NCBI GenBank assembly: GCA_020002185.1
Contig: CM034541.1
Location: forward strand, 33,975,852-34,039,851
Direction: 5' to 3'
Origin: Paraescarpia echinospica
Taxonomy: Eukaryota; Annelida; Polychaeta; Sabellida; Siboglinidae
DNA length: 64,000 nucleotides
The number at the start of each line of letters is the position of its first letter. Position 1 is the first letter of the stretch. A program made the translations under genes and the position numbers. Positions 1 to 64,000 of the stretch are shown here, piece after piece. The notes under the pieces are model-generated. The model was given only the letters and a program-made list of their open reading frames with translations, did no database searches and was not told the DNA's origin.

Positions 1-1304
1 TATTTTCATAACCATCCAATATTTTAAACACTTCTATCTGATCTCCTCTCAATCTCCTGGTCTCTAGTGTTGTTAAACCACATTTTTTAGGCGTATTTCG
101 TAACTAAGATCCCTCAGTTTTGGTATCATTTTAGTTGCTCTCCTCTGTACTCTTTCTAGCATATCTATGTCCTTCCTGCGATATGGCCTCCACGCTTGAC
201 TACAGTATTCTAAATGAGGCCTAACTATTGTCTTGTACAGCGATATTATTAGCTCTTTTTCCTTATACCTTATGTTTCGCCTAATTAATCCAATGATTTG
301 ATTTCCCTTTGAAGCGGCTATACCGCACAGCTCTGAAACCCTTCATATCAGCATTAATGGTTAACCCTAAGTCCTTTTCTTTTACAGTAATACTTACCTG
401 GGTAGTACAGAATCTCCCATTGTATATTGTATATCTTCGTTCCCATGTCCTGAGTGGAGGCATTTACATTTCCCAAAATTGAACAACATTTGCCATTTTT
501 CAGACCATTTTATCAACTTGTCAAGATCATCTTGTAAATGCTGTCTATCTTCATCACGTTTAATCCTTCTAAACAATTTTGTATCATCCGCAAATTTCAA
601 CACCTTGCTTGTTATATCATCGTCCAAATCGTTTGATATATAATAAGAATATTATAGGTCCCAGTACTGATCCCTGTGGTACCCCACTCAAAACTGATTT
701 CCAGTTTGAAGCCTCCCCATCAACTACTACACGTTGTCTTGTGTCAATCAGCCATTTTTCTATCCAGTTTATTATACCATTTCCTATGCCATGGGCCTTT
801 AGTTTAAGCAGTAATCTTTGATGTGGCACTTTGTTGAAAACTTTCTGAAAATCTAAGTAGATGATATCTACTGGTGATTCCTCATCTACCCACTTAGTGA
901 TATCTTCCAAAAAACATAACATATTTGTTAAGCATGACCTCGCTTTTAGAAACCCATGTTGAGATGGGTTTATCAAGTTATGTTTAACAAGAAAAACCAC
1001 CATGTGATCTTTAATTAGTCTTTCTAATAATTTACAAATCACCGATGTTAAACTCACTGGTCTGTAGTTCTCTGACTTGTTTTTGGAACCTTTTTTAAAT
1101 AACGGTATAATGTTTGCTTCTTTCCATTCTAAAGGAACCACTCCCTCTTGTAATGACAAGTTGAAAACTGTTGCAAGCGGTATGCTAATTTGTTCTACAA
1201 TTTCTAATAGTAGTTTGGGCGGAATCCCATCCACTCCAGGTGATTTATTATCCTTCATAGCCCTAATTGTCTTAGCTATCATTTGTACTCTACTGGAGAA
1301 ATAA
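1..1304 (-). mobile_element. LINE (non-LTR retrotransposon) reverse transcriptase fragment, frameshifted, runs off the left edge
   Basis: On the minus strand a reverse transcriptase domain is readable from about 1282 down to 1. The motifs run in family order: KSPGVDGIP, then ENYRPVSLTS, then a D-F-x-K-x-F block (YLDFQKVFNKVPH), then SGVPQGSVLGP, then FADDTKLF, then a C-terminal segment with LERVQRRATKMIP near 120-200. This order and the tail resemble CR1/Jockey-type LINEs (established family knowledge). No endonuclease is seen upstream, so the copy looks 5'-truncated at about 1300. The frame breaks near 620-650, between the SGVPQG block and the FADD block, and again near 395-460, so it is dead. 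Clade assignment is uncertain. Confidence 0.88.
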
Positions 1305-1385
1305 TGACTAGTGATTTAGAATATTGATAGTTTGCATAAATTGAAGCATAGTGTTTATCACTGTGCAGGGTTTATGCCAGAACAA

Positions 1386-1525
1386 CAACAATAACAAGTC
1401 ACTGCAGGGTCAGAAGTCTGCCTAAGGGCATTCACCAATAACAAGTCACTGCAGGGTCAGAAGTCTGCCTAAGGGCATTCACCAATAACAAGCCACTGCA
1501 GGGTCAAAAGGCTGCATAAGGTCAA
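1386..1525. repeat. Short tandem repeat, 47-bp unit, about three copies
   Basis: The phrase gtcactgcagggtcagaag recurs at 47-base spacing from about 1398, and the third copy is diverged. No coding content. Confidence 0.8.
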
Positions 1526-2306
1526 ATCTCTGCAGGGGGTGGCTATCCAATCACAACATTGGCACCCTCTGAAACTCACCCTCTACCTCCTATATGCAGA
1601 GGGTAGCTGCCCAATCATAACATATACCCTTTGGCATGGGAAGTAAAGCTATCCAATCATCTACATTTGCCCAGGGTTATAGGAAGAACAGCTTCTACCC
1701 ACGATGCCATCTTTGTCTTTAGCACGAACAAAGAAGCACGTCACCCACCAACCAACCCCATTTATCCACCTTTGTAAATGATAGGAGGGTCAGTATCTCT
1801 AAGGGGTTCAGACCCAGGATTCTGGACATGTGGCCACAGTCACATGACCATTGATCAAGTAGCTGGCCCAGGATCACATCTGGTCACGTAAAATATCTCT
1901 CGGCTTGACACCCAGAGGGATGCAGACCCAGGATTCTGGTCATGTGGCCGCAGTCACATAATGAAGTAACTGACCCAGGTCATGTGAAATATCCTGGTCT
2001 TGCATCCTGTTCTCAGGCTGTCACAGCTGGCCCCAAAGAGATCTGGCCAGACTGTCCCATTTTGCCATAATAAATTTGATGCATTTATCAAATGAGTTGT
2101 ATTGTTCTGTCATAAATGCTTGTTTCGAGGTTTCTACAAAATGGCTTATTCGATTAATTATGACCAAACAACCAGCAAGGCCAATAGATGTAGAAGTCTC
2201 TACTTTCAATGTACAGTTAATTTTCTTCAACAAACAATCCAAAACTCAGGGATTCCCGTGGACAACAGAAACGCGTCACTGACGCGTTGTATGCTGGAAT
2301 GCCACA
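1526..2306. other. No gene seen; imperfect direct duplication
   Basis: I see no exon here. Two imperfect copies of a roughly 100-bp segment lie at about 1815-1910 and 1917-2003. Both contain gacccaggattctgg followed by catgtggcc and cagtcacat. Probably intronic or intergenic sequence upstream of the visible GALK2 exons. Confidence 0.5.
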
Positions 2307-2308
2307 TA

Positions 2309-3551
2309 CTATTGCATTCCAAATAAGCGTACATGTACGGCTATTTATTTGGACAAAAAATGCCACCCTGTACGGTCTTATTCGGGTCTGTACGCTTATT
2401 TAATGTTGGCAGTTCCACCCTACGTTTTTATTTTGGTCAACGTTATTTACTGTTGTTGGTTCCACCTTATACGGTTTTTATTAGGCACTACATGTAGTTA
2501 TTTGCATCAAATTTCTGAGAAATATGTATACATATATATATATAAACTATTCTTGCCGGCAAATCGACGAAGCCGAACGCGCAGTGCTCTTCGCTCTTAC
2601 GGCGACGCTGTTTACGCCGGTCACAACGCCAATCATGGCAGATAACGATCTTTTTATTAACAAATTAAAAACTACACTAATGCACAAAAGGAGTACTTAG
2701 GGAACCTGTGTGTAAAATGTAAAGGTTTGTTATGTTTTATTGGGATCATGTTGTGGTCAGGACGTTAGTATTATTTCTAGTAAATTGCGCATCTCGCAGT
2801 CTAGGGCTGGGTGATAAAGCATGATTAAAAATGTTTCGCGGGCATATTTGCGAGGCGACCAATTCACGTGGCGCTACGTCACCAGACAACCCTTAGTAGT
2901 GACCCCGATGTTACGCGGTAAACAATCCATAGTGGATCACTCCATTTATGTATTAGGGGTGGCAAGCTTGGCGGAATTAAATACATTATGTTAAAGAGTA
3001 TCCCGCAGAATGTTGAATTGTTTCTATTAATGTAATACTAACAATTAAAGATGTATTTCTTTTGCTGTTTTTAACAGATTCAGTTAGTGTTAAACTACTA
3101 ATCACTAAGACAAACTAAATGGAGCGTTATGTCTGGAGTTTTGTTTCAACGTTTGATTTAATATACAGTATTATTGTTTGTTTAATGTAGGCAACACCTG
3201 TTTGCATATAATTGTGTTGTTGCATTGTCAAAAAGACACCAATTAAAATTATATATATATATACATTGCAACTTATTCCACATTATTACTGGCTTACACT
3301 ATTATTCCAAGGTCTACTTTTATTATAATTCCAAGAAATTTTCACCCTATACTCTTATTATACCCTGTACTCTTATTATAATTTTGAGAAATGTCCACCC
3401 TATACTATTATTCTGCCCTATACTCTTATTATAATTTCAAAAAATTTCCACCCTATACTATGTTATTCCGACCTATATTCTTATTAAAATTCCGAGGCAT
3501 GTCCACCCTATACTGTTATTCCGACCTGTACACTTATTTGGAATGCAATAG
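2309..3551. mobile_element. TIR element (1243 bp) with TA target duplication, non-autonomous
   Basis: The left end reads CTATTGCATTCCAAATAAG and the right end is its exact reverse complement. Both are flanked by TA (2307-2308 and 3552-3553). Subterminal blocks at about 2365-2480 and 3290-3530 are repetitive, with variants of ccaccctatactattatt. No transposase frame is present. TA duplications and long TIRs are typical of Tc1/mariner-like MITEs. The subterminal gcgtacatgtac resembles the ends of the TIR family at 18617 and 40560. Confidence 0.8.
2635..2700 (+). other. 21-codon ORF after a CpG-rich patch inside the TIR element
   Basis: An ATG in good context (aatcATGG) opens 21 codons ending in TAG. 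It follows about 90 bases (2545-2634) that are clearly richer in CpG than the surrounding AT-rich element. I do not recognise the peptide. It could be a relic first exon of a transposase or captured host gene, or chance. Confidence 0.12.
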
Positions 3552-3553
3552 TA

Positions 3554-4974
3554 CTATTTTGCCGCATGTGCCCAAAAGACGCATACAAAAACGTGCCTGA
3601 GAAAACTGAGGGGCACTTGTTTAGAATCCGGGCCCACCTTGATTTTGCCGTTATTAACTATAGTTTTGTCTAAATTTGAAACGTCGATGCTATAATTAAA
3701 TCATTCCACATCATACCAGGCATATTTACACTATAAAAATATTGTGTCTTAGTGCATTTTGCTCCGGTTTGCTCCAGTCTGCAAATAGCGCTCCGGTTTG
3801 CTCCAGTCTGCGCCTGAACACAGAAACAACCGCGTAGGCAACATATTTAACAATATCAATGGCCTGAATGGAGTTGTTTAAATAACATCTTACAGTGATG
3901 ACTGGACACTGAGAACAGTCTAATTAATACCCTTGTTCTTGTCTACCCCTTGCCTGTCGTTGACATTGTTTATAAGTGTGAACAGCATTTGTTGCCGCTG
4001 ACACCATAATCACCCATCGTCAATTTTCAAGTCTTGACGGAAAAAATGTAATCCGTTTATATCTATACAAATAATATCCATCCATACATCTACATTATAT
4101 GCACGTTTTTAAATTTATGTATGTCTGCTAAATATTACAATTGCAGTACATTATAAAAAAAATATATACATTTTTAAAAGCAAGTTTATGAATCATGCCT
4201 CCGTCACCAAGGCTCATAAATAGTACATTCATTACAAATGCCCCCGTCACCCAGGGCCATAAACTTTGAAATTAGACAATGCTATGTTCTAGTCTTACAG
4301 GTAGTAGTATTACTGTATAGTTTAATTTAATTGGGCTAATGTATTTGAGTGATTTTTTCACAACTTATAATTTAATTTCCTCTCAAAAGACTGCACCGAT
4401 GCAGTCTCAGCCACAGACTGAGTGAGGCTATTCCGTACATCTGTTCATCGGTGTATAAATGAGTTTTTTTATGTTTAATTAAACTCGGTCTTTGAATATT
4501 TTTAGATGGAGCTCCCTCGTATGTGAATCATCCCTAAATGTCACAAACTGCTGCATCATATTTCTCAGAACCTCCCTATCCTTGGAGCAGTAGACTGTAG
4601 TAGCTGACCAGTCCACAAAAAATGGGGCACACCTACCCAGAATGTATCTAGTTTTGATAGTTACGTTACAGATTTTGAAAAATGTTGATATTGATGGTTA
4701 TATATTATGTACCCAGAAATATGTCGCGCAGACAGCCCTGAATAGAATTCAAACAAAATAAATAATACTAATATGATTACATGCCTAATATTACCAAATG
4801 TAATGTTCACATTTACCAGGTTATTTTTAAACGATCATACTATCATGCAAATTAATTAATATTTTAATCAATTGATTTTGGGCACATAAATTTCAAAAAG
4901 GCACAATTCTATCTCTGATGTGCCCAAAAGACACGTATGTCTTTTTCCAGACCGATCCGTGAAAACTAATAAAA
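3554..4974. other. No gene seen
   Basis: AT-rich sequence with no exon-like frame. Small local duplications are visible: gctccggtttgctccagtct occurs twice at about 3760-3812, and a diverged cccccgtcacc / cctccgtcacc pair lies near 4198-4250. Confidence 0.5.
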
Positions 4975-5180
4975 TATATATACATGTACGAACCCACGTA
5001 TTAAAAAATTATAGACAAAGTGAGTGAAAATGACCTCGTTTCTCAAAACGTTGCTTTTAAAAATCGGCTTTTATTTTAGAAATAAATAAAGAACTACAAA
5101 ACATTGCAACAAATGAAGTATCATTTTAAAGCACTTGATTTGTGGAATCAAAAAGTGTACAAAACCCCATCTCACAATTT
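4975..5180. mobile_element. Dispersed repeat copy 1, source of the adjacent minisatellite
   Basis: Shares ordered blocks with 29600-29815 and 37860-38060: a 'ttctcaaaa' block, 'acaaatga.gtat.attttaa', 'tgtggaat', then an '(a)cccac' plus 'ctgtg.ca' block. Here the last block has expanded into the 40-bp array that follows. Element class unknown, and no coding content. Confidence 0.6.
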
Positions 5181-5824
5181 TGTGACTTAAAACCCACTTC
5201 ACTGTGACAGGTCAGATATATGTGACTTAAAACCCACTTCACTGTGACAGGTCATATATATGTGACTTAAAACCCACTTCACTGTGACAGGTCAGATATA
5301 TGTGACTTAATACCCACTTCACTGTGACAGGTCAGATATATGTGACTTAAAACCCACTTCACTGTGACAGGTCAGATATATGTGACTTAATACCCACTTC
5401 ACTGTGACAGGTCAGATATATGTGACTTAATACCCACTTTGCTGTGACAGGTCATATATATGTGACTTAATACCCACTTCACTGTGACAGGTCAGATATA
5501 TGTGACTTAATACCCACTTTGCTGTGACAGGTCAGATATATGTGACTTAATACCCACTTCACTGTGACAGGTCAGATATATGTGACTTAATACCCACTTT
5601 GCTGTGACAGGTCATATATATGTGACTTAATACCCACTTCACTGTGACAGGTCAGATATATGTGACTTAATACCCACTTTGCTGTGACAGGTCATATATA
5701 TGTGACTTAATACCCACTTCACTGTGACAGGTCAGATATATGTGACTTAATACCCACTTTGCTGTGACAGGTCAGATATATGTGACTTAATACCCACTTT
5801 GCTGTGGCAGGTCAGATATATGTG
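5181..5824. repeat. Minisatellite, 40-bp unit, about 16 copies
   Basis: Perfectly phased 40-base units starting tgtgacttaa, with two subtypes (cttcactgtg and ctttgctgtg) partly alternating in the 3' half. This suggests unequal exchange of blocks of units. Confidence 0.97.
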
Positions 5825-5910
5825 AGACCGGGTAGAACAGGTCATCTGAAGTGAACACAGTCAAAGTAAGTGGGAGGTGAAAGATTGGCCCCCAAAACAA
5901 GATAATCACC

Positions 5911-7064
5911 GTACATGTATTTGGACACTACTAATGCATCCATTCCATAATTACTGTACATGTATTTGGACACTACTAATACATCCATTCCATAATTACT
6001 GTACATGTATTTGGACACTACTAATACATCCATTCCATAATTACTGTACATGTATTTGGACACTACTAATACATCCATTCCATAATTACTGTACATGTAT
6101 TTGGACACTACTAATACAGGGTACATCCATTCCATAATTACAGTACATGTATTTGGACACTACTAATACATCCATTCCATAATTACTGTACATGTATTTG
6201 GACACTACTAATACATCCATTCCATAATTACTGTACATGTATTTGGACACTACTAATACATCCATTCCATAATTACTGTACATGTATTTGGACACTACTA
6301 ATACATCCATTCCATAATTACTGTACATGTATTTGGACACTACTAATACATCCATTCCATAATTACTGTACATGTATTTGGACACTACTAATACAGGGTA
6401 CATCCATTCCATAATTACAGTACATGTATTTGGACACTACTAATACATCCATTCCATAATTACTGTACATGTATTTGGACACTACTAATACATCCATTCT
6501 ATAATCACTGTACATGCATTTGGACACTACTAATACATCCATTCCATAATCACTGTACATGTATTTGGACACTACTAATACATCCATTCCATAATCACTG
6601 TACATGTATTTGGACACTACTAATACATCCATTCCATAATCACTGTACATGTATTTGGACACTACTAATACATCCATTCCATAATCACTGTACATGTATT
6701 TGGACACTACTAATACATCCATTCCATAATCACTGTACATGTATTTGGACACTACTAATACATCCATTCCATAATCACTGTACATGTATTTGGACACTAC
6801 TAATACATCCATTCCATAATCACTGTACATGTATTTGGACACTACTAATACATCCATTCCATAATCACTGTACATGTATTTGGACACTACTAATACATCC
6901 ATTCCATAATCACTGTACATGTATTTGGACACTACTAATACATCCATTCCATAATCACTGTTCATGTATTTGGACACTACTAATACATCCATTCCATAAT
7001 CACTGTACATGTATTTGGACACTACTAATACATCCATTCCATAATCACTGTACATGTATTTGGA
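5911..7064. repeat. Minisatellite, 45-bp unit, about 25 copies
   Basis: The 45-base unit contains gtacatgtatttggacacta and catccattccataat. Two subtypes are spatially sorted: 'aattactg' units on the left and 'aatcactg' units from about 6500 rightward. Two units carry an inserted 'cagggta' at about 6117 and 6396. Because 45 is a multiple of three, long meaningless frames appear on both strands. The unit resembles the ends of the dispersed 'tatttggacac' MITE family. Confidence 0.97.
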
Positions 7065-7233
7065 CTCTACGTTTTCAAACTGAAAAAGTAATTATTTTTT
7101 GCATCATGTTTTAAGACAGCAGAGAATTTGTTTATTTTTTGATGTCTGAATACATACAATCATTATAGTATAAGTCTGTGCATATATTCAAACTGACCCA
7201 GTCGTCAATGACAATGTATTTGGTGTATCGCAG

Positions 7234-7474
7234 AGACTACAGTTGTGATGTAAACAACGCAGAAATTGCCACCAAGAAACCTGAGTGGCATCACTACTTC
7301 CTGTGTGGCCTCCGAGGCATCACTGAGTGCTGTGAGAGTGGCCTTGTTAGGACTGGGATGAAGGCATTGGTGGATGGGACCATCCCTAGGTGTGCAGGTC
7401 TGTCCAGCTCCAGTGCCCTTGTATGTTGTTCGGCTCTCGTGGTCATGAGAAACTCTCGTCATCAGCTGACCAAG
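7234..7474 (+). CDS. GALK2: GALK2 exon with GHMP motif 2
   Basis: Acceptor tatcgcag precedes 7234 and donor AAG|gtgagg follows 7474. Reads [10 protein letters not shown], then the family block [12 protein letters not shown], then [20 protein letters not shown] (ATP phosphate-binding loop). The start could be 7236 instead (overlapping AG), but homology to the human DFS at this point favours 7234. The ATG at 7178 lies in the intron and is not a start. Confidence 0.93.
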
Positions 7475-10400
7475 GTGAGGGCACAAAGACGGAGTAACAC
7501 ATGTGGGCAGAAATATAATCACACAAAAAGTCACGGAAATAAAGTAACAGTTTTGGCTAAGACAAAGATACAGGAAATAAAGTAAAACATAATTTTAGTT
7601 GATGACTAAATACACAATTGTGCATGTGTTACTGGTAATTCACTGGTGTTTGTTAAGACAGAGTTGATAGAAATGTGTCAATGTCTAGTACTGAGTTGTG
7701 TTTGTTCACACAGACTTGATAGAAGTGTATCAACGTCTAGTACTGAGTGGTGTTTGTTTAGACAGAGTTGATAGAAGTGTGTCGATGTCTAGTACTGAGT
7801 GGTGTTTGTTCACACAGACTTGATAGAAGTGTATCAACGTCTAGTACTGAGTGGTGTTTGTTTAGACAGAGTTGATAGAAGTGTGTCGATGTCTAGTACT
7901 GAGTGGTGTTTGTTCACACAGACTTGATAGAAGTGTATCAACGTCTAGTACTGAGTGGTGTTTGTTTAGACAGAGTTGATAGAAGTGTGTCGATGTCTAG
8001 TACTGAGTGGTGTTTGTTCACACAGACTTGATAGAAGTGTATCAACGTCTAGTACTGAGTGGTGTTTGTTCAGACAGAGTTGATAGAAGTGTGTCAGTGT
8101 CTAGTACTGAGTGGTGTTTGTTCAGCGTTGCTAGAGGTGTGTTAGTGTCTAGTACTGAGTAGTGTTTGTTCAGACAGAGTTGATAGAAGTGTATCAATGT
8201 ATAGTGCTGAGTTGTGTTTGTTCAGACAGAGTTGATAGAAGTGTGTCAATGTCTAGTACTGAGTGGTGTTTGTTCATCGTTGATAGAGGTGTTTTAGTGT
8301 CTATTACTGAGTGGTGTTTGTTCAGACAAAGTTGATAGAAGTGTATTAAAGTCTAGTACTGAGTGGTATTTGTTCAGACAGAGTTGATAGAAGTGTGTCA
8401 GTGTCTAGTACTGAGTGGTGTTTGTTCATCGTTGATAGAGGTGTGTTAGTGTCTAGTACTGAGTGGTGTTTGTTCAGATAGAGTTGATAGAAGTGTCAGT
8501 GTCTAGTACTGAGTGGTGTTTGTTCAGACAAAGTTGATAGAAGTGTATCAAAGTCTAGTACTAAGTGGTGTTTGTTCAGACAGAGTTGATAGAAGTGTGT
8601 CAGTGTCTAGTACTGAGTGGTGTTTGTTCATCGTTGATAGAGGTGTTTTAGTGTTTAGTACTGAGTGGTGTTTGTTCAGACAGTTGATAGAAGTGTGTCA
8701 GTGTCTAGTACTGAGTGGTGTTTGTTCATCGTTGATAGAGGTGTGTTAGTGTCTAGTACTGAGTGGTGTTTGTTCAGACAGAGTTTATAGAAGTGTCAAC
8801 GTCTAGTACATAGTGGTGTTTGTTCAGACAGAGTTGATAGAAGTGTCAACGTCTAGTACGTAGTGGTATTTGTTCAGACAGAGTTGATAGAAGTGTGTCA
8901 GTGTCTAGTACTGAGTGGTGTTTGTTCAGACTGTTGATAGAGGTGTGTCAGTGTCTAGTACTGAGTGGAGTTTGTTCAGACAGAGTTGATAGAGGTGTGT
9001 CAGTATCTAGTACTGAGTGATGTTTGTTCAGACAGAGTTGTTAGAAGTGTCAATGTCTAATACTGAGTTGTGTTTGTTCAGACAGAGTTGATAGAAGTGT
9101 GTCAGTGTCTAGTACTGAGTGGTGTTTGTTCATCGTTGATAGAGGTGTTTTAGTGTCTAGTACTGAGGGTGTTTGTTCAGACAAAGTTGATAGAAGTGTA
9201 TCAAAGTCTAGTATTGAATGGTGTTTGTTCAGACAGAATTAGCGGAGGTGTGTCAGCGGTCGGAGAGATACATCGGTACGGAGGGGGGAGGCATGGATCA
9301 GGCCATCTCCTTCCTAGCTCAGCCCGGAACTGTGAGTTGTCTTTGTGTAATCAGGTGGCAGTAACTATCACATTAAATTTACAACTTATCCGGAAATGTG
9401 GTGCGTTATAAGAGCTACCAAGATGACCATACGTATTTTGACATCTAAATTCTCAGCTGTCCAAAAACATACCGTATGAAATATATTTGTTGGTGTTCAG
9501 AAACATACAGTCTTTATGTACTGATGTACTTGCTAAAATGATAGATGTCCACAAACATACAGTATAGAAAATAATTATTTTTGTAGATTGTTCGGGTGAC
9601 CGAAATTAGTATGTCTGGAGTTAAACTAATTTTATTAGTTTGACAAAGAGGCTAAGAAACCAATACACGCAAATGTAAGTCAACAGCGGAACCAAACCAA
9701 CATTTGCTAGTGATGCTAATGAACCCATAACCAATAACATGACCTCGTCCACTTCGCATACAACCAACAAAACATGTAACAAAATAGTGAGTTTGTACAC
9801 ATCTTTGATAAGGCGTACAACTGGTGTATTATGTGGCAACTAAGATCGTTCTTCTCCACAATTGTCCCAGGCCAAGTTAATCGAGTTCAACCCCGTGCGA
9901 GCGACAGATGTTTGTCTACCAGAGAGCGCTGTCTTTGTCATCAGCAACAGTTGCGTTGAGTTGAACAAAGCCGCAACCAATCACTTCAACACACGAGTGG
10001 CTGAGTGCAGGCTCGCAGCACAGGTCAGAGGTCGAGGTTCACTATTTTATGTTTGTGATGGTTTGTCTATTAGTAAGCTGTGGAAGTTTATAATGGAGCT
10101 AGTAGCCTTATGACTAATGATTGCTATTCTGTTCTTCTTGCTCCCTGTACAGGGATGAGGGCATTGGCATAGCCACAGACCCATTTGCCCGTCTTCAAGA
10201 CTGGCAGATGACTGGCCAAGACTGGTAATTACAACTGATAAGATTAGTGGAATTTAGAGTGGGCCAGCTGGCGACTAGAATAATTAATAGTTACATGTCT
10301 AGGGGTCCACATAATTACTAACATTGGCACAACTGCTGGCAAACAATTACTTCTGGCTAAGGGCCTGGGTGAGGTCAGGGCCTGGGTGAGGTCAGGTGTA

Positions 10401-13400
10401 GTATTGTTGAACCACTCATTTTCTTCTTTTTGCATAACTTCCTCTCTCCATCTTTCATCCTCACACGCTCGTCTCAAGTCTCTCCTCACACAGTCCTCCC
10501 ATCTCAGTTGTTCTTCCCTTCTCAAGTGTCCTTGCTGTAGTTCCGCCTATGCCCTCTTTCCAAGTTGCCTGTGTCCATCCTTGTCAAGAGGCCTGCCCAT
10601 CTCATCCAACTTCTCACCAGTCTTCCAGTTAGGCTGCATTCCACATTGCAGTGGACAAATCACCCCTGAAAATATGTTCCATGCTAAAATAATTATATAT
10701 TGTGTGTAACAGTTAAGATATATAATGTGACCAAACCTTCCACATCATACTGATTTCTTTCTGATACTGACTTTTATGATTTGGGGTGGTTATATGCTAA
10801 TTTGATGTGGATAATTTTTGGATTTATTTAAAATAGAAAAAATTAGATGAAGAACAATTTTTTGTTATGTTGAACAGACATATAGGAAATCAAATGACAA
10901 AGTTATTGCAATGAGAACACAGCTACTTTTTATCCTAGGCAGATGTTCATTGATACCTAGCAGATTTTAGTTGACACAGATATATTTCATAGGCTGATGA
11001 ATCGTGACATTTGATATGGATGTATGTGCCACTTAATCAATGACAAATGTCATACCATTTTATGTAGTTTTAAGTAGAATTTCAGCTAACAAATATTAAT
11101 ACTAGTAAACTTCTAAAGCGCCCAGATATCCTCAGGAATCTGAGCTCAGAGGCGCAACATAAAAGAGTCATGTACAGAGATGCTCAAGATTCATCATTAG
11201 AACAAGGTTAGAGTGGGAATGCGATTTCAAACAAATCAGTTTTTAGTGGGTTTTTTCTCTCAAAAGATGGCTATAGTTTCAGATGTTTTTAATGTGATAG
11301 GCAGTTGATTCCAGATTTTGGGTGCAGCTGTGAAACAGAGGATCTGAGGTTCCGGGGGATATCAGAAAAACACAGGCGACTAACCAAATAGGATGGCTAT
11401 TGTGTGGAAAGGGCATTACTGTGCCCTTGTTATTTTAGTATACATCAAAATTAATAAATACGTCATATAATGTGCATCCACTATGCTGTCAGACACATCA
11501 ATCTATCCTCTTTGTTCACTTATGTTCGTCTGTGCCCGTGCTTTTAAACAGGTAGCCTATTTTATGAACTTAACACAGCTGTGACACCAGTTTTACAGCC
11601 ACATTACAGTGTACTCAAATTGTGGCTTCAAATGCCATTACTCGATAAAGCAAAATTATACATATAGTAATAAAAATAACCAGAACTTTGCTTTTAGAAT
11701 ATTTTTACAGAGATTAAGTTTTAGTCATCGTTCATATTGGCTATTGCACCAGGTATAGTCTTTATCATCAAAATGGGGTACAGGGTGGGTAGCCTAATTA
11801 TTCCAATATGCTAGTAAAATGGATATATTATTGTGTCACAGCCAGTACTTTCATACACCCTGACATATGCCTCAGATACACTTATTTGTGAGTTTACTTT
11901 TTTATCTATGAAGGAACAACATTTGTGGATCGCAGTGGTGTAGTGGCTAGAGCTTCGGACTCTCGACCGAGAGAACCCGGGTTCGAATCCTGTGCTGCGA
12001 TGTCGAACATTGGGCAAGTTCGTTCACTCTACGTTGCTCCAGTTCACTCAGCTGTATGAATGAGTACCTGGCTATAGACAGTGGTTAATATTTCTGTACA
12101 AATAGTCTTCGCACATTAATTGCAACATGGCTTAATGCTTCCCAGAGAAGTCGAGATGGTGTTCGATTGAACAGGTCTGCCAGGGAGTAAAGTGTAAAGT
12201 GCTTTGAGCAGTTCTGAGGTCTGGATACTGTGCTATATAAGAACTTATGTTCACCTTACATAGTGTAAGGTCATGATGACCACTCTGGGATATGACTGAT
12301 GGACGGGTGTCCTCAACAGGACAGGACAATTGACATATGACTAATGCTGCATCACAATCACCTCTTGTGTGTAGTGATTGTGATATGTAACAGCAACTAA
12401 CTTGAATTTGATTAATGCACAACCAGAAGCCAGTTACTGTCTAAGTAGGGGTACTAATGGTGAGAAATGATGTCAATGCAACATGTGCTTTGTGTGTTAT
12501 TGACAGTCACTGTTATTGATAGGCAAACATGGATACAGTTTCGGATGATTTTTACACAATAGGCAGGTGAATCCAGATTTTGGGTGCAGCTACAGAGAAA
12601 ACACATTTGCCAATGTGAAGCTTAGTTTTAGGAAAAAGTTGATGATCTGAGATTCCTGGGGATATCTGAAAAATGCAGGAGACTAAACAAATAGGATGGG
12701 TGCTGTTTAGAAAGGGCGTGGTATGTAATTCCCCGGTAGTGGCTAACTTGAATTTGTTCGATATTCAACCAGGAGCCAGTGCAGCTGTTTCAGAAGGTGT
12801 AGTGATGGTGAAAAACGATTTCAATGAAACAAGTACCATGTGTGTGTTATTGAGAGAGAAACATGACTGCAGGTGATGGCTGTGAAGAAGGACATTCCAT
12901 GGCAGGAGGTCAAGCGCCTGGGTGACCTTCAGAAGAAACTGGGCGTTACCCTTGATGACATGACCCAGTTAGTGGACACACTTCTCCACGCGGAGCCGTA
13001 CAGTAAGAAGGAGGTGTGCGACATTCTCAATGTGGAGACTGATGAACTGGAGGAGACGAGTCTGAACCAGCAGACGAGGCAGTGTAAGTCATGGTTCATT
13101 CAGGTAGTTTGTCGTTTTGCTACATACAACGATGTTCTCCATCTAATAATAGAATGCAGTTATGACATAGTCAGAGATTATCAGGTCTGTGTTGTTGCAT
13201 TGGACAGGAACAAATATCACATTAGAGAGCAATAGAGAAGGTCTGTAAACGCCCCGATCTTGAAACATATCCCGATCGCACCCCGTGCTAAGTTGGATTG
13301 TTGAGCAATCGAACTGAGCGCGTGGTGGGATCAGGATAGGGATATGTTTAGAGATCGGGGCGCTTACAGACATTCTATTATTCATATAAGAAAATACAAT

Positions 13401-16400
13401 AAAGTGGAACAATTGTGACCCGTGTACCTGGGTTGAATACAGTAAATGACTATGTATAGTTGTATACAATAACAGGCTGACCTATCAACAAAAATGGCAG
13501 ACAACCAATTTACGCAGTTTGCTATTGATCTTGTCGACTGCGCACAAATGACAGCTGACAACGGTGATACGAAATGACAGCTGACAACAGTGATACAAAA
13601 TGACAGCTGACAACGGTGATACGAAATTACAGCCGACAACGGTGATACGAAATGACAGCCGACAACGGTGATACGAAATGACAGCCGACAACGGTGATAC
13701 GAAATGACAGCCGACAACTGTGATACGAAATTACAGCCGACAAAGGTGGTACGAAATGACAGCCGACAACGGTGGTACAAAATGACAGCCGACAACGGTG
13801 ATACGAAATGACAGCCGACAACGGTGATACGAAATGACAGCCGACAACAGTGATACAAAATGACAGCCGACAACGGTGATACGAAATGACAGCCGACAAC
13901 GGTGGTACGAAATGACAGCCGACAAAGGTGGTACGAAATGACAGCCGACAACGGTGATACGAAATGACAGCCGACAACGGTGATACGAAATGACAGCCGA
14001 CAACGGTGATACGAAATGACAGCCGACAACGGTGATGCGAAATGACAGCCGACAACGGTGATGCGAAATGACAGCCGACAACGGTGATGCGAAATTACAG
14101 CCGACAACGGTGATGCGAAATTACAGCCGACAACGGTGATGCGAAATGACAGCCGACAACGGTGATACGAAATGACAGCCGACAACGGTGATACGAAATG
14201 ACAGCCGACAACGATGATACGAAATGACAGCCGACAACGGTGATACGAAATGACAGCTGACAACGGTGATACGAAATGACAGCTGAGAACGGTGATACGA
14301 AATGACAGCTGAGAACGGTGATACGAAATGACGGCTGACAACGGTGATACGAAATGACGGCTGACAACGGTGATACGAAATGACAGCCGACAACGGTTAT
14401 ACGAAATGACAGCCGACAACGGTGATACGAAATGACAGCCGACAACGGTGATACGAAATGACAGCCGACAACGGTGATACGAAATGACAGCCGACAACGG
14501 TGATGCGAAATGACAGCCGACGACGGTGGTACGAAATGACAGCCGACGACGGTGGTACGAAATGACAGCCGACAACGGTGGTACGAAATGACAGCCGACA
14601 ACGGTGATGCGAAATGACAGCCGACAACGGTGATGCGAAATGTATCTACAACTTTGAATTAATTCAATTGTCAATTCATTAGGCGCGTGACATAAATTTA
14701 AAATGATTAATTTTCGTTCTGCATTTTGCTGTAATTGTACCTGGTGGCTGATGGGGTAGCTCGAGTAATCGGACTCAGTCTGTAGCCTTGTGCAATTTTT
14801 TCCGTTACTGTACCAACATCTCCAATTATTTGTGCTACTATACCACTATCACCAATTATCTATGCTACTCTACCATTATGTCCAATTGTTTGTGCTACTT
14901 ACTATTATCTCCAATTATTTGTGCTACTATACCACTATCACCAATTATCTATGCTACTCTACCGCTATGTCCAATTGTTTGTGCTACTTACTATTATCTC
15001 CAATTATTTGTGCTACTATACCACTATCACCAATTATCTATGCTACTCTACCACTATGTCCAATTGTTTGTGCTACTTACTATTATCTCCAATTATTTGT
15101 GCTACTATACCACTATCACCAATTATCTATGCTACTCTACCACTATGTCCAATTGTTTGTGCTACTTACTATTATCTCCAATTATTTGTGCTACTATACC
15201 ACTATCACCAATTATCTATGCTACTCTACCACTATGTCCAATTGTTTGTGCTACTTACTATTATCTCCAATTATCTGCGCTACTATACCACTATCCCCAA
15301 TTATCTATACTACTCTACCGCTATGTCCAATTGTTTGTGCTACTTACTATTATCTCCAATTATTTGTGCTACTATACCACTATCACCAATTATCTATGCT
15401 ACTCTACCACTATGTCCAATTGTTTGTGCTACTTACTATTATCTCCAATTATTTGTGCTTCTATACCACTATCACCAATTATCTATGCTACTCTACCACT
15501 ATGTCCAATTGTTTGTGCTACTTACTATTATCTCCAATTATCTGCGCTACTATACCACTATCTCCAATTATCTATACTACTCTACCACTATGTCCAGTTG
15601 TTTGTGCTACTTACTATTATCTCCAATTATTTGTGCTACTATACCACTATCACCAATTATCTATGCTACTCTACCATTATGTCCAATTGTTTGTGCTACT
15701 TACTATTATATCCAATTATCTGCGCTACTATACCACTATCTCCAATTATTTATGCTACTCTACCAATATCTTCAATTGTGTGTGCTACTCTACCACTATC
15801 TTATATGATTACATTGGGATTTAATTAACAACTGTGCCATTAATGTAAAACAATGTATATTTGAGACAACATTAGTCTTCTACACAGCCCATGTAGGACC
15901 ATGCCAGGAGTTATATGATGTTTCTGCACCAATTTTGAGTTGTATACTTATGTTTATCTAAAATGACTGGTTCTAATTTTTTTTTTTTTAAATGCCTTTG
16001 GAGCACGTATTTGTCAATAACATGACAATGACACAGGTAATTACTGCAAACGTACACTTACCCCGCTTATTTTGCCAGTCCACATACATTTCCGTCAGAA
16101 CCTCCGGTAATTATCCGTATGCACAATATTTGCAAAGATAGAGACATTTTCGCTCAAAAAAGTTGTGAAACTAATTGAATTTGTATGATATTACATAGTA
16201 ATATGCTTGAAACATTTGTAGCAGACATATAAATCTGTTCCTCATTGACACCTAAATGACTTTCAGTGGACAGCTTCAAGCTCCGTGACCGGGCATTGCA
16301 CGTATACAGCGAGGCTCAGAGGGTCCTGCAGTTCAAGGCCGTCTGTGACAACCAACCGAATGACGCCCTGGAGATGCTGGGGCAACTCATGAACGAGAGT

Positions 16401-17901
16401 CACGCCAGCTGTCGTGACCTCTACGAGTGCAGCTGTCATGACCTTGATGTCTTGGTTAACCTTGCTGTGTAAGTACATGTGCACCCTGTTTTACTGTTAA
16501 ATTACCTTGGCCCAGTAACACTGACTTTGTTTTATCAAGAAAAAGATGATTTTGGCACACTGTGCTCCTATTAGACGTACAGTTCGCTTAACAAATATTT
16601 GAAACGCGAAAATATGTTTTTTTAATTTAAATAAGCATACAGGGGTGTACACCCATTTTCTGGGGTTCATGGGTACAGCCATCTCAGCAGAGGTGACTAG
16701 CAAGCAATTTATGCATCTACACATGACAAAAGGGCACCAGGACCCTGTAAAGTCTGATAATTTAGGTGGACCTTTTGTTATTGTTTTCATCACTGATCTT
16801 TGAATCTAGTGTGACATTGGTAGAAATTAAATGACAATGATGGATTTAGCAGTCAAGTTTGGCGTTAAGATCGCTGTCAGGGCATCACACTGCTAAAAGG
16901 GGTGTACACTAATTAGGGCTTGTACGCTTAATAGAAGGAATACTGTATTTGTTTCAAAAATACCAGTCTTTAGTTCTCATTAGTCAGATGTTTTTACTGT
17001 CCGACATAGATGTTTTAAATGTTAACAGGATTGTCACAGAATCTGATATTCTGATATATAAGTCTGTGGATGAGTTGTAACACGCTTGAAAATGGCTGTT
17101 CATCACACCTTGACATTGTAGTGTTTGGCACCGTATGATTCCATTCCTTCTAACTGTCGGGTTTTCACCACTCTGTGGCATGAACATGTCTACTTTTATA
17201 AAGCAACAAAGACTAAAAAGAAATACGACAAATTATGACAATTTTAGCATTTTAATGATCGGAAAGCTCAAACTACCATAACCACTGTACGTGTTCAGAC
17301 ATCGTATGTTTTCGGACACCCTAAAAATGTACAAAAATTATTTTTCTGTACTATATGGTTTTGAACAAACATAATTTGTTGTATGTCTGTATAGATACAG
17401 TACATTGTGACTATGTTTTTTCAGACATCAACAATAATTTGTTGGTATTGTATGTTTTCGAACAGCTGAGAATTTAATTATTTTTAGGTGCCAAATAAAT
17501 GGCAATGCTGTTATTACGGTAGCTACACATCAGTTGACCAATTAAATCTTTCTAGATTCCATTTAAACATGGGTACATTTAATTTGGCATATTTCATCTA
17601 AAATAATAAATTTTTTTGTGAATTCTTTGTTACTTGATCAGCTTAATTTCTTAACAAGGCATCTCGAATAATTAAAAAATATGGTTTTATTTTCAGCCAA
17701 TCAGGAGCCCTCGGGTCGCGCCTCACCGGAGCTGGTTGGGGCGGTTGTGCTGTGTCATTGGTACCAGCCAGTCAGAAAGAAGTGTTTATTCGCAAGATGT
17801 ACGATGGATTCTATGCGAAAGACGCACATCGCAAAAGTGTTGTCAAGGAGAGCTTGTTTGCCACGCAGCCAGGAGGGGGAGCCACTATATATGCCGCATG
17901 A
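7234..17901 (+). CDS. GALK2: N-acetylgalactosamine kinase (GALK2), C-terminal six coding exons
   Basis: Cytosolic GHMP-family sugar kinase that phosphorylates GalNAc (and galactose at high levels) at the 1-position using ATP, in amino-sugar salvage. The joined exons are 7234-7474, 9233-9331, 9871-10023, 12873-13083, 16267-16468 and 17697-17901. All junctions are GT..AG, phases agree across every junction, and about 370 codons result. The ATP-binding GHMP motif 2 ([11 protein letters not shown]) is in the first visible exon. [12 protein letters not shown] and [18 protein letters not shown] follow. Motif 3 ([12 protein letters not shown]) is in the last exon, and the C-terminus ends [14 protein letters not shown]. 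The whole length aligns with vertebrate GALK2 (458 aa) rather than GALK1. Motif 1 (sugar binding, GRVNIIGEH-like) and about 95 N-terminal residues are missing, so their exons must lie left of the window. Convergent with HMGCR. Confidence 0.96.
7640..9232. repeat. Minisatellite of about 52-bp units that copies the adjacent GALK2 3' splice site
   Basis: About 30 units fill the intron up to the acceptor of exon 9233-9331. A typical unit contains tgtttgttcag|ACAGAG and GAGGTGTGTCAG. The real junction is tgtttgttcag|ACAGAA, followed 7 bases later by GAGGTGTGTCAG. So the intron side is identical and about 19 of the first 24 exon bases match. Units vary in length (roughly 43-53), some lacking the 'agacagag' block, with a regular two-unit alternation at 7690-8060. 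Confidence 0.97.
9233..9331 (+). CDS. GALK2: GALK2 exon, TEGGGMDQ block
   Basis: 33 codons, phase 0 on both sides, acceptor gttcag and donor gtgagt. Encodes [20 protein letters not shown] and then [13 protein letters not shown], matching the human [20 protein letters not shown] segment. The Asp of GMDQ corresponds to the family's catalytic aspartate region. The acceptor coincides with the last unit of the minisatellite. Confidence 0.96.
9412..9605. mobile_element. MITE of the 'accgtatg/aaacatacagt' family
   Basis: AT-rich segment with repeated 'tgtccaaaaacata', 'gttcagaaacatacagt' and 'gtccacaaacatacagtat'. Related segments occur at 17262-17520, 24760-24955, 30540-30735 and 46060-46225. Boundaries are approximate. 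Confidence 0.55.
9871..10023 (+). CDS. GALK2: GALK2 exon, substrate-binding core
   Basis: 51 codons, phase 0 both sides, acceptor gtcccag, donor CAG|gtcaga. Encodes [14 protein letters not shown] and then [20 protein letters not shown], closely matching human AKLIEFSPLRATDV and SCVEMNKAATSHFN. Confidence 0.96.
10153..10224 (+). other. Exon-like segment that would introduce a stop (possible poison exon)
   Basis: 72 bases bounded by ctgtacag and gtaatt, 130 bases after a GALK2 exon. In the reading phase set by that exon (phase 0) the second codon is TGA. GALK2 family alignment goes directly from the AAQ end of the upstream exon to the exon at 12873, so it is not needed for the protein. It could be a nonsense-mediated-decay cassette or chance. 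Confidence 0.15.
10395..10530 (-). mobile_element. Degraded LINE C-terminal fragment (tentative)
   Basis: The minus strand reads [20 protein letters not shown] and then [10 protein letters not shown]. This resembles the 'LRYKDVCKRDL...W' tail found after the reverse transcriptase in many LINE ORF2 proteins. Stop codons surround it. A short relic at best. Confidence 0.35.
11090..11410 (+). repeat. Dispersed repeat, copy 1
   Basis: The stretch containing gattccagattttgggtgcagct, a ggatctgaggttcc block and aaataggatgg recurs at 12530-12720. A third partial copy of the downstream portion (caaccagaagccagt) lies at 12370-12510. Possibly the 3' part of a LINE; class unknown. Confidence 0.6.
11930..12245 (+). 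mobile_element. tRNA-derived SINE, full length
   Basis: The head (11930-12003) looks like a tRNA. It has an A-box-like tggtgtagtggctagagc, a B-box gggttcgaatcc, and acceptor arms tcgcagt / gctgcga that pair. The anticodon region is degraded, so I do not call a functional tRNA. A body follows with ttgggcaagttc and gttgctccag, then a tail with aaagtgctttgagcag and ctatataagaac, typical of tRNA SINEs whose tail is shared with a partner LINE. A 5'-truncated inverted copy sits at 36692-36893. Confidence 0.8.
12370..12510 (+). repeat. Dispersed repeat, partial copy
   Basis: Carries ctaacttgaatttgatt, caaccagaagccagt and a ggtgagaaatgatgtcaatg block. All are echoed in the same order at 12740-12860, where the last block reads ggtgaaaaacgatttcaatg. 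Confidence 0.55.
12530..12860 (+). repeat. Dispersed repeat, copy 2, abutting a GALK2 exon
   Basis: Same ordered blocks as 11090-11410 followed by those of 12370-12510. It ends within about 15 bases of the acceptor of exon 12873-13083. Its long + frame is part of the repeat, not coding sequence. Confidence 0.6.
12873..13083 (+). CDS. GALK2: GALK2 exon, helical linker
   Basis: Acceptor gactgcag, donor gtaagt. Enters in phase 0 and leaves in phase 1. Encodes the less conserved region [20 protein letters not shown] followed by [16 protein letters not shown], corresponding to human WDKVLRLEEVQAKLGISLEE and LHPEPYNPEEICRCL. Confidence 0.93.
13231..13378. mobile_element. Small hairpin MITE (about 148 bp)
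   Basis: Two arms of about 46 bases are near-perfect inverted repeats (gtctgtaaacgccccgatct near 13241; its complement, with one change, ends at 13371). The arms surround a loop of about 56 bases. Located 150 bases after a GALK2 donor. Target duplication not clear. Confidence 0.75.
13545..14642. repeat. Minisatellite, 26-bp unit, about 42 copies
   Basis: Unit built on gaaatgacagccgacaacgg followed by tgatac. Left-end units read 'agctga' rather than 'agccga', and 'gatgcg' and 'ggtggtac' variants cluster. The long minus-strand frames with repeating [13 protein letters not shown] are artefacts of this array. Confidence 0.97.
14790..15815. repeat. Higher-order minisatellite, 89-bp unit made of three ~30-bp subunits
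   Basis: Three related subunits beginning ccaattatttgtgctac, ccaattatctatgctac and ccaattgtttgtgctac cycle in fixed order. This gives an 89-base higher-order period with about 11 copies. Since 89 is not divisible by three and the unit lacks stops, all three + frames stay open for about 1 kb. None is a gene. Confidence 0.95.
16267..16468 (+). CDS. GALK2: GALK2 exon, HVYSEA...CRDLYECSC
   Basis: Acceptor ctttcag, donor gtaagt, entering phase 1 and leaving phase 2. Encodes [20 protein letters not shown] and then [17 protein letters not shown], close to human YQRAKHVYSEAARVLQFKK and LMNQSHMSCRDMYECSC. Confidence 0.96.
16557..16950 (-). mobile_element. MITE of the 'ccgtattcg' TIR family, inverted copy
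   Basis: Colinear with the reverse complement of 18617-19022 over almost its full length. Shared blocks include taatttaggtggacctt, tttgaatctagtgtga, gctaaaagg and ggtgtacactaattagggc. Its ends are more decayed (aatactgta at right). It lies in the last GALK2 intron. Confidence 0.82.
17262..17520. mobile_element. MITE of the 'gttttcggacacc' family
   Basis: Ends are loosely inverted (aaactaccataacc versus ttattacggtagc). The interior has repeated gtatgttttcggacac and gtatgttttcgaacag. A related copy lies at 24760-24955 with the same order of blocks. Confidence 0.6.
17697..17901 (+). CDS. GALK2: GALK2 terminal coding exon with GHMP motif 3
   Basis: Acceptor ttttcag, enters in phase 2, ends at TGA 17899-17901. 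Encodes [20 protein letters not shown] (glycine-rich GHMP motif 3) and ends [17 protein letters not shown], parallel to human KQSLFATKPGGGALVLLEA. Flanked on both sides by inverted copies of the same MITE. Confidence 0.96.
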
Positions 17902-18614
17902 ACATTTTCCTCATAGTAATGTTATTGGTTGTTGGATTATTCTTTTGTTGAGCCAGAGGGAATGTGTAGATTTCAGGAGAAACATTGAGTGTCCATGGGA
18001 AATTATGTATGTGGGAATAATTATCGGATGATCACGGGAAGATGTTTGTGGGAAACTGATCGATGGGATACTTTTAACTAGGTGTGCGAGATTGTGGAAA
18101 TGGGGCGTAAGATTATTTTAAAGCTGGAGGGAAACAATATAACCACAAGGGTAGGGTAGGTTAGCACCTAGCAGTTAGATGAATGAAGGTTAATTGTAAA
18201 CATACCAATGTAATTCAGAGTTCCATGCTGTGGGGGTATAGGGTTAAATGTCTGTGTCATGTAGTTGGGAGTCTACAGTTAAATGACGTCTGTAACACAG
18301 TGTTTTGAGTGTGTATCTTACAATGATTTCTCATAGGCGTGTAGATGTACGATGTATGCCTTTTCCTTTTCCTTATTTATAACTCGCTATTTATTTTGTC
18401 AATATATAGGTTTACTGTGACACCCAAAACTCAAGCCACTAACAATACACAACGACCACATCACTCAATACAAACTTCTTTCCCAAACATTTTATCAAGT
18501 TCTGCTTCACGACTCTACACAGTCAATGTCCATAACAGTTAATCTTCTTGTGGGATTGGTCATTCTAAAGGGAAACAAAAGCCATTTGCAACAATATACA
18601 TGTGTAAAACAACA
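17902..18614 (+). other. GALK2 3' flank, probable 3' UTR
   Basis: No gene. Non-repetitive sequence after the GALK2 stop. No convincing AATAAA was found before the MITE at 18617, so the transcript end is not placed. Confidence 0.4.
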
Positions 18615-18616
18615 TA

Positions 18617-19022
18617 CCGTATTCGTTCTACTAAGTGTACTTGCCCTAATTAGTGTACACCCCCTTTTAGCAGCATCCAACACTGTGACAGTGATGTTAA
18701 CGCCAGCCTTGACTGTTGAATCCATCATTGTGTTTTAATTTCAACCAATATCACACTAGATTCAAAGCTTAGAGATGAAACAACATCGAAAGGTCCACCT
18801 AAATTATCAGAGTTTTACAGTGTTCTGGTATCCTGTTACTCATACATTTGTTGTATATGAGATGCATAAATCCCTTGCCAATCATACCTGCTGAGATGGT
18901 TGTACTCGGGAACCAAAGAAAATGAGTGCACACCCGTGCGCTTACTGGAACACAAAAGTTGACACATTTCCATATCTAATATATTTTCTAAGCATACTGT
19001 AAGTTTAATAGAACGAATACGG
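18617..19022 (+). mobile_element. MITE of the 'ccgtattcg' TIR family, 406 bp, TA-flanked
   Basis: Left end ccgtattcgttctactaag, right end gtttaatagaacgaatacgg, flanked by TA on both sides (18615-18616, 19023-19024). Non-coding. A longer relative lies at 40560-41702 and an inverted copy at 16557-16950. Confidence 0.88.
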
Positions 19023-19024
19023 TA

Positions 19025-22000
19025 CATCACTGAAGGTGATATAGTTGGGTTAGAAAATATTTTGTAAAAATCAGCCGATATCTACGGGTACCAAAACAAC
19101 ACAAAACTAGACCAAGCAACCAGCAAAGAATGAGGACTTGCTCAAAGCAAAGGCCACACCACTGGCGCCTCCAACTGGAGTTGTGAGGAATTTGTTGACA
19201 GATTATTTGCCAGCATAGAGAAGTGTGTGAAGTGTTGGTTCTGTAACAAGGTTAGTTAGCAAGTGCTGGCATAATAGTCTTGATTGTCTTGCAAATTATT
19301 TGTTTTCATTAAATCTTGGGTGCATAGGTTGAAAAGTGAGTTTTCCCCTTACATAAATAATACTTGTAATGTTCTAGAAATACTGAGAGAACAAAATATT
19401 TTTCTAATACGTCGGTGCCAACTCTTAGGTCTATCGTAAGTGCACCATGTTTTCTTAAATATGTTGGTCTTCAGAAACTACATTTTGTGCATTTTGGAAG
19501 TTTGTATTGTGGGATACGGCCCACATTTGTTTAACGACTGACAGAATAGCATCATCATTTCAAGAGTGACTTTCACAGACTCGTTAGCTGTGCACTGTTG
19601 GGTTTATAACCAAGTTTGATGGTGAGTTTCTTCATTGCAAGAGCAGCTAACCAGTAGACGTAGATAACCAAACGGGTTCATTTGTGGATCTTATTGATTC
19701 CTGTTGTCATTCTGATAGGTGGGCATCATTCAAAATTGGCATAAATAAAAAACACAGCATAATTCTACACGGCATGTACCAGGTAATCGCAGTTTATTCC
19801 TTCTATCTGCCTTCAAATTAATGTCAAAGACATACTTTCATGGTAACACAAAGAAGGAAATACAATAAAAGCACAAACATTAATCAAAACTCAAACACTA
19901 AAAAAATTTCCATGTGGTGTTCTGTTGAAATACTTAAATTTTTATTATCTAAGCACCAAGATATAATAACAGTGTTATGTACTGTTTTAGTCTATAGATC
20001 TATAAGCAAAACTAAAACAAAAAACAATGTTCTGAATACTTAACAGTTTCTGAGGCAAACGTCTTCTGCATACATTAATCACATCTGTCAAACTCAGAAT
20101 CTGACGACAACATTTCAGCAGGTATTTCTACCCTAATACATGTACGCTAGTATCAATAAAAATTATAAATAACAATTCTCATGGCACCGATGTGGTTAGC
20201 ATTCTCCAATAAACCTTGTGATATTTCTATTGTTGATTTCTCACACAGTGGCTAGTACTTATTATATATCCATGTTGGCAATTTTTACCCAAAACTTGCT
20301 AGCATATTTTGTAAGCAGTGTATTACTTGGTCAACAAACACACAAAGCACACCGGAAACACTTCTGACAACACATTCTTTAAAGTAGCAGTGCAGAACTT
20401 TCCATATGGCCATATAAAAATAACTCCTGGTTTCTCATCAGAAGTTTGTCAAAAAGAAATGAGTGGTGAGGTTTGTATTATGCTGGTGGAGGTGGTAGGG
20501 TAGTAGTGACAGTCAAAGGGGCTATTATCAACAACTTGATATATGTGTTCAAAGTGTATTTCTTACAAGTGACAAACAGACAAATTCAATTGGGTTTTCA
20601 CCTGTTGCACTGGCACACATATAATTATATTAATAAAAAATTCTGGTACCTATTTTTAATAGGTGCTGATGAGAAACCTGGAATTATTTATTATGTTACA
20701 TAATTCTTAATGACATTTAGTTGACACAGTTTGTGCAGCTGTGCCGCCTTGACATCTTTCACGTCTTATAATCCGAGACATGTAGTATAGTCTTGTATTT
20801 AGACGGAGCAAAATGTTAGGCTAAACTGCAGCCTCTTGTCTTTAATTAAGGGAAACAAATGTACAGTTAAGCTGCAGCCTCGTGTTAGAGGAGCGAAATA
20901 TGTTATAGCAAATCAGGACATGTCCCAAATTCTGATCCGACAGGTTTCGGGTTAAAATTAATTATCTTCCCAAAAGCAGATTTAATCAATATCATTGCTT
21001 CTAAATTCTACAACTTCTCAAATGTATCACTTGGCTGATGTAAATTAATACTGTATATTTGCAAACATGGTAGCCATTTTGGGAAAATTCCTTTATCATA
21101 TTGTGTAGAAATATGTCCGTGCACACAAAGTAATTATATAATGTATATATAAAACAGTTGGTGTTATCACAAAAGCTTTCCTACAGTGGCTAATGCACAC
21201 TTTAGCTGACACAAACTGCAATTACGTCACACAGTATAAAGTACTACCTCTACAATACAAATACCCCACTGTCTATGGGGTCATTTGTTTTAAAACATTG
21301 CATACACAAATACTGCTGCCTCTGTATTTGTTGATAGTGCAGGGATAACTGTTCAATATGAATCATAATACTTGTCTCAAAACTTGAAAGTATGATAAAT
21401 AACAATTTAATTAATAATTATTTTACACAGAATAACTAGCAAATTGCACTGTTTTATAAACAGATTTTATATATGAAAAACTAATTTCTAGAAGAATATC
21501 ACCCACCTATTTAATACTATCTTGGATTAATATAATTGGTTGATACATTTTTTCATGTTAAGCACCTCTCAAAACTTATCTATAATTATTTAAATATGCT
21601 GTCGTTTAATCTGCCATTAATTAAGCGGATGCTAAAACACAATCCAACATCTACAATACTGTTAACAGATGCACTGGGTTGAAGTTGCCCTGTATAATTG
21701 ATACAACTACAGCATTACTAGATAGGCTGCTGTTCAAGCTGTACTGGTGGTACATCTTACCCAAAGATACACTTGGTAGGATTTAATATTGGGCCCCAGC
21801 CAAACTGAAATGGGATATCTGCAAGGCATTCTACATAGCCAGTCAATATATGAGTATACAACCATCCTTTAATAGGTCATATTAAATACACAAAGCACAT
21901 CAGATCCATTTCCAAGTGACACCACCACCACAGCTAAAAATGTACAGTAATCACCAAGGTAGCCATTGTATTTCATCTACGCCAACAAACGTATAAATTA

Positions 22001-23056
22001 TCTTGTATTTCGCAAAGATGTGCCTACTTCCAAACTCACTGATCCCATTCTCGTCAACATGTAGCCATTTGTCACAAAGCAATAACAAACATCTCTCTGT
22101 TCTACCTCTATTTACGTGTCCTGTCTTGTCACAAAAATACTGGTGAATAAATGATATATTTTTATAGATTTGCTCGACCAACAAAACCCGACGAGTTATT
22201 TCAACATGGAACCATCAGCTGGATGATATGTTTATGGTAGCTGCGGGTCTGTCCAAAGATATGCTTTAGGCATTTGCATCACAACATACATACTTTAATA
22301 ACCTTCGTACAGGATCTGAGCATCACAGTTTATCCTTGTTCGAGATTTGCTCCCGTTAGTCCCAGCCATATCCATAGGATACACACGAGTATGGTGACAA
22401 CAACATAGCAACAAGTTTTGACGACAGAAAATGAATACAGAACCACATCACCAATAAATGTGATCAATTATCTCTTGATTGTGGGGGGTATTTCAGCGGT
22501 ATTTGCAGAAATATAGTTAGTACAAAGTCACATTAATTTGCTTCCTCAACATTGGGAAAGGTTATGGTTATTTCACCACTGTCACATGCCACCGGTGTCT
22601 GTACAACGAGGGGGTGAGTTACATAGCTCCCTCAGAAAGACGCTTAATTAATGACACATTTCTTCAGGTACGTCAGTATTCGTTGTAAGAAGTTCTCAGT
22701 TATAAGCACACTTTATGTAGTTTTCTGATGTATATATACAGGTGTACATGTATAAATCTATTGGAGGTGACCCAATACAAACCAGGGTTAGTAGGACAGG
22801 ATAAATTACATTACCCCATAAGGGCTAACAGATTTCATAGTCACAGGCCACGCCAAGTATAAGGTACCATCTCTACACAGACTACCAGTAGTTCAAATTC
22901 CCATGCAATAATGGCACACCGATAACTCACTATGCACCAGTATACAAATATAATGCAAATGTTTATCAAATCTGTGGCTAATGTCAGTATGTGCCACATG
23001 TCGATGGTCAAATGATCATGTGACATGGCACTGCATGCTGAGTGGCTGGATGTCCA
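19025..23056 (-). other. Intergenic / probable HMGCR 3' UTR, no gene seen
   Basis: About 4 kb of AT-rich, non-repetitive sequence between the GALK2 and HMGCR stops. Open frames here are short and match nothing I recognise. Much of it may be HMGCR 3' UTR read leftward from 23056. Confidence 0.4.
19793..19798 (-). terminator. Candidate HMGCR poly(A) signal
   Basis: AATAAA on the minus strand about 3.26 kb past the HMGCR stop, with a T/GT-rich stretch about 30-50 bases further along. Other AATAAA hexamers exist in this AT-rich region, so this is one candidate only. Confidence 0.25.
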
Positions 23057-23171
23057 TTATGAGGCTCTGTTTATACATGTTCCCGGTTCATTTGTTTTGC
23101 TGTGTGGTGCCGGTGGAGTCAACGATGGTGGCGGTACCGGAGTGGCATTGGGGTTCATGTTCAGCACAGAC
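23057..23171 (-). CDS. HMGCR: HMGCR coding exon 19 (regulatory Ser, proline-rich tail)
   Basis: Acceptor tactttctag; enters in phase 2, completing an Arg codon so the junction reads HNR-SVLN, parallel to human HNRSKIN. Ser869 corresponds to the AMPK-phosphorylated Ser872. A proline-rich tail follows ([20 protein letters not shown]), ending with TAA at 23059-23057. The tail is longer and unlike the vertebrate C-terminus. Phase and the HNRS match support the exon. Confidence 0.85.
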
Positions 23172-26100
23172 CTAGAAAGTAGAACAGTTAATCATCAACC
23201 TGCCATAGTGCAAACGTTTGGGACAAGTATGACTGTATTTTGTTACTATGTAGGATCGGGCAAGCATTTTGTTATAAAAAATGCCATTTTTGACCCATTA
23301 CAACTTTTTATTCCACCATCGACACTACTTTATTACATGACATTAACTTTGCTTTAATGTGACATATAACGTACATTATTTCCAAAGTTGAGTAAATAGA
23401 TAATAAATATGATTTCCCATGCGTATCTGTAGATCGTAAACGCAATTTGAAAGTCGGCCTAAATAGCAATGACATGCCAACATATTCTCGCCGGTCAGAC
23501 ATGGGTGTAGCAGTGCCGTTTGCTGACATTCCTGTTATTTATTTCGCAATTCCCTAATAATTTTTAACATAACACATACATGTTACAGTATACATAAAAC
23601 ATATTCGATCATGTAAAGTGGGATAACAAACAGCGAAAATAGCACAATGAATGTTTAGCAAAATGTCAGTTAATGACGGGCATCGTGCGCCCCTCACACC
23701 AAAGATCGACTTGTACTAGTGTCCATTGCTAAGGTGGTATGGATCAGTCTATTGTATCCCGATGGGGAGATCTACTTTTAACGGTAAACAAATACTCAAA
23801 TTATTTGAAACAGCGCTAAGCATAGACACTCAGGTAAAATTCGCAAATCTTTCACCTTTTAAGTGTCAGCGTGGTAACAAATGAAATGTAATTTTCATAA
23901 AACAACATTTATTTGTTTCCACATTTAATGCCGAATTGATTGTTAATAAGCACTAGTCGATCTGATGTGAAATGGTGAAGTTATTAGCAAAAGATGACAG
24001 ATACGCATAGACTTGTTACATTCGCATGTGGCCGGCACATTTTTCTTAGTTAGGACAAGTGTTTATCACTGTACAGTCGAACTACCATTCCTCATAAATA
24101 TAACCTTTATTCTGACAAAATATGACTAAAATTGACGTGGGGCGAGGTCTGTGAAGAAACACGATTTACACTTAATTTTTCGACCTGAGCGGAGCATAAC
24201 AACATAGCATCTTAGCACAGACAGCATGTCGCCACGGCCTGTAGATCGTTGATTCATGGGTTGTTTTGGAAGCCTACTGAACTCGTAATTTTTGAGTTAT
24301 CAAAACAAATATTTACATATGAAAAGACAATATATTGACGTTTTTAGTGGTGCAAATTTTATTTCAATATATATAATCGCAAAGGTTGGAGTACAAATTG
24401 AAATAGGTCAATTTCACATTAAATCCGAATACGACAGTTAACAAAAGAAAAATGTTACCAAATAAAAAATTTCTAGTTAAAAATACAGGTTTCAGCCCCC
24501 AAAAACATGGTTTGTCTCTGTGGTCTAATTATAAACAACTAAATGCACTCACCGATTGTGTTTAAGGTGACTTCTCACCAGGTGTCCGGCAGCGAGGGCA
24601 GACATAAGGGAGAGTTCGCTCGCAACCACCGTGGCACAGACGATGCGAGCAAGACAACATGCATTCTCACCCGGATTCTCCTTGTGGGCCCCCCGCACTC
24701 CCAGCATCTGTCAACCAATCACACGCTTTGTCTATATGCACCGATAGACATCACATAACTACATATAAAACTACCATAACGACACTGTAACGTTTAGGTG
24801 GCCAATACATACAGTACATAGTGGCTGTATGTTTCCTCGCACAACAAAAATATTTTTGGTACTGTATGTTTATGAACAGCTAAGAATTTAATTATTTTTA
24901 GATGTCCAAATGGTGTCCAAATACATACCGCCATTACTGTACTTCCTCGATTAAATTTTGTATGTGACATGTTGATTCACTGGAAATATGTATTTAAAAG
25001 ATTGATGATCTTAGATCTGGGTAGTGCTAACAATGTACAAGATTACAAACACAACTAAAATCTAATTGATAAAAATAAGACCAATGAGGCAGACATTTTG
25101 AAATTCAAACGGGTCGTAACACAAAGACACTCACCTCGAGACAAGCGGCCTGTGGTGGCAGCACTGTTCCGCCCCCGATGGTGCCAACCTCTATTGACGG
25201 CATTGTGCAACTGATGTACAGGTCGTCGTTGTTTGGTCCAGTGGCTTCCATCACTGTCATACAGTTGGAACTGCAGACGTTCTGGGCAGGGTCCTGTAAC
25301 AGTAGAATACTGTCCATTAATGGTTCTTTACAGGGTTCTGTAACAGTAGAATACTGTCCACTAATGGTTCTTTACAGGGTTCTGTAACAGTAGAATACTG
25401 TCCACTAATGGTTCTTTACAGGGTCCTGTAACAGTAGAATACTGTCCACTAATGGTTCTTTACAGGGTTCTGTAACAGTAGAATACTGTCCACTAATGGT
25501 TCCTTACAGGGTCCTGTAACAGTAGAATACTGTCCACTAATGGTTCTTTACAGGGTCCTGTAACAGTAGAATACTGTCCACTAATGGTTCTTTACAGGGT
25601 TCTGTAACAGTAGAATACTGTCCACTAATGGTTCCTTACAGGGTCCTGTAACAGTAGAATACTGTCCATTAATGGTTCTTTACAGGGTTCTGTAACAGTA
25701 GAATACTGTCCACTAATGGTTCTTTACAGGGTCCTGTAACAGTAGAATACTGTCCATTAATGGTTCTTTACAGGGTTCTGTAACAGTAGAATACTGTCCA
25801 CTAATGGTTCTTTACAGGGTTCTGTAACAGTAGAATACTGTCCACTAATGGTTCTTTACAGGGTCCTGTAACAGTAGAATACTGTCCACTAATGGTTCTT
25901 TACAGGGTTCTGTAACAGTAGAATACTGTCCACTAATGGTTCTTTACAGGGTCCTGTAACAGTAGAATACTGTCCACTAATGGTTCTTTACAGGGTCCTG
26001 TAACAGTAGAATACTGTCCACTAATGGTTCTTTACAGGGTTCTGTAACAGTAGAATACTGTCCACTAATGGTTCCTTACAGGGTCCTGTAACAGTAGAAT

Positions 26101-29100
26101 ACTGTCCACTAATGGTTCTTTACAGGGTTCTGTAACAGTAGAATACTGTCCACTAATGGTTCTTTACAGGGTTCTGTAACAGTAGAATACTGTCCACTAA
26201 TGGTTCATTACAGGGTCCTGTAACAGTAGAATACTGTTCACTAATGGTTCATTACAGGGTCCTGTAACAGTAGCATACTGTTCACTAATGGTTCTTTACA
26301 GGGTCCTGTAACAGTAGAATACTGTCCATTAATGGTTCTTTACAGGGTTCTGTAACAGTAGAATACTGTCCACTAATGGTTCTTTACAGGGTTCTGTAAC
26401 AGTAGAATAATGTCCACTAATGGTTCTTTACAGGGTCCTGTAACAGTAGAATACTGTCCACTAATGGTTCTTTACAGGGTTTTGTAACAGTAGAATACTG
26501 TCCACTAATGGTTCTTTACAGGGTCCTGTAACAGTAGAATACTGTCCACTAATGGTTCTTTACAGGGTCCTGTAACAGTAGAATACTGTCCACTAATGGT
26601 TCTTTACAGGGTTCTGTAACAGTAGAATACTGTCCACTAATGGTTCCTTACAGGGTCCTGTAACAGTAGAATACTGTCCACTAATGGTTCTTTACAGGGT
26701 TCTGTAACAGTAGAATACTGTCCACTAATGGTTCTTTACAGGGTTCTGTAACAGTAGAATACTGTCCACTAATGGTTCATTACAGGGTCCTGTAACAGTA
26801 GAATACTGTTCACTAATGGTTCTTTACAGGGTCCTGTAACAGTAGAATACTGTCCACTAATGGTTCTTTACAGGGTTCTGTAACAGTAGAATACGGTCCA
26901 CTAATGGTTCTTTACAGGGTTCTGTAACAGTAGAATACTGTCCACTAATGGTTCTTTACAGGGTTCTGTAACAGTAGAATACTGTCCACTAATGGTTCTT
27001 TACAGGGTTCTGTAACAGTAGAATACTGTCCACTAATGGTTCCTTACAGGGTCCTGTAACAGTAGAATACTGTCCACTAATGGTTCTTTACAGGGTTCTG
27101 TAACAGTAGAATACTGTTCACTAATGGTTCTTTACAGGGTCCTGTAACAGTGGAATACTGTCCACTAATGGTTCTTTACAGGGTCCTGTAACAGTAGAAT
27201 ACTGTCCACTAATGGTTCTTTACAGGGTTCTGTAACAGTAGAATACGGTCCACTAATGGTTCTTTACAGGGTTCTGTAACAGTAGAATATTGTCCACTAA
27301 TGGTTCTTTATGTCCTGTAACAGTAGAATACTGTCCACTAATAGTTCTATACAGGGTTCTGTAACAGTAGAATACTGTCCACTAATGGTCCTTTACAGGG
27401 TTCTGTAGCAGTAGAATATTGTCCACTAATGGTCCTTTATAAGGTTATGTAACAGTATAATACTGTCCACTAATGGTCCTTTACAGGGTTCTGTAACAGT
27501 AGAATACTGTCCACTAATGGTTCTTTACAGGGTTCTGTAACAATATAATACACTCCACTAATGGTCCTTTACAGGGTCCTGTAACAGTAGAATACTGTCC
27601 ACTAATGGTCTTTTACAGGGTCCTGTAACAGTAAAATACTGTCCACTAATGCTCCTTTACAGGGTTCTGTAACAGCAGAATACTGTCCACTAATGGTCCT
27701 TTATAAGGTTATGTAACAGTAGAATACTGTCCACTAATGGTCCTTTACAGGGTTCTGTAACAGTAGAATACTGTCCACTAATGGTTCTTTACAGGGTTCT
27801 GTAACAATATAATACTCTCCACTAATGGTCCTTTACAGGGTCCTGTAACAGTAAAATAATGTCCACTAATGGTCTTTTACAGGGTCCTGTAACAGTAAAA
27901 TACTGTCCACTAATGGTCCTTTACAGGGTCCTGTAACAGTAAAATACTGTCCACTAATGGTCCTTTACAGGGTTCTGTAACAGTAGAATACTGTCCACTA
28001 ATGGTTCTTTACGGGGTTTTGTAACAATAGAATACTCTCCATTAATGGTCCTTTACAGGGTTCTATAACAGTAGAATACTGTCCACTAATGGTTCTTTAC
28101 AGGGTTTTGTAACAACAGAATACTCTCCACTAATGGTCCTTTACAGGGTCCTGTAACAGCAGAATACTGTCCACTGGTCCTTTATAGGTTCTCACATGCC
28201 AGCTAATAGCACCACCAAAAACTTCAAAGTGCCTACGCATTAACAACTAAATCAAACCATCAATGGCTAAAACAAACAAAACTGGTTTCATTGGGGTTGT
28301 TTCATTTGGTGCCATGTACTGATGCATCGTTCCTAACAAACAGTTTATCCTACTACATTAGTTCATAACGGTGGTGATGAAAGTGGAATAAATAAATCCC
28401 ATTCTGCTATAATCATGTCAGGGTGTGCACACACACATGCATGCATGTATGTGTGACGGTTACTGCGTGATGGACAAGGACATTGTTACGTGTATCCACA
28501 GTTGATGTAATTCAACTTTCAGGGGCACAAACAAGTTATTAAGCAATACTAATAACTCAACAACTTCACTGACTGTGATATCAAATCTGCACAAATATTT
28601 CAACGGACGCCACAAAATGATGCCTACACCTAAATTATCACAAACAGAAACTGAATACAAAGAACGTAGAGAGTGTTATGTTGGGTGTACGTCACCTGTC
28701 CAGTGGCTATGTAGATGGCGGTGACAGTGTTTGCGGCGTGTGCGTTGAAGCCGCCTATACTGCCAGCCATGGCCGATCCCATTAAGTTCTTACTGATGTT
28801 TAGGTCCACCAGTGCAGCGACAGTGGTCTTGAGGGTCGACGTGACGATGCTGGCAGGAACGACGGCGTCACACACCACCGACTTACCACGCCCTTCAAGC
28901 CTGTGCAACGTACACACATTACATTAACTGATGACAATATATTTTAATATTCTAGCTGAGTTTACTGACTGGTTAATAATAAACATTCTTTATTCACGAT
29001 AACCTTATAAAATGTACATTTTATCTCCCCAAGCCTTGTGGGTTAAAAATATAAATGTACAAGTAAAATTATATACTACCACTAAAATAAAAAATTACAT

Positions 29101-32100
29101 AAAAGAGTATATTATAAAATGCAGTAAAGATATATTTAAAACATATCAAAAAGATGACATTAAAAAAATTATAACTACAAAAAAGGATTTTTATAAAATG
29201 TATAGCATATCAATAAATAACCTATACACATTTTTTTAATGTTAAAATGCTCCAAGTGAGAACTGAGACATACCAGTTAATGGCGCAGGGCTTCTTGTCT
29301 GTACAGAAATTTCCGCTCAAACTGAGAATCTCCATGTCTGGGAACTGGTTGTCTACGAGGAAGTTTAGGGCCTTCTCTGCACCCTGAAACAAAACCTGGG
29401 TTACACAGCGAACTAATATTAAGTGACACGGGCCTGTCCTGCACGTAGGCCAAAAATAGCTGTCTAAGTCATGTCCCTTCAATGTTGTGACCTTGGAAGA
29501 AATGCACACATTATAATCTTACCTTTCAATGTTTTTAGTTTCCTCGACAAACAGTCCAAAATTAATATAAAAAACATGTATTTACGAACCCTCAGATAAA
29601 AAGCCAATCGACAACATGAAACTAAATCACCTTGTTTCTCAAAATGTCATTTTTTTAAAGTTTGCTTCAATTTTAGTAATTAAAAGAAAACTACTGAACA
29701 ACAAATGAGGTATAATTTTAAGGCTTATGACCTGTGGAATCCCAAGAGATAAAAAAAACTCCATTTCATAATTTTCCAACCCACGTTGCTGTGGCAAAAG
29801 TGACATATTTATTGAGAAGACGTACCTTGGAGACCATGTTCATGCCCATGGCGTCACCCGTGAACACAACGAAGCGGATGTAGAGGTTTCTTGCCGACTG
29901 AACAATGTGAACTTTCTGCAACTTTGCAAATCTACAACCAACAGCAGAGTAAAAAATAATAAAAATGTCAGCTGTCTGAAAACATGCAGTACAGCAACAT
30001 AATTATTTTTTGGAAAATGGTACAAATATTATTTTATGTAGGAATGTGGTGTGGTCTGCATGCGCGCGTGTGTGTTTGTATGTATGTATGCGTGTGTGTG
30101 TGTGTGTATGTATGCATGTGTGGGTGTGTGTGTATGTGCGTGTGTGCGTGCGCGTGCGCGTGTGTGTATGCATGTGTGTATGTATGCGTGTGTGTGTGTA
30201 TGTATGCATGTGTGGGTGTGTATGTGCGTGTGTGTGCGTGTGTGTATGCATGTGTGTATGTATGCGTGTGTGTGTCTGTATGTGTGCGTGTGTGCGTGTG
30301 TGTGTGCTTGTATGTATGTGCATGCGTATGTGCGTGTGTGTGTGTGTGTATGTGTTTGTGTGTGTGTGTGGGTGTGTGTGTGTGTGTATGCGTGTGTGTG
30401 TATGCGTGTATGCGCATGTGTGTGTACAGGTTTCTCACTGATTGCGCAATCTGAACTTTCTGCAGCTTTGCAAATCTACAACCAACAGCAGAGTAAAAAA
30501 CAGCATCATACTGACTGTATGTACTGGACACCTGAGAAAAAGTTAATTCACAGCTGTCTGAAAACATACGATACAAAAAAATTTGGGTGTCTGGAAACAG
30601 TCATGATGGACTGCATGTATCAGCACACATAAAATTAATAGGTGTCCGCAAACACACAGTACAGAAAAAGAATTATTCTTGTAGATTTTTATGGTGTCCG
30701 AATACATTGAGTTATATGGTACATATTTTATTTTGTCTATGAATATGGTGTGGTGTGTGAGTTCATGTGTGCATGCGTTCGTGTGTACACAGTGTGCGAG
30801 TATGTGGTGTGGTGTGGTGTTCATGAGATTGTGTGTACGCAGTGTGCGAGTATGTGGAATGTGAGTGTGCATGTGCGCTTGGATTATGATTCTATGTGGA
30901 AGACGCTGGAAGAAGAAAGCACTAAGATGTAGTACGCACCGACTAGTGCTGTTGAATTCCTCCTGTACTAGGGCGAAGTTGTCCAGATCTTCCATCCACA
31001 ACTTCACCTCACTGGCCCTCTGCGCCGTCTGGAAGCGCACCACCGGTGCACGCGTCATGCCATTCGCCGTCAGACAACTGTGAACACCACCGGACGACTG
31101 AAACACCACAATATCATCTTTGTAACCATTACCACAATAACATCATCCTTTTTCCGAGGACCACATTGGAAACAAGTGTTTGCCCTCTCTTGTGTCATTA
31201 TAATATGGTATTTATTTTATGTATTTACACGTTTACATTTTTACACTGAATAAATCAATCAATCCTTGTACACAAACTTTGTACTAACACCACAATAACA
31301 TCATCTTTGTACACCAGTGTTCAAAATTATGGCATTTGAATCGGCGGCAACTGATTCTAAATGTGTTCCGCTGAATCAGTTTGTTAAAATGCTGAAGTTA
31401 TGAGCCAGACCTGCCGACTCATCTCCATTTGGTGGCCATATGTACAGCACAGTTCATCAGAGAGTTTACATCCAACTCCGAGAAAGATCACCTCAAGGTC
31501 AGTTACTGAAAAACCGTGACTTTGGTCTAATACGGATCATTAGTTAGTCCAGTCTTATTGTGAAAACAGCAGAAACAAATGCCAGATACAACTGGATGAT
31601 TACAAACTTCTGTATACAGTATCACAACAGCACTTTTCTGCAGAAAATACAATAAAATGTTTATTTAGGTAACGTGTTAAAATAAAAAATAATTATGAAT
31701 TCCTCCTATACTAAGGCGAGGTTGGAAAAGGCATCTTTCGAGAAAACAAAAGGTCACCATGTGATACTTACTGAAAGTGCTCGGCATCCTCTATTTGTGC
31801 TGGCAATTAGACAGCCTTCAGTCGTTGCCATGGGAACGTAATATGTCTTCCCATCAAGCAACAGTGGTCCGGCAAAGCCAACGGGAACAGGGACATAGCC
31901 AAGGACATTTTCACAGCAAGCTCCCTCGACCTACAACACAAGGTGTCCTGGTTAGGGATAGGTTTAGCATGTGAAAACACATTCAGAGAAAACCACTGGC
32001 TTGATAATGTTGACTGTAGATGCAAATGGTTGGATAGTATCAACACTTTCAGGTGTATAGGCCCAAACAACCATTTAACATGAATGCTTCAGTACTAAAA

Positions 32101-35100
32101 CGTAGAGTTTATAAAGATTTCTTTGGAAGGAAACAAATTTATTAGCACCCCAAAGAGTAAATTGGAATGATGATAAAGTATGACATTCAAATGCACTGGG
32201 GGTATTTCACTTACGTATTTGTAGTCGTAGTTTGTGTACGGTAGTTTCTGAAGTGCTGAGTCGGCAGGTAGTGATTTTGATAACATCTGCCTCCTACAAG
32301 ATAATAAACACATTCACGGGTTAATCTGATGGTTTCAAAACCTTTATCTGACTTAAAGTCAAGTATAATTGGATTTTGCAAGTTTAGTTATCTGCTTTCG
32401 GCACCCTCATCAGCATTATACTGAACCACCCTCGGTCGTCATGTGACGTTGTTGGTGACCAGCGATAAACAGGAACACTGGCTAAAATCTTCCCGCGATA
32501 TTCTTGAAACTGGTGACAACCACCAACAATGTCGCATGACGACCAAGAATGACTCAGTATCACTCTGATGTAGACATCGTGAGGGCGTTGAAAACTCTGT
32601 TTGAGCCACTAAGGATTCAGACAAATAACTGAACTTTTAAAGTATGAATCTAACTAAATCCAGAAGCAATCTACATGGTGAACTATAAATTTACTATTAG
32701 CAACATCTTACACCTGTCCCTGGAATATGGCTATGACTACTCAACAACTCAATACAGCAACCAGTTCATGTGACACTTGATCACTACAGACAGACACATA
32801 GTATTGTTTGCTAGAAACACATTGTTCTTACCATAACAAAAACTCATTATTTAGATCACGTCTCCATTCTAATTTTTCGACACGCCTAAACTAACAAGCG
32901 ATCTATTTCTGCATCTGTGCCTTTCATCTACCACTGCAACTTATACGAGTGAGTGCTCCACTGCATTACACCTTCTAGAATGACTAAATGACTCGTATTG
33001 AACCACCAACCTGATGGAGATGCCACGCACATGGTTACCCAGGATGGCCTCCAGTTTGTACGCTGGGATGTGCTTTGTCTTTACTAGTTGGATGATTTCA
33101 TTATCAGTGAGTACACTCGGGCCAGCCTGGCAGAAACACAAGAAACATGTCACTTTCACAACATGTATATGTATACACACTGCTTGTTGTCGTTGAAATA
33201 CCAACCAATAAACGTTCACATGTAAAGGTGAAACAAAGTTGTCAGTGATTGATTTATGAAGCATAACATCATTAACTTAGATTTTTGCCAAAATCAAATA
33301 ATTCAGAGAATTGGAGCATTTTAAATGATCTGAAACACCCTACTGGCTACCAGCTAACAAATAAAATCATTGTGTAATCTGTTTAAATATTAGACCTTTC
33401 ATATTTAGTTTGTTTAATATATAACCTTATCAATCTATACTTAAAATAAATAAACAATAAATAATACCTCTTTATTCAAGAGAAATGTCACAATCTGCTG
33501 CATTTCATACACAAAAACAAATAAGTCTGATTTCTCATAACTGTTTTAAAATAATGTTTTCAGATTCTCATACAACTGTTTGACCAGTCTCGGCTGTGTG
33601 TCATTGAGACAAGTTTGAGCATGAGAAGTGCATTGGTTAACGTAACACACCTCAGACCGCAGCGTTGCGACACATTCATCTAACGTGCGTGCAACAACAG
33701 GCATGTTGTCTTGTGGCTCGGCGTCCGACGTCTGCGTTTCCACAGAAACGGTTTCGACCAATCGGGTGGCCCGAGGCAACTCATCGTCATTCTCGCTACT
33801 ACTGTCTGACTCATCGCCGATGGTGAAAGCTGCCTTGCTGTCCTCCTTCTTTGGGACAGCGGCACTCACTTCATTGTCTTCTGCTGTGTACAAGTCAAGT
33901 TATCATGTTACCCCACTTTACTACAGATCAAGTACTTCTAGTACAACACCCCAGTACTTCAGGTTTAACAAATGAGGATCATATTTGAAACAAGTGTACA
34001 TTTATCCTTTTATCATTATTTTATGCGTGACACTGTTTTTGACTGATTTCTGTGTACATAATTTTTATGGAATAAACTTAATATCAAAATATCAAGTCTA
34101 TATGTGAAATATTTTTAAGCAATAAACATTGATGTGTACCAAGATGGATGTATAAGCTATCCTTTATGGTATCATCCCTTTTTCCCACCAAGTGCTATCT
34201 ATACAGCTTTACCACTATACAAATTGGTGTTACTATGCAAATACACCAGACCACTCAGACCATATCTTATTGTCTCACTCAGTGGACAAGGTTTACTGGT
34301 ACTTACAAAGATTAAAGGTAGAATGTCAGCTACTGAGAAAGCATGCTTGCACATGTTGAGCATAATTCTAGAAAAAAAATGCTGCTGTCCGGGTGATGCT
34401 CAAAGTTACCGGGGTTAATGCAACATAGAAATACCACAAAAATCAAACTTCGCATCTTGAAAAAAAATGCAGAAACTGCAAAACCTGATGTTTCACATCT
34501 GGAAAAAAACCAACCCAACCTTTATCCTAAATATGAATATATCAATGACATTTACCTGTGGGAAGAATAAACGACTTCCAACTGCACCTATCTATCTTCC
34601 AAGTATCATATCCACTGTCAATACTATATACCCAGCGTCCGAGCATGGTTAGTTTTCACTCTCAAGGTATATCACATCAACTGATGCTCGTCGCTGGCCC
34701 ATCCAATAAATAGCTACACCTTTCAACCAATGAGCATTACCCCGGGACTGACGGGTTAGCTAACACTGATAGCACAAGGTGAGAAACCTTCAAGAGGTAT
34801 CTTTATCCAATCAATATCACATCTTATCATAACTTCCGACTCTTCACCGATACTCTAAATCAGGACAAGGTGATTAGAAGAACGCTGTATCAGCTTAAAC
34901 AATGTTTATCAATAACTGATCAGTCAACAACTGAAGAACTGAACAAATGATCCACTTTGAAACCATCTTTCAATGTCATCATTATAATTCTGCTTAACTT
35001 TCAGCAACCTGCACAAAATGTCTGGTGTATTTAGTTGGAAAGTTGTTTATATTTTGAAACCATGTCAACAGAATTTGGTTAGGATGACAATGTCAAGCGT

Positions 35101-38100
35101 TCCAAAGTAAGACAATTACTGATAAGATAGTTCAGGCACAGTCATTCATTCACCTGCTATCACACCTGTCATATAATTAGAAGATGACACCTCTCATAGT
35201 ATCTCTTGTCCTATAATTAGAAGAACTTGTCCAAAATAAAATCTGGACTATTTCTGGATACAATACAAAGACAGGTGTGTATTTATTTATGGAAAAAATG
35301 TGTCACGTGTCACAAACATTGACTGACTACTCTAACTTCAACAAAGGGCATTGATTATTCAATCTGTTTTAGGAATCTCATCTAGGTATTTATAACAGGA
35401 CATTTTATTACGTCTTCAGAATCCTTTCTTTACTAATTAATCTGAGTTTCCTTTTACATTTTAATTTTTTTTACCTGTATTGTGTAAAACAAATACCAGT
35501 GGCCCCTTATCAATATCCTTTACCTCACGGATCTCAGTTGAACTGCCTAACCCCTGGCTAAATATAATTGACATAGAGTATTTAATGAATCAGTAGTTTC
35601 TGGCTAATGGAAACAAAGTTTGACCAGTGTTATGCTGGCCACCCAGAAGCATGTTAACTTTCTATTTCATACCTCTAAAAAAATACTGCATGGCAAAGTG
35701 TCTGACTTTCAGGTCAACCCCATTTACCTACAACCCTAAAGTTTACATGAGGAAGAAAACCTAGATAAACATCATCACACTGACTGTGATGTACAGAACT
35801 CAAAACTGTGGTATCATACGGACTCATTTATGCAATCAAGAGATACCGTCCAAAGTGTTGGTCACAACCTCCTTGTGAAATGTCATATTTAAGTTAACTG
35901 TCACATCTAAAAAACTACTTATCCTATCTTTACCAAATTTGCAGTGTATCAAGTCTATATGAAAAGAAGGTCAGACATTAAATAAAAATAAATTTGCATA
36001 GTGGTAACCATGGTTAGCAGATAATATGATTCTTACTATTTGTTTATACATTTTTAAAACGTAACATAACATAAAACATTAATTTTATAAAATTATTACT
36101 TTTTTAAGCAAAACTACTTCATTGCACAACTACTTACATTACTTATGATAAATAAAAAAAACGCCAAAATTTTTATTCATTTTTTTCTGTGGGACTTTCC
36201 ACAAAAATACTACCATCAGAATTTTAAAGAATTATCTTGTTTCCATGGTTACCTTTTAATATATACATAATACACTGTACATTCAATCAAGCTACAAGTA
36301 GTTTTTTAGACATTCTAGTTAATTAAAACATTACATTTTACGAGGAGTGTGACAACTAATTATCGGAAAAAACATTCACCATCCATGCAGCCTTGCTTGC
36401 AGCTAACTTTTGTCTCAGACTGTGTGATTGGCTCTTCCCCGCACGCTGTCTCGATGACAGCGATAGGCTCCGAGTTACCCTGCCAAATGACGTCCTCGGC
36501 GTCATTGTCGAAGAAGACATACTTGACAGCAAGAATGGCTGCCAGACCCAGCGTGATGGAGTAGTCCAGGGGGGGAGACAAAGCCCTGAAGTAACATGAC
36601 ACATGTCACATGGTTCACATCACATGACGGCAACAGTAACATTACTTGAATAGCAGCCTCACAGAACAACGGAAGACACAAAAAAGTAAGTTCTTGTATA
36701 TCACAGTATCCAGTCCTTAGGACTGCTCAAAGCGCTTTACACTTTACTCCTTAGCAAACCTGTACAATCACTTTGACTTCTCTGGAAGCATCCAGCCACG
36801 CTGCAATTAATGTGCAAAGACTATTCGTATACAAATATCCATCACTGTCTACAGCCAAGTACTAATACAGCTGACAGAACTTAAAAGAATAAAGCTGGCA
36901 GAACACAGAGACTCACTTGAAACCTAAGAGTAATTTAGCAGATATTTTTTAAAACATTAAATACAGGTTAGCTGAGTCTCATTAACAATATGGTAGATGG
37001 CACCACAGTTGTTACTAGCTTCAACAACAACATGGTAGATGGCGCCACAAATGTACTAGTTTCACTATGAAATAAAGGGCACTGCCAATGTCTAATTTTG
37101 TCTATCACTAATTGACTACATGTGTACTAAAAACGCTAATCATCATTATTCTCTTCACTAAGTGACACATGGTGATTCCAAAGATAAACAGGTATGTGAT
37201 ATTCATTACAAACTCAACATTTTTACTACTAGTTTTGCCGAAACATTTAGGTCCGACATGAAATGGTGGTGGCCAATTAAATACCCACACACCACGTGCG
37301 AATGGCAGCCACAGAAAGCTAAACAGCTTCATTAATGTCATTCACCTCACAAATTCTCCAACTTACTTGTAGTCATTTCTGAGCAAAGCTCTGTGTTTTA
37401 GGTGACGGAGCCTTCTGAATGTAAACCTTCACTGATGAGCCGCTAGTTCTACTTTATAAAGCTTTATACGGAGAAACAGCCTTTCCTTTGCCACACCTTA
37501 TTCATTCAGTTAACAACACACGTAGCCACAGAGAGTCATTTATTCACGTGGTGGCCAGGACTCAGGTTTACGCTAACAGGTTGTTTAACAGAACTCTAAA
37601 GAACCAGAATGGACTGTCCGAAACAGTTGTCTGCAGCCATAATGGATACTATAAAAACTAGACTAGGCAGGCTCACCTGAAGTTCCTGTATTGCTTTCAC
37701 ATACGTCCCCATATTGACGTAATGACCTTCAGGTTCTTGCCAATTAATATATATGTGTGTCCCGCCACAGGGAACCGGGTGTTAAGTTGCAGGGTCTACT
37801 CTGGACACGGGCCAAAAATAGCTGTCTGTTCCATAAATGTTGTGGTTGTGGCAGAAGTACATAGCTTATAGTCTCATCTTTCAACATGTAGTTTATTATT
37901 TAAAAAATTTTTTTTTTATAAAATACGTGCATTTCCGAATCCAGATATTTTAGCAACAAATCAAAATTCTACTGAAGATATTTCAACAAATGAGGTATCA
38001 TTTTAAAGCTCACGGTCTGTGGAATTAAAGAAGAAACAGAACTAAATTTTAAAAATTTTGTAACAAAATAGTGGAACCTCCTTATTAAGGTCACCTTTGG

Positions 38101-41100
38101 GACTGAGCTAGTGATCTGAATAGCAAGGTAACTGTATTAGCAGGATGAATATCCTACTATTTACTGTATGTGGAAATAATCTGGGACTGTTCAAGGGTGA
38201 CCTTAATTGCAAAGTGGCTGTATTACCGAGGTGACTGTAAAGCGAGGTTCTCACTGTGCCCTCTGTTGCAGCAGGTCACATTCAGACTTAGACAACAATG
38301 AACTCACTTCAGGAGGTAGAACTGTATTGTTCCAAGTATAGTAAAGTGTAGGACATTGATCCCTCTAATACTGTCACCTCGTTAATCAATCACATACGCC
38401 CAGTCCCAAGGGGGACCTTAATTGTGAGGTTCCACTTTACAGACATAGACAATGATGCACTCACTTCAGGAGGTAGAACTGTATTGTTCCAAGTATAGTA
38501 AAGTGTAGGATATTGATCCCTCTAATACTGTCACCTCGTTAATCAATCACATACGCCCAGTCCCAAGGGGACCTTAATTGTGAGGTTCCACTTTACAGAC
38601 ATAGACAATGATGCACTCACTTCAGGAGGTAGAACTGTATTGTTCCAAGTTTAGTAAAGTGTAGGATATTGATCCCTCTAATACTGTCACCTTGTTAATC
38701 AATCACATACGCCCAGTCCCAAGGGGACCTTAATTGTGAGGTTCCACTTTACAGACATAGACAATGATGCACTCACTTCAGGAGGTAGAACTGTTTTGTT
38801 CCAAGTTTAGTAAAGTGTAGGATATTGATCCCTCTAATACTGTCACCTTGTTAATCAATCACATACGCCCAGTCCCAAGGGGGACCTTAATTGTGAGGTT
38901 CCACTTTACAGACATAGACAATGATGCACTCACTTCAGGAGGTAGAACTGTATTGTTCCAAGTATAGTAAAGTGTAGGATATTGATCCCTCTAATACTGT
39001 CACCTTGTTAATCAATCACATACGCCCAGTCCCAAGGGGACCTTAATTGTGAGGTTCCACTTTACAGACATAGACAATGATGCACTCACTTCTGGAGGTA
39101 GAACTGTTTTGTTTCAAGTTTAGTAAAGTGTAGGATATTGATCCCTCTAATGCTGTCACCTTGTTAATCAATCACATACGCCCAGTCCCAAGGGGACCTT
39201 AATTGTGAGGTTCCACTTTACAGACATAGACAATGATGCACTCACTTCAGGAGGTAGAACTGTTTTGTTCCAAGTATAGTAAAGTGTAGGACATTGATCC
39301 CTCTAATTCTGTCACCTCGTTAATCAATCACATACGCCCAGTCCCAAGGGGACCTTAATTGTGAGGTTCCACTTTACAGACATAGACAATGATGCACTCA
39401 CTTCAGGAGGTAGAACTGTATTGTTCCAAGTATAGTAAAGTGTAGGACATTGATCCCTCTAATACTGTCACCTCGTTAATCAATCACATACGCCCAGTCC
39501 CAAGGGGACCTTAATTGTGAGGTTCCACTTTACAGACATAGACAACGATGCACTCACTTCAGGAGGTAGAACTGTACTGTTCCAAGTATAGTAAAGTGTA
39601 GGACATTGATCCCTCTAATACTGTCACCTCGTTAATCAATCACATATGCCCAGTCACAAGGGGACCTTAATTGTGAGGTTCGACTTTACAGACATAGACA
39701 ATGATGCACTCACTTCAGGAGGTAGAACTGTTTTGTTCCAAGTATAGTAAATTGTAGGACATTGATCCCTCTAATACTGTCACCTCGTTAATCAATCACA
39801 TACGCGCAGTCCCAAGGGGACCTTAATTGTGAGGTTCCACTTTACAGACATAGACAACGATGCACTCACTTCAGGAGGTAGAACTGTTTTGTTCCAAGTA
39901 TAGTAAAGTGTAGGATATTGATCCCTCTAATACTGCCACCTCGTTAATCAATCACATACGCCCAGTCCCAAGGGGACCTTAATTGTGAGGTTCCACTTTA
40001 CAGACATAGACAACGATGCACTCACTTCAGGAGGTAGAACTGCCAGAGAGGGATGTCAGGACTGAGGTCCTGGGAGACACTCTTGGAGAGCAGGAAGTCG
40101 TCCTGGGGGTGAGTGGCCGCAGCTACCCACCGACTGTGGGCGTGGACCAGTACAAGACCCGCCGACTGCAACAGACAGACACACCAACTCTATAGCTCAG
40201 CTCTATCTAGACATCCATCCATCTGCCTTATGGACGGGCTCAGTTTGTGGAAATTTGAGGAGCAAGAAACATTACTGACACTCACTGTTATTTAGGTCCA
40301 TTACGCTTTTAAAAATGTGTGTCAATGTTGAAACAATAAAGGCAGCTGATACTGAAATAAGAAGACAGCGTCGACAAGAGCGAGCGAACACACTAGATAA
40401 CTGCCCCAACAGGACAGCAGCTGTCAACGACTCCAAGTTCATATGCGGACACTATGCAAGCTTGTCAACAGACAATAACAAAACATGCAAACAAACGGGA
40501 TGATGGATGTCATTCTTGAAAACGAGGTGATCACCGATGATGATGAATTTATGTACATACCGTATTCGTTCTAATTAGCGTACATGCCCTAATTAGCGTA
40601 CACCCCATTTTTGGCGATGTCGGGAATCCGTAATGCAATGTCCTCTCCCCCGATATCAAATTACTGTGACATCTGACGATCTTTAGTTTTACATAACATT
40701 TTTTCACACATATCTGCAGACTTTGCAGCGTTCTTGTATCCTCTTGACCACGCGTGAATATATAAATAGCTGGTAACACAAAGCAATCTACATTAATAGT
40801 ACTAAACACGTAGTATATTCCAATGTTTGATCGAAAGGTGAATGTATCCAACTCAGACGACACGCTTACTTATTAGCACCCAAACAGCGAGACAATGGTG
40901 CCACCTGGCGAATATACAGGTAGCTATGTAGTAAGGGACCAGTTAGTATTTATTCTCTTGCAATAGGCAGTTTCGTTGTGGCTGAGCGGAGCAACCGAGT
41001 ATTCAAAAAATATTGTCTTGGACTTGGTTGAATACAAAATATCTGGGATAATACAAACAGAATATATTGATAAATGGTCACAAAACTATTATGTTACGAT

Positions 41101-44100
41101 AAGAATGCAAAGGTCTTAGCGCACTTTTGAGGCGTAAATAGCACCCTGGTTAGCTGGTATGCATCAACATATGCTGCTATGTCGCTCATTTTATGCGCGC
41201 GATGTGGTAACGCACGACCGCAAACTAGCACAAACATGGTCGTATTTTCGTATTATAAATATGCCTGGGATGATGTTGAATGATGGAACTAGTGCACTGA
41301 GGTATCAAAGTTAGGCAAAACTCAAGTTATAATGGCGAAATCGAGATGGGTCCAGATTCGACACAAGTGCTGCGCTTGCTTGCCGGCGATCGATGCTGGA
41401 TTCGCTTGCTGGCGTCATCGTCCACTTGCTCGCCGGTCAGCGATGCCGGACTCGCTGTAGTCCGCTTGCTTGCTGCTCGAACGTTACTTTTTTTATACAG
41501 TAATCGTTTGTACATCGGATGGAATTAGCCAGGTGCAGTTAAGTCTGCTCTTGCATCAACCAAGTGACCAACTCGGCCGGCAACGACGTTGTGCCTATTT
41601 AAACTTGGTTCATTTGGGTGTACGCTTAATAGACGATTTTTTTTTACATATTTCAGCGTCTCTAATATTTGCTAAGCGTACTGCTTAATAGAATGAAAAC
41701 GGTATATGTATCTCCCATCTGGGGAAGAGCCTCCCAACTGCAGTGAGGAGGTGGACTCACCATGATGATCTTGACGCGCTGGGTGACGGGGTTGGGTTTC
41801 TGCTCCTCCTCATCCTGGAGCACTCGCGCCAGTTGCTTCAGCTGCCAGCACGGACGGCCCTGGTTCTTCTCCCGGGACAACTGGCAACACACACTGACTG
41901 TACACACACAAGGCAACACACACGACAACACACACTGACTGTACACACACAAGGCAACACACACGGCAACACACACTGACTGTACACACACAAGGCAACA
42001 CACACGGCAACACACACTGACTGTACACACACACGGCAACACACACTGACTGTACACACACAAGGCAACACACACGGCAACACACACTGACTGTAAACAC
42101 ACAAGGCAACACACACCGACTGTACACACACACGGCAACACACACGGCAACACACACACAAGGCAACACACACGGCAACACACACTGACTGTACACAAAC
42201 ACGGCAACACACACGGCAACACACACTGACTGTACACACACACGGCAACACACACTGACTGTACACACACAAGGCAACACACACGGCAACACACACTGAC
42301 TGTAAACACACAAGGCAACACACAAGGCAACACACACACGGCAACACACACTAACTGTACACACACAAGGCAACACACACGGCAACACACACTGACTGTA
42401 CACACACAAGGCAACACACACGGCAACACACACTGACTGTACACACACACGGCAACACACACCGACTGTACACACACAAGGCAACACACACGGCAACACA
42501 CACTGACTGTACACACACAAGGCAACACACACATGGCAATACACACTGACTGTACACACACAAGGCAACACACACGGCAACACACACTGACTGTACACAC
42601 ACAAGGCAACACACACGGCAACACACACTGACTGTAAACACACAAGGCAACACACAAGGCAACACACACACGGCAACACACACTAAATGTACACACACAA
42701 GGCAACACACATGGCAACACACACTGACTTTACACAAACACGGCAACACACACGGCAACACACACTGACTGTACACACACACGGCAACACACACTGACTG
42801 TACACACACAAGGCAACACACACGGCAACACACACTGACTGTACACACACACGGCAACACACACTGACTGTACACACACAAGGCAACACACACGGCAACA
42901 CACACTGACTGTAAACACACAAGGCAACACACACAACACACACACGGCAACACACACTAACTGTACACACACAAGGCAACACACACGGCAACACACACTG
43001 ACTGTACACACACAAGGCAACACACACGGCAACACACACTGACTGTACCCACACAAGGCAACACACACTGACTGTACACACACAAGGCAACACACACGGC
43101 AACACACACTGACTGTACACACACAAGGCAACACACACATGGCAATACACACTGACTGTACACACACAAGGCAACACACACGGCAACACACACTGACTGT
43201 ACACACACAAGGCAACACACACAACACACATTTCAACACACCCACACACTGCGACACACACAAACGCAAGCACACACACACACACACCCACACCGACTCA
43301 CTGATACACACACACACCCACCCGCCCACTTGCACACACACACACACATACACTGCAACACAACGCACATGCACGCACGCACACACAAACACACTGCACG
43401 TACACCACTTTCACTACACACGCTGCATATACATTACCATCACCGCACACACACACTATCTATTCAAGACTACACTTGATCTTGTATCTATCTGACACCA
43501 CCGCCCCTCCTTGGAATAAGTACATACATTTCAGCCAACCACCCAACACTCACTTTGGTGCCTTAGTGAAACTACCACTAACCTCGAGCACGAGAGCAAG
43601 GCATGCTGGGTAAAACGTCATGAAGGCGAGGTAGTTGGCAATGACAGAGAGACAGCCAAAGCAGCACATGATCTCGAGTTGTTTCACACCAGACAGCAGA
43701 CCAACGCCAATGACCAGTGTCTCAACAATTGCGTCCAGTGTGATGGTTGGACCAAGGATGGCCATGCCGCGGCCAATGTTGTCCACCACCTCGTCCTGGG
43801 TATAACACCAGCATTATTACACACACACAACAGGTCTGACCTGGTGAACAACACCAGCAGGATATTATCACATACACCAACTGATCCTACAAACAACGTA
43901 CACACATACACTCGGCGAAATATATTACTTAACATGATGAGTGAAATAGCTAAACACTAATGTCATATGTCGGACCGGGGTGAGATGGGTGAGAACCCTG
44001 GTTGAATGCTACCTGGGAGTGGCACCAAAAATGATGACATTTATCTGTTATGAACTTCTACGAAAACATTGTGGCGTAAGTTCAACAGATAGAAGCATCT

Positions 44101-47100
44101 CGGCTACCTGACATACAGATCAAATGTATAGAGTAACGTATAACATTGTGGCGTAAGTTCAACAGATAGAAGCATCTCGGCTACCTGACATACAGATCAA
44201 ATGTATAGAGTAACGTATAACATTGTGGCGTAAGTTCAACAGATAGAAGCATCTCGGCTACCTGACATACAGATCAAATGTATAGAGTAACGCATAACAT
44301 GGTTCAGGTATATGAAGTCTTAATGACGTCACCATAGGATACTGAAATGTTAATTATGACATGACTGGAAAGAATATTCAAATACCTTTTCAATGATACC
44401 TCATTTGCCATAGTTTGGAAGATCTGGATTGCTGAAATGGACTACTATTCATATACCATTCACACTTAACAGAAAGTAACACCTACAAAAAATGACACCA
44501 CAATTTGAGATGCCATACTATCATTGTTCTAGTAGGTTCATTACACTATCCCGTCACGTCAGACCTCTCATTTAGAATTTGCTTATTTGAGACCCTAAAG
44601 AAACCACTTTCTGAGTTAACACTAACGTGCTCCACATTTGTGCTTGAGAAAGCCTATGCCAAATATTCATAACAAATATTTATAATTGTTTACGAAAACA
44701 GTGCAAACCTGGGATGTGGAGCTGAGGGCAAATCTTGCGAGTGCGCTCGCTTTAGAGAGGTCAACCAGTAGCAGGAAGAAAGGAAGAGCCTCACTGAAAC
44801 AAACAGGTCGCTCCAGTCAGGACATGATAACAGCAGGTCTCACTTGTACACAAAAATGTAGACTGTCAAGATGTTTATTCTCAGGGCTCCCGTTGGCATA
44901 ATATTATGCGTATATACGCACGATTTTTGGCATTTCACGCATTACTTTGGAGACCATTGCGTGAATCTACGCATCGACAGTTACGTATATTTTTAACCTG
45001 TCCTGTTGCACGCAGTCGGGGTTCGCCCCACCAGAAAATTGCATTAGCAAAAAATTTATGATAGTGGGTGAAATCTTGCGAACATCGGTCTGGAAATGGA
45101 TATATTTTACTAGCGATCTGATTGGCCTTGTGCGCACGCTCACCGCGACCTGGACACACGTAGCGCCTGAATTTTCAACGTCGGAAAACAACCGAGTTAT
45201 TACGAATATTTATGCAAGAAGCATTCGAGATGAGTCATGTAACAAATCAACATAGCGTATGCTGCGAGCCTTGTCCAGGGAGTTTTGTAAAAGTCGTAGT
45301 CGTACATCATCGTAGCAATCGCAAAACCTCGCCGTGGCACAAACACGTTACGTTTTTGTAAATAGTGATCGCTATAAGATAGTAAGTGTATTCTTTGTTG
45401 TGAAGAAGTTTGGAAGTTCTACGATTACGTGGTTATTTTTCGTGTTGTGATTATAATATCGGTCTGAAAAAAACGATCACCGAGTTTACTTTTTTAAATT
45501 AAAAAAAGAAACTTATTAAATTTCTTGACAATGCGTGGTGCTGCATATAATAGTATTATATAACTACAGCAGTGTTGTATTAATACAAGTATACACACAC
45601 CTACATAAGTACATCACAGATAACCACTACCGTGATGATTCTACGTGTTCGGACACCAAGTGCTTCATGTCTGAATAAACTCGGTGAGTGATAAATCACT
45701 CGCCTAAACATGCCAAATAAATTAGGTGAGCGATTTATTAGTTTTGTTTTAATCCGTTTGGTGGCATTCGCGTTTGTCCATCAGTCGTACAATGGTGTAT
45801 TTAATATATCGCTATGGCGGTATCCATCACATAAGGTTAATTCAAGTAGGTTAATTTGGGACGACAAGTGTTGGCAATAATGTTGCATGCTGATAATACA
45901 TTTAACACAGGAAGTACTAGTGATGATGCAGTATAGTCTGGTGAAGCGAGCAATTCTAACAAATAGCGCGAGTGATAAATAACTCCCTAGATGAATGTTT
46001 AGTGGGTGAGGAAGGAAGCGAGAGTGATTGCCCTGGACACTATACAAGAATAAAATATGTTTTGTTGTCTGAAAACATACAACCACCATGTACTGTGTGT
46101 ATTCGGACACATAAAATAAAAGGTTTCTCAAAACATACAGTGCAGAAAGTAATAATTTTGTATATTTTTATGGTGTCTAAAAACATAGAGATCGAATACA
46201 CAGTCATTACGGTATACAAAACCATAATTTTTGTTCATTCCTTTTACTCTTAAAACAAATAGCTGTCAGTTACTACTGTTAAGACAAACTGTTGCTAGTG
46301 CAGCAGTGAGTGAGAACAGACAGGGCTACTCACTTGAGGCCAGTCAAGTCACTGCCAACGAGGTTGATGACTGCCACACTGAAGACAAAGCTGGAGAATA
46401 TTGTGAAGACACCCGCAATGCCTGAAACACACATGTGGACCCTTAAACAACTGGTCAACACACACACATGGACTTAGAAATCACTGGACAACACACAGTG
46501 TCACACGCATGCACGCACGCATGCACACACGCACGCACACACACAGCATCAACATGCACACTTAACCATTTACCATTGGGGTGAGTCTCCCTGCCAAATG
46601 TGTAGAGCTAAACTCTTGTCATTAATAGAACAGAAAGAGTTATATTACTACAATATTACAAATGCAACATGTTTTTTCTCCGGAACAAATGTCTCCCTTT
46701 CTACGAAGAATGATGACCTGACGGGTACCACATTGAAACAGTCACACACATCAAGATTGAGCCTCCTGAATGAGTCAACTGCCACACCTACCTAACAGGT
46801 ACTTGGAGCCGAGCTTACGCAGTTTCCTAAACTGTAGGTAGACATACATGACGGCTAGACAGCGAGTGATCGCGAGAATAATTACATCAGAGCTCTTTAC
46901 ATCCTGCAACATAAGAGCACAGATTCATTTATCCGATCATGTAGATCAGTCATCACGTACATGTAACTATTGAGTTCCTTTAAAGTGTTGGGTGCAACAT
47001 GGGGTTATACGCCCCGCGAATCCTTGAGACCTACTCCTACACTACAAACATCTTAGCTTTACAAAGGTTGATGTTGTTGACGATAAAAAGATGACAGTGT

Positions 47101-50100
47101 GTACCTTTACTTGACATGTAGGAGATGGGTGAAACAAACACTGACCGACAAGGAATATTTGCTCGCTTTCATCTCAACAGCTTACTTAGAAAACTTCTAC
47201 ATAAACAACCATTTTGAAAATCAGGGACCTTGCACCCTATTGATAAATATATATATACATATTACAGTGATTCCAAGAAATCCTAAAAATAAACATTGCT
47301 GTTCAATTGAACATGGAGAGAATACCTAAATATCCTGTCCGTTTGCCGTGCTGACAAGGAGTACAAACATTAGTGGATGTTTACATTGAGAAACTGTCAG
47401 ACAGGTAGCTGGAGTCTACCTGTCCACGGTGCACATGTGCTCACAAGCCAGAAACTACCCTGTACTACATGTTATATATCTGACTGATAAGCTCCAGTGC
47501 CAGTGCCACCACTGTGATGTGCACACATGAGCTCCAGTGCCAGTGCCACCACTGTGATGTGCACACATGAGCTCCAGTGCCAGTGCCACCACTGTGATGT
47601 GCACACATGAGCTCCAGTGCCATCCATGTGCACACATGCACTCCAGTGCCAGTGCCACCACTGTGATGTGCACACATGAGCTCCAGTGCCAGTGACTGCT
47701 CCAGTGCCAGTGCCACCACTGTGATGTGCACACATGAGCTCCAGTGCCAGTGCCACCACTGTGATGTGCACACATGAGCTCCAGTGCCAGTGCCACCACT
47801 GTGATGTGCACACATGAGCTCCAGTGCCAGTGCCACCACTGTGATGTGCACACATGAGCTCCAGTGCCAGTGCCATCACTGTCATGTGCACACATGAGCT
47901 CCAGTGCCAGTGCCACCACTGTGATGTGCACACATGAGCTCCAGTGCCAGTGCCACCACTGTCATGTGCACACATGAGCTCCAATGCCAGTGCCCCCACT
48001 GTCATGTGCACACATGAGCTCCAGTGCCAGTGCCATCAGTGTCATGTTCACACATGAGCTCCAGTGCCAGTGCCACCACTGTCATGTGCACACATGAGCT
48101 CCAGTGTCACCACTGTCATGTGCACACATGAGCTCCAGTGTCACCACTGTCATGTGCACACATGAGCTCCAGTGCCAGTGCCACCACTGTCATGTGCACA
48201 CATGAGCTCCAGTGCCAGTGCCACCACTGTCATGTGCACACATGAGCTCCAGTGCCAGTGCCACCACTGTCATGTGCACACATGAGCTCCAGTGTCACCA
48301 CTGTCATGTGCACACATGAGCTCCAGTGTCACCACTGTCATGTGCACACATGAGCTCCAGTGCCAGTGCCACCACTGTCATGTGCACACATGAGCTCCAG
48401 TGCCAGTGCCACCACTGTCATGTGCACACATGAACTCCAGTACCAGTGTCACCATTGTCATGTGCACACATGAGCTCCAGTGCCAGTGCCACCACTGTCA
48501 TGTGCACACATGAGCTCCAGTGCCACCACTGTCATGTGCACACATGAGCTCCAGTGCCACCACTGTCATGTGCACACATGAGCTCCAGTGCCAGTGCCAT
48601 CACTGTCATGTGCACACATGAGCTCCATTGCCAGTGCCACCACTGTCATGTGCACACATGAGCTCCAGTACCAGTGCCACCACTGTCATGTGCACACATG
48701 AGCTCCAGTGCCACCACTGTCATGTGCACACATGAGCTCCAGTGCCACCACTGTCATGTGCACACATGAGCTCCAGTGCCAGTGCCACCACTGTCATGTG
48801 CACACATGAGCATCAGTGCCAGTGCCACCACTGTCATGTGCACATGTGTAGATTTGATGTTTTCAAGTAGCATTGTCAACTGGCATAAATTTAGTTAGTT
48901 TTACTGCTTTTGCTTGCATGAATGTTATCCCTGGGTGTGCTTGCATGAATGTTATCCCTGGGTGTGCTTGCATGAATGTTATCCCTGGGTGTGCTTGCAT
49001 GAATGTTATCCCTGGGTGTGCTTGCATGAATGTTATCCCTGGGTGTGCTTGCATGAATGTTATCCCTGGGTGTGCTTGCATGAATGTTATGTCTGGGTGT
49101 GCTTGCATGAATGTTATCCCTGGGTGTGCTTGCATGAATGTTATCCCTGGGTGTGCTTGCATGAATGTTATGTATGGGTGTGCTTGCATGAATGTTACGT
49201 CTGGGTGTGCTTGCATGAATGTTACGTCTGGGTGTGCTTGCATGAATGTTACGCCTGTGTGTGCTTGCATGAATGTTATGCCTGTGTGTGCTTGCATGAA
49301 TGTTATGCTTGGGTGTGCCTGGGTGTGCTTGCATGAATGTTATGCCTGGGTGTGCTTGCATGAATGTTATGCCTGGGTGTGCTTGCATGAATGTTATCCC
49401 TGGGTGTGCTTGCATGAATGTTATGTCTGGGTGTGCTTGCATGAATGTTATGTCTGGGTGTGCTTGCATGAATGTTATGTCTGGGTGTGCTTGCATGAAT
49501 GTTATGTCTGGGTGTGCTTGCATGAATGTTATGTCTGGGTGTGCTTGCATGAATGTTATGCCTTGGTGTGCTTGCATGAATGTTATGCCTGGGTGTGATT
49601 GCATGAATGTTATGTATGGGTGTGCTTGCATGAATGTTATGCCTGGGTGTGCTTGCATGAATGTTATGTCTGGGTGTGCTTGCATGAATGTTATGCCTGG
49701 GTGTGCTTGCATGAATGTTATGTCTGGGCGTGCTTGCATGAATGTTATGCCTGGGTGTGCTTGCATGAATGTTATGCCTGGGTGTGCTTGCATGAATGTT
49801 ATGTCCGGGTGTGCTTGCATGAATGTTATGTCTGGGTGTGCCTGCATGAATGTTATGTCTGGGTGTGCTTGCATGAATGTTATGTCTGGGTGTGCTTGCA
49901 TGAATGTTATGTCTGGGTGTGCTTGCATGAATGTTATGCCTGGGTGTGCTTGCATGAATGTTATGCCTGGGTGTGCTTGCATGAATGTTATCCCTGGGTG
50001 TGCTTGCATGAATGTTATCTGGGTGTGCTTGCATGAATGTTATGTCTGGGTGTGCTTGCATGAATGTTATGCCTGGGTGTGCTTGCATGAATGTTATGCC

Positions 50101-53100
50101 CTGGGTGTGCTTGCATGAATGTTATGTATGGGTGTGCTTGCATGAATGTTATGTCTGGGTGTGATTGCATGAATGTTACGTCTGGGTGTGCTTGCATGAA
50201 TGTTATGTCCGGGTGTGCTTGCATGAATGTTATGCCTGGGTGTGCTTGCATGAATGTTATGCCTGGGTGTGCTTGCATGAATGTTATGCCTGGGTGTGCT
50301 TGCATGAATGTTATGCCTGGGTGTGCTTGCATGAATGTTATGCCTGGGTGTGCTTGCATGAATGTTATGCCTGGGTGTGCTTGCATGAATGTTATGCCTG
50401 GGTGTGCTTGCATGAATGTTATGCCTGGGTGTGCTTGCATGAATGTTATGCTGGGTGTGCTTGCATGAATGTTATGCCTGGGTGTGCTTGCATGAATGTT
50501 ATGCCTGGGTGTGCTTGCATGAATGTTATGCCTGGGTGTGCTTGCATGAATGTTATGCCTGGGTGTGCTTGCATGAATGTTATGCCTGGGTGTGCTTGCA
50601 TGAATGTTATGCCTGGGTGTGCTTGCGGATGTTATGCCTGGGTGTGCTTGCATGAATGTTATGCCTGGGTGTGCTTGCATGCAATGTTATGCCTGGGTGT
50701 GCTTGCATGAATGTTATGCCTGGGTGTGCTTGCATGAATGTTATGCCTGGGTGTGCTTGCATGAATGTTATGCTTGGGTGTGCTTGCATGAATGTTATGC
50801 TTGGGTGTGCTTGCATGAATGTTATGCCTGGGTGTGCTTGCATGAATGTTATGCCTGGGTGTGCTTGCATGAATGTTATGCTTGGGTGTGCTTGCATGAA
50901 TGTTATGCCTGGGTGTACTTGCATGAATGTTATGCTTGGGTGTGCTTGCATGAATGTTATGCCTGGGTGTGCTTGCATGAATGTTATGCTTGGGTGTACT
51001 TGCATGAATGTTATGCCTGGGTGTGCTTGCATGAATGTTATGCCTGGGTGTGCTTGCATGAATGTTATGCCATGGTATGCTTGCATGAATGTTATGCCTG
51101 GGTGTGCTTGCATGAATGTTATGCCTGGGTGTGCTTGCATGAATGTTATGCCTGGGTGTGCTTGCATGAATGTTATGCCTGGGTGTGCTTGCATGAATGT
51201 TATGCCTGGGTGTGCTTGCATGAATGTTATGCCTGGGTGTGCTTGCATGAATGTTATGCTTGGGTGTGCTTGCATGAATGTTATGCCTGGGTATGCTTGC
51301 ATGAATGTTATGCCTGGGTATGCTTGCATGAATGTTATGCCTGGGTGTGCTTGCATGAATGTTATGCTTGGGTGTGCTTGCATGAATGTTATGCCTGGGT
51401 ATGCTTGCATGAATGTTATGCCTGGGTATGCTTGCATGAATGTTATGCCTGGGTGTGCTTGCATGAATGTTATGCTTGGGTGTGCTTGCATGAATGTTAT
51501 GCCTGGGTATGCTTGCATGAATGTTATGCCTGGGTATGCTTGCATGAATGTTATGCCTGGGTGTGCTTGCATGAATGTTATGCCTGGGTGTGCTTGCATG
51601 AATGTGATGCCTGGGTGTGCATACTTGTCAGGGTCTGCACTACAGTAGTATAAGTGGTGGTCTACAAGACATGCCTTATGGGACGTCAACGTCTGTATAC
51701 AAGGCCTTATACTGAATCTATATCATAACTGGCTATGAACTTGGCTTGTGGAACATGTGGCTGACAAAAAGAAATGACCAACAGACCAGAGCAGAGGTGA
51801 ACTTAATTACCTGCCATTCCACAGTTCAACTGTAACAAGCAGAGAATCAAACTCATGATCATGGGGCGAGTTAGTTTAATAAAAAGTGCATTTTTGTATT
51901 AATCTGTAATATTTTTTTTTATTCTCCTTAAGGATGCCATAAAATTGCCTCAACCTCATCAATGTATTTGTTTTTTTACTCAATTAATAGTCATATCACA
52001 GATTGAATGAGCAAAATTGTTGAGATTACATTATATTAAATTGATGTCAAAAATTTAAATCACTGAAAGGTCGTAAGGTTTAAGATGAAACTGATTGACT
52101 TTTCATGTTCCCTGCAGCTACGTTGCATCGTGTATATACATGCGACCCTGTTACTTGCAACGTATTCAGCCTTGATCTTTCTCAATGATGTCAACACACC
52201 TCGTTGCTGCGCTGTTGCATAGTGTAAAGCCGGCTTAACTCATTAACCCCACTGCCTTATCTGCCATCCCACAAACAAGTATGTGAGGGGACACAAACAA
52301 CTAAGAAGTCAACTACAAGTACAAACAAGGTGATTAACATTCCAAACTGTCACACCAATGCATACTTCCACTGAAGGAGAGAGTTATGAGGGAAGAGTTC
52401 ACTCAGAGTTCACCTTGCCACAGCACTGAAGGTAGAGATAACGGTATTGTATAAATCATACACACAAGCAGGTAGAATAAACAGTAAGGTGGTGTACAAC
52501 TCCGGGTTGACAGCGTAGCCAATTAGGGATGTAACTAGTTGATAAAGGATAGTACAATAATAAGATTAAGAAATTATTCAGTAACTAGTCGCTGTCAATT
52601 ATGCAATTCCGGCGACTACATTGTTCCAGTGCATCAAGTTAAGTTTCCACATTGGCCTTTTATGCTTCTAATTGCGTAATGCACTTGGCCATTGCGTAAT
52701 TGTCAGCGGCAACTTGTTCAATTTCCTTATGGCATGATTCATATATTTCTTGTCTAGCACTGAAGGAGAGAGTTATGAGGGAAGAGTTCACTCAGAGTTC
52801 ACCTTGCTCTTTCACTGAAGGGGAGAGTTATGAGGGAAGAGTCCACTCAACAGTTTACCTTGCCTTAGCAATGCAGGGGGAGTTATGGGGGAATAGCTCA
52901 CTCAGAGTTCACCTTGCCTTAGCACTGAAGGGGAGAGTTATAAGGGAAGAGTTCACTCCGAGTTCACCTTGCCCTATCACTGAAGGGGAGAGTCATGAGA
53001 GAAGAGTTCACATTGCCCTATCACTGAAGGGAAAGTTATGAGGGAAGAGTTCACCCAAAGTTCACGTTGCCCTAGCACAGAAGTGGAGTTATGAGGAAAG

Positions 53101-55941
53101 AGTTCATTTTGGAATTGCATAAATCATACACACAAGCAGGTAGAATAAACAGTAAGGTGGTGTACAACTGTGGGTTTAGAATGTAACAAAATATCATTAC
53201 ATAATGAAGTTCAAAAGTGAAGTGCAGTACAACCGTAAACATAATGATGGTGATACCAAGCAGCAGCTATGGAATAATACATGATTGTGGAGGAAGAACG
53301 TTACGTAAACATTAAATACACAGTTGTCAAAAGTTCCAAAACTTATTAAGATAGAGCACCTTTACAACTTTTGCTTTTTAGGTTGGGTTTATTTTGAGTG
53401 CTAGGTGAAACTGAATTCCAGTTTAACAGATTTTTACATAATAAACTGTTTGAAGACCTTACAGTGGAGCTGATCAAAGGGCGTACATGTGAGGTTTGTC
53501 TAGTTTCGTGATCGTGAATGTCAGGGGTAAATGTAAAAATAGCAAATAAAGAATATATGGAAGGCTCCCGTGGGCATAATTGTACATAAACTTTCCAAGT
53601 TCACCTTGCTCTATCAGTTATGAGGGAAGAGTTCACTCACAGTTCACCTTGCTCTATCACTGAATGGTAGAGTTATGAGGGAAGAGTTCACTCACAGTTC
53701 ACCTTGCTCTATCACTGAATGGTAGAGTTATGAGGGAAGAGTTCACTCACAGTTCACCTTGCTCTATCACTGAATGGTAGAGTTATGAGGGAAGAGTTCA
53801 TTCACAGTTCACCTTCCTCTATCACTGAATGGTAGAGTTATGAGGGAAGAGTTCACTCACAGTTCACCTTGCTCTATCACTGAATGGTAGAGTTATGAGG
53901 GAAGAGTTCACTCACAGTTCACCTTGCTCTATCACTGAATGGTAGAGTTACAACGCTGGCAAGTTTAACCCGCCCCCTGGGTTAAACCCGGGTTTAACAC
54001 GGGTTGGGCTAAACCTCCATTTTGGGCTAAACTGGGTTAAACTATTTTTCAGGCACATTTTATCACAATATGAAAGAATAAAGCAGGCAAAGTGTTTCAT
54101 ATATCGTTTATCAATATGAAACGGTTAACTAACATGGTACATAGAAATGCACATACATATATTATTGTTTTCATGCTTCACTGCTTAGGCCTCATTCTGG
54201 ACACTGTCACTCACAGTGTTGTGTATTCTCTTAGTTGGTGAGTTGAGATAATCAACTTAACAATGAATCAGTGGTGGCTCTGGTAACTTTAGAGGAGGGA
54301 GGATGAATCCAGTTGTTGGCAGTGAACACAAGTGCTGAGAGGGTAGACTACCACCTGCCAATCTCCAGGGCTCTATATCCTCCTGTTCCTGCTGACACCA
54401 GGCTGTACTGGTGTAGGTTGTCTGACTGGAATCACTGCACTTATTCAGAAGACTCAGCTAGTAATTAATGGCAGTGTCCAGTGTGAGAGAGACAAGAAAT
54501 TTATGGTTATGGCACACTGATAAAAGTCCCTTTTATATTGGACTTTCTGGCCTGGTTTAAATACATAAAAGGATTATGGTCTGAACTGGTATCTAGTACA
54601 AGTTGTTTGCATAAGGTGGATATTAACCTTGGGTTTCTGGCTGGGGAAAATACTTACATCTGAAGTAACCCTTATACAATCAGTGTGCAAAAAAGTTATA
54701 TCAGTCAGTAACTGAATACCCCAATAGCACGATTATCATCTGATTATAATAAAATGATAACTGGACACACTGACACACTTATTTAAAGAGCAGTTGTCAT
54801 CTTTCATTACATCAATAATATTACAACTGTTTTAAACCATCATCAATCTACATACCAACTGTGTTAATATTGAGAATATCCCTCTGATATCATCCTGATA
54901 TCTCAGATAGAGTAAAGCTTAGTTTAACCCAGGTTTAACTAGTAAAATCCGGGTTTAACCCATCGGGCTGGGCAAAACCAGTTTAACCCGGGTTAAACCC
55001 CAACCCTTGTAGAGTTATGAGGGAAGAGTTCACTCACAGTTCACCTTGCTCTATCACTGAATGGTAGAGTTATGAAGGAAGAGTTCACTCACAGGTCACG
55101 TTGCTCTATCACTGAATGGTAGAGTTATGAGGGAAGAGTTCACTCACAGGTCACCTTGCTCTATCACTGAATGGTAGAGTTATGAGGGAAGAGTTCACTC
55201 ACAGTTCACCTTGCTCTATCACTGAATGGTAGAGTTATGAGGGAAGAGTTCACTCACAGGTCACCTTGCTCTATCACTAATGGGGGTTATGAGGGAAGAG
55301 TTCACTCACAGTTCACCTTGCTCTATCACTGAATGGTAGACTTATGAGGGAAGAGTTCACTCACAGGTCACCTTGCTCTATCACTAAGGGGGGAGTTATG
55401 AGGGAAGAGTTCACCCACAGTTCACCTTGCTCTATCACTGAAGGGGGGTTATGAGGGAAGAGTTCACTCACAGTTCACCTTGCTCTATCACTGAAGGGGA
55501 GAGTTATGAGGGAAGAGTTCACTCACAGTTCACCTTGCTCTATCACTGAAGGGGAGAGTTGTAAAGGCTGTAAAATGGTGCAAATATATTACACCTGCAA
55601 GATTTTCAAACACTAATTAATGAGGATTACATGTACAACAAATTACTCTCATACAATGGTGAAGGAAGATTATGGATGTGTTTTTCTTGGTCCAGGAGAA
55701 AACCAGTATCCACGACTACAGAATAGATAATACGACGGGGAAAACTGTGCCATGGTGCTAGTAGAAATGCCCAACTTACATTGACTTCTTCGCACTGGTA
55801 ATTCCAGCCGCACACGTGGTCATTGGTGGCAAACAGGCTCATGGACATGAGGCAGGCGGTGAGCGTGATCGTCCCAATGATGACCTCCCATGGTCGTGAC
55901 GCACACAGCTGACCATGGGCACGAAATAGCCGTGACAACAT
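23057..55941 (-). CDS. HMGCR: 3-hydroxy-3-methylglutaryl-CoA reductase (HMGCR), complete coding sequence in 19 exons
   Basis: ER-membrane enzyme that reduces HMG-CoA to mevalonate with two NADPH, the committed step of the mevalonate pathway. Coding exons in transcript order: 55941-55780, 46903-46792, 46421-46334, 44793-44709, 43795-43583, 41880-41761, 40165-40026, 36585-36380, 33880-33651, 33126-33011, 32293-32215, 31930-31772, 31097-30940, 29931-29826, 29383-29274, 28900-28696, 25293-25135, 24707-24553, 23171-23057. Phases agree at all junctions and the sum is 2718 bases (905 aa; human 888). Residues 1-375 carry the membrane/sterol-sensing domain, 376-452 an acidic linker, and from about 453 the catalytic domain. 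Glu555, Lys688, Asp764 and His863 match human Glu559, Lys691, Asp767 and His866. Ser869 matches the AMPK site Ser872. The YIYF Insig motif reads YVYL. Identification is secure; exon edges are inferred from splice consensus, phase and homology. Confidence 0.97.
24553..24707 (-). CDS. HMGCR: HMGCR coding exon 18 (catalytic His)
   Basis: Residues 817-868, acceptor ttgacag, donor gtgagt. Encodes [20 protein letters not shown] and [20 protein letters not shown], then HNR. His863 in RSH corresponds to human His866. Confidence 0.96.
24760..24955. mobile_element. MITE of the 'gttttcggacacc' family
   Basis: Same block order as 17262-17520: aaactaccataac, cagtacat.gtg.ctatgtt, gaacagctaagaatttaatt and ttattactgta. 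It lies about 50 bases upstream of the HMGCR exon 18 acceptor. Confidence 0.55.
25135..25293 (-). CDS. HMGCR: HMGCR coding exon 17 (catalytic Asp)
   Basis: 53 codons, residues 764-816, phase 0, acceptor ctgttacag, donor gtgagt. Starts [20 protein letters not shown] (Asp764 = human Asp767) and continues [18 protein letters not shown]. The acceptor and first bases are copied in the adjacent 44-bp minisatellite. Confidence 0.96.
25294..28195. repeat. Minisatellite, 44-bp unit, about 66 copies, copying HMGCR exon 17's 3' splice site
   Basis: Fills nearly all of HMGCR intron 16. In gene orientation each unit contains ttctactgttacag followed by GACCCTG or AACCCTG and then AAAGAAC. The real junction reads ttctactgttacag followed by GACCCTGCCCAGAAC. 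About 12 of the first 15 exon bases match, as do 20 or more intron bases. Units next to the exon are homogeneous, and those beyond about 27300 are more diverged. Confidence 0.98.
28696..28900 (-). CDS. HMGCR: HMGCR coding exon 16
   Basis: Residues 695-763, acceptor gcacag, donor gtgacg. Encodes [18 protein letters not shown] and [20 protein letters not shown], then AIYIATGQ, the core dimer and active-site segment. Confidence 0.96.
29274..29383 (-). CDS. HMGCR: HMGCR coding exon 15 (catalytic Lys)
   Basis: Residues 659-695, acceptor tttcag, donor gtatgt. Encodes [20 protein letters not shown] and [13 protein letters not shown]. Lys688 corresponds to catalytic Lys691. Confidence 0.96.
29405..29815. 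mobile_element. Dispersed repeat copy 2
   Basis: Shares ggccaaaaatagctgtct, a cattataatctta.ctttcaa block, ttctcaaaatgtc, acaaatgaggtataatttta and gacctgtggaat with 37790-38060 and, for the second half, with 4975-5180. Occupies HMGCR intron 14. Class unknown. Confidence 0.65.
29826..29931 (-). CDS. HMGCR: HMGCR coding exon 14 (NADPH-binding DAMGMN)
   Basis: Residues 623-658, acceptor ttgtag, donor gtacgt. Encodes [20 protein letters not shown] and [12 protein letters not shown], the conserved cofactor-binding motif. Its first part is duplicated upstream at 30424-30475. Confidence 0.96.
30055..30423. repeat. TG-rich microsatellite with larger internal duplications
   Basis: Interrupted (TG)n with tatgtatgcgtg motifs. 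Within it a block of about 90-100 bases is itself repeated. Long frames of alternating Cys-Val or His-Thr are artefacts. Lies between HMGCR exon 14 and its duplicated fragment. Confidence 0.97.
30424..30475 (-). pseudogene. Duplicated 5' fragment of HMGCR exon 14
   Basis: In gene orientation this has the same acceptor (ttgtag) and intron flank as exon 14. About 17 codons then read [17 protein letters not shown] against [17 protein letters not shown] in the true exon, after which it breaks into the TG array. Upstream flanks match for at least 25 bases (30476-30500 versus 29932-29957). It lacks a donor, so it is a dead partial exon with a possibly live acceptor. Confidence 0.9.
30540..30735. 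mobile_element. MITE fragment of the 'gtctgaaaacata' family
   Basis: Contains agctgtctgaaaacatacga, ggtgtccgcaaacacacagt and a tttatggtgtccgaatac block, as at 46060-46225. A partial copy of the same element follows the true exon at 29965-30010, consistent with the duplication including it. Confidence 0.55.
30940..31097 (-). CDS. HMGCR: HMGCR coding exon 13
   Basis: Residues 571-623. Acceptor tttcag, donor gtgcgt. Reads [20 protein letters not shown], then [20 protein letters not shown] and STSR. The first ten residues diverge from the human GGGASSRVLADGMTR, including the glycine run. This is a local divergence in an otherwise conserved core. Confidence 0.94.
31772..31930 (-). CDS. HMGCR: HMGCR coding exon 12 (catalytic Glu)
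   Basis: 53 codons, residues 518-570, phase 0. Contains [20 protein letters not shown] (HMG-CoA binding) and [20 protein letters not shown], where Glu555 corresponds to catalytic Glu559. Confidence 0.96.
32215..32293 (-). CDS. HMGCR: HMGCR coding exon 11
   Basis: Residues 491-517, acceptor ttgtag, donor gtaagt. Encodes [20 protein letters not shown] and NYDYKY, matching human [20 protein letters not shown] and DYNYS. Confidence 0.94.
33011..33126 (-). CDS. HMGCR: HMGCR coding exon 10 (catalytic domain start)
   Basis: Residues 453-491, acceptor ctgccag, donor gttggt. Encodes [20 protein letters not shown] and [12 protein letters not shown], matching human [20 protein letters not shown] and THERGVSIR. 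Confidence 0.95.
33651..33880 (-). CDS. HMGCR: HMGCR coding exon 9 (variable acidic linker)
   Basis: Residues 376-452. Acidic/serine-rich: [19 protein letters not shown], then [12 protein letters not shown] and [11 protein letters not shown], the last resembling human PNEECLQIL. The acceptor is a tandem acacagcag (NAGNAG), so the exon could start at 33880 or 33883, differing by one codon. Donor gtgtgt is weak; phase and homology support 33651. Confidence 0.85.
36380..36585 (-). CDS. HMGCR: HMGCR coding exon 8 (last TM, start of linker)
   Basis: Residues 307-375. Acceptor cttcag, donor gtgaat. Encodes [20 protein letters not shown] (last transmembrane helix, like human VITLSLALLLAVKYIFF). A poorly conserved linker start rich in acidic and cysteine residues follows. 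Confidence 0.93.
36692..36893 (-). mobile_element. tRNA-derived SINE, 5'-truncated copy
   Basis: The reverse complement matches the body and tail of 11930-12245 (cagctgta.ta.tacttggct, cacattaattgca, aaagtgtaaagcgctttgag, ggactggatactgtg) but lacks the tRNA head. In HMGCR intron 7. Confidence 0.75.
37745..38060. mobile_element. Dispersed repeat copy 3
   Basis: Colinear with 29420-29760 (ggccaaaaatagctgtct, cttatagtctcatctttcaa, acaaatgaggtatcatttta, ggtctgtggaatt). In HMGCR intron 7, just before the 155-bp array. Confidence 0.6.
38280..40025. repeat. Tandem array, about 155-bp unit, 11 copies, each carrying HMGCR exon 7's donor
   Basis: Unit spacing is 155-156 bases. In gene orientation every unit has CAGTTCTACCTCCTGAA followed by gtgagtgcatc. 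This is the exact last 17 bases of exon 7 plus its 5' splice site. The remainder of the unit ends with a block (agtggaacctcacaattaag, ccccttgggactg) whose inverted, diverged copy lies at 38068-38100, suggesting a TE end was also captured. Confidence 0.97.
40026..40165 (-). CDS. HMGCR: HMGCR coding exon 7 (TM7 and lumenal loop)
   Basis: Residues 261-307, acceptor ttgcag, donor gtgagt. Begins [19 protein letters not shown] and ends [11 protein letters not shown], matching human [10 protein letters not shown] and VSLWQFYLSK. The lumenal loop between is shorter than in vertebrates. Its 3' edge is copied in each unit of the neighbouring 155-bp array. Confidence 0.95.
40560..41702. mobile_element. 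TIR element (1143 bp) of the 'ccgtattcg' family, TA-flanked
   Basis: The left end ccgtattcgttctaattagc and right end gcttaatagaatgaaaacgg are inverted, with TA on both sides (40558-40559, 41703-41704). The end-most blocks match 18617-19022 but the interior does not. The interior includes a CpG-rich segment at 41190-41480 with imperfect repeats of cgcttgctgg/cttgctcgccgg. No transposase was recognised. In HMGCR intron 6. Confidence 0.85.
41761..41880 (-). CDS. HMGCR: HMGCR coding exon 6 (TM6-TM7 loop)
   Basis: 40 codons, residues 221-260, phase 0. Contains [20 protein letters not shown] and [14 protein letters not shown]. The lysine before PNPVTQRV corresponds to human Lys248, the main sterol-induced ubiquitination site. 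The acceptor tgttgccag is the edge of the CA/TG-rich minisatellite at 41881-43225. Confidence 0.95.
41881..43225. repeat. CA-rich minisatellite abutting HMGCR exon 6's acceptor
   Basis: Repeats of cacacactgactgtacac, acacaaggcaacacacac and ggcaacacaca in higher-order arrangement. A segment of about 600 bases (near 42100-42500) recurs near 42540-43000. The repeat begins at the base next to exon 6, so the real acceptor AG is a variant of the array's tgttgcc motif. Cys-Val-rich frames are artefacts. Confidence 0.96.
43226..43460. repeat. CA-rich microsatellite fringe
   Basis: Irregular (CA)n with cacacccaca, cacgcacgcac blocks, fading into unique sequence before exon 5. Confidence 0.85.
43583..43795 (-). 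CDS. HMGCR: HMGCR coding exon 5 (TM5-TM6)
   Basis: 71 codons, residues 150-220, phase 0 both sides. Acceptor tacccag, donor gttagt. Contains [20 protein letters not shown] and [20 protein letters not shown], nearly identical to the end of the human sterol-sensing domain. Confidence 0.96.
44066..44296. repeat. Recent triplication, 77-bp unit
   Basis: Three almost identical units start acattgtggcgtaagttcaa at 44066, 44143 and 44220. The near-identity suggests a recent event. In HMGCR intron 4. Confidence 0.93.
44709..44793 (-). CDS. HMGCR: HMGCR coding exon 4 (TM4)
   Basis: Residues 121-149. Acceptor gtttcag, donor CAG|gtttgc (weak donor). Encodes [20 protein letters not shown] and FALSSTSQ, matching human [20 protein letters not shown]. 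Confidence 0.94.
44950..45370. other. CpG-richer patch inside HMGCR intron 3
   Basis: Relative to neighbours this stretch has many CpG dinucleotides (for example gtgcgcacgctcaccgcg). It also has an inverted CCAAT (attggcc) near 45120. It may be an old insertion, as ggctcccgttggcataat at 44885 recurs near 53566, or a promoter-like patch. No exon recognised. Confidence 0.3.
46060..46225. mobile_element. MITE of the 'gtctgaaaacata' family
   Basis: Contains tgtctgaaaacatacaacca, attcggacac and a tttatggtgtctaaaaacat block, ending tcattacggtatac. Located about 110 bases from HMGCR exon 3's donor. Confidence 0.55.
46334..46421 (-). CDS. HMGCR: HMGCR coding exon 3 (TM3)
   Basis: Residues 92-120, acceptor gtttcag, donor gtgagt. 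Encodes [20 protein letters not shown] and then VGSDLTGL, matching human [20 protein letters not shown]. Confidence 0.95.
46498..46545. repeat. CA/GCAC microsatellite
   Basis: cacgcatgcacgcacgcatg followed by cacacacgcacg repeats. Confidence 0.9.
46792..46903 (-). CDS. HMGCR: HMGCR coding exon 2 (TM2, sterol-sensing start)
   Basis: Residues 55-91, acceptor ttgcag, donor gtaggt. Encodes [20 protein letters not shown] and then the Insig-contact tetrapeptide as YVYL (YIYF in human), followed by [14 protein letters not shown]. The lysine of GSKY corresponds to human Lys89, a ubiquitination site. Confidence 0.95.
47489..48848. repeat. Minisatellite, 40-bp unit with 30- and 34-bp variants
   Basis: Unit contains gagctccagtgccagtgcca and ccactgt.atgtgcacacat. 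The left third has 'gtgatg' and the right two thirds 'gtcatg'. Short units have lost one 'gccagt' or 'gccagtgcca' subrepeat. In HMGCR intron 1 (between coding exons 1 and 2). Confidence 0.97.
48905..51620. repeat. Minisatellite, 27-bp unit, about 100 copies
   Basis: Unit gcttgcatgaatgttatg plus cctgggtgt. Zones of 'atccct', 'atgtct', 'atgcct' and 'atgcttg' variants mark sequential expansion. Around 51290-51560 a 4-unit block (108 bp) is itself repeated. The unit is a multiple of three, so frames stay open for over 1 kb on both strands without meaning. 56 bases separate it from the preceding array. Confidence 0.98.
51621..52365. other. No gene seen (HMGCR intron 1)
   Basis: Unique AT-rich intronic sequence. 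No exon-like segments. Confidence 0.6.
52370..53110. repeat. Degenerate start of the 55-bp minisatellite
   Basis: Units with gagttatgagggaagagttc and agttcaccttgcc are separated by unique sequence at 52440-52740. Two copies of a roughly 60-base segment (cataaatcatacacacaagc, agtaaggtggtgtacaac) sit at 52450-52505 and 53112-53168. So the unit cluster and its flank were duplicated together. Confidence 0.85.
53595..53950. repeat. 55-bp minisatellite, left half
   Basis: Homogeneous units (tcactgaatggtagagttat, gagggaagagttcactcaca, gttcaccttgctcta). The array is interrupted at 53951 by a transposon and continues at 55010. Confidence 0.96.
53951..55009. mobile_element. Probable non-autonomous hAT element inserted in a minisatellite
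   Basis: 1059 bp bounded by an exact 8-base duplication of the minisatellite sequence, tagagtta (53943-53950 and 55010-55017). The element starts caacgctggcaag and ends aacccttg, giving short imperfect terminal inverted repeats (CAA..TGG). Subterminal regions are dense in gtttaaccc/gggttaaac palindromes. Eight-base duplications and CA..TG ends fit hAT elements. No transposase. Confidence 0.85.
55010..55562. repeat. 55-bp minisatellite, right half
   Basis: Continues the array at 53595-53950. Right-most units switch from 'gaatggtagag' to 'gaaggggagag', the variant seen in the degenerate 52.8-53.0 kb cluster. Confidence 0.96.
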
Positions 55942-55947
55942 CGTGAC
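55780..55947 (-). CDS. HMGCR: HMGCR exon 1 of the coding sequence (start codon, TM1)
   Basis: ATG at 55941-55939 begins [20 protein letters not shown], almost the human N-terminus. TM1 follows (about residues 18-40), then [11 protein letters not shown]. Donor AAT|gtaagt. An acceptor (tttttgtgacag) ends 6 bases before the ATG at 55947, so a non-coding exon must lie upstream, as in human HMGCR. Coding part 55780-55941, residues 1-54. Confidence 0.95.
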
Positions 55948-57985
55948 CTGTCACAAAAAACAGTAATATTAAATTTGTATTAACTAGCAAGATCTACGTT
56001 TCATAGATCTATGCACGTGCAAAAAATTTCTAAAGTGATGTAAAAGAAATGCTGTAGCCAGTGTCAGTTGTCATGCAGAGTAAGTTCATTAAGAGAATGC
56101 ATATTGTTGCTAATATTTATATTTTTACCAGATAAACAAGGTACAGCATATATCCCTAGGCAGACAGTAGCTAACCTATGCTCAGTGAGCCAATCAATGG
56201 CCAGTTTGTACTGCATGCCTATGCTAAAGACAGGGGCATGACGATACCTAGAGAAAAGTGACAAAAAGTCTAACATCTTTAATTTCCAAGAGTGTACTAT
56301 TATTATCGAGAAGCACTTACTGACTGCTAGCAACCTTTGACTAATTTCAGCATGTATCTATACACTATGCGTGACAATACTTTATGAAATAGTTGCAGGT
56401 GGAGAGGCCAGTTTGTATTATGTAGAGGAATGACAGGACTGGGGGCATATAAGACATTAAGAGCTCTGCTTCTTTCATCCATTCAATGCCAATAGCTATA
56501 GTCTACTATTTAAACAGAGATTTAGCATACTGCAGGCAAACAAAGGAGAGAAAAGTAACTAGATTTGAGACATTCTGCTGAGGTAGGTCAAGGTTATGGG
56601 ACACCAGGTCAAGGGCACCATGATTAAAAGATCCTTGCAATTAACCAGTGATATAAACGCTAACTTTACCAATCCTTGGTGGAGATGAGTTGTAACAACT
56701 ACACGTCTGTGTGTAGCATGTACAGATCTAGGGTACAATATTGAAATGTTCCATCTTCACCAAGGTTAGTTTGTGACTCTTTCTACAAGTTAACCAACAA
56801 GCAACAAGTTGTTTGCAATGGAAAACATGCTTCAAAATGGAACGTCCCAGTCAGATGTCTTCGTCCAAATCACTAGTACTAGAGCAACGTGACGCTAACT
56901 GGCGTCCACTAGTAAACCTAGCAGTTGCATGTTTTTGTTAATTTCATTTGTATTTCATAGAAAGGTCATAGTGCAATTTTCAAAACACATATTCTTCGGA
57001 AGAATTTGCCATACATCAGGTGTATGCAAGTATATCACATATTCCGGAACACCAATACGCTGACACAACAGTGGCACCACCTGGTGGGGTGTTTGTTGCT
57101 GAAGATGTACGGATTCCCAATTATGAGTAGATTCATTGGGAGTCCCAAGAAAATTGATGTCTCGGGTAACGGCAATAATAATTTTCATTATGACAATAGC
57201 AAAATGTTGTTAATGTAGTTAGTTTTCTTCTTACAACTTTGTCTTAGTAAATCGTGAAAAAAGTGTTACCTTTTTGAACAAATCTTATTAGATACAGGCA
57301 TCTGGCACTAATTTTTTATTCACACTGAAAATTTGCCAAATATTTTATCTTGGAACTGAAGTCTGGAGCATTTTCTGAGGAAAGCCTGGGGCCTACTTAA
57401 TTAACTCCACCAGATAGTAAAGATAAATACTGTCCTAATACTGGCTGAATGGGGGAGAATTGGAAATTCCCTAGTCCGTAGCCATACTAGTACCATGACA
57501 ACTAGACCCAAGTGCCAGTGGGTGTACAATTGTCAGCCCATAACCGTGTGATACATGCACTCACAAATATACATAATACGTGACCTTTCTAAAGGATTGT
57601 CAACAACTGCAAGACCGCACCCAGAGAACCCACACCTAGCAACCTTCTTTTCTAAACAACTAATGCATTCATCTTTCTTAAATACAATAACCACACAAGT
57701 TCCCGGTGGCTTGTTACTTTATTATAATTACCCATATACATAAGTACTTATTGGCTAAGGTGGCTTCAGTGTGGGTTGAATTTGTTACTTTTTTCTTCAT
57801 AGAATTGTAGTATAGTAGAATAGTTTGTATCAAAATGAGTACCACAAAAACATAATGACGCTTCATATAAATTGGTAAAAAAAGCGCATTAAACATTGTA
57901 TCAATCAAGTTTGTTAATTAACCTTGGACCTTAATGCATGGCGCCTGCATAATAAACTTGAGCACGGATGCTTGCTTACATATTA
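55948..57985. other. HMGCR 5' intron/upstream, no gene seen
   Basis: No exon recognised. A non-coding first exon and promoter of HMGCR are expected somewhere right of 55948, but no convincing CpG island or donor can be singled out. Confidence 0.4.
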
Positions 57986-57989
57986 CACT

Positions 57990-58100
57990 TGTTTATTTTA
58001 TTAAGCACAGCAGCCCCTCAAAGTGCAGCAAAATCTCCGAGCAGACTCGATCTGTTCAACGGATGGTGGCTGCCTAACACAAAGAAGAAGAAGAAGATGG
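57990..58100 (+). mobile_element. LINE 3' tail with (AAG)n
   Basis: cagcccctcaaagtgcagca, then gatctgttcaacggatggtgg, then (aag)n at 58081-58097. This resembles the 3' end of a CR1/L2-like LINE with a simple-repeat tail. The 5' part is lost. Confidence 0.5.
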
Positions 58101-58395
58101 GCAGGATTGGCATGTTTCTGACATGACGGTTTCTACCGTGGTTTAAGCCATGGTTTCTACCATCTCACCAAAAATACTTTTCTGACATTACAATGTCACT
58201 CAGAAACCCCACTTTTAAAACAAAATTCTCTAAAAACTTAGTAAAAAAGCATCATTTTATTTAATGTGTAAATCTAGTGTTTTAAATTAATGTAGTAATG
58301 CATGGTAACAAGGCATTACTTACACACAATCACAACTTTTGCTCTATGTAGTCTAGAAATTAGAATGTTTGAATGTTCTTGATTTGTTAACAGAT

Positions 58396-58436
58396 CTGTA
58401 TATATATATACATATACATATATATATATAAATAAA
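58396..58436. repeat. AT/ACAT microsatellite
   Basis: tatatatatatacatatacatatatatat run in AT-rich sequence without genes (58100-59800). Confidence 0.9.
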
Positions 58437-59814
58437 TACAGAAGTAATTATAACAACATGGGTTCACTTGGCAGCTGGCTTTTAAAACAGGACAGACCTA
58501 TGATATCTCACAATATGGAAAGCATGAAGAAAGTGTCTATTTGGTGAGCACAACAGTTATAACATTGGAGAGGACTTCAATGGACTGAATGAGTAACAAC
58601 TGAGAAGTCTACAAAATGCTAGCCAAGGATTTATTTGAGGAGTTCTTGTAGCTACTATTAAGTCAATCTGACTGAATACTGTGACAGGCTGGTCTGGCCA
58701 GTAGAAACTAGACATTCTTACAACAAGTTTGTGCAAGGTATGATTAAATTTACAAACATCAAACACAACACAATAATATCAACGAGTCGAGTTTGATTCA
58801 GCAATCATTTGTATAGTCCCTGTTTTCAAAGTCAAAAAATAAGCTGAACTAATTTTATAAGTGAGCTACATAAGAGTACTGACTTGTTTTGCTTTTTATC
58901 ACCAATGCTGTGCAGGGTGCTATTTACAAAATCTGCCAGAAGAGTTGATGTGCAACCTAGCTGGTTCATTGCGTTCTACTTAAATGCAATTGTACATATA
59001 AAATATCTCATGTTTTTATGAAAGATTAATGTATCATTTATATTATTTCACAAGTTATATAATGAACAAAATTATAAATTTATGTAAACATGTCTTAGTT
59101 AGATTATGAGTTTCTGACATATTTCTGACATTGTCTTGTTTGTCTTATTTGATGAAAATATGTGCCTTTCTGATTTGATGAAATATAACATTCAATAATT
59201 ACAACAGAATTTACCTTAAATTTCAGAAATGGAATTTTGAAAAGGAAAATCAGTAGCCCCAAATTTGGCTGTGACCATTTCGACCTAAAGTGCTTTACAC
59301 AAACACAGATAATTTTGAGAGAGTAACTTATTCGGCGGGCCAGTAACTTATAAAATCTACTAGCGACTGGATAAAAAGTGTAACGTCAAGACCGGGACAC
59401 CACATAACAATATAACCTAAATCAAGTTACGTAACATGCTGACTACATTTATAAATTAACCAAATACATGTCTGCAAAATGTTGTCAATGAACCAAATGA
59501 AGTGCCAATAAGATTTGTTATTAAAACAAGTACAACTCCAGTCAAAGTGAAAGTAAACATCAACTCACAACAATGTACATAACGCTGGAGTGTAACTGGG
59601 TATTTTTATCCAGATAGATCACACTTTGTTTTCACATATATAATTACAATATATTACCGTACAATACATATACAATTAATAAATTATATGTCCATTACAT
59701 TATTTTTGTGTGGATAAATAAAATTTTGAAACATACGTTATATATAATTTAGTTACCATATTTTCATTTTTGTGGTGAATAAATAATTACTACAAAAGTA
59801 AAAAATATTTACAA

Positions 59815-59925
59815 ACAGTGCATTATAGTATAAAAAATGATTTGGTTTATATTATTTCGTGAAAACATTAACAAAAAAAGGGTAAAGAAAATCAATGGTT
59901 TGGTGTCAGGATTGAACCGGCATCG
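59815..59925. repeat. Direct repeat, left copy (partner 63756-63850)
   Basis: cagtgcattatagtataaaa, tgatttggtttatatta.ttcg and aatcaa.ggtttg recur in the same order and orientation at 63756-63850, about 3.94 kb apart. Confidence 0.8.
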
Positions 59926-59927
59926 CC

Positions 59928-60003
59928 CGATCATAAAATAAATGACAAGAAACCAACGCGTTTACCAACTGAGCTAGCTTGTTCCTCTATGATGACTAGT
60001 GTT
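59928..60003 (-). other. tRNA-like sequence (SINE head or tRNA pseudogene)
   Basis: On the minus strand an A-box-like gctagctcagttggtaaacg and a B-box-like ggttcaatcc are about 45 bases apart. The arms do not fold into a clean cloverleaf, so it is more likely a tRNA-derived repeat than a working tRNA. Confidence 0.5.
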
Positions 60004-60115
60004 TGTATTACATCGGTATATCGCACAATAACTCATTCTGATGCTCGTTTCGACCCGAAAGCTATCCTTGTAAACATGTTCTGAATGCATGGAAAGGTTT
60101 GGCCTGTTGCGAGTA
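59982..60115. repeat. Inverted repeat, left arm (partner 63340-63465)
   Basis: aactcattctgatgctcgtt, gacccgaaagcta and tgaatgcatggaaagg match the reverse complement of 63340-63465. Two more diverged arms are 62050-62190 and 62935-63060. Confidence 0.85.
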
Positions 60116-60717
60116 TGGATCATAATTTATGTGACGTCACATCTCAGCATCCCGAAAAGCACGCCAAAAATATGCATATTCGAAAATGTCCGGATTCACA
60201 GCATAAAATGTGTAATTTCTAATTCATTGAATTTTTATTTTTTTTTGCTTGGTGGACATGGAAATAGATAACAGGATGTAATATAATATGAATTCAAGCA
60301 ATAGGTATTTTTATTCCATTTAATAAAAAATGATATATACTGTAGTAAAGGTAAATGTTCCATGTATCTGTAATCATCAATCTTAAAAACATAGCTACCC
60401 CAGTAGGCTATCTTTTGAAAACACAAATTCAACTGGTTAATCTAAAGAATAAAACAGGACCAACAACAGAGCATGAACCATGTAATACTTCAGTTTTTAT
60501 GCTTTACATTGATTACCTGACATGTTTACACGTATTGTTGAAAATTACGGTCTACTTTTTGCATGAGCTTGATTTGAAAACAATGAGCAATAATACCTCA
60601 ACATATCTTGTTTCTTATTCATGCTGAAAATATATGTTGACACTTGCATTGTCTTTATAGTGATTAACGATTAATTACAGAAATATTGCACACAATCATC
60701 ACTAAATTAGGTTTTGA

Positions 60718-60800
60718 CTGGCTATTGACCGGGTTTTGAGCCAGTTTTGACCAGGTTAAAACTGTGCGGTTAAAACCGGGCCGTTAAAACCATTCAACCC
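60718..60800. repeat. Palindromic gttaaaac-rich stretch
   Basis: Dense ggttaaaac/gttttgac motifs (gcggttaaaaccgggccgtt). It recalls the subterminal style of the hAT-like element at 53951 but is not the same sequence, and no partner end was found. Confidence 0.4.
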
Positions 60801-61122
60801 TGGTATTAATGGTTCACGTGTAGGTGTAACAAAGTTGTGCAGATAACAACTGAAGATACCAAACTTACCAGTTACCCTCACCGTACATTGATTGCTGTTT
60901 TTGAAAAGAGGCCAATGACATCATGACATGATGCTATCTGTCAGTCTCTACACACTAGATACACATTATCTTGAAATATGACACAGTGTTGCAGCTGTCA
61001 GGTGTGATGCATGGTTGCAATGTAACATCTATTTGAGGACACGATAAATACCTAAACTCCCTATGACATGTTTGGTACATTTCAAATGCAGTATTGTTAA
61101 ATTCACTGCTGATGTGATACTG

Positions 61123-61153
<31 letters not shown>

Positions 61154-61157
61154 TATG
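61123..61157. repeat. (TA)n microsatellite
   Basis: Pure tatata run with one break. Confidence 0.95.
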
Positions 61158-62049
61158 ATGCCCTTTCTATGTGATCAGTGTAAAGCAAGTGGTATCGTAA
61201 AAAAATGGATATAGGTATGTGGTTGTAAAGGTATGTGGTTGTAAGTGTACCCAAGTGACACCCCCTGTTACACGTGCAACCACAAGTTTGCAGCCCCCTA
61301 TCAGTGCTACACATGGTATCCCATCAATTTTTTTGGGGGATCCAAGTAATACACACATTGACTTATGCCAGGATGCATCAAATAGAATGCATGTTGTTTC
61401 CTTCATAGCTTGGCACTAAAAACAAATTTACCCTGTTTCCGTGTCACAAATTAGGCTTGCAAAATCAACCTTCTATGAGACATGTGCACTTACAATTAAA
61501 CGGTTGCTACATCGAGGCTACTTTTATGTCTAATATATCTACCAAGTACAATGTATCATTTGATGTGAAATGGTTGCCATTGTTGGCAGCAATTATTATA
61601 AACAATGTACATGAAATCAACATGCTTAAAGGTTTGCCAACTCGAGAACTTACCCAAATACATTTACTCCAACTCATTTGATATGTATCCCCAGCCACTT
61701 CACTGTGTCTGTCTGGAGTAGCAGTAATACTCCATCAGGATTTAAATATGAAATGCATGCAGTCATTGTTATAATGTCATTAACCGCATGCCTCATTCAA
61801 TAACAGTTTTTCAAAAATGTAATTAAAGGGAATAAAAAAAAACTATTCCTTGAATTCATATTATATTACATCTTCCTGTATATTTCCGTTTCTACCAAGA
61901 CAATATTTTTACCAGAATTAAATAAATTAATAATTCCACAATTTACGCTGTGCAACTGGTCTTCTTCGAATTTGCATATTTTTTGTGCACTTTTCGGTAT
62001 GACTACATGTGACATCAGAGGTGCGAATGTTGCGCAACATGCCAGTACT

Positions 62050-62190
62050 TTCAATACATTCGCAGCATGTCTACAATGATAGATGATGGGTCAAAGCAAG
62101 CATCAGAATGAGTTATTGTATGGTATTCCGATGTAATATAAATACTACTGGTAGTCATAATAGAGGAACAAGCATTTATTTTACGGTCCC
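62050..62190. repeat. Inverted repeat, inner left arm (partner 62935-63060)
   Basis: gggtcaaagcaagcatcaga, atgagttattgtatggtatt and aatagaggaacaagca pair with the reverse complement of 62935-63060. The arms enclose about 750 bases that include the tRNA-like 62490-62560. Confidence 0.8.
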
Positions 62191-62489
62191 ACATGAATAC
62201 CAACTTTGTTGAAAAAAATGAAGCGACAGAACCTCCGCTCCAGTCAACCTGACAACGTCAACAAGACAAGCTGACTGCAAAAACCTTCGCCGCTTCAACT
62301 TATTTTGAAAAAAATGGTTTTGAATACAACCCAGGAAAACTAATCTACATCAGTAAAATACATACACACACACATGAAAATATTGTATCCAATTGCAGAA
62401 AGTAATGTTGTATATGATACCATAACATTGTATGAAGGAAAAGCTGTACAATTTGGCATAACCCTGAATCCGGAAACCATTTCACATCA

Positions 62490-62560
62490 ATCCTGCGTGG
62501 ACGAGTGGTTAAGTGCATTGGCTCAGCACGTCCGGTTATACTACCGACATGAGTTCCAGA
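62490..62560 (+). other. Second tRNA-like sequence
   Basis: gcgtggacgagtggttaagt with cattggctcagc resembles the D-arm of type II (Leu/Ser) tRNAs. The downstream ggttatactaccg is a poor B box. Probably repeat-derived. Confidence 0.3.
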
Positions 62561-62934
62561 TGGCAAACTTTTTAAAAACTTTTTTTTATCTTTTCACAAA
62601 GTAATATAAACCAAGGCTTGAAGCCATTTTTACAATATGATACAATGTTTACAATTAAATATATCAAAAGTTTTCTGGTAATTATTTATTCGCGACAAAA
62701 CTGAAAACCATACTATATTACCGGGAATGTATGGCCTACAATTTCTGTTGATCTTGTATTTACATTTATCCAGACAAACCACAGTTTGTTTCACATATAG
62801 TATATACTTATGATAAACTACTGTAGAGTATATAGTAAAAGGATTAATTTTCAATTTTAATCAGTGCAATTACCAATCTGTGCAATTCTTTCTTTGACGC
62901 TATTCTTCATTAGTTAATTTGAAGATTAATCCCT

Positions 62935-63060
62935 TTGTTCCTCTATTATGGCTAGCATTTATATTACATCAGAATACCACACAATAACTCATTCTGATGC
63001 TTTCTTTGACCCAACATCTACCGTTGTAAAAATCCAGTGAATGTATTGCAAGTGCTGGCA
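62935..63060. repeat. Inverted repeat, inner right arm
   Basis: gttcctctattatggctagc, acaataactcattctgatgc and tttgacccaaca; complement of 62050-62190. Confidence 0.8.
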
Positions 63061-63339
63061 TGTTGCGTGACATTCGCGAATCTAACGTCACTATACCACG
63101 TGATTACCTAGCTCATTAAAGGAAATAAAAATAAGGCATTAGCTAAAATCCTTTTTCCATGTGTACACACAGTTTAACCTTGTATGTAACATTTGACAAC
63201 ACTAAAAAATACAGAAAAATACATTTGTAGCATAAATTCGATTTTAAACCCATCTGTGTAGCGATTCCCACGGAAAAAAAAATTTAATGAGCTAGGCGAT
63301 CACGTGGTATCGGGACGTCACTTATGACCCACACTCGCA

Positions 63340-63465
63340 TCAGGCCGACCCTTTCCATGCATTCAGGGCATGTTTACAAGTATAGCTTTTGGGTCGAAAC
63401 GAGTGTCAGAATGAGTTATTATGCAATATTCCGATGAAATACAAACACTAGTCATCATAGGGGAA
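63340..63465. repeat. Inverted repeat, outer right arm
   Basis: tttccatgcattcagggcat, gggtcgaaacgag and cactagtcatcatagg; complement of 59982-60115, about 3.2 kb away. Confidence 0.85.
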
Positions 63466-63755
63466 CAAGCAGTTATCTTACCGTTCCACATGAATCAAAT
63501 TTTATTCAAAACAATGAATGCGAATGTGCCTACAAGTCGACTAGGTTTCGCCGAGCTTGGGCTCGTTTTCAGAATAATTATATCGAATGCAACCAACGAG
63601 AGATAATCTACACCAATAAACATACATAGCAAACATATATCGTATCCAGCTACAGAAAGTAACGTGTATAATCTCATAATATCACTAGAATAAAATAGAC
63701 TTAAATCGGTGAGCGAATTTCTGTGGCGAATAAATAATTACTACCAAAATATTTA

Positions 63756-63850
63756 CAAACAGTGCATCATAGTATAAAAATGATTTGGTTTATATTACTT
63801 CGCGAAAACATAAACCAAAAAAATCAACGGTTTGCAGGGGTAGAACTACC
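63756..63850. repeat. Direct repeat, right copy
   Basis: See 59815-59925. After it the sequence changes to a short run of ctagtccg repeats (63855-63925). Confidence 0.8.
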
Positions 63851-64000
63851 CACTAGTCCGCTAGTCCGTACACTAGTAAAGATTACGGCGGACTAGTAAA
63901 TCCGCCTACCAACTAGTCCGGCTGTCTAGTAAAAATCAGCATGTTGCATGATGCCACCATCCGTACCATTGACAAACTAATTCTTTACGTAATGAGGCGA

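What the first reader, a model, noticed from the sequence alone, without database searches (positions are those of the whole stretch)
7640..40165. Recurring pattern: exon-edge capture by tandem repeats
Four independent cases in two adjacent genes join a tandem repeat to the splice junction of the exon next to it. Known background: tandem duplication of splice-site-containing DNA is a proposed route for intron gain. Here the product is arrays of decoy sites inside existing introns. Possibilities: selection against loss of the junction keeps repeats in register, replication slippage initiates at splice-site sequence, or the arrays have a splicing role.
Basis: inference. Interest (0 to 1): 0.9.

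Follow-up and report, generated by a model that had tools for sequence, protein, structure and literature searches.

The report
Splice-junction minisatellites in a tubeworm
In two genes of what is likely a deep-sea tubeworm, short DNA stretches that straddle the border between a coding segment and its intron recur up to about sixty times inside the intron, leaving rows of look-alike splice sites that the cell would have to ignore; the same kind of repeat is already known from lancelets.

Summary
Among 47 exon edges modelled in two genes (GALK2, + strand; HMGCR, - strand), four carry a nearby repeat crossing the splice junction with high identity (alignment scores 36-50; next best 17). Three are minisatellites: 52 bp at a GALK2 acceptor, 44 bp at the HMGCR exon 17 acceptor, 156 bp at the HMGCR exon 7 donor. 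The fourth (HMGCR exon 14 acceptor) is one displaced copy beside a (GT)n tract, not an array. HMGCR identity (92% Ridgeia, 91% Lamellibrachia, then 66% full-length) places the window in a vestimentiferan annelid. The anatomy is that of the 'mirages' published for amphioxus genes; my searches of the held library showed no annelid report. The best reading is ordinary tandem duplication across a junction, expanded on the intron side, with splicing predicted to ignore the decoys. Excess at exon edges is only suggestive (3 of 12 arrays against 0.98 expected, P = 0.06), and the window was picked for this feature. No sign of a splicing role: decoy dinucleotides are no better kept than the rest of the unit. 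New are the lineage, the scale (58 decoy acceptors) and, in two of four cases, a jump in divergence at the junction.

The parts
7232..17904 (+). GALK2-like gene, last 6 coding exons seen (tblastn found no upstream exons in the window; start of the first exon assumed)
   Evidence: tblastn and exon models; human GALK2 structure 2a2c E=1.3e-133; GHMP kinase domains
7644..9232 (+). 52-bp minisatellite (31.4 copies by TRF) in GALK2 intron, ending at the genuine acceptor; 21 decoy TTTGTTYAG acceptors
   Evidence: TRF; junction-crossing alignment score 36; decoy list
9233..9331 (+). GALK2 exon whose first 24 nt correspond to the exon-derived half of the 52-bp unit (18 of 24 identical to decoy consensus)
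23057..55941 (-). HMGCR gene, 19 coding exons, 906 aa
   Evidence: HMG-CoA_red and sterol-sensing domains; 92% identity to Ridgeia piscesae
25294..28175 (-). 44-bp minisatellite (65.7 copies by TRF) in HMGCR intron 16; 58 decoy TTACAG acceptors, 21 identical to the genuine site over 17 nt
   Evidence: TRF
25135..25293 (-). HMGCR exon 17; its first 7 nt (GACCCTG) belong to the unit (6 of 7 identical to decoy consensus)
30425..30503 (-). single displaced copy of the exon 14 acceptor edge (28 nt intron + 51 nt exon, limits cut by eye); decoy exon start at 30475
30068..30425 (.). (GT)n-rich tract between the exon 14 edge and its displaced copy
29826..29931 (-). HMGCR exon 14 (genuine acceptor at 29932|29931)
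38283..40042 (-). 156-bp minisatellite (11.3 copies by TRF) reaching 17 nt into exon 7; 11 decoy donors GAA|GTGAGT identical to the genuine one over 9 nt
   Evidence: TRF
40026..40165 (-). HMGCR exon 7 (genuine donor at 40026|40025); its last 17 nt belong to the unit
41885..43394 (-). CA-rich array stopping 2-4 bp before the exon 6 acceptor edge (exon starts at 41880); does not cross the junction

Best explanation
These are 'mirage'-type minisatellites: DNA segments straddling a splice junction that likely arose by local tandem duplication with one breakpoint in the exon and one in the intron, and then expanded on the intron side, leaving look-alike splice sites that the cell is predicted to ignore. 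Geometry explains why they sit where they do (inferred): when a segment across a junction is duplicated in tandem, the copy joined to the rest of the exon stays functional and every further copy falls into the intron, where it is tolerated. The genuine splice signals on the intron side would then evolve together with the array, while selection on the protein keeps the exon side apart (inferred; a step at the junction is seen in two of the four cases). The genuine site would be chosen by exon definition, because the decoys lack the exon body and its partner site (inferred). Use of a decoy gives a premature stop in each case modelled (computed), so leakage would be removed by nonsense-mediated decay (inferred).
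For: Junction-crossing repeats at 4 of 47 edges with scores far above the others. Both junction types occur and the arrays lie on the intron side, as the geometry requires. The exon-derived half of the GALK2 unit still reads as the protein: decoy consensus T-E-L-I-E-V-C-Q against exon T-E-L-A-E-V-C-Q, three of four changed codons synonymous (consensus, translated by eye). Junction step, summed over four cases: intron side 144 of 150 identical to decoy consensus, exon side 83 of 99 (Fisher P = 0.0013; sites not independent, lengths chosen after seeing the alignments). Decoys equal to the genuine site in the core signal: 11 donors (9 nt), 21 acceptors at E17 and 7 at GALK2 (17 nt); genuine sites are of ordinary strength (rank 7 of 23 donors; 11, 13, 14 of 23 acceptors). 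Premature stop for 11 of 11 (E7), 58 of 58 (E17), 21 of 21 (GALK2) decoys and for the E14 copy (rechecked). Same anatomy, with splicing said to be regular, reported for amphioxus.
Against: No transcript of this species was available, so correct splicing is assumed. Arrays meet exon edges somewhat more often than random seeds predict, which chance placement does not fully explain. The junction step comes from the GALK2 and E14 cases (18 of 24 and 42 of 51 on the exon side); at E17 it is 6 of 7, and at E7 it is reversed: mean decoy identity 0.995 on the exon side, 0.935 on the intron side. The E14 case is not an array.
Confidence: 0.75

Rival explanations
1. Exon edges act as anchors. Purely intronic arrays decay and vanish, but an array that overlaps an exon always keeps one copy protected by protein selection, which can reseed it; so edge-spanning arrays accumulate beyond random expectation.
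For: Observed 3 of 12 (4 of 13) against 0.98 (1.11) expected; 4 of 12 arrays with an end at or within 20 bp of an edge against 0.30 expected for whole-array placement. Of the 11 E7 decoys, 10 carry the exon's present 17-nt edge exactly and one differs at one base, although that edge reads QFYLLK here, QFYFQK in Ridgeia and QFYLKK in Lamellibrachia; so the array was likely renewed from, or homogenised with, the present exon edge.
Against: P values are weak and come from a window picked for this feature. By eye, similarity to the exon does not rise towards the exon-proximal GALK2 copies. The GALK2 unit has drifted from the exon (18 of 24), which does not suggest continuing reseeding there.
Confidence: 0.15
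2. The arrays have a splicing function: rows of decoy sites slow or tune splicing, and leakage into decoys makes unproductive transcripts that lower gene dosage, with repeat number as the setting (compare the ABCA7 VNTR in people).
For: Decoys match genuine sites and give premature stops in each case modelled. In ABCA7 a 25-bp VNTR whose unit begins with a splice donor leads to retention of one unit and a frameshift, and its length affects splicing.
Against: Signal dinucleotides are not better kept than other positions (59 of 64, 10 of 10, 20 of 30); in GALK2 a third of copies have lost the AG. The units of the four cases are unrelated. No RNA data.
Confidence: 0.08
3. Assembly or gene-model artefact: collapsed or duplicated reads, or wrong exon borders that only seem to touch the arrays.
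For: Long tandem arrays are hard to assemble; copy numbers in the window could be wrong.
Against: Copies differ from each other (85, 94 and 97% matches); each border is a GT-AG intron in frame and, by eye, fits the Ridgeia and Lamellibrachia HMGCR proteins across the junctions and human GALK2.
Confidence: 0.02

Closest known systems
Amphioxus 'mirage' minisatellites (Adh3, globins BflGb6 and BflGb9, troponin C, PGBD5); PMC3087553 and PMC3902484, passages read; the Adh paper of 2002 seen only as a reference entry
   Same: Tandem units (10-72 bp in Adh3, 150-160 bp in globins) that contain an intron-exon boundary, 5' or 3', many but not all with AG/GT signals; concerted evolution inside the cluster with cluster-boundary copies excluded
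   Different: Annelid instead of cephalochordate; more copies here (about 65 at most, against 3 and 6 in the two BflGb6 haplotypes); regular splicing and length instability are reported for amphioxus but not testable here
Human ABCA7 intron 18 VNTR (PMC5954066, passages read)
   Same: 25-bp minisatellite unit that starts with a splice donor; use of a decoy donor retains one unit and shifts the frame
   Different: Variable in people with measured splicing effects; the passages read do not say that the unit holds exon sequence
Human interferon-induced 6-16 (IFI6) minisatellite providing multiple splice donors (title seen in a reference list; gene identity recalled)
   Same: Minisatellite carrying repeated donor sites
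   Different: By its title these donors are used in the transcript; here no decoy use is shown
Earthworm metallothionein intron 1 minisatellites and exon 4 duplications (PMC12783039, passages read)
   Same: Annelid; large intronic minisatellites; exon 4 copies reported absent from the final transcript
   Different: The passages read do not say that units cross a splice junction

Membership tests
Mirage minisatellites | Repeat unit contains an intron-exon boundary of the adjoining exon | tested here: met
   GALK2 acceptor, HMGCR E17 acceptor, HMGCR E7 donor; also the single E14 copy
Mirage minisatellites | Tandem array in the minisatellite size range | tested here: met
   Units of 52, 44 and 156 bp with 31.4, 65.7 and 11.3 copies; not met by the E14 case
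Mirage minisatellites | Both 5' and 3' boundaries can be affected | tested here: met
   One donor and two acceptor arrays
Mirage minisatellites | Copies at the cluster boundary escape homogenisation (stated for the globin arrays) | tested here: inconclusive
   For the exon-edge copy: exon side 83 of 99, intron side 144 of 150 identical to decoy consensus; seen for GALK2 and E14, not for E7
Mirage minisatellites | Regular mRNA splicing despite the decoys | not testable with these tools
   No RNA of this species; predicted HMGCR proteins of two relatives read through the corresponding junctions (by eye)
Mirage minisatellites | Copy-number instability, also somatic | not testable with these tools
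   One sequence only
Functional splice-donor minisatellite (IFI6, ABCA7 type) | Decoy sites used in transcripts | not testable with these tools
   No RNA; decoy dinucleotides not specially conserved

The most novel reading that the evidence does not exclude
Exon edges are evergreen seeds of minisatellites: protein selection preserves one copy for ever, the array keeps being reborn from it, and in return the gene's working pyrimidine tract and splice dinucleotide become part of the array and evolve with it, with the splice junction as a border of concerted evolution. If so, tubeworm and lancelet genomes would hold many natural splice-site competition experiments, including one acceptor chosen correctly over 58 upstream look-alikes.
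Probability: 0.2. Interest if true: 0.65.

Novelty: new member of a known kind. Interest (0 to 1): 0.42.

Why it matters
In my searches of the held library mirages under that description turned up only in lancelets (listings, partly capped). Finding them in an annelid suggests that they may arise wherever introns are rich in minisatellites and are not a lancelet oddity. They give ready-made tests of two open questions: how the spliceosome picks one site among dozens of equal ones, and whether duplications across splice junctions feed intron gain, since each decoy could become a new intron border.

Tried and rejected
Hypothesis that the window is amphioxus (from recalling mirages there): rejected by protein identity. 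Other arrays as exon-derived: 9 consensus units compared with the 25 modelled exons and 15 nt around them, both strands, gave scores 10-14, each within the range of its own 30 base-composition shuffles. The 45-bp array upstream of the first GALK2 exon, suspected by eye of sharing a 10-mer with the exon edge: rejected (best score 11, shuffles up to 13). CA-rich array at 41885 as a crossing case: rejected (that edge is not among the 14 best listed, whose lowest score is 11). RNA family search of the window: no hits at gathering score. Whole-array placement test (P = 0.0002): kept as a record, but that null forbids exon overlap and is too lenient. In one search the count '0 of 143 GT at or above the real score' is a rounding artefact; it and the other score-threshold counts there are not used, only the identical-sequence counts. 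GALK2 homologues: no listed identity above 65%, and no siboglinid among the named ones of the 120 listed (of 751; some have no name), so the organism rests on HMGCR alone. In 'premature stop' would also have counted a transcript without any stop; one search shows that every one of the 58 and 21 has a real early stop. The recalled DOI of the amphioxus Adh paper was not held; a later reference list gives another DOI, and the paper is known to me only from citations and recall.
Full report
What is in the window. The two genes are GALK2 (+ strand, last 6 coding exons, 7232-17904; start of the first of these assumed) and HMGCR (- strand, 19 coding exons, 55941-23057, 906 aa). Exons were located with recalled human proteins as guides and fixed by GT-AG borders and reading frame. 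GALK2 matches the human enzyme structure 2a2c (E = 1.3e-133), and HMGCR has the reductase and sterol-sensing domains. HMGCR is 92% identical to Ridgeia piscesae and 91% to Lamellibrachia satsuma; the next full-length hit has 66%, and two hits reach 72% over half the query. The window is therefore likely from another vestimentiferan tubeworm (Siboglinidae). The GALK2 search named no siboglinid among the best 120 of 751 (some unnamed), so the placement rests on HMGCR.

The observation. I searched 47 exon edges for repeats within 4 kb crossing the junction by at least 6 nt on each side. Four edges score 36-50 and the rest 17 or less: GALK2 acceptor 9232|9233; HMGCR E17 acceptor (exon from 25293); HMGCR E14 acceptor (exon from 29931); HMGCR E7 donor (exon to 40026). 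Three belong to minisatellites of 52, 44 and 156 bp. The E14 case is one copy of about 28 nt of intron and 51 nt of exon (limits cut by eye), 544 bp away, with a (GT)n tract between. The four units are unrelated. A CA-rich array stops 2-4 bp before HMGCR exon 6 without crossing.

Is it more than chance? The sequence identity is. The position is less clear. Arrays hold 15,825 of 39,722 intronic bp; in the same test 41.5% of 800 random intron positions score 20 or more, 6.4% of the 498 of these outside TRF arrays, and 2.0% of 400 exon positions. Exon edges (4 of 47) are therefore poorer in repeats than introns at large. Taking each of 12 arrays within the modelled genes (three 55-bp blocks merged; (GT)n and the arrays upstream of the first modelled GALK2 exon left out) as one seed duplication dropped at random on edge-crossing or intronic positions gives 0.98 expected against 3 observed, P = 0.063; with the E14 copy 1.11 against 4, P = 0.017; with the exon part limited to 40 nt 0.65 against 3, P = 0.023, and with at least 8 nt per side as well 0.58 against 3, P = 0.018 (in that last run case 2, with 7 exon nt, should strictly not count). 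Whole arrays placed inside introns give 0.30 expected against 4 of 12 with an end at or within 20 bp of an edge, P = 0.0002. Since the window was chosen for this feature, I call the excess suggestive only.

Anatomy and history. The unit is part exon, part intron. In GALK2 the exon half of the decoy consensus still spells the protein with one changed residue and three synonymous changes (translated by eye), so it likely comes from coding sequence. At HMGCR E7, 10 of 11 decoys carry the exon's present 17-nt edge exactly and one differs at one base, where this species reads QFYLLK, Ridgeia QFYFQK and Lamellibrachia QFYLKK; the array was therefore likely formed or homogenised after the lineages split. 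Summed over the four cases, the intron side of the genuine edge matches the decoy consensus at 144 of 150 sites and the exon side at 83 of 99 (Fisher P = 0.0013; sites are not independent, and the lengths were chosen after seeing the alignments). Case by case, exon side: GALK2 18 of 24, E17 6 of 7, E14 42 of 51, E7 17 of 17; so the GALK2 and E14 cases drive it, and at E7 mean decoy identity is higher on the exon side (0.995 against 0.935). Where the step is seen, it is the reverse of the usual order of conservation and fits an exon copy held by protein selection beside an intron side that evolves with the array.

Splicing. The genuine sites are ordinary: rank 7 of 23 donors (E7) and 11, 13 and 14 of 23 acceptors (E17, GALK2, E14) on a matrix made from the window's own introns. 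Decoys equal them: 11 donors identical over 9 nt, 21 E17 decoys identical over 17 nt among 58 with TTACAG, 7 identical over 17 nt in GALK2. Each decoy modelled, used as exon border, gives a premature stop: 11 of 11, 58 of 58, 21 of 21, and the E14 copy. Within the arrays the AG or GT is not better kept than other positions (59 of 64, 10 of 10, 20 of 30, against mean dinucleotide retention of 0.94, 0.96, 0.86), so there is no sign that decoys are maintained; in GALK2 a third have lost it. The likely chooser of the genuine site is exon definition (inferred from established knowledge of splicing of short exons between long introns).

Known or new. Tandem repeats across intron-exon boundaries are known in amphioxus as mirages: Adh3, globins (BflGb6 units of 150-160 bp with 6 and 3 copies in two haplotypes; both kinds of boundary), troponin C and PGBD5, with splicing said not to be disturbed and an intron-gain model proposed (PMC3087553, passages; PMC3902484, passages). 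In people the ABCA7 VNTR unit starts with a donor, and decoy use retains one unit (PMC5954066, passages). A minisatellite giving multiple splice donors in an interferon-induced transcript is known to me from a title and recall. In earthworm metallothionein genes, intronic minisatellites and exon 4 copies absent from transcripts are reported (PMC12783039, passages). A C. elegans study links an intronic minisatellite to multiple alternative splicing (PMC4039745, passages). The Ridgeia genome paper, in the six passages found for these terms, does not describe such arrays (PMC9921365). Searches for annelid or other reports showed none: searches listed every paper found (1, 15, 1, 1), only 15 of 424 and 15 of 31, by title and start of abstract. 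I file this as a new member of a known kind: mirages in an annelid, at larger copy number.

Limits.

Noticed in passing
617-1315 (-): Open reading frame with a reverse transcriptase domain (PF00078, E=7.2e-23), likely a non-LTR retrotransposon fragment upstream of GALK2.
   Followed up: partly
11929-12002: tRNA-like sequence (ARAGORN, type not assigned); may be the head of a tRNA-derived SINE in GALK2 intron 3.
   Followed up: no
53616-55560: Two blocks of the same 55-bp minisatellite separated by about 1 kb whose ends are GGGTTTAAC-rich inverted repeats; looks like a mobile element inserted into the array in HMGCR intron 1.
   Followed up: partly
48911-51620: About 100 copies of a 27-bp unit in HMGCR intron 1, open in several frames; unit shows no relation to a modelled exon.
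   Followed up: partly
41885-43394: CA-rich array that ends 2-4 bp before HMGCR exon 6, so the region of the acceptor's pyrimidine tract is itself array sequence.
   Followed up: partly
40026-40042: HMGCR exon 7 end encodes QFYLLK where two relatives differ (QFYFQK, QFYLKK), while it matches the array; conversion of the coding edge by the array is possible. One decoy (39089) differs at one base.
   Followed up: partly
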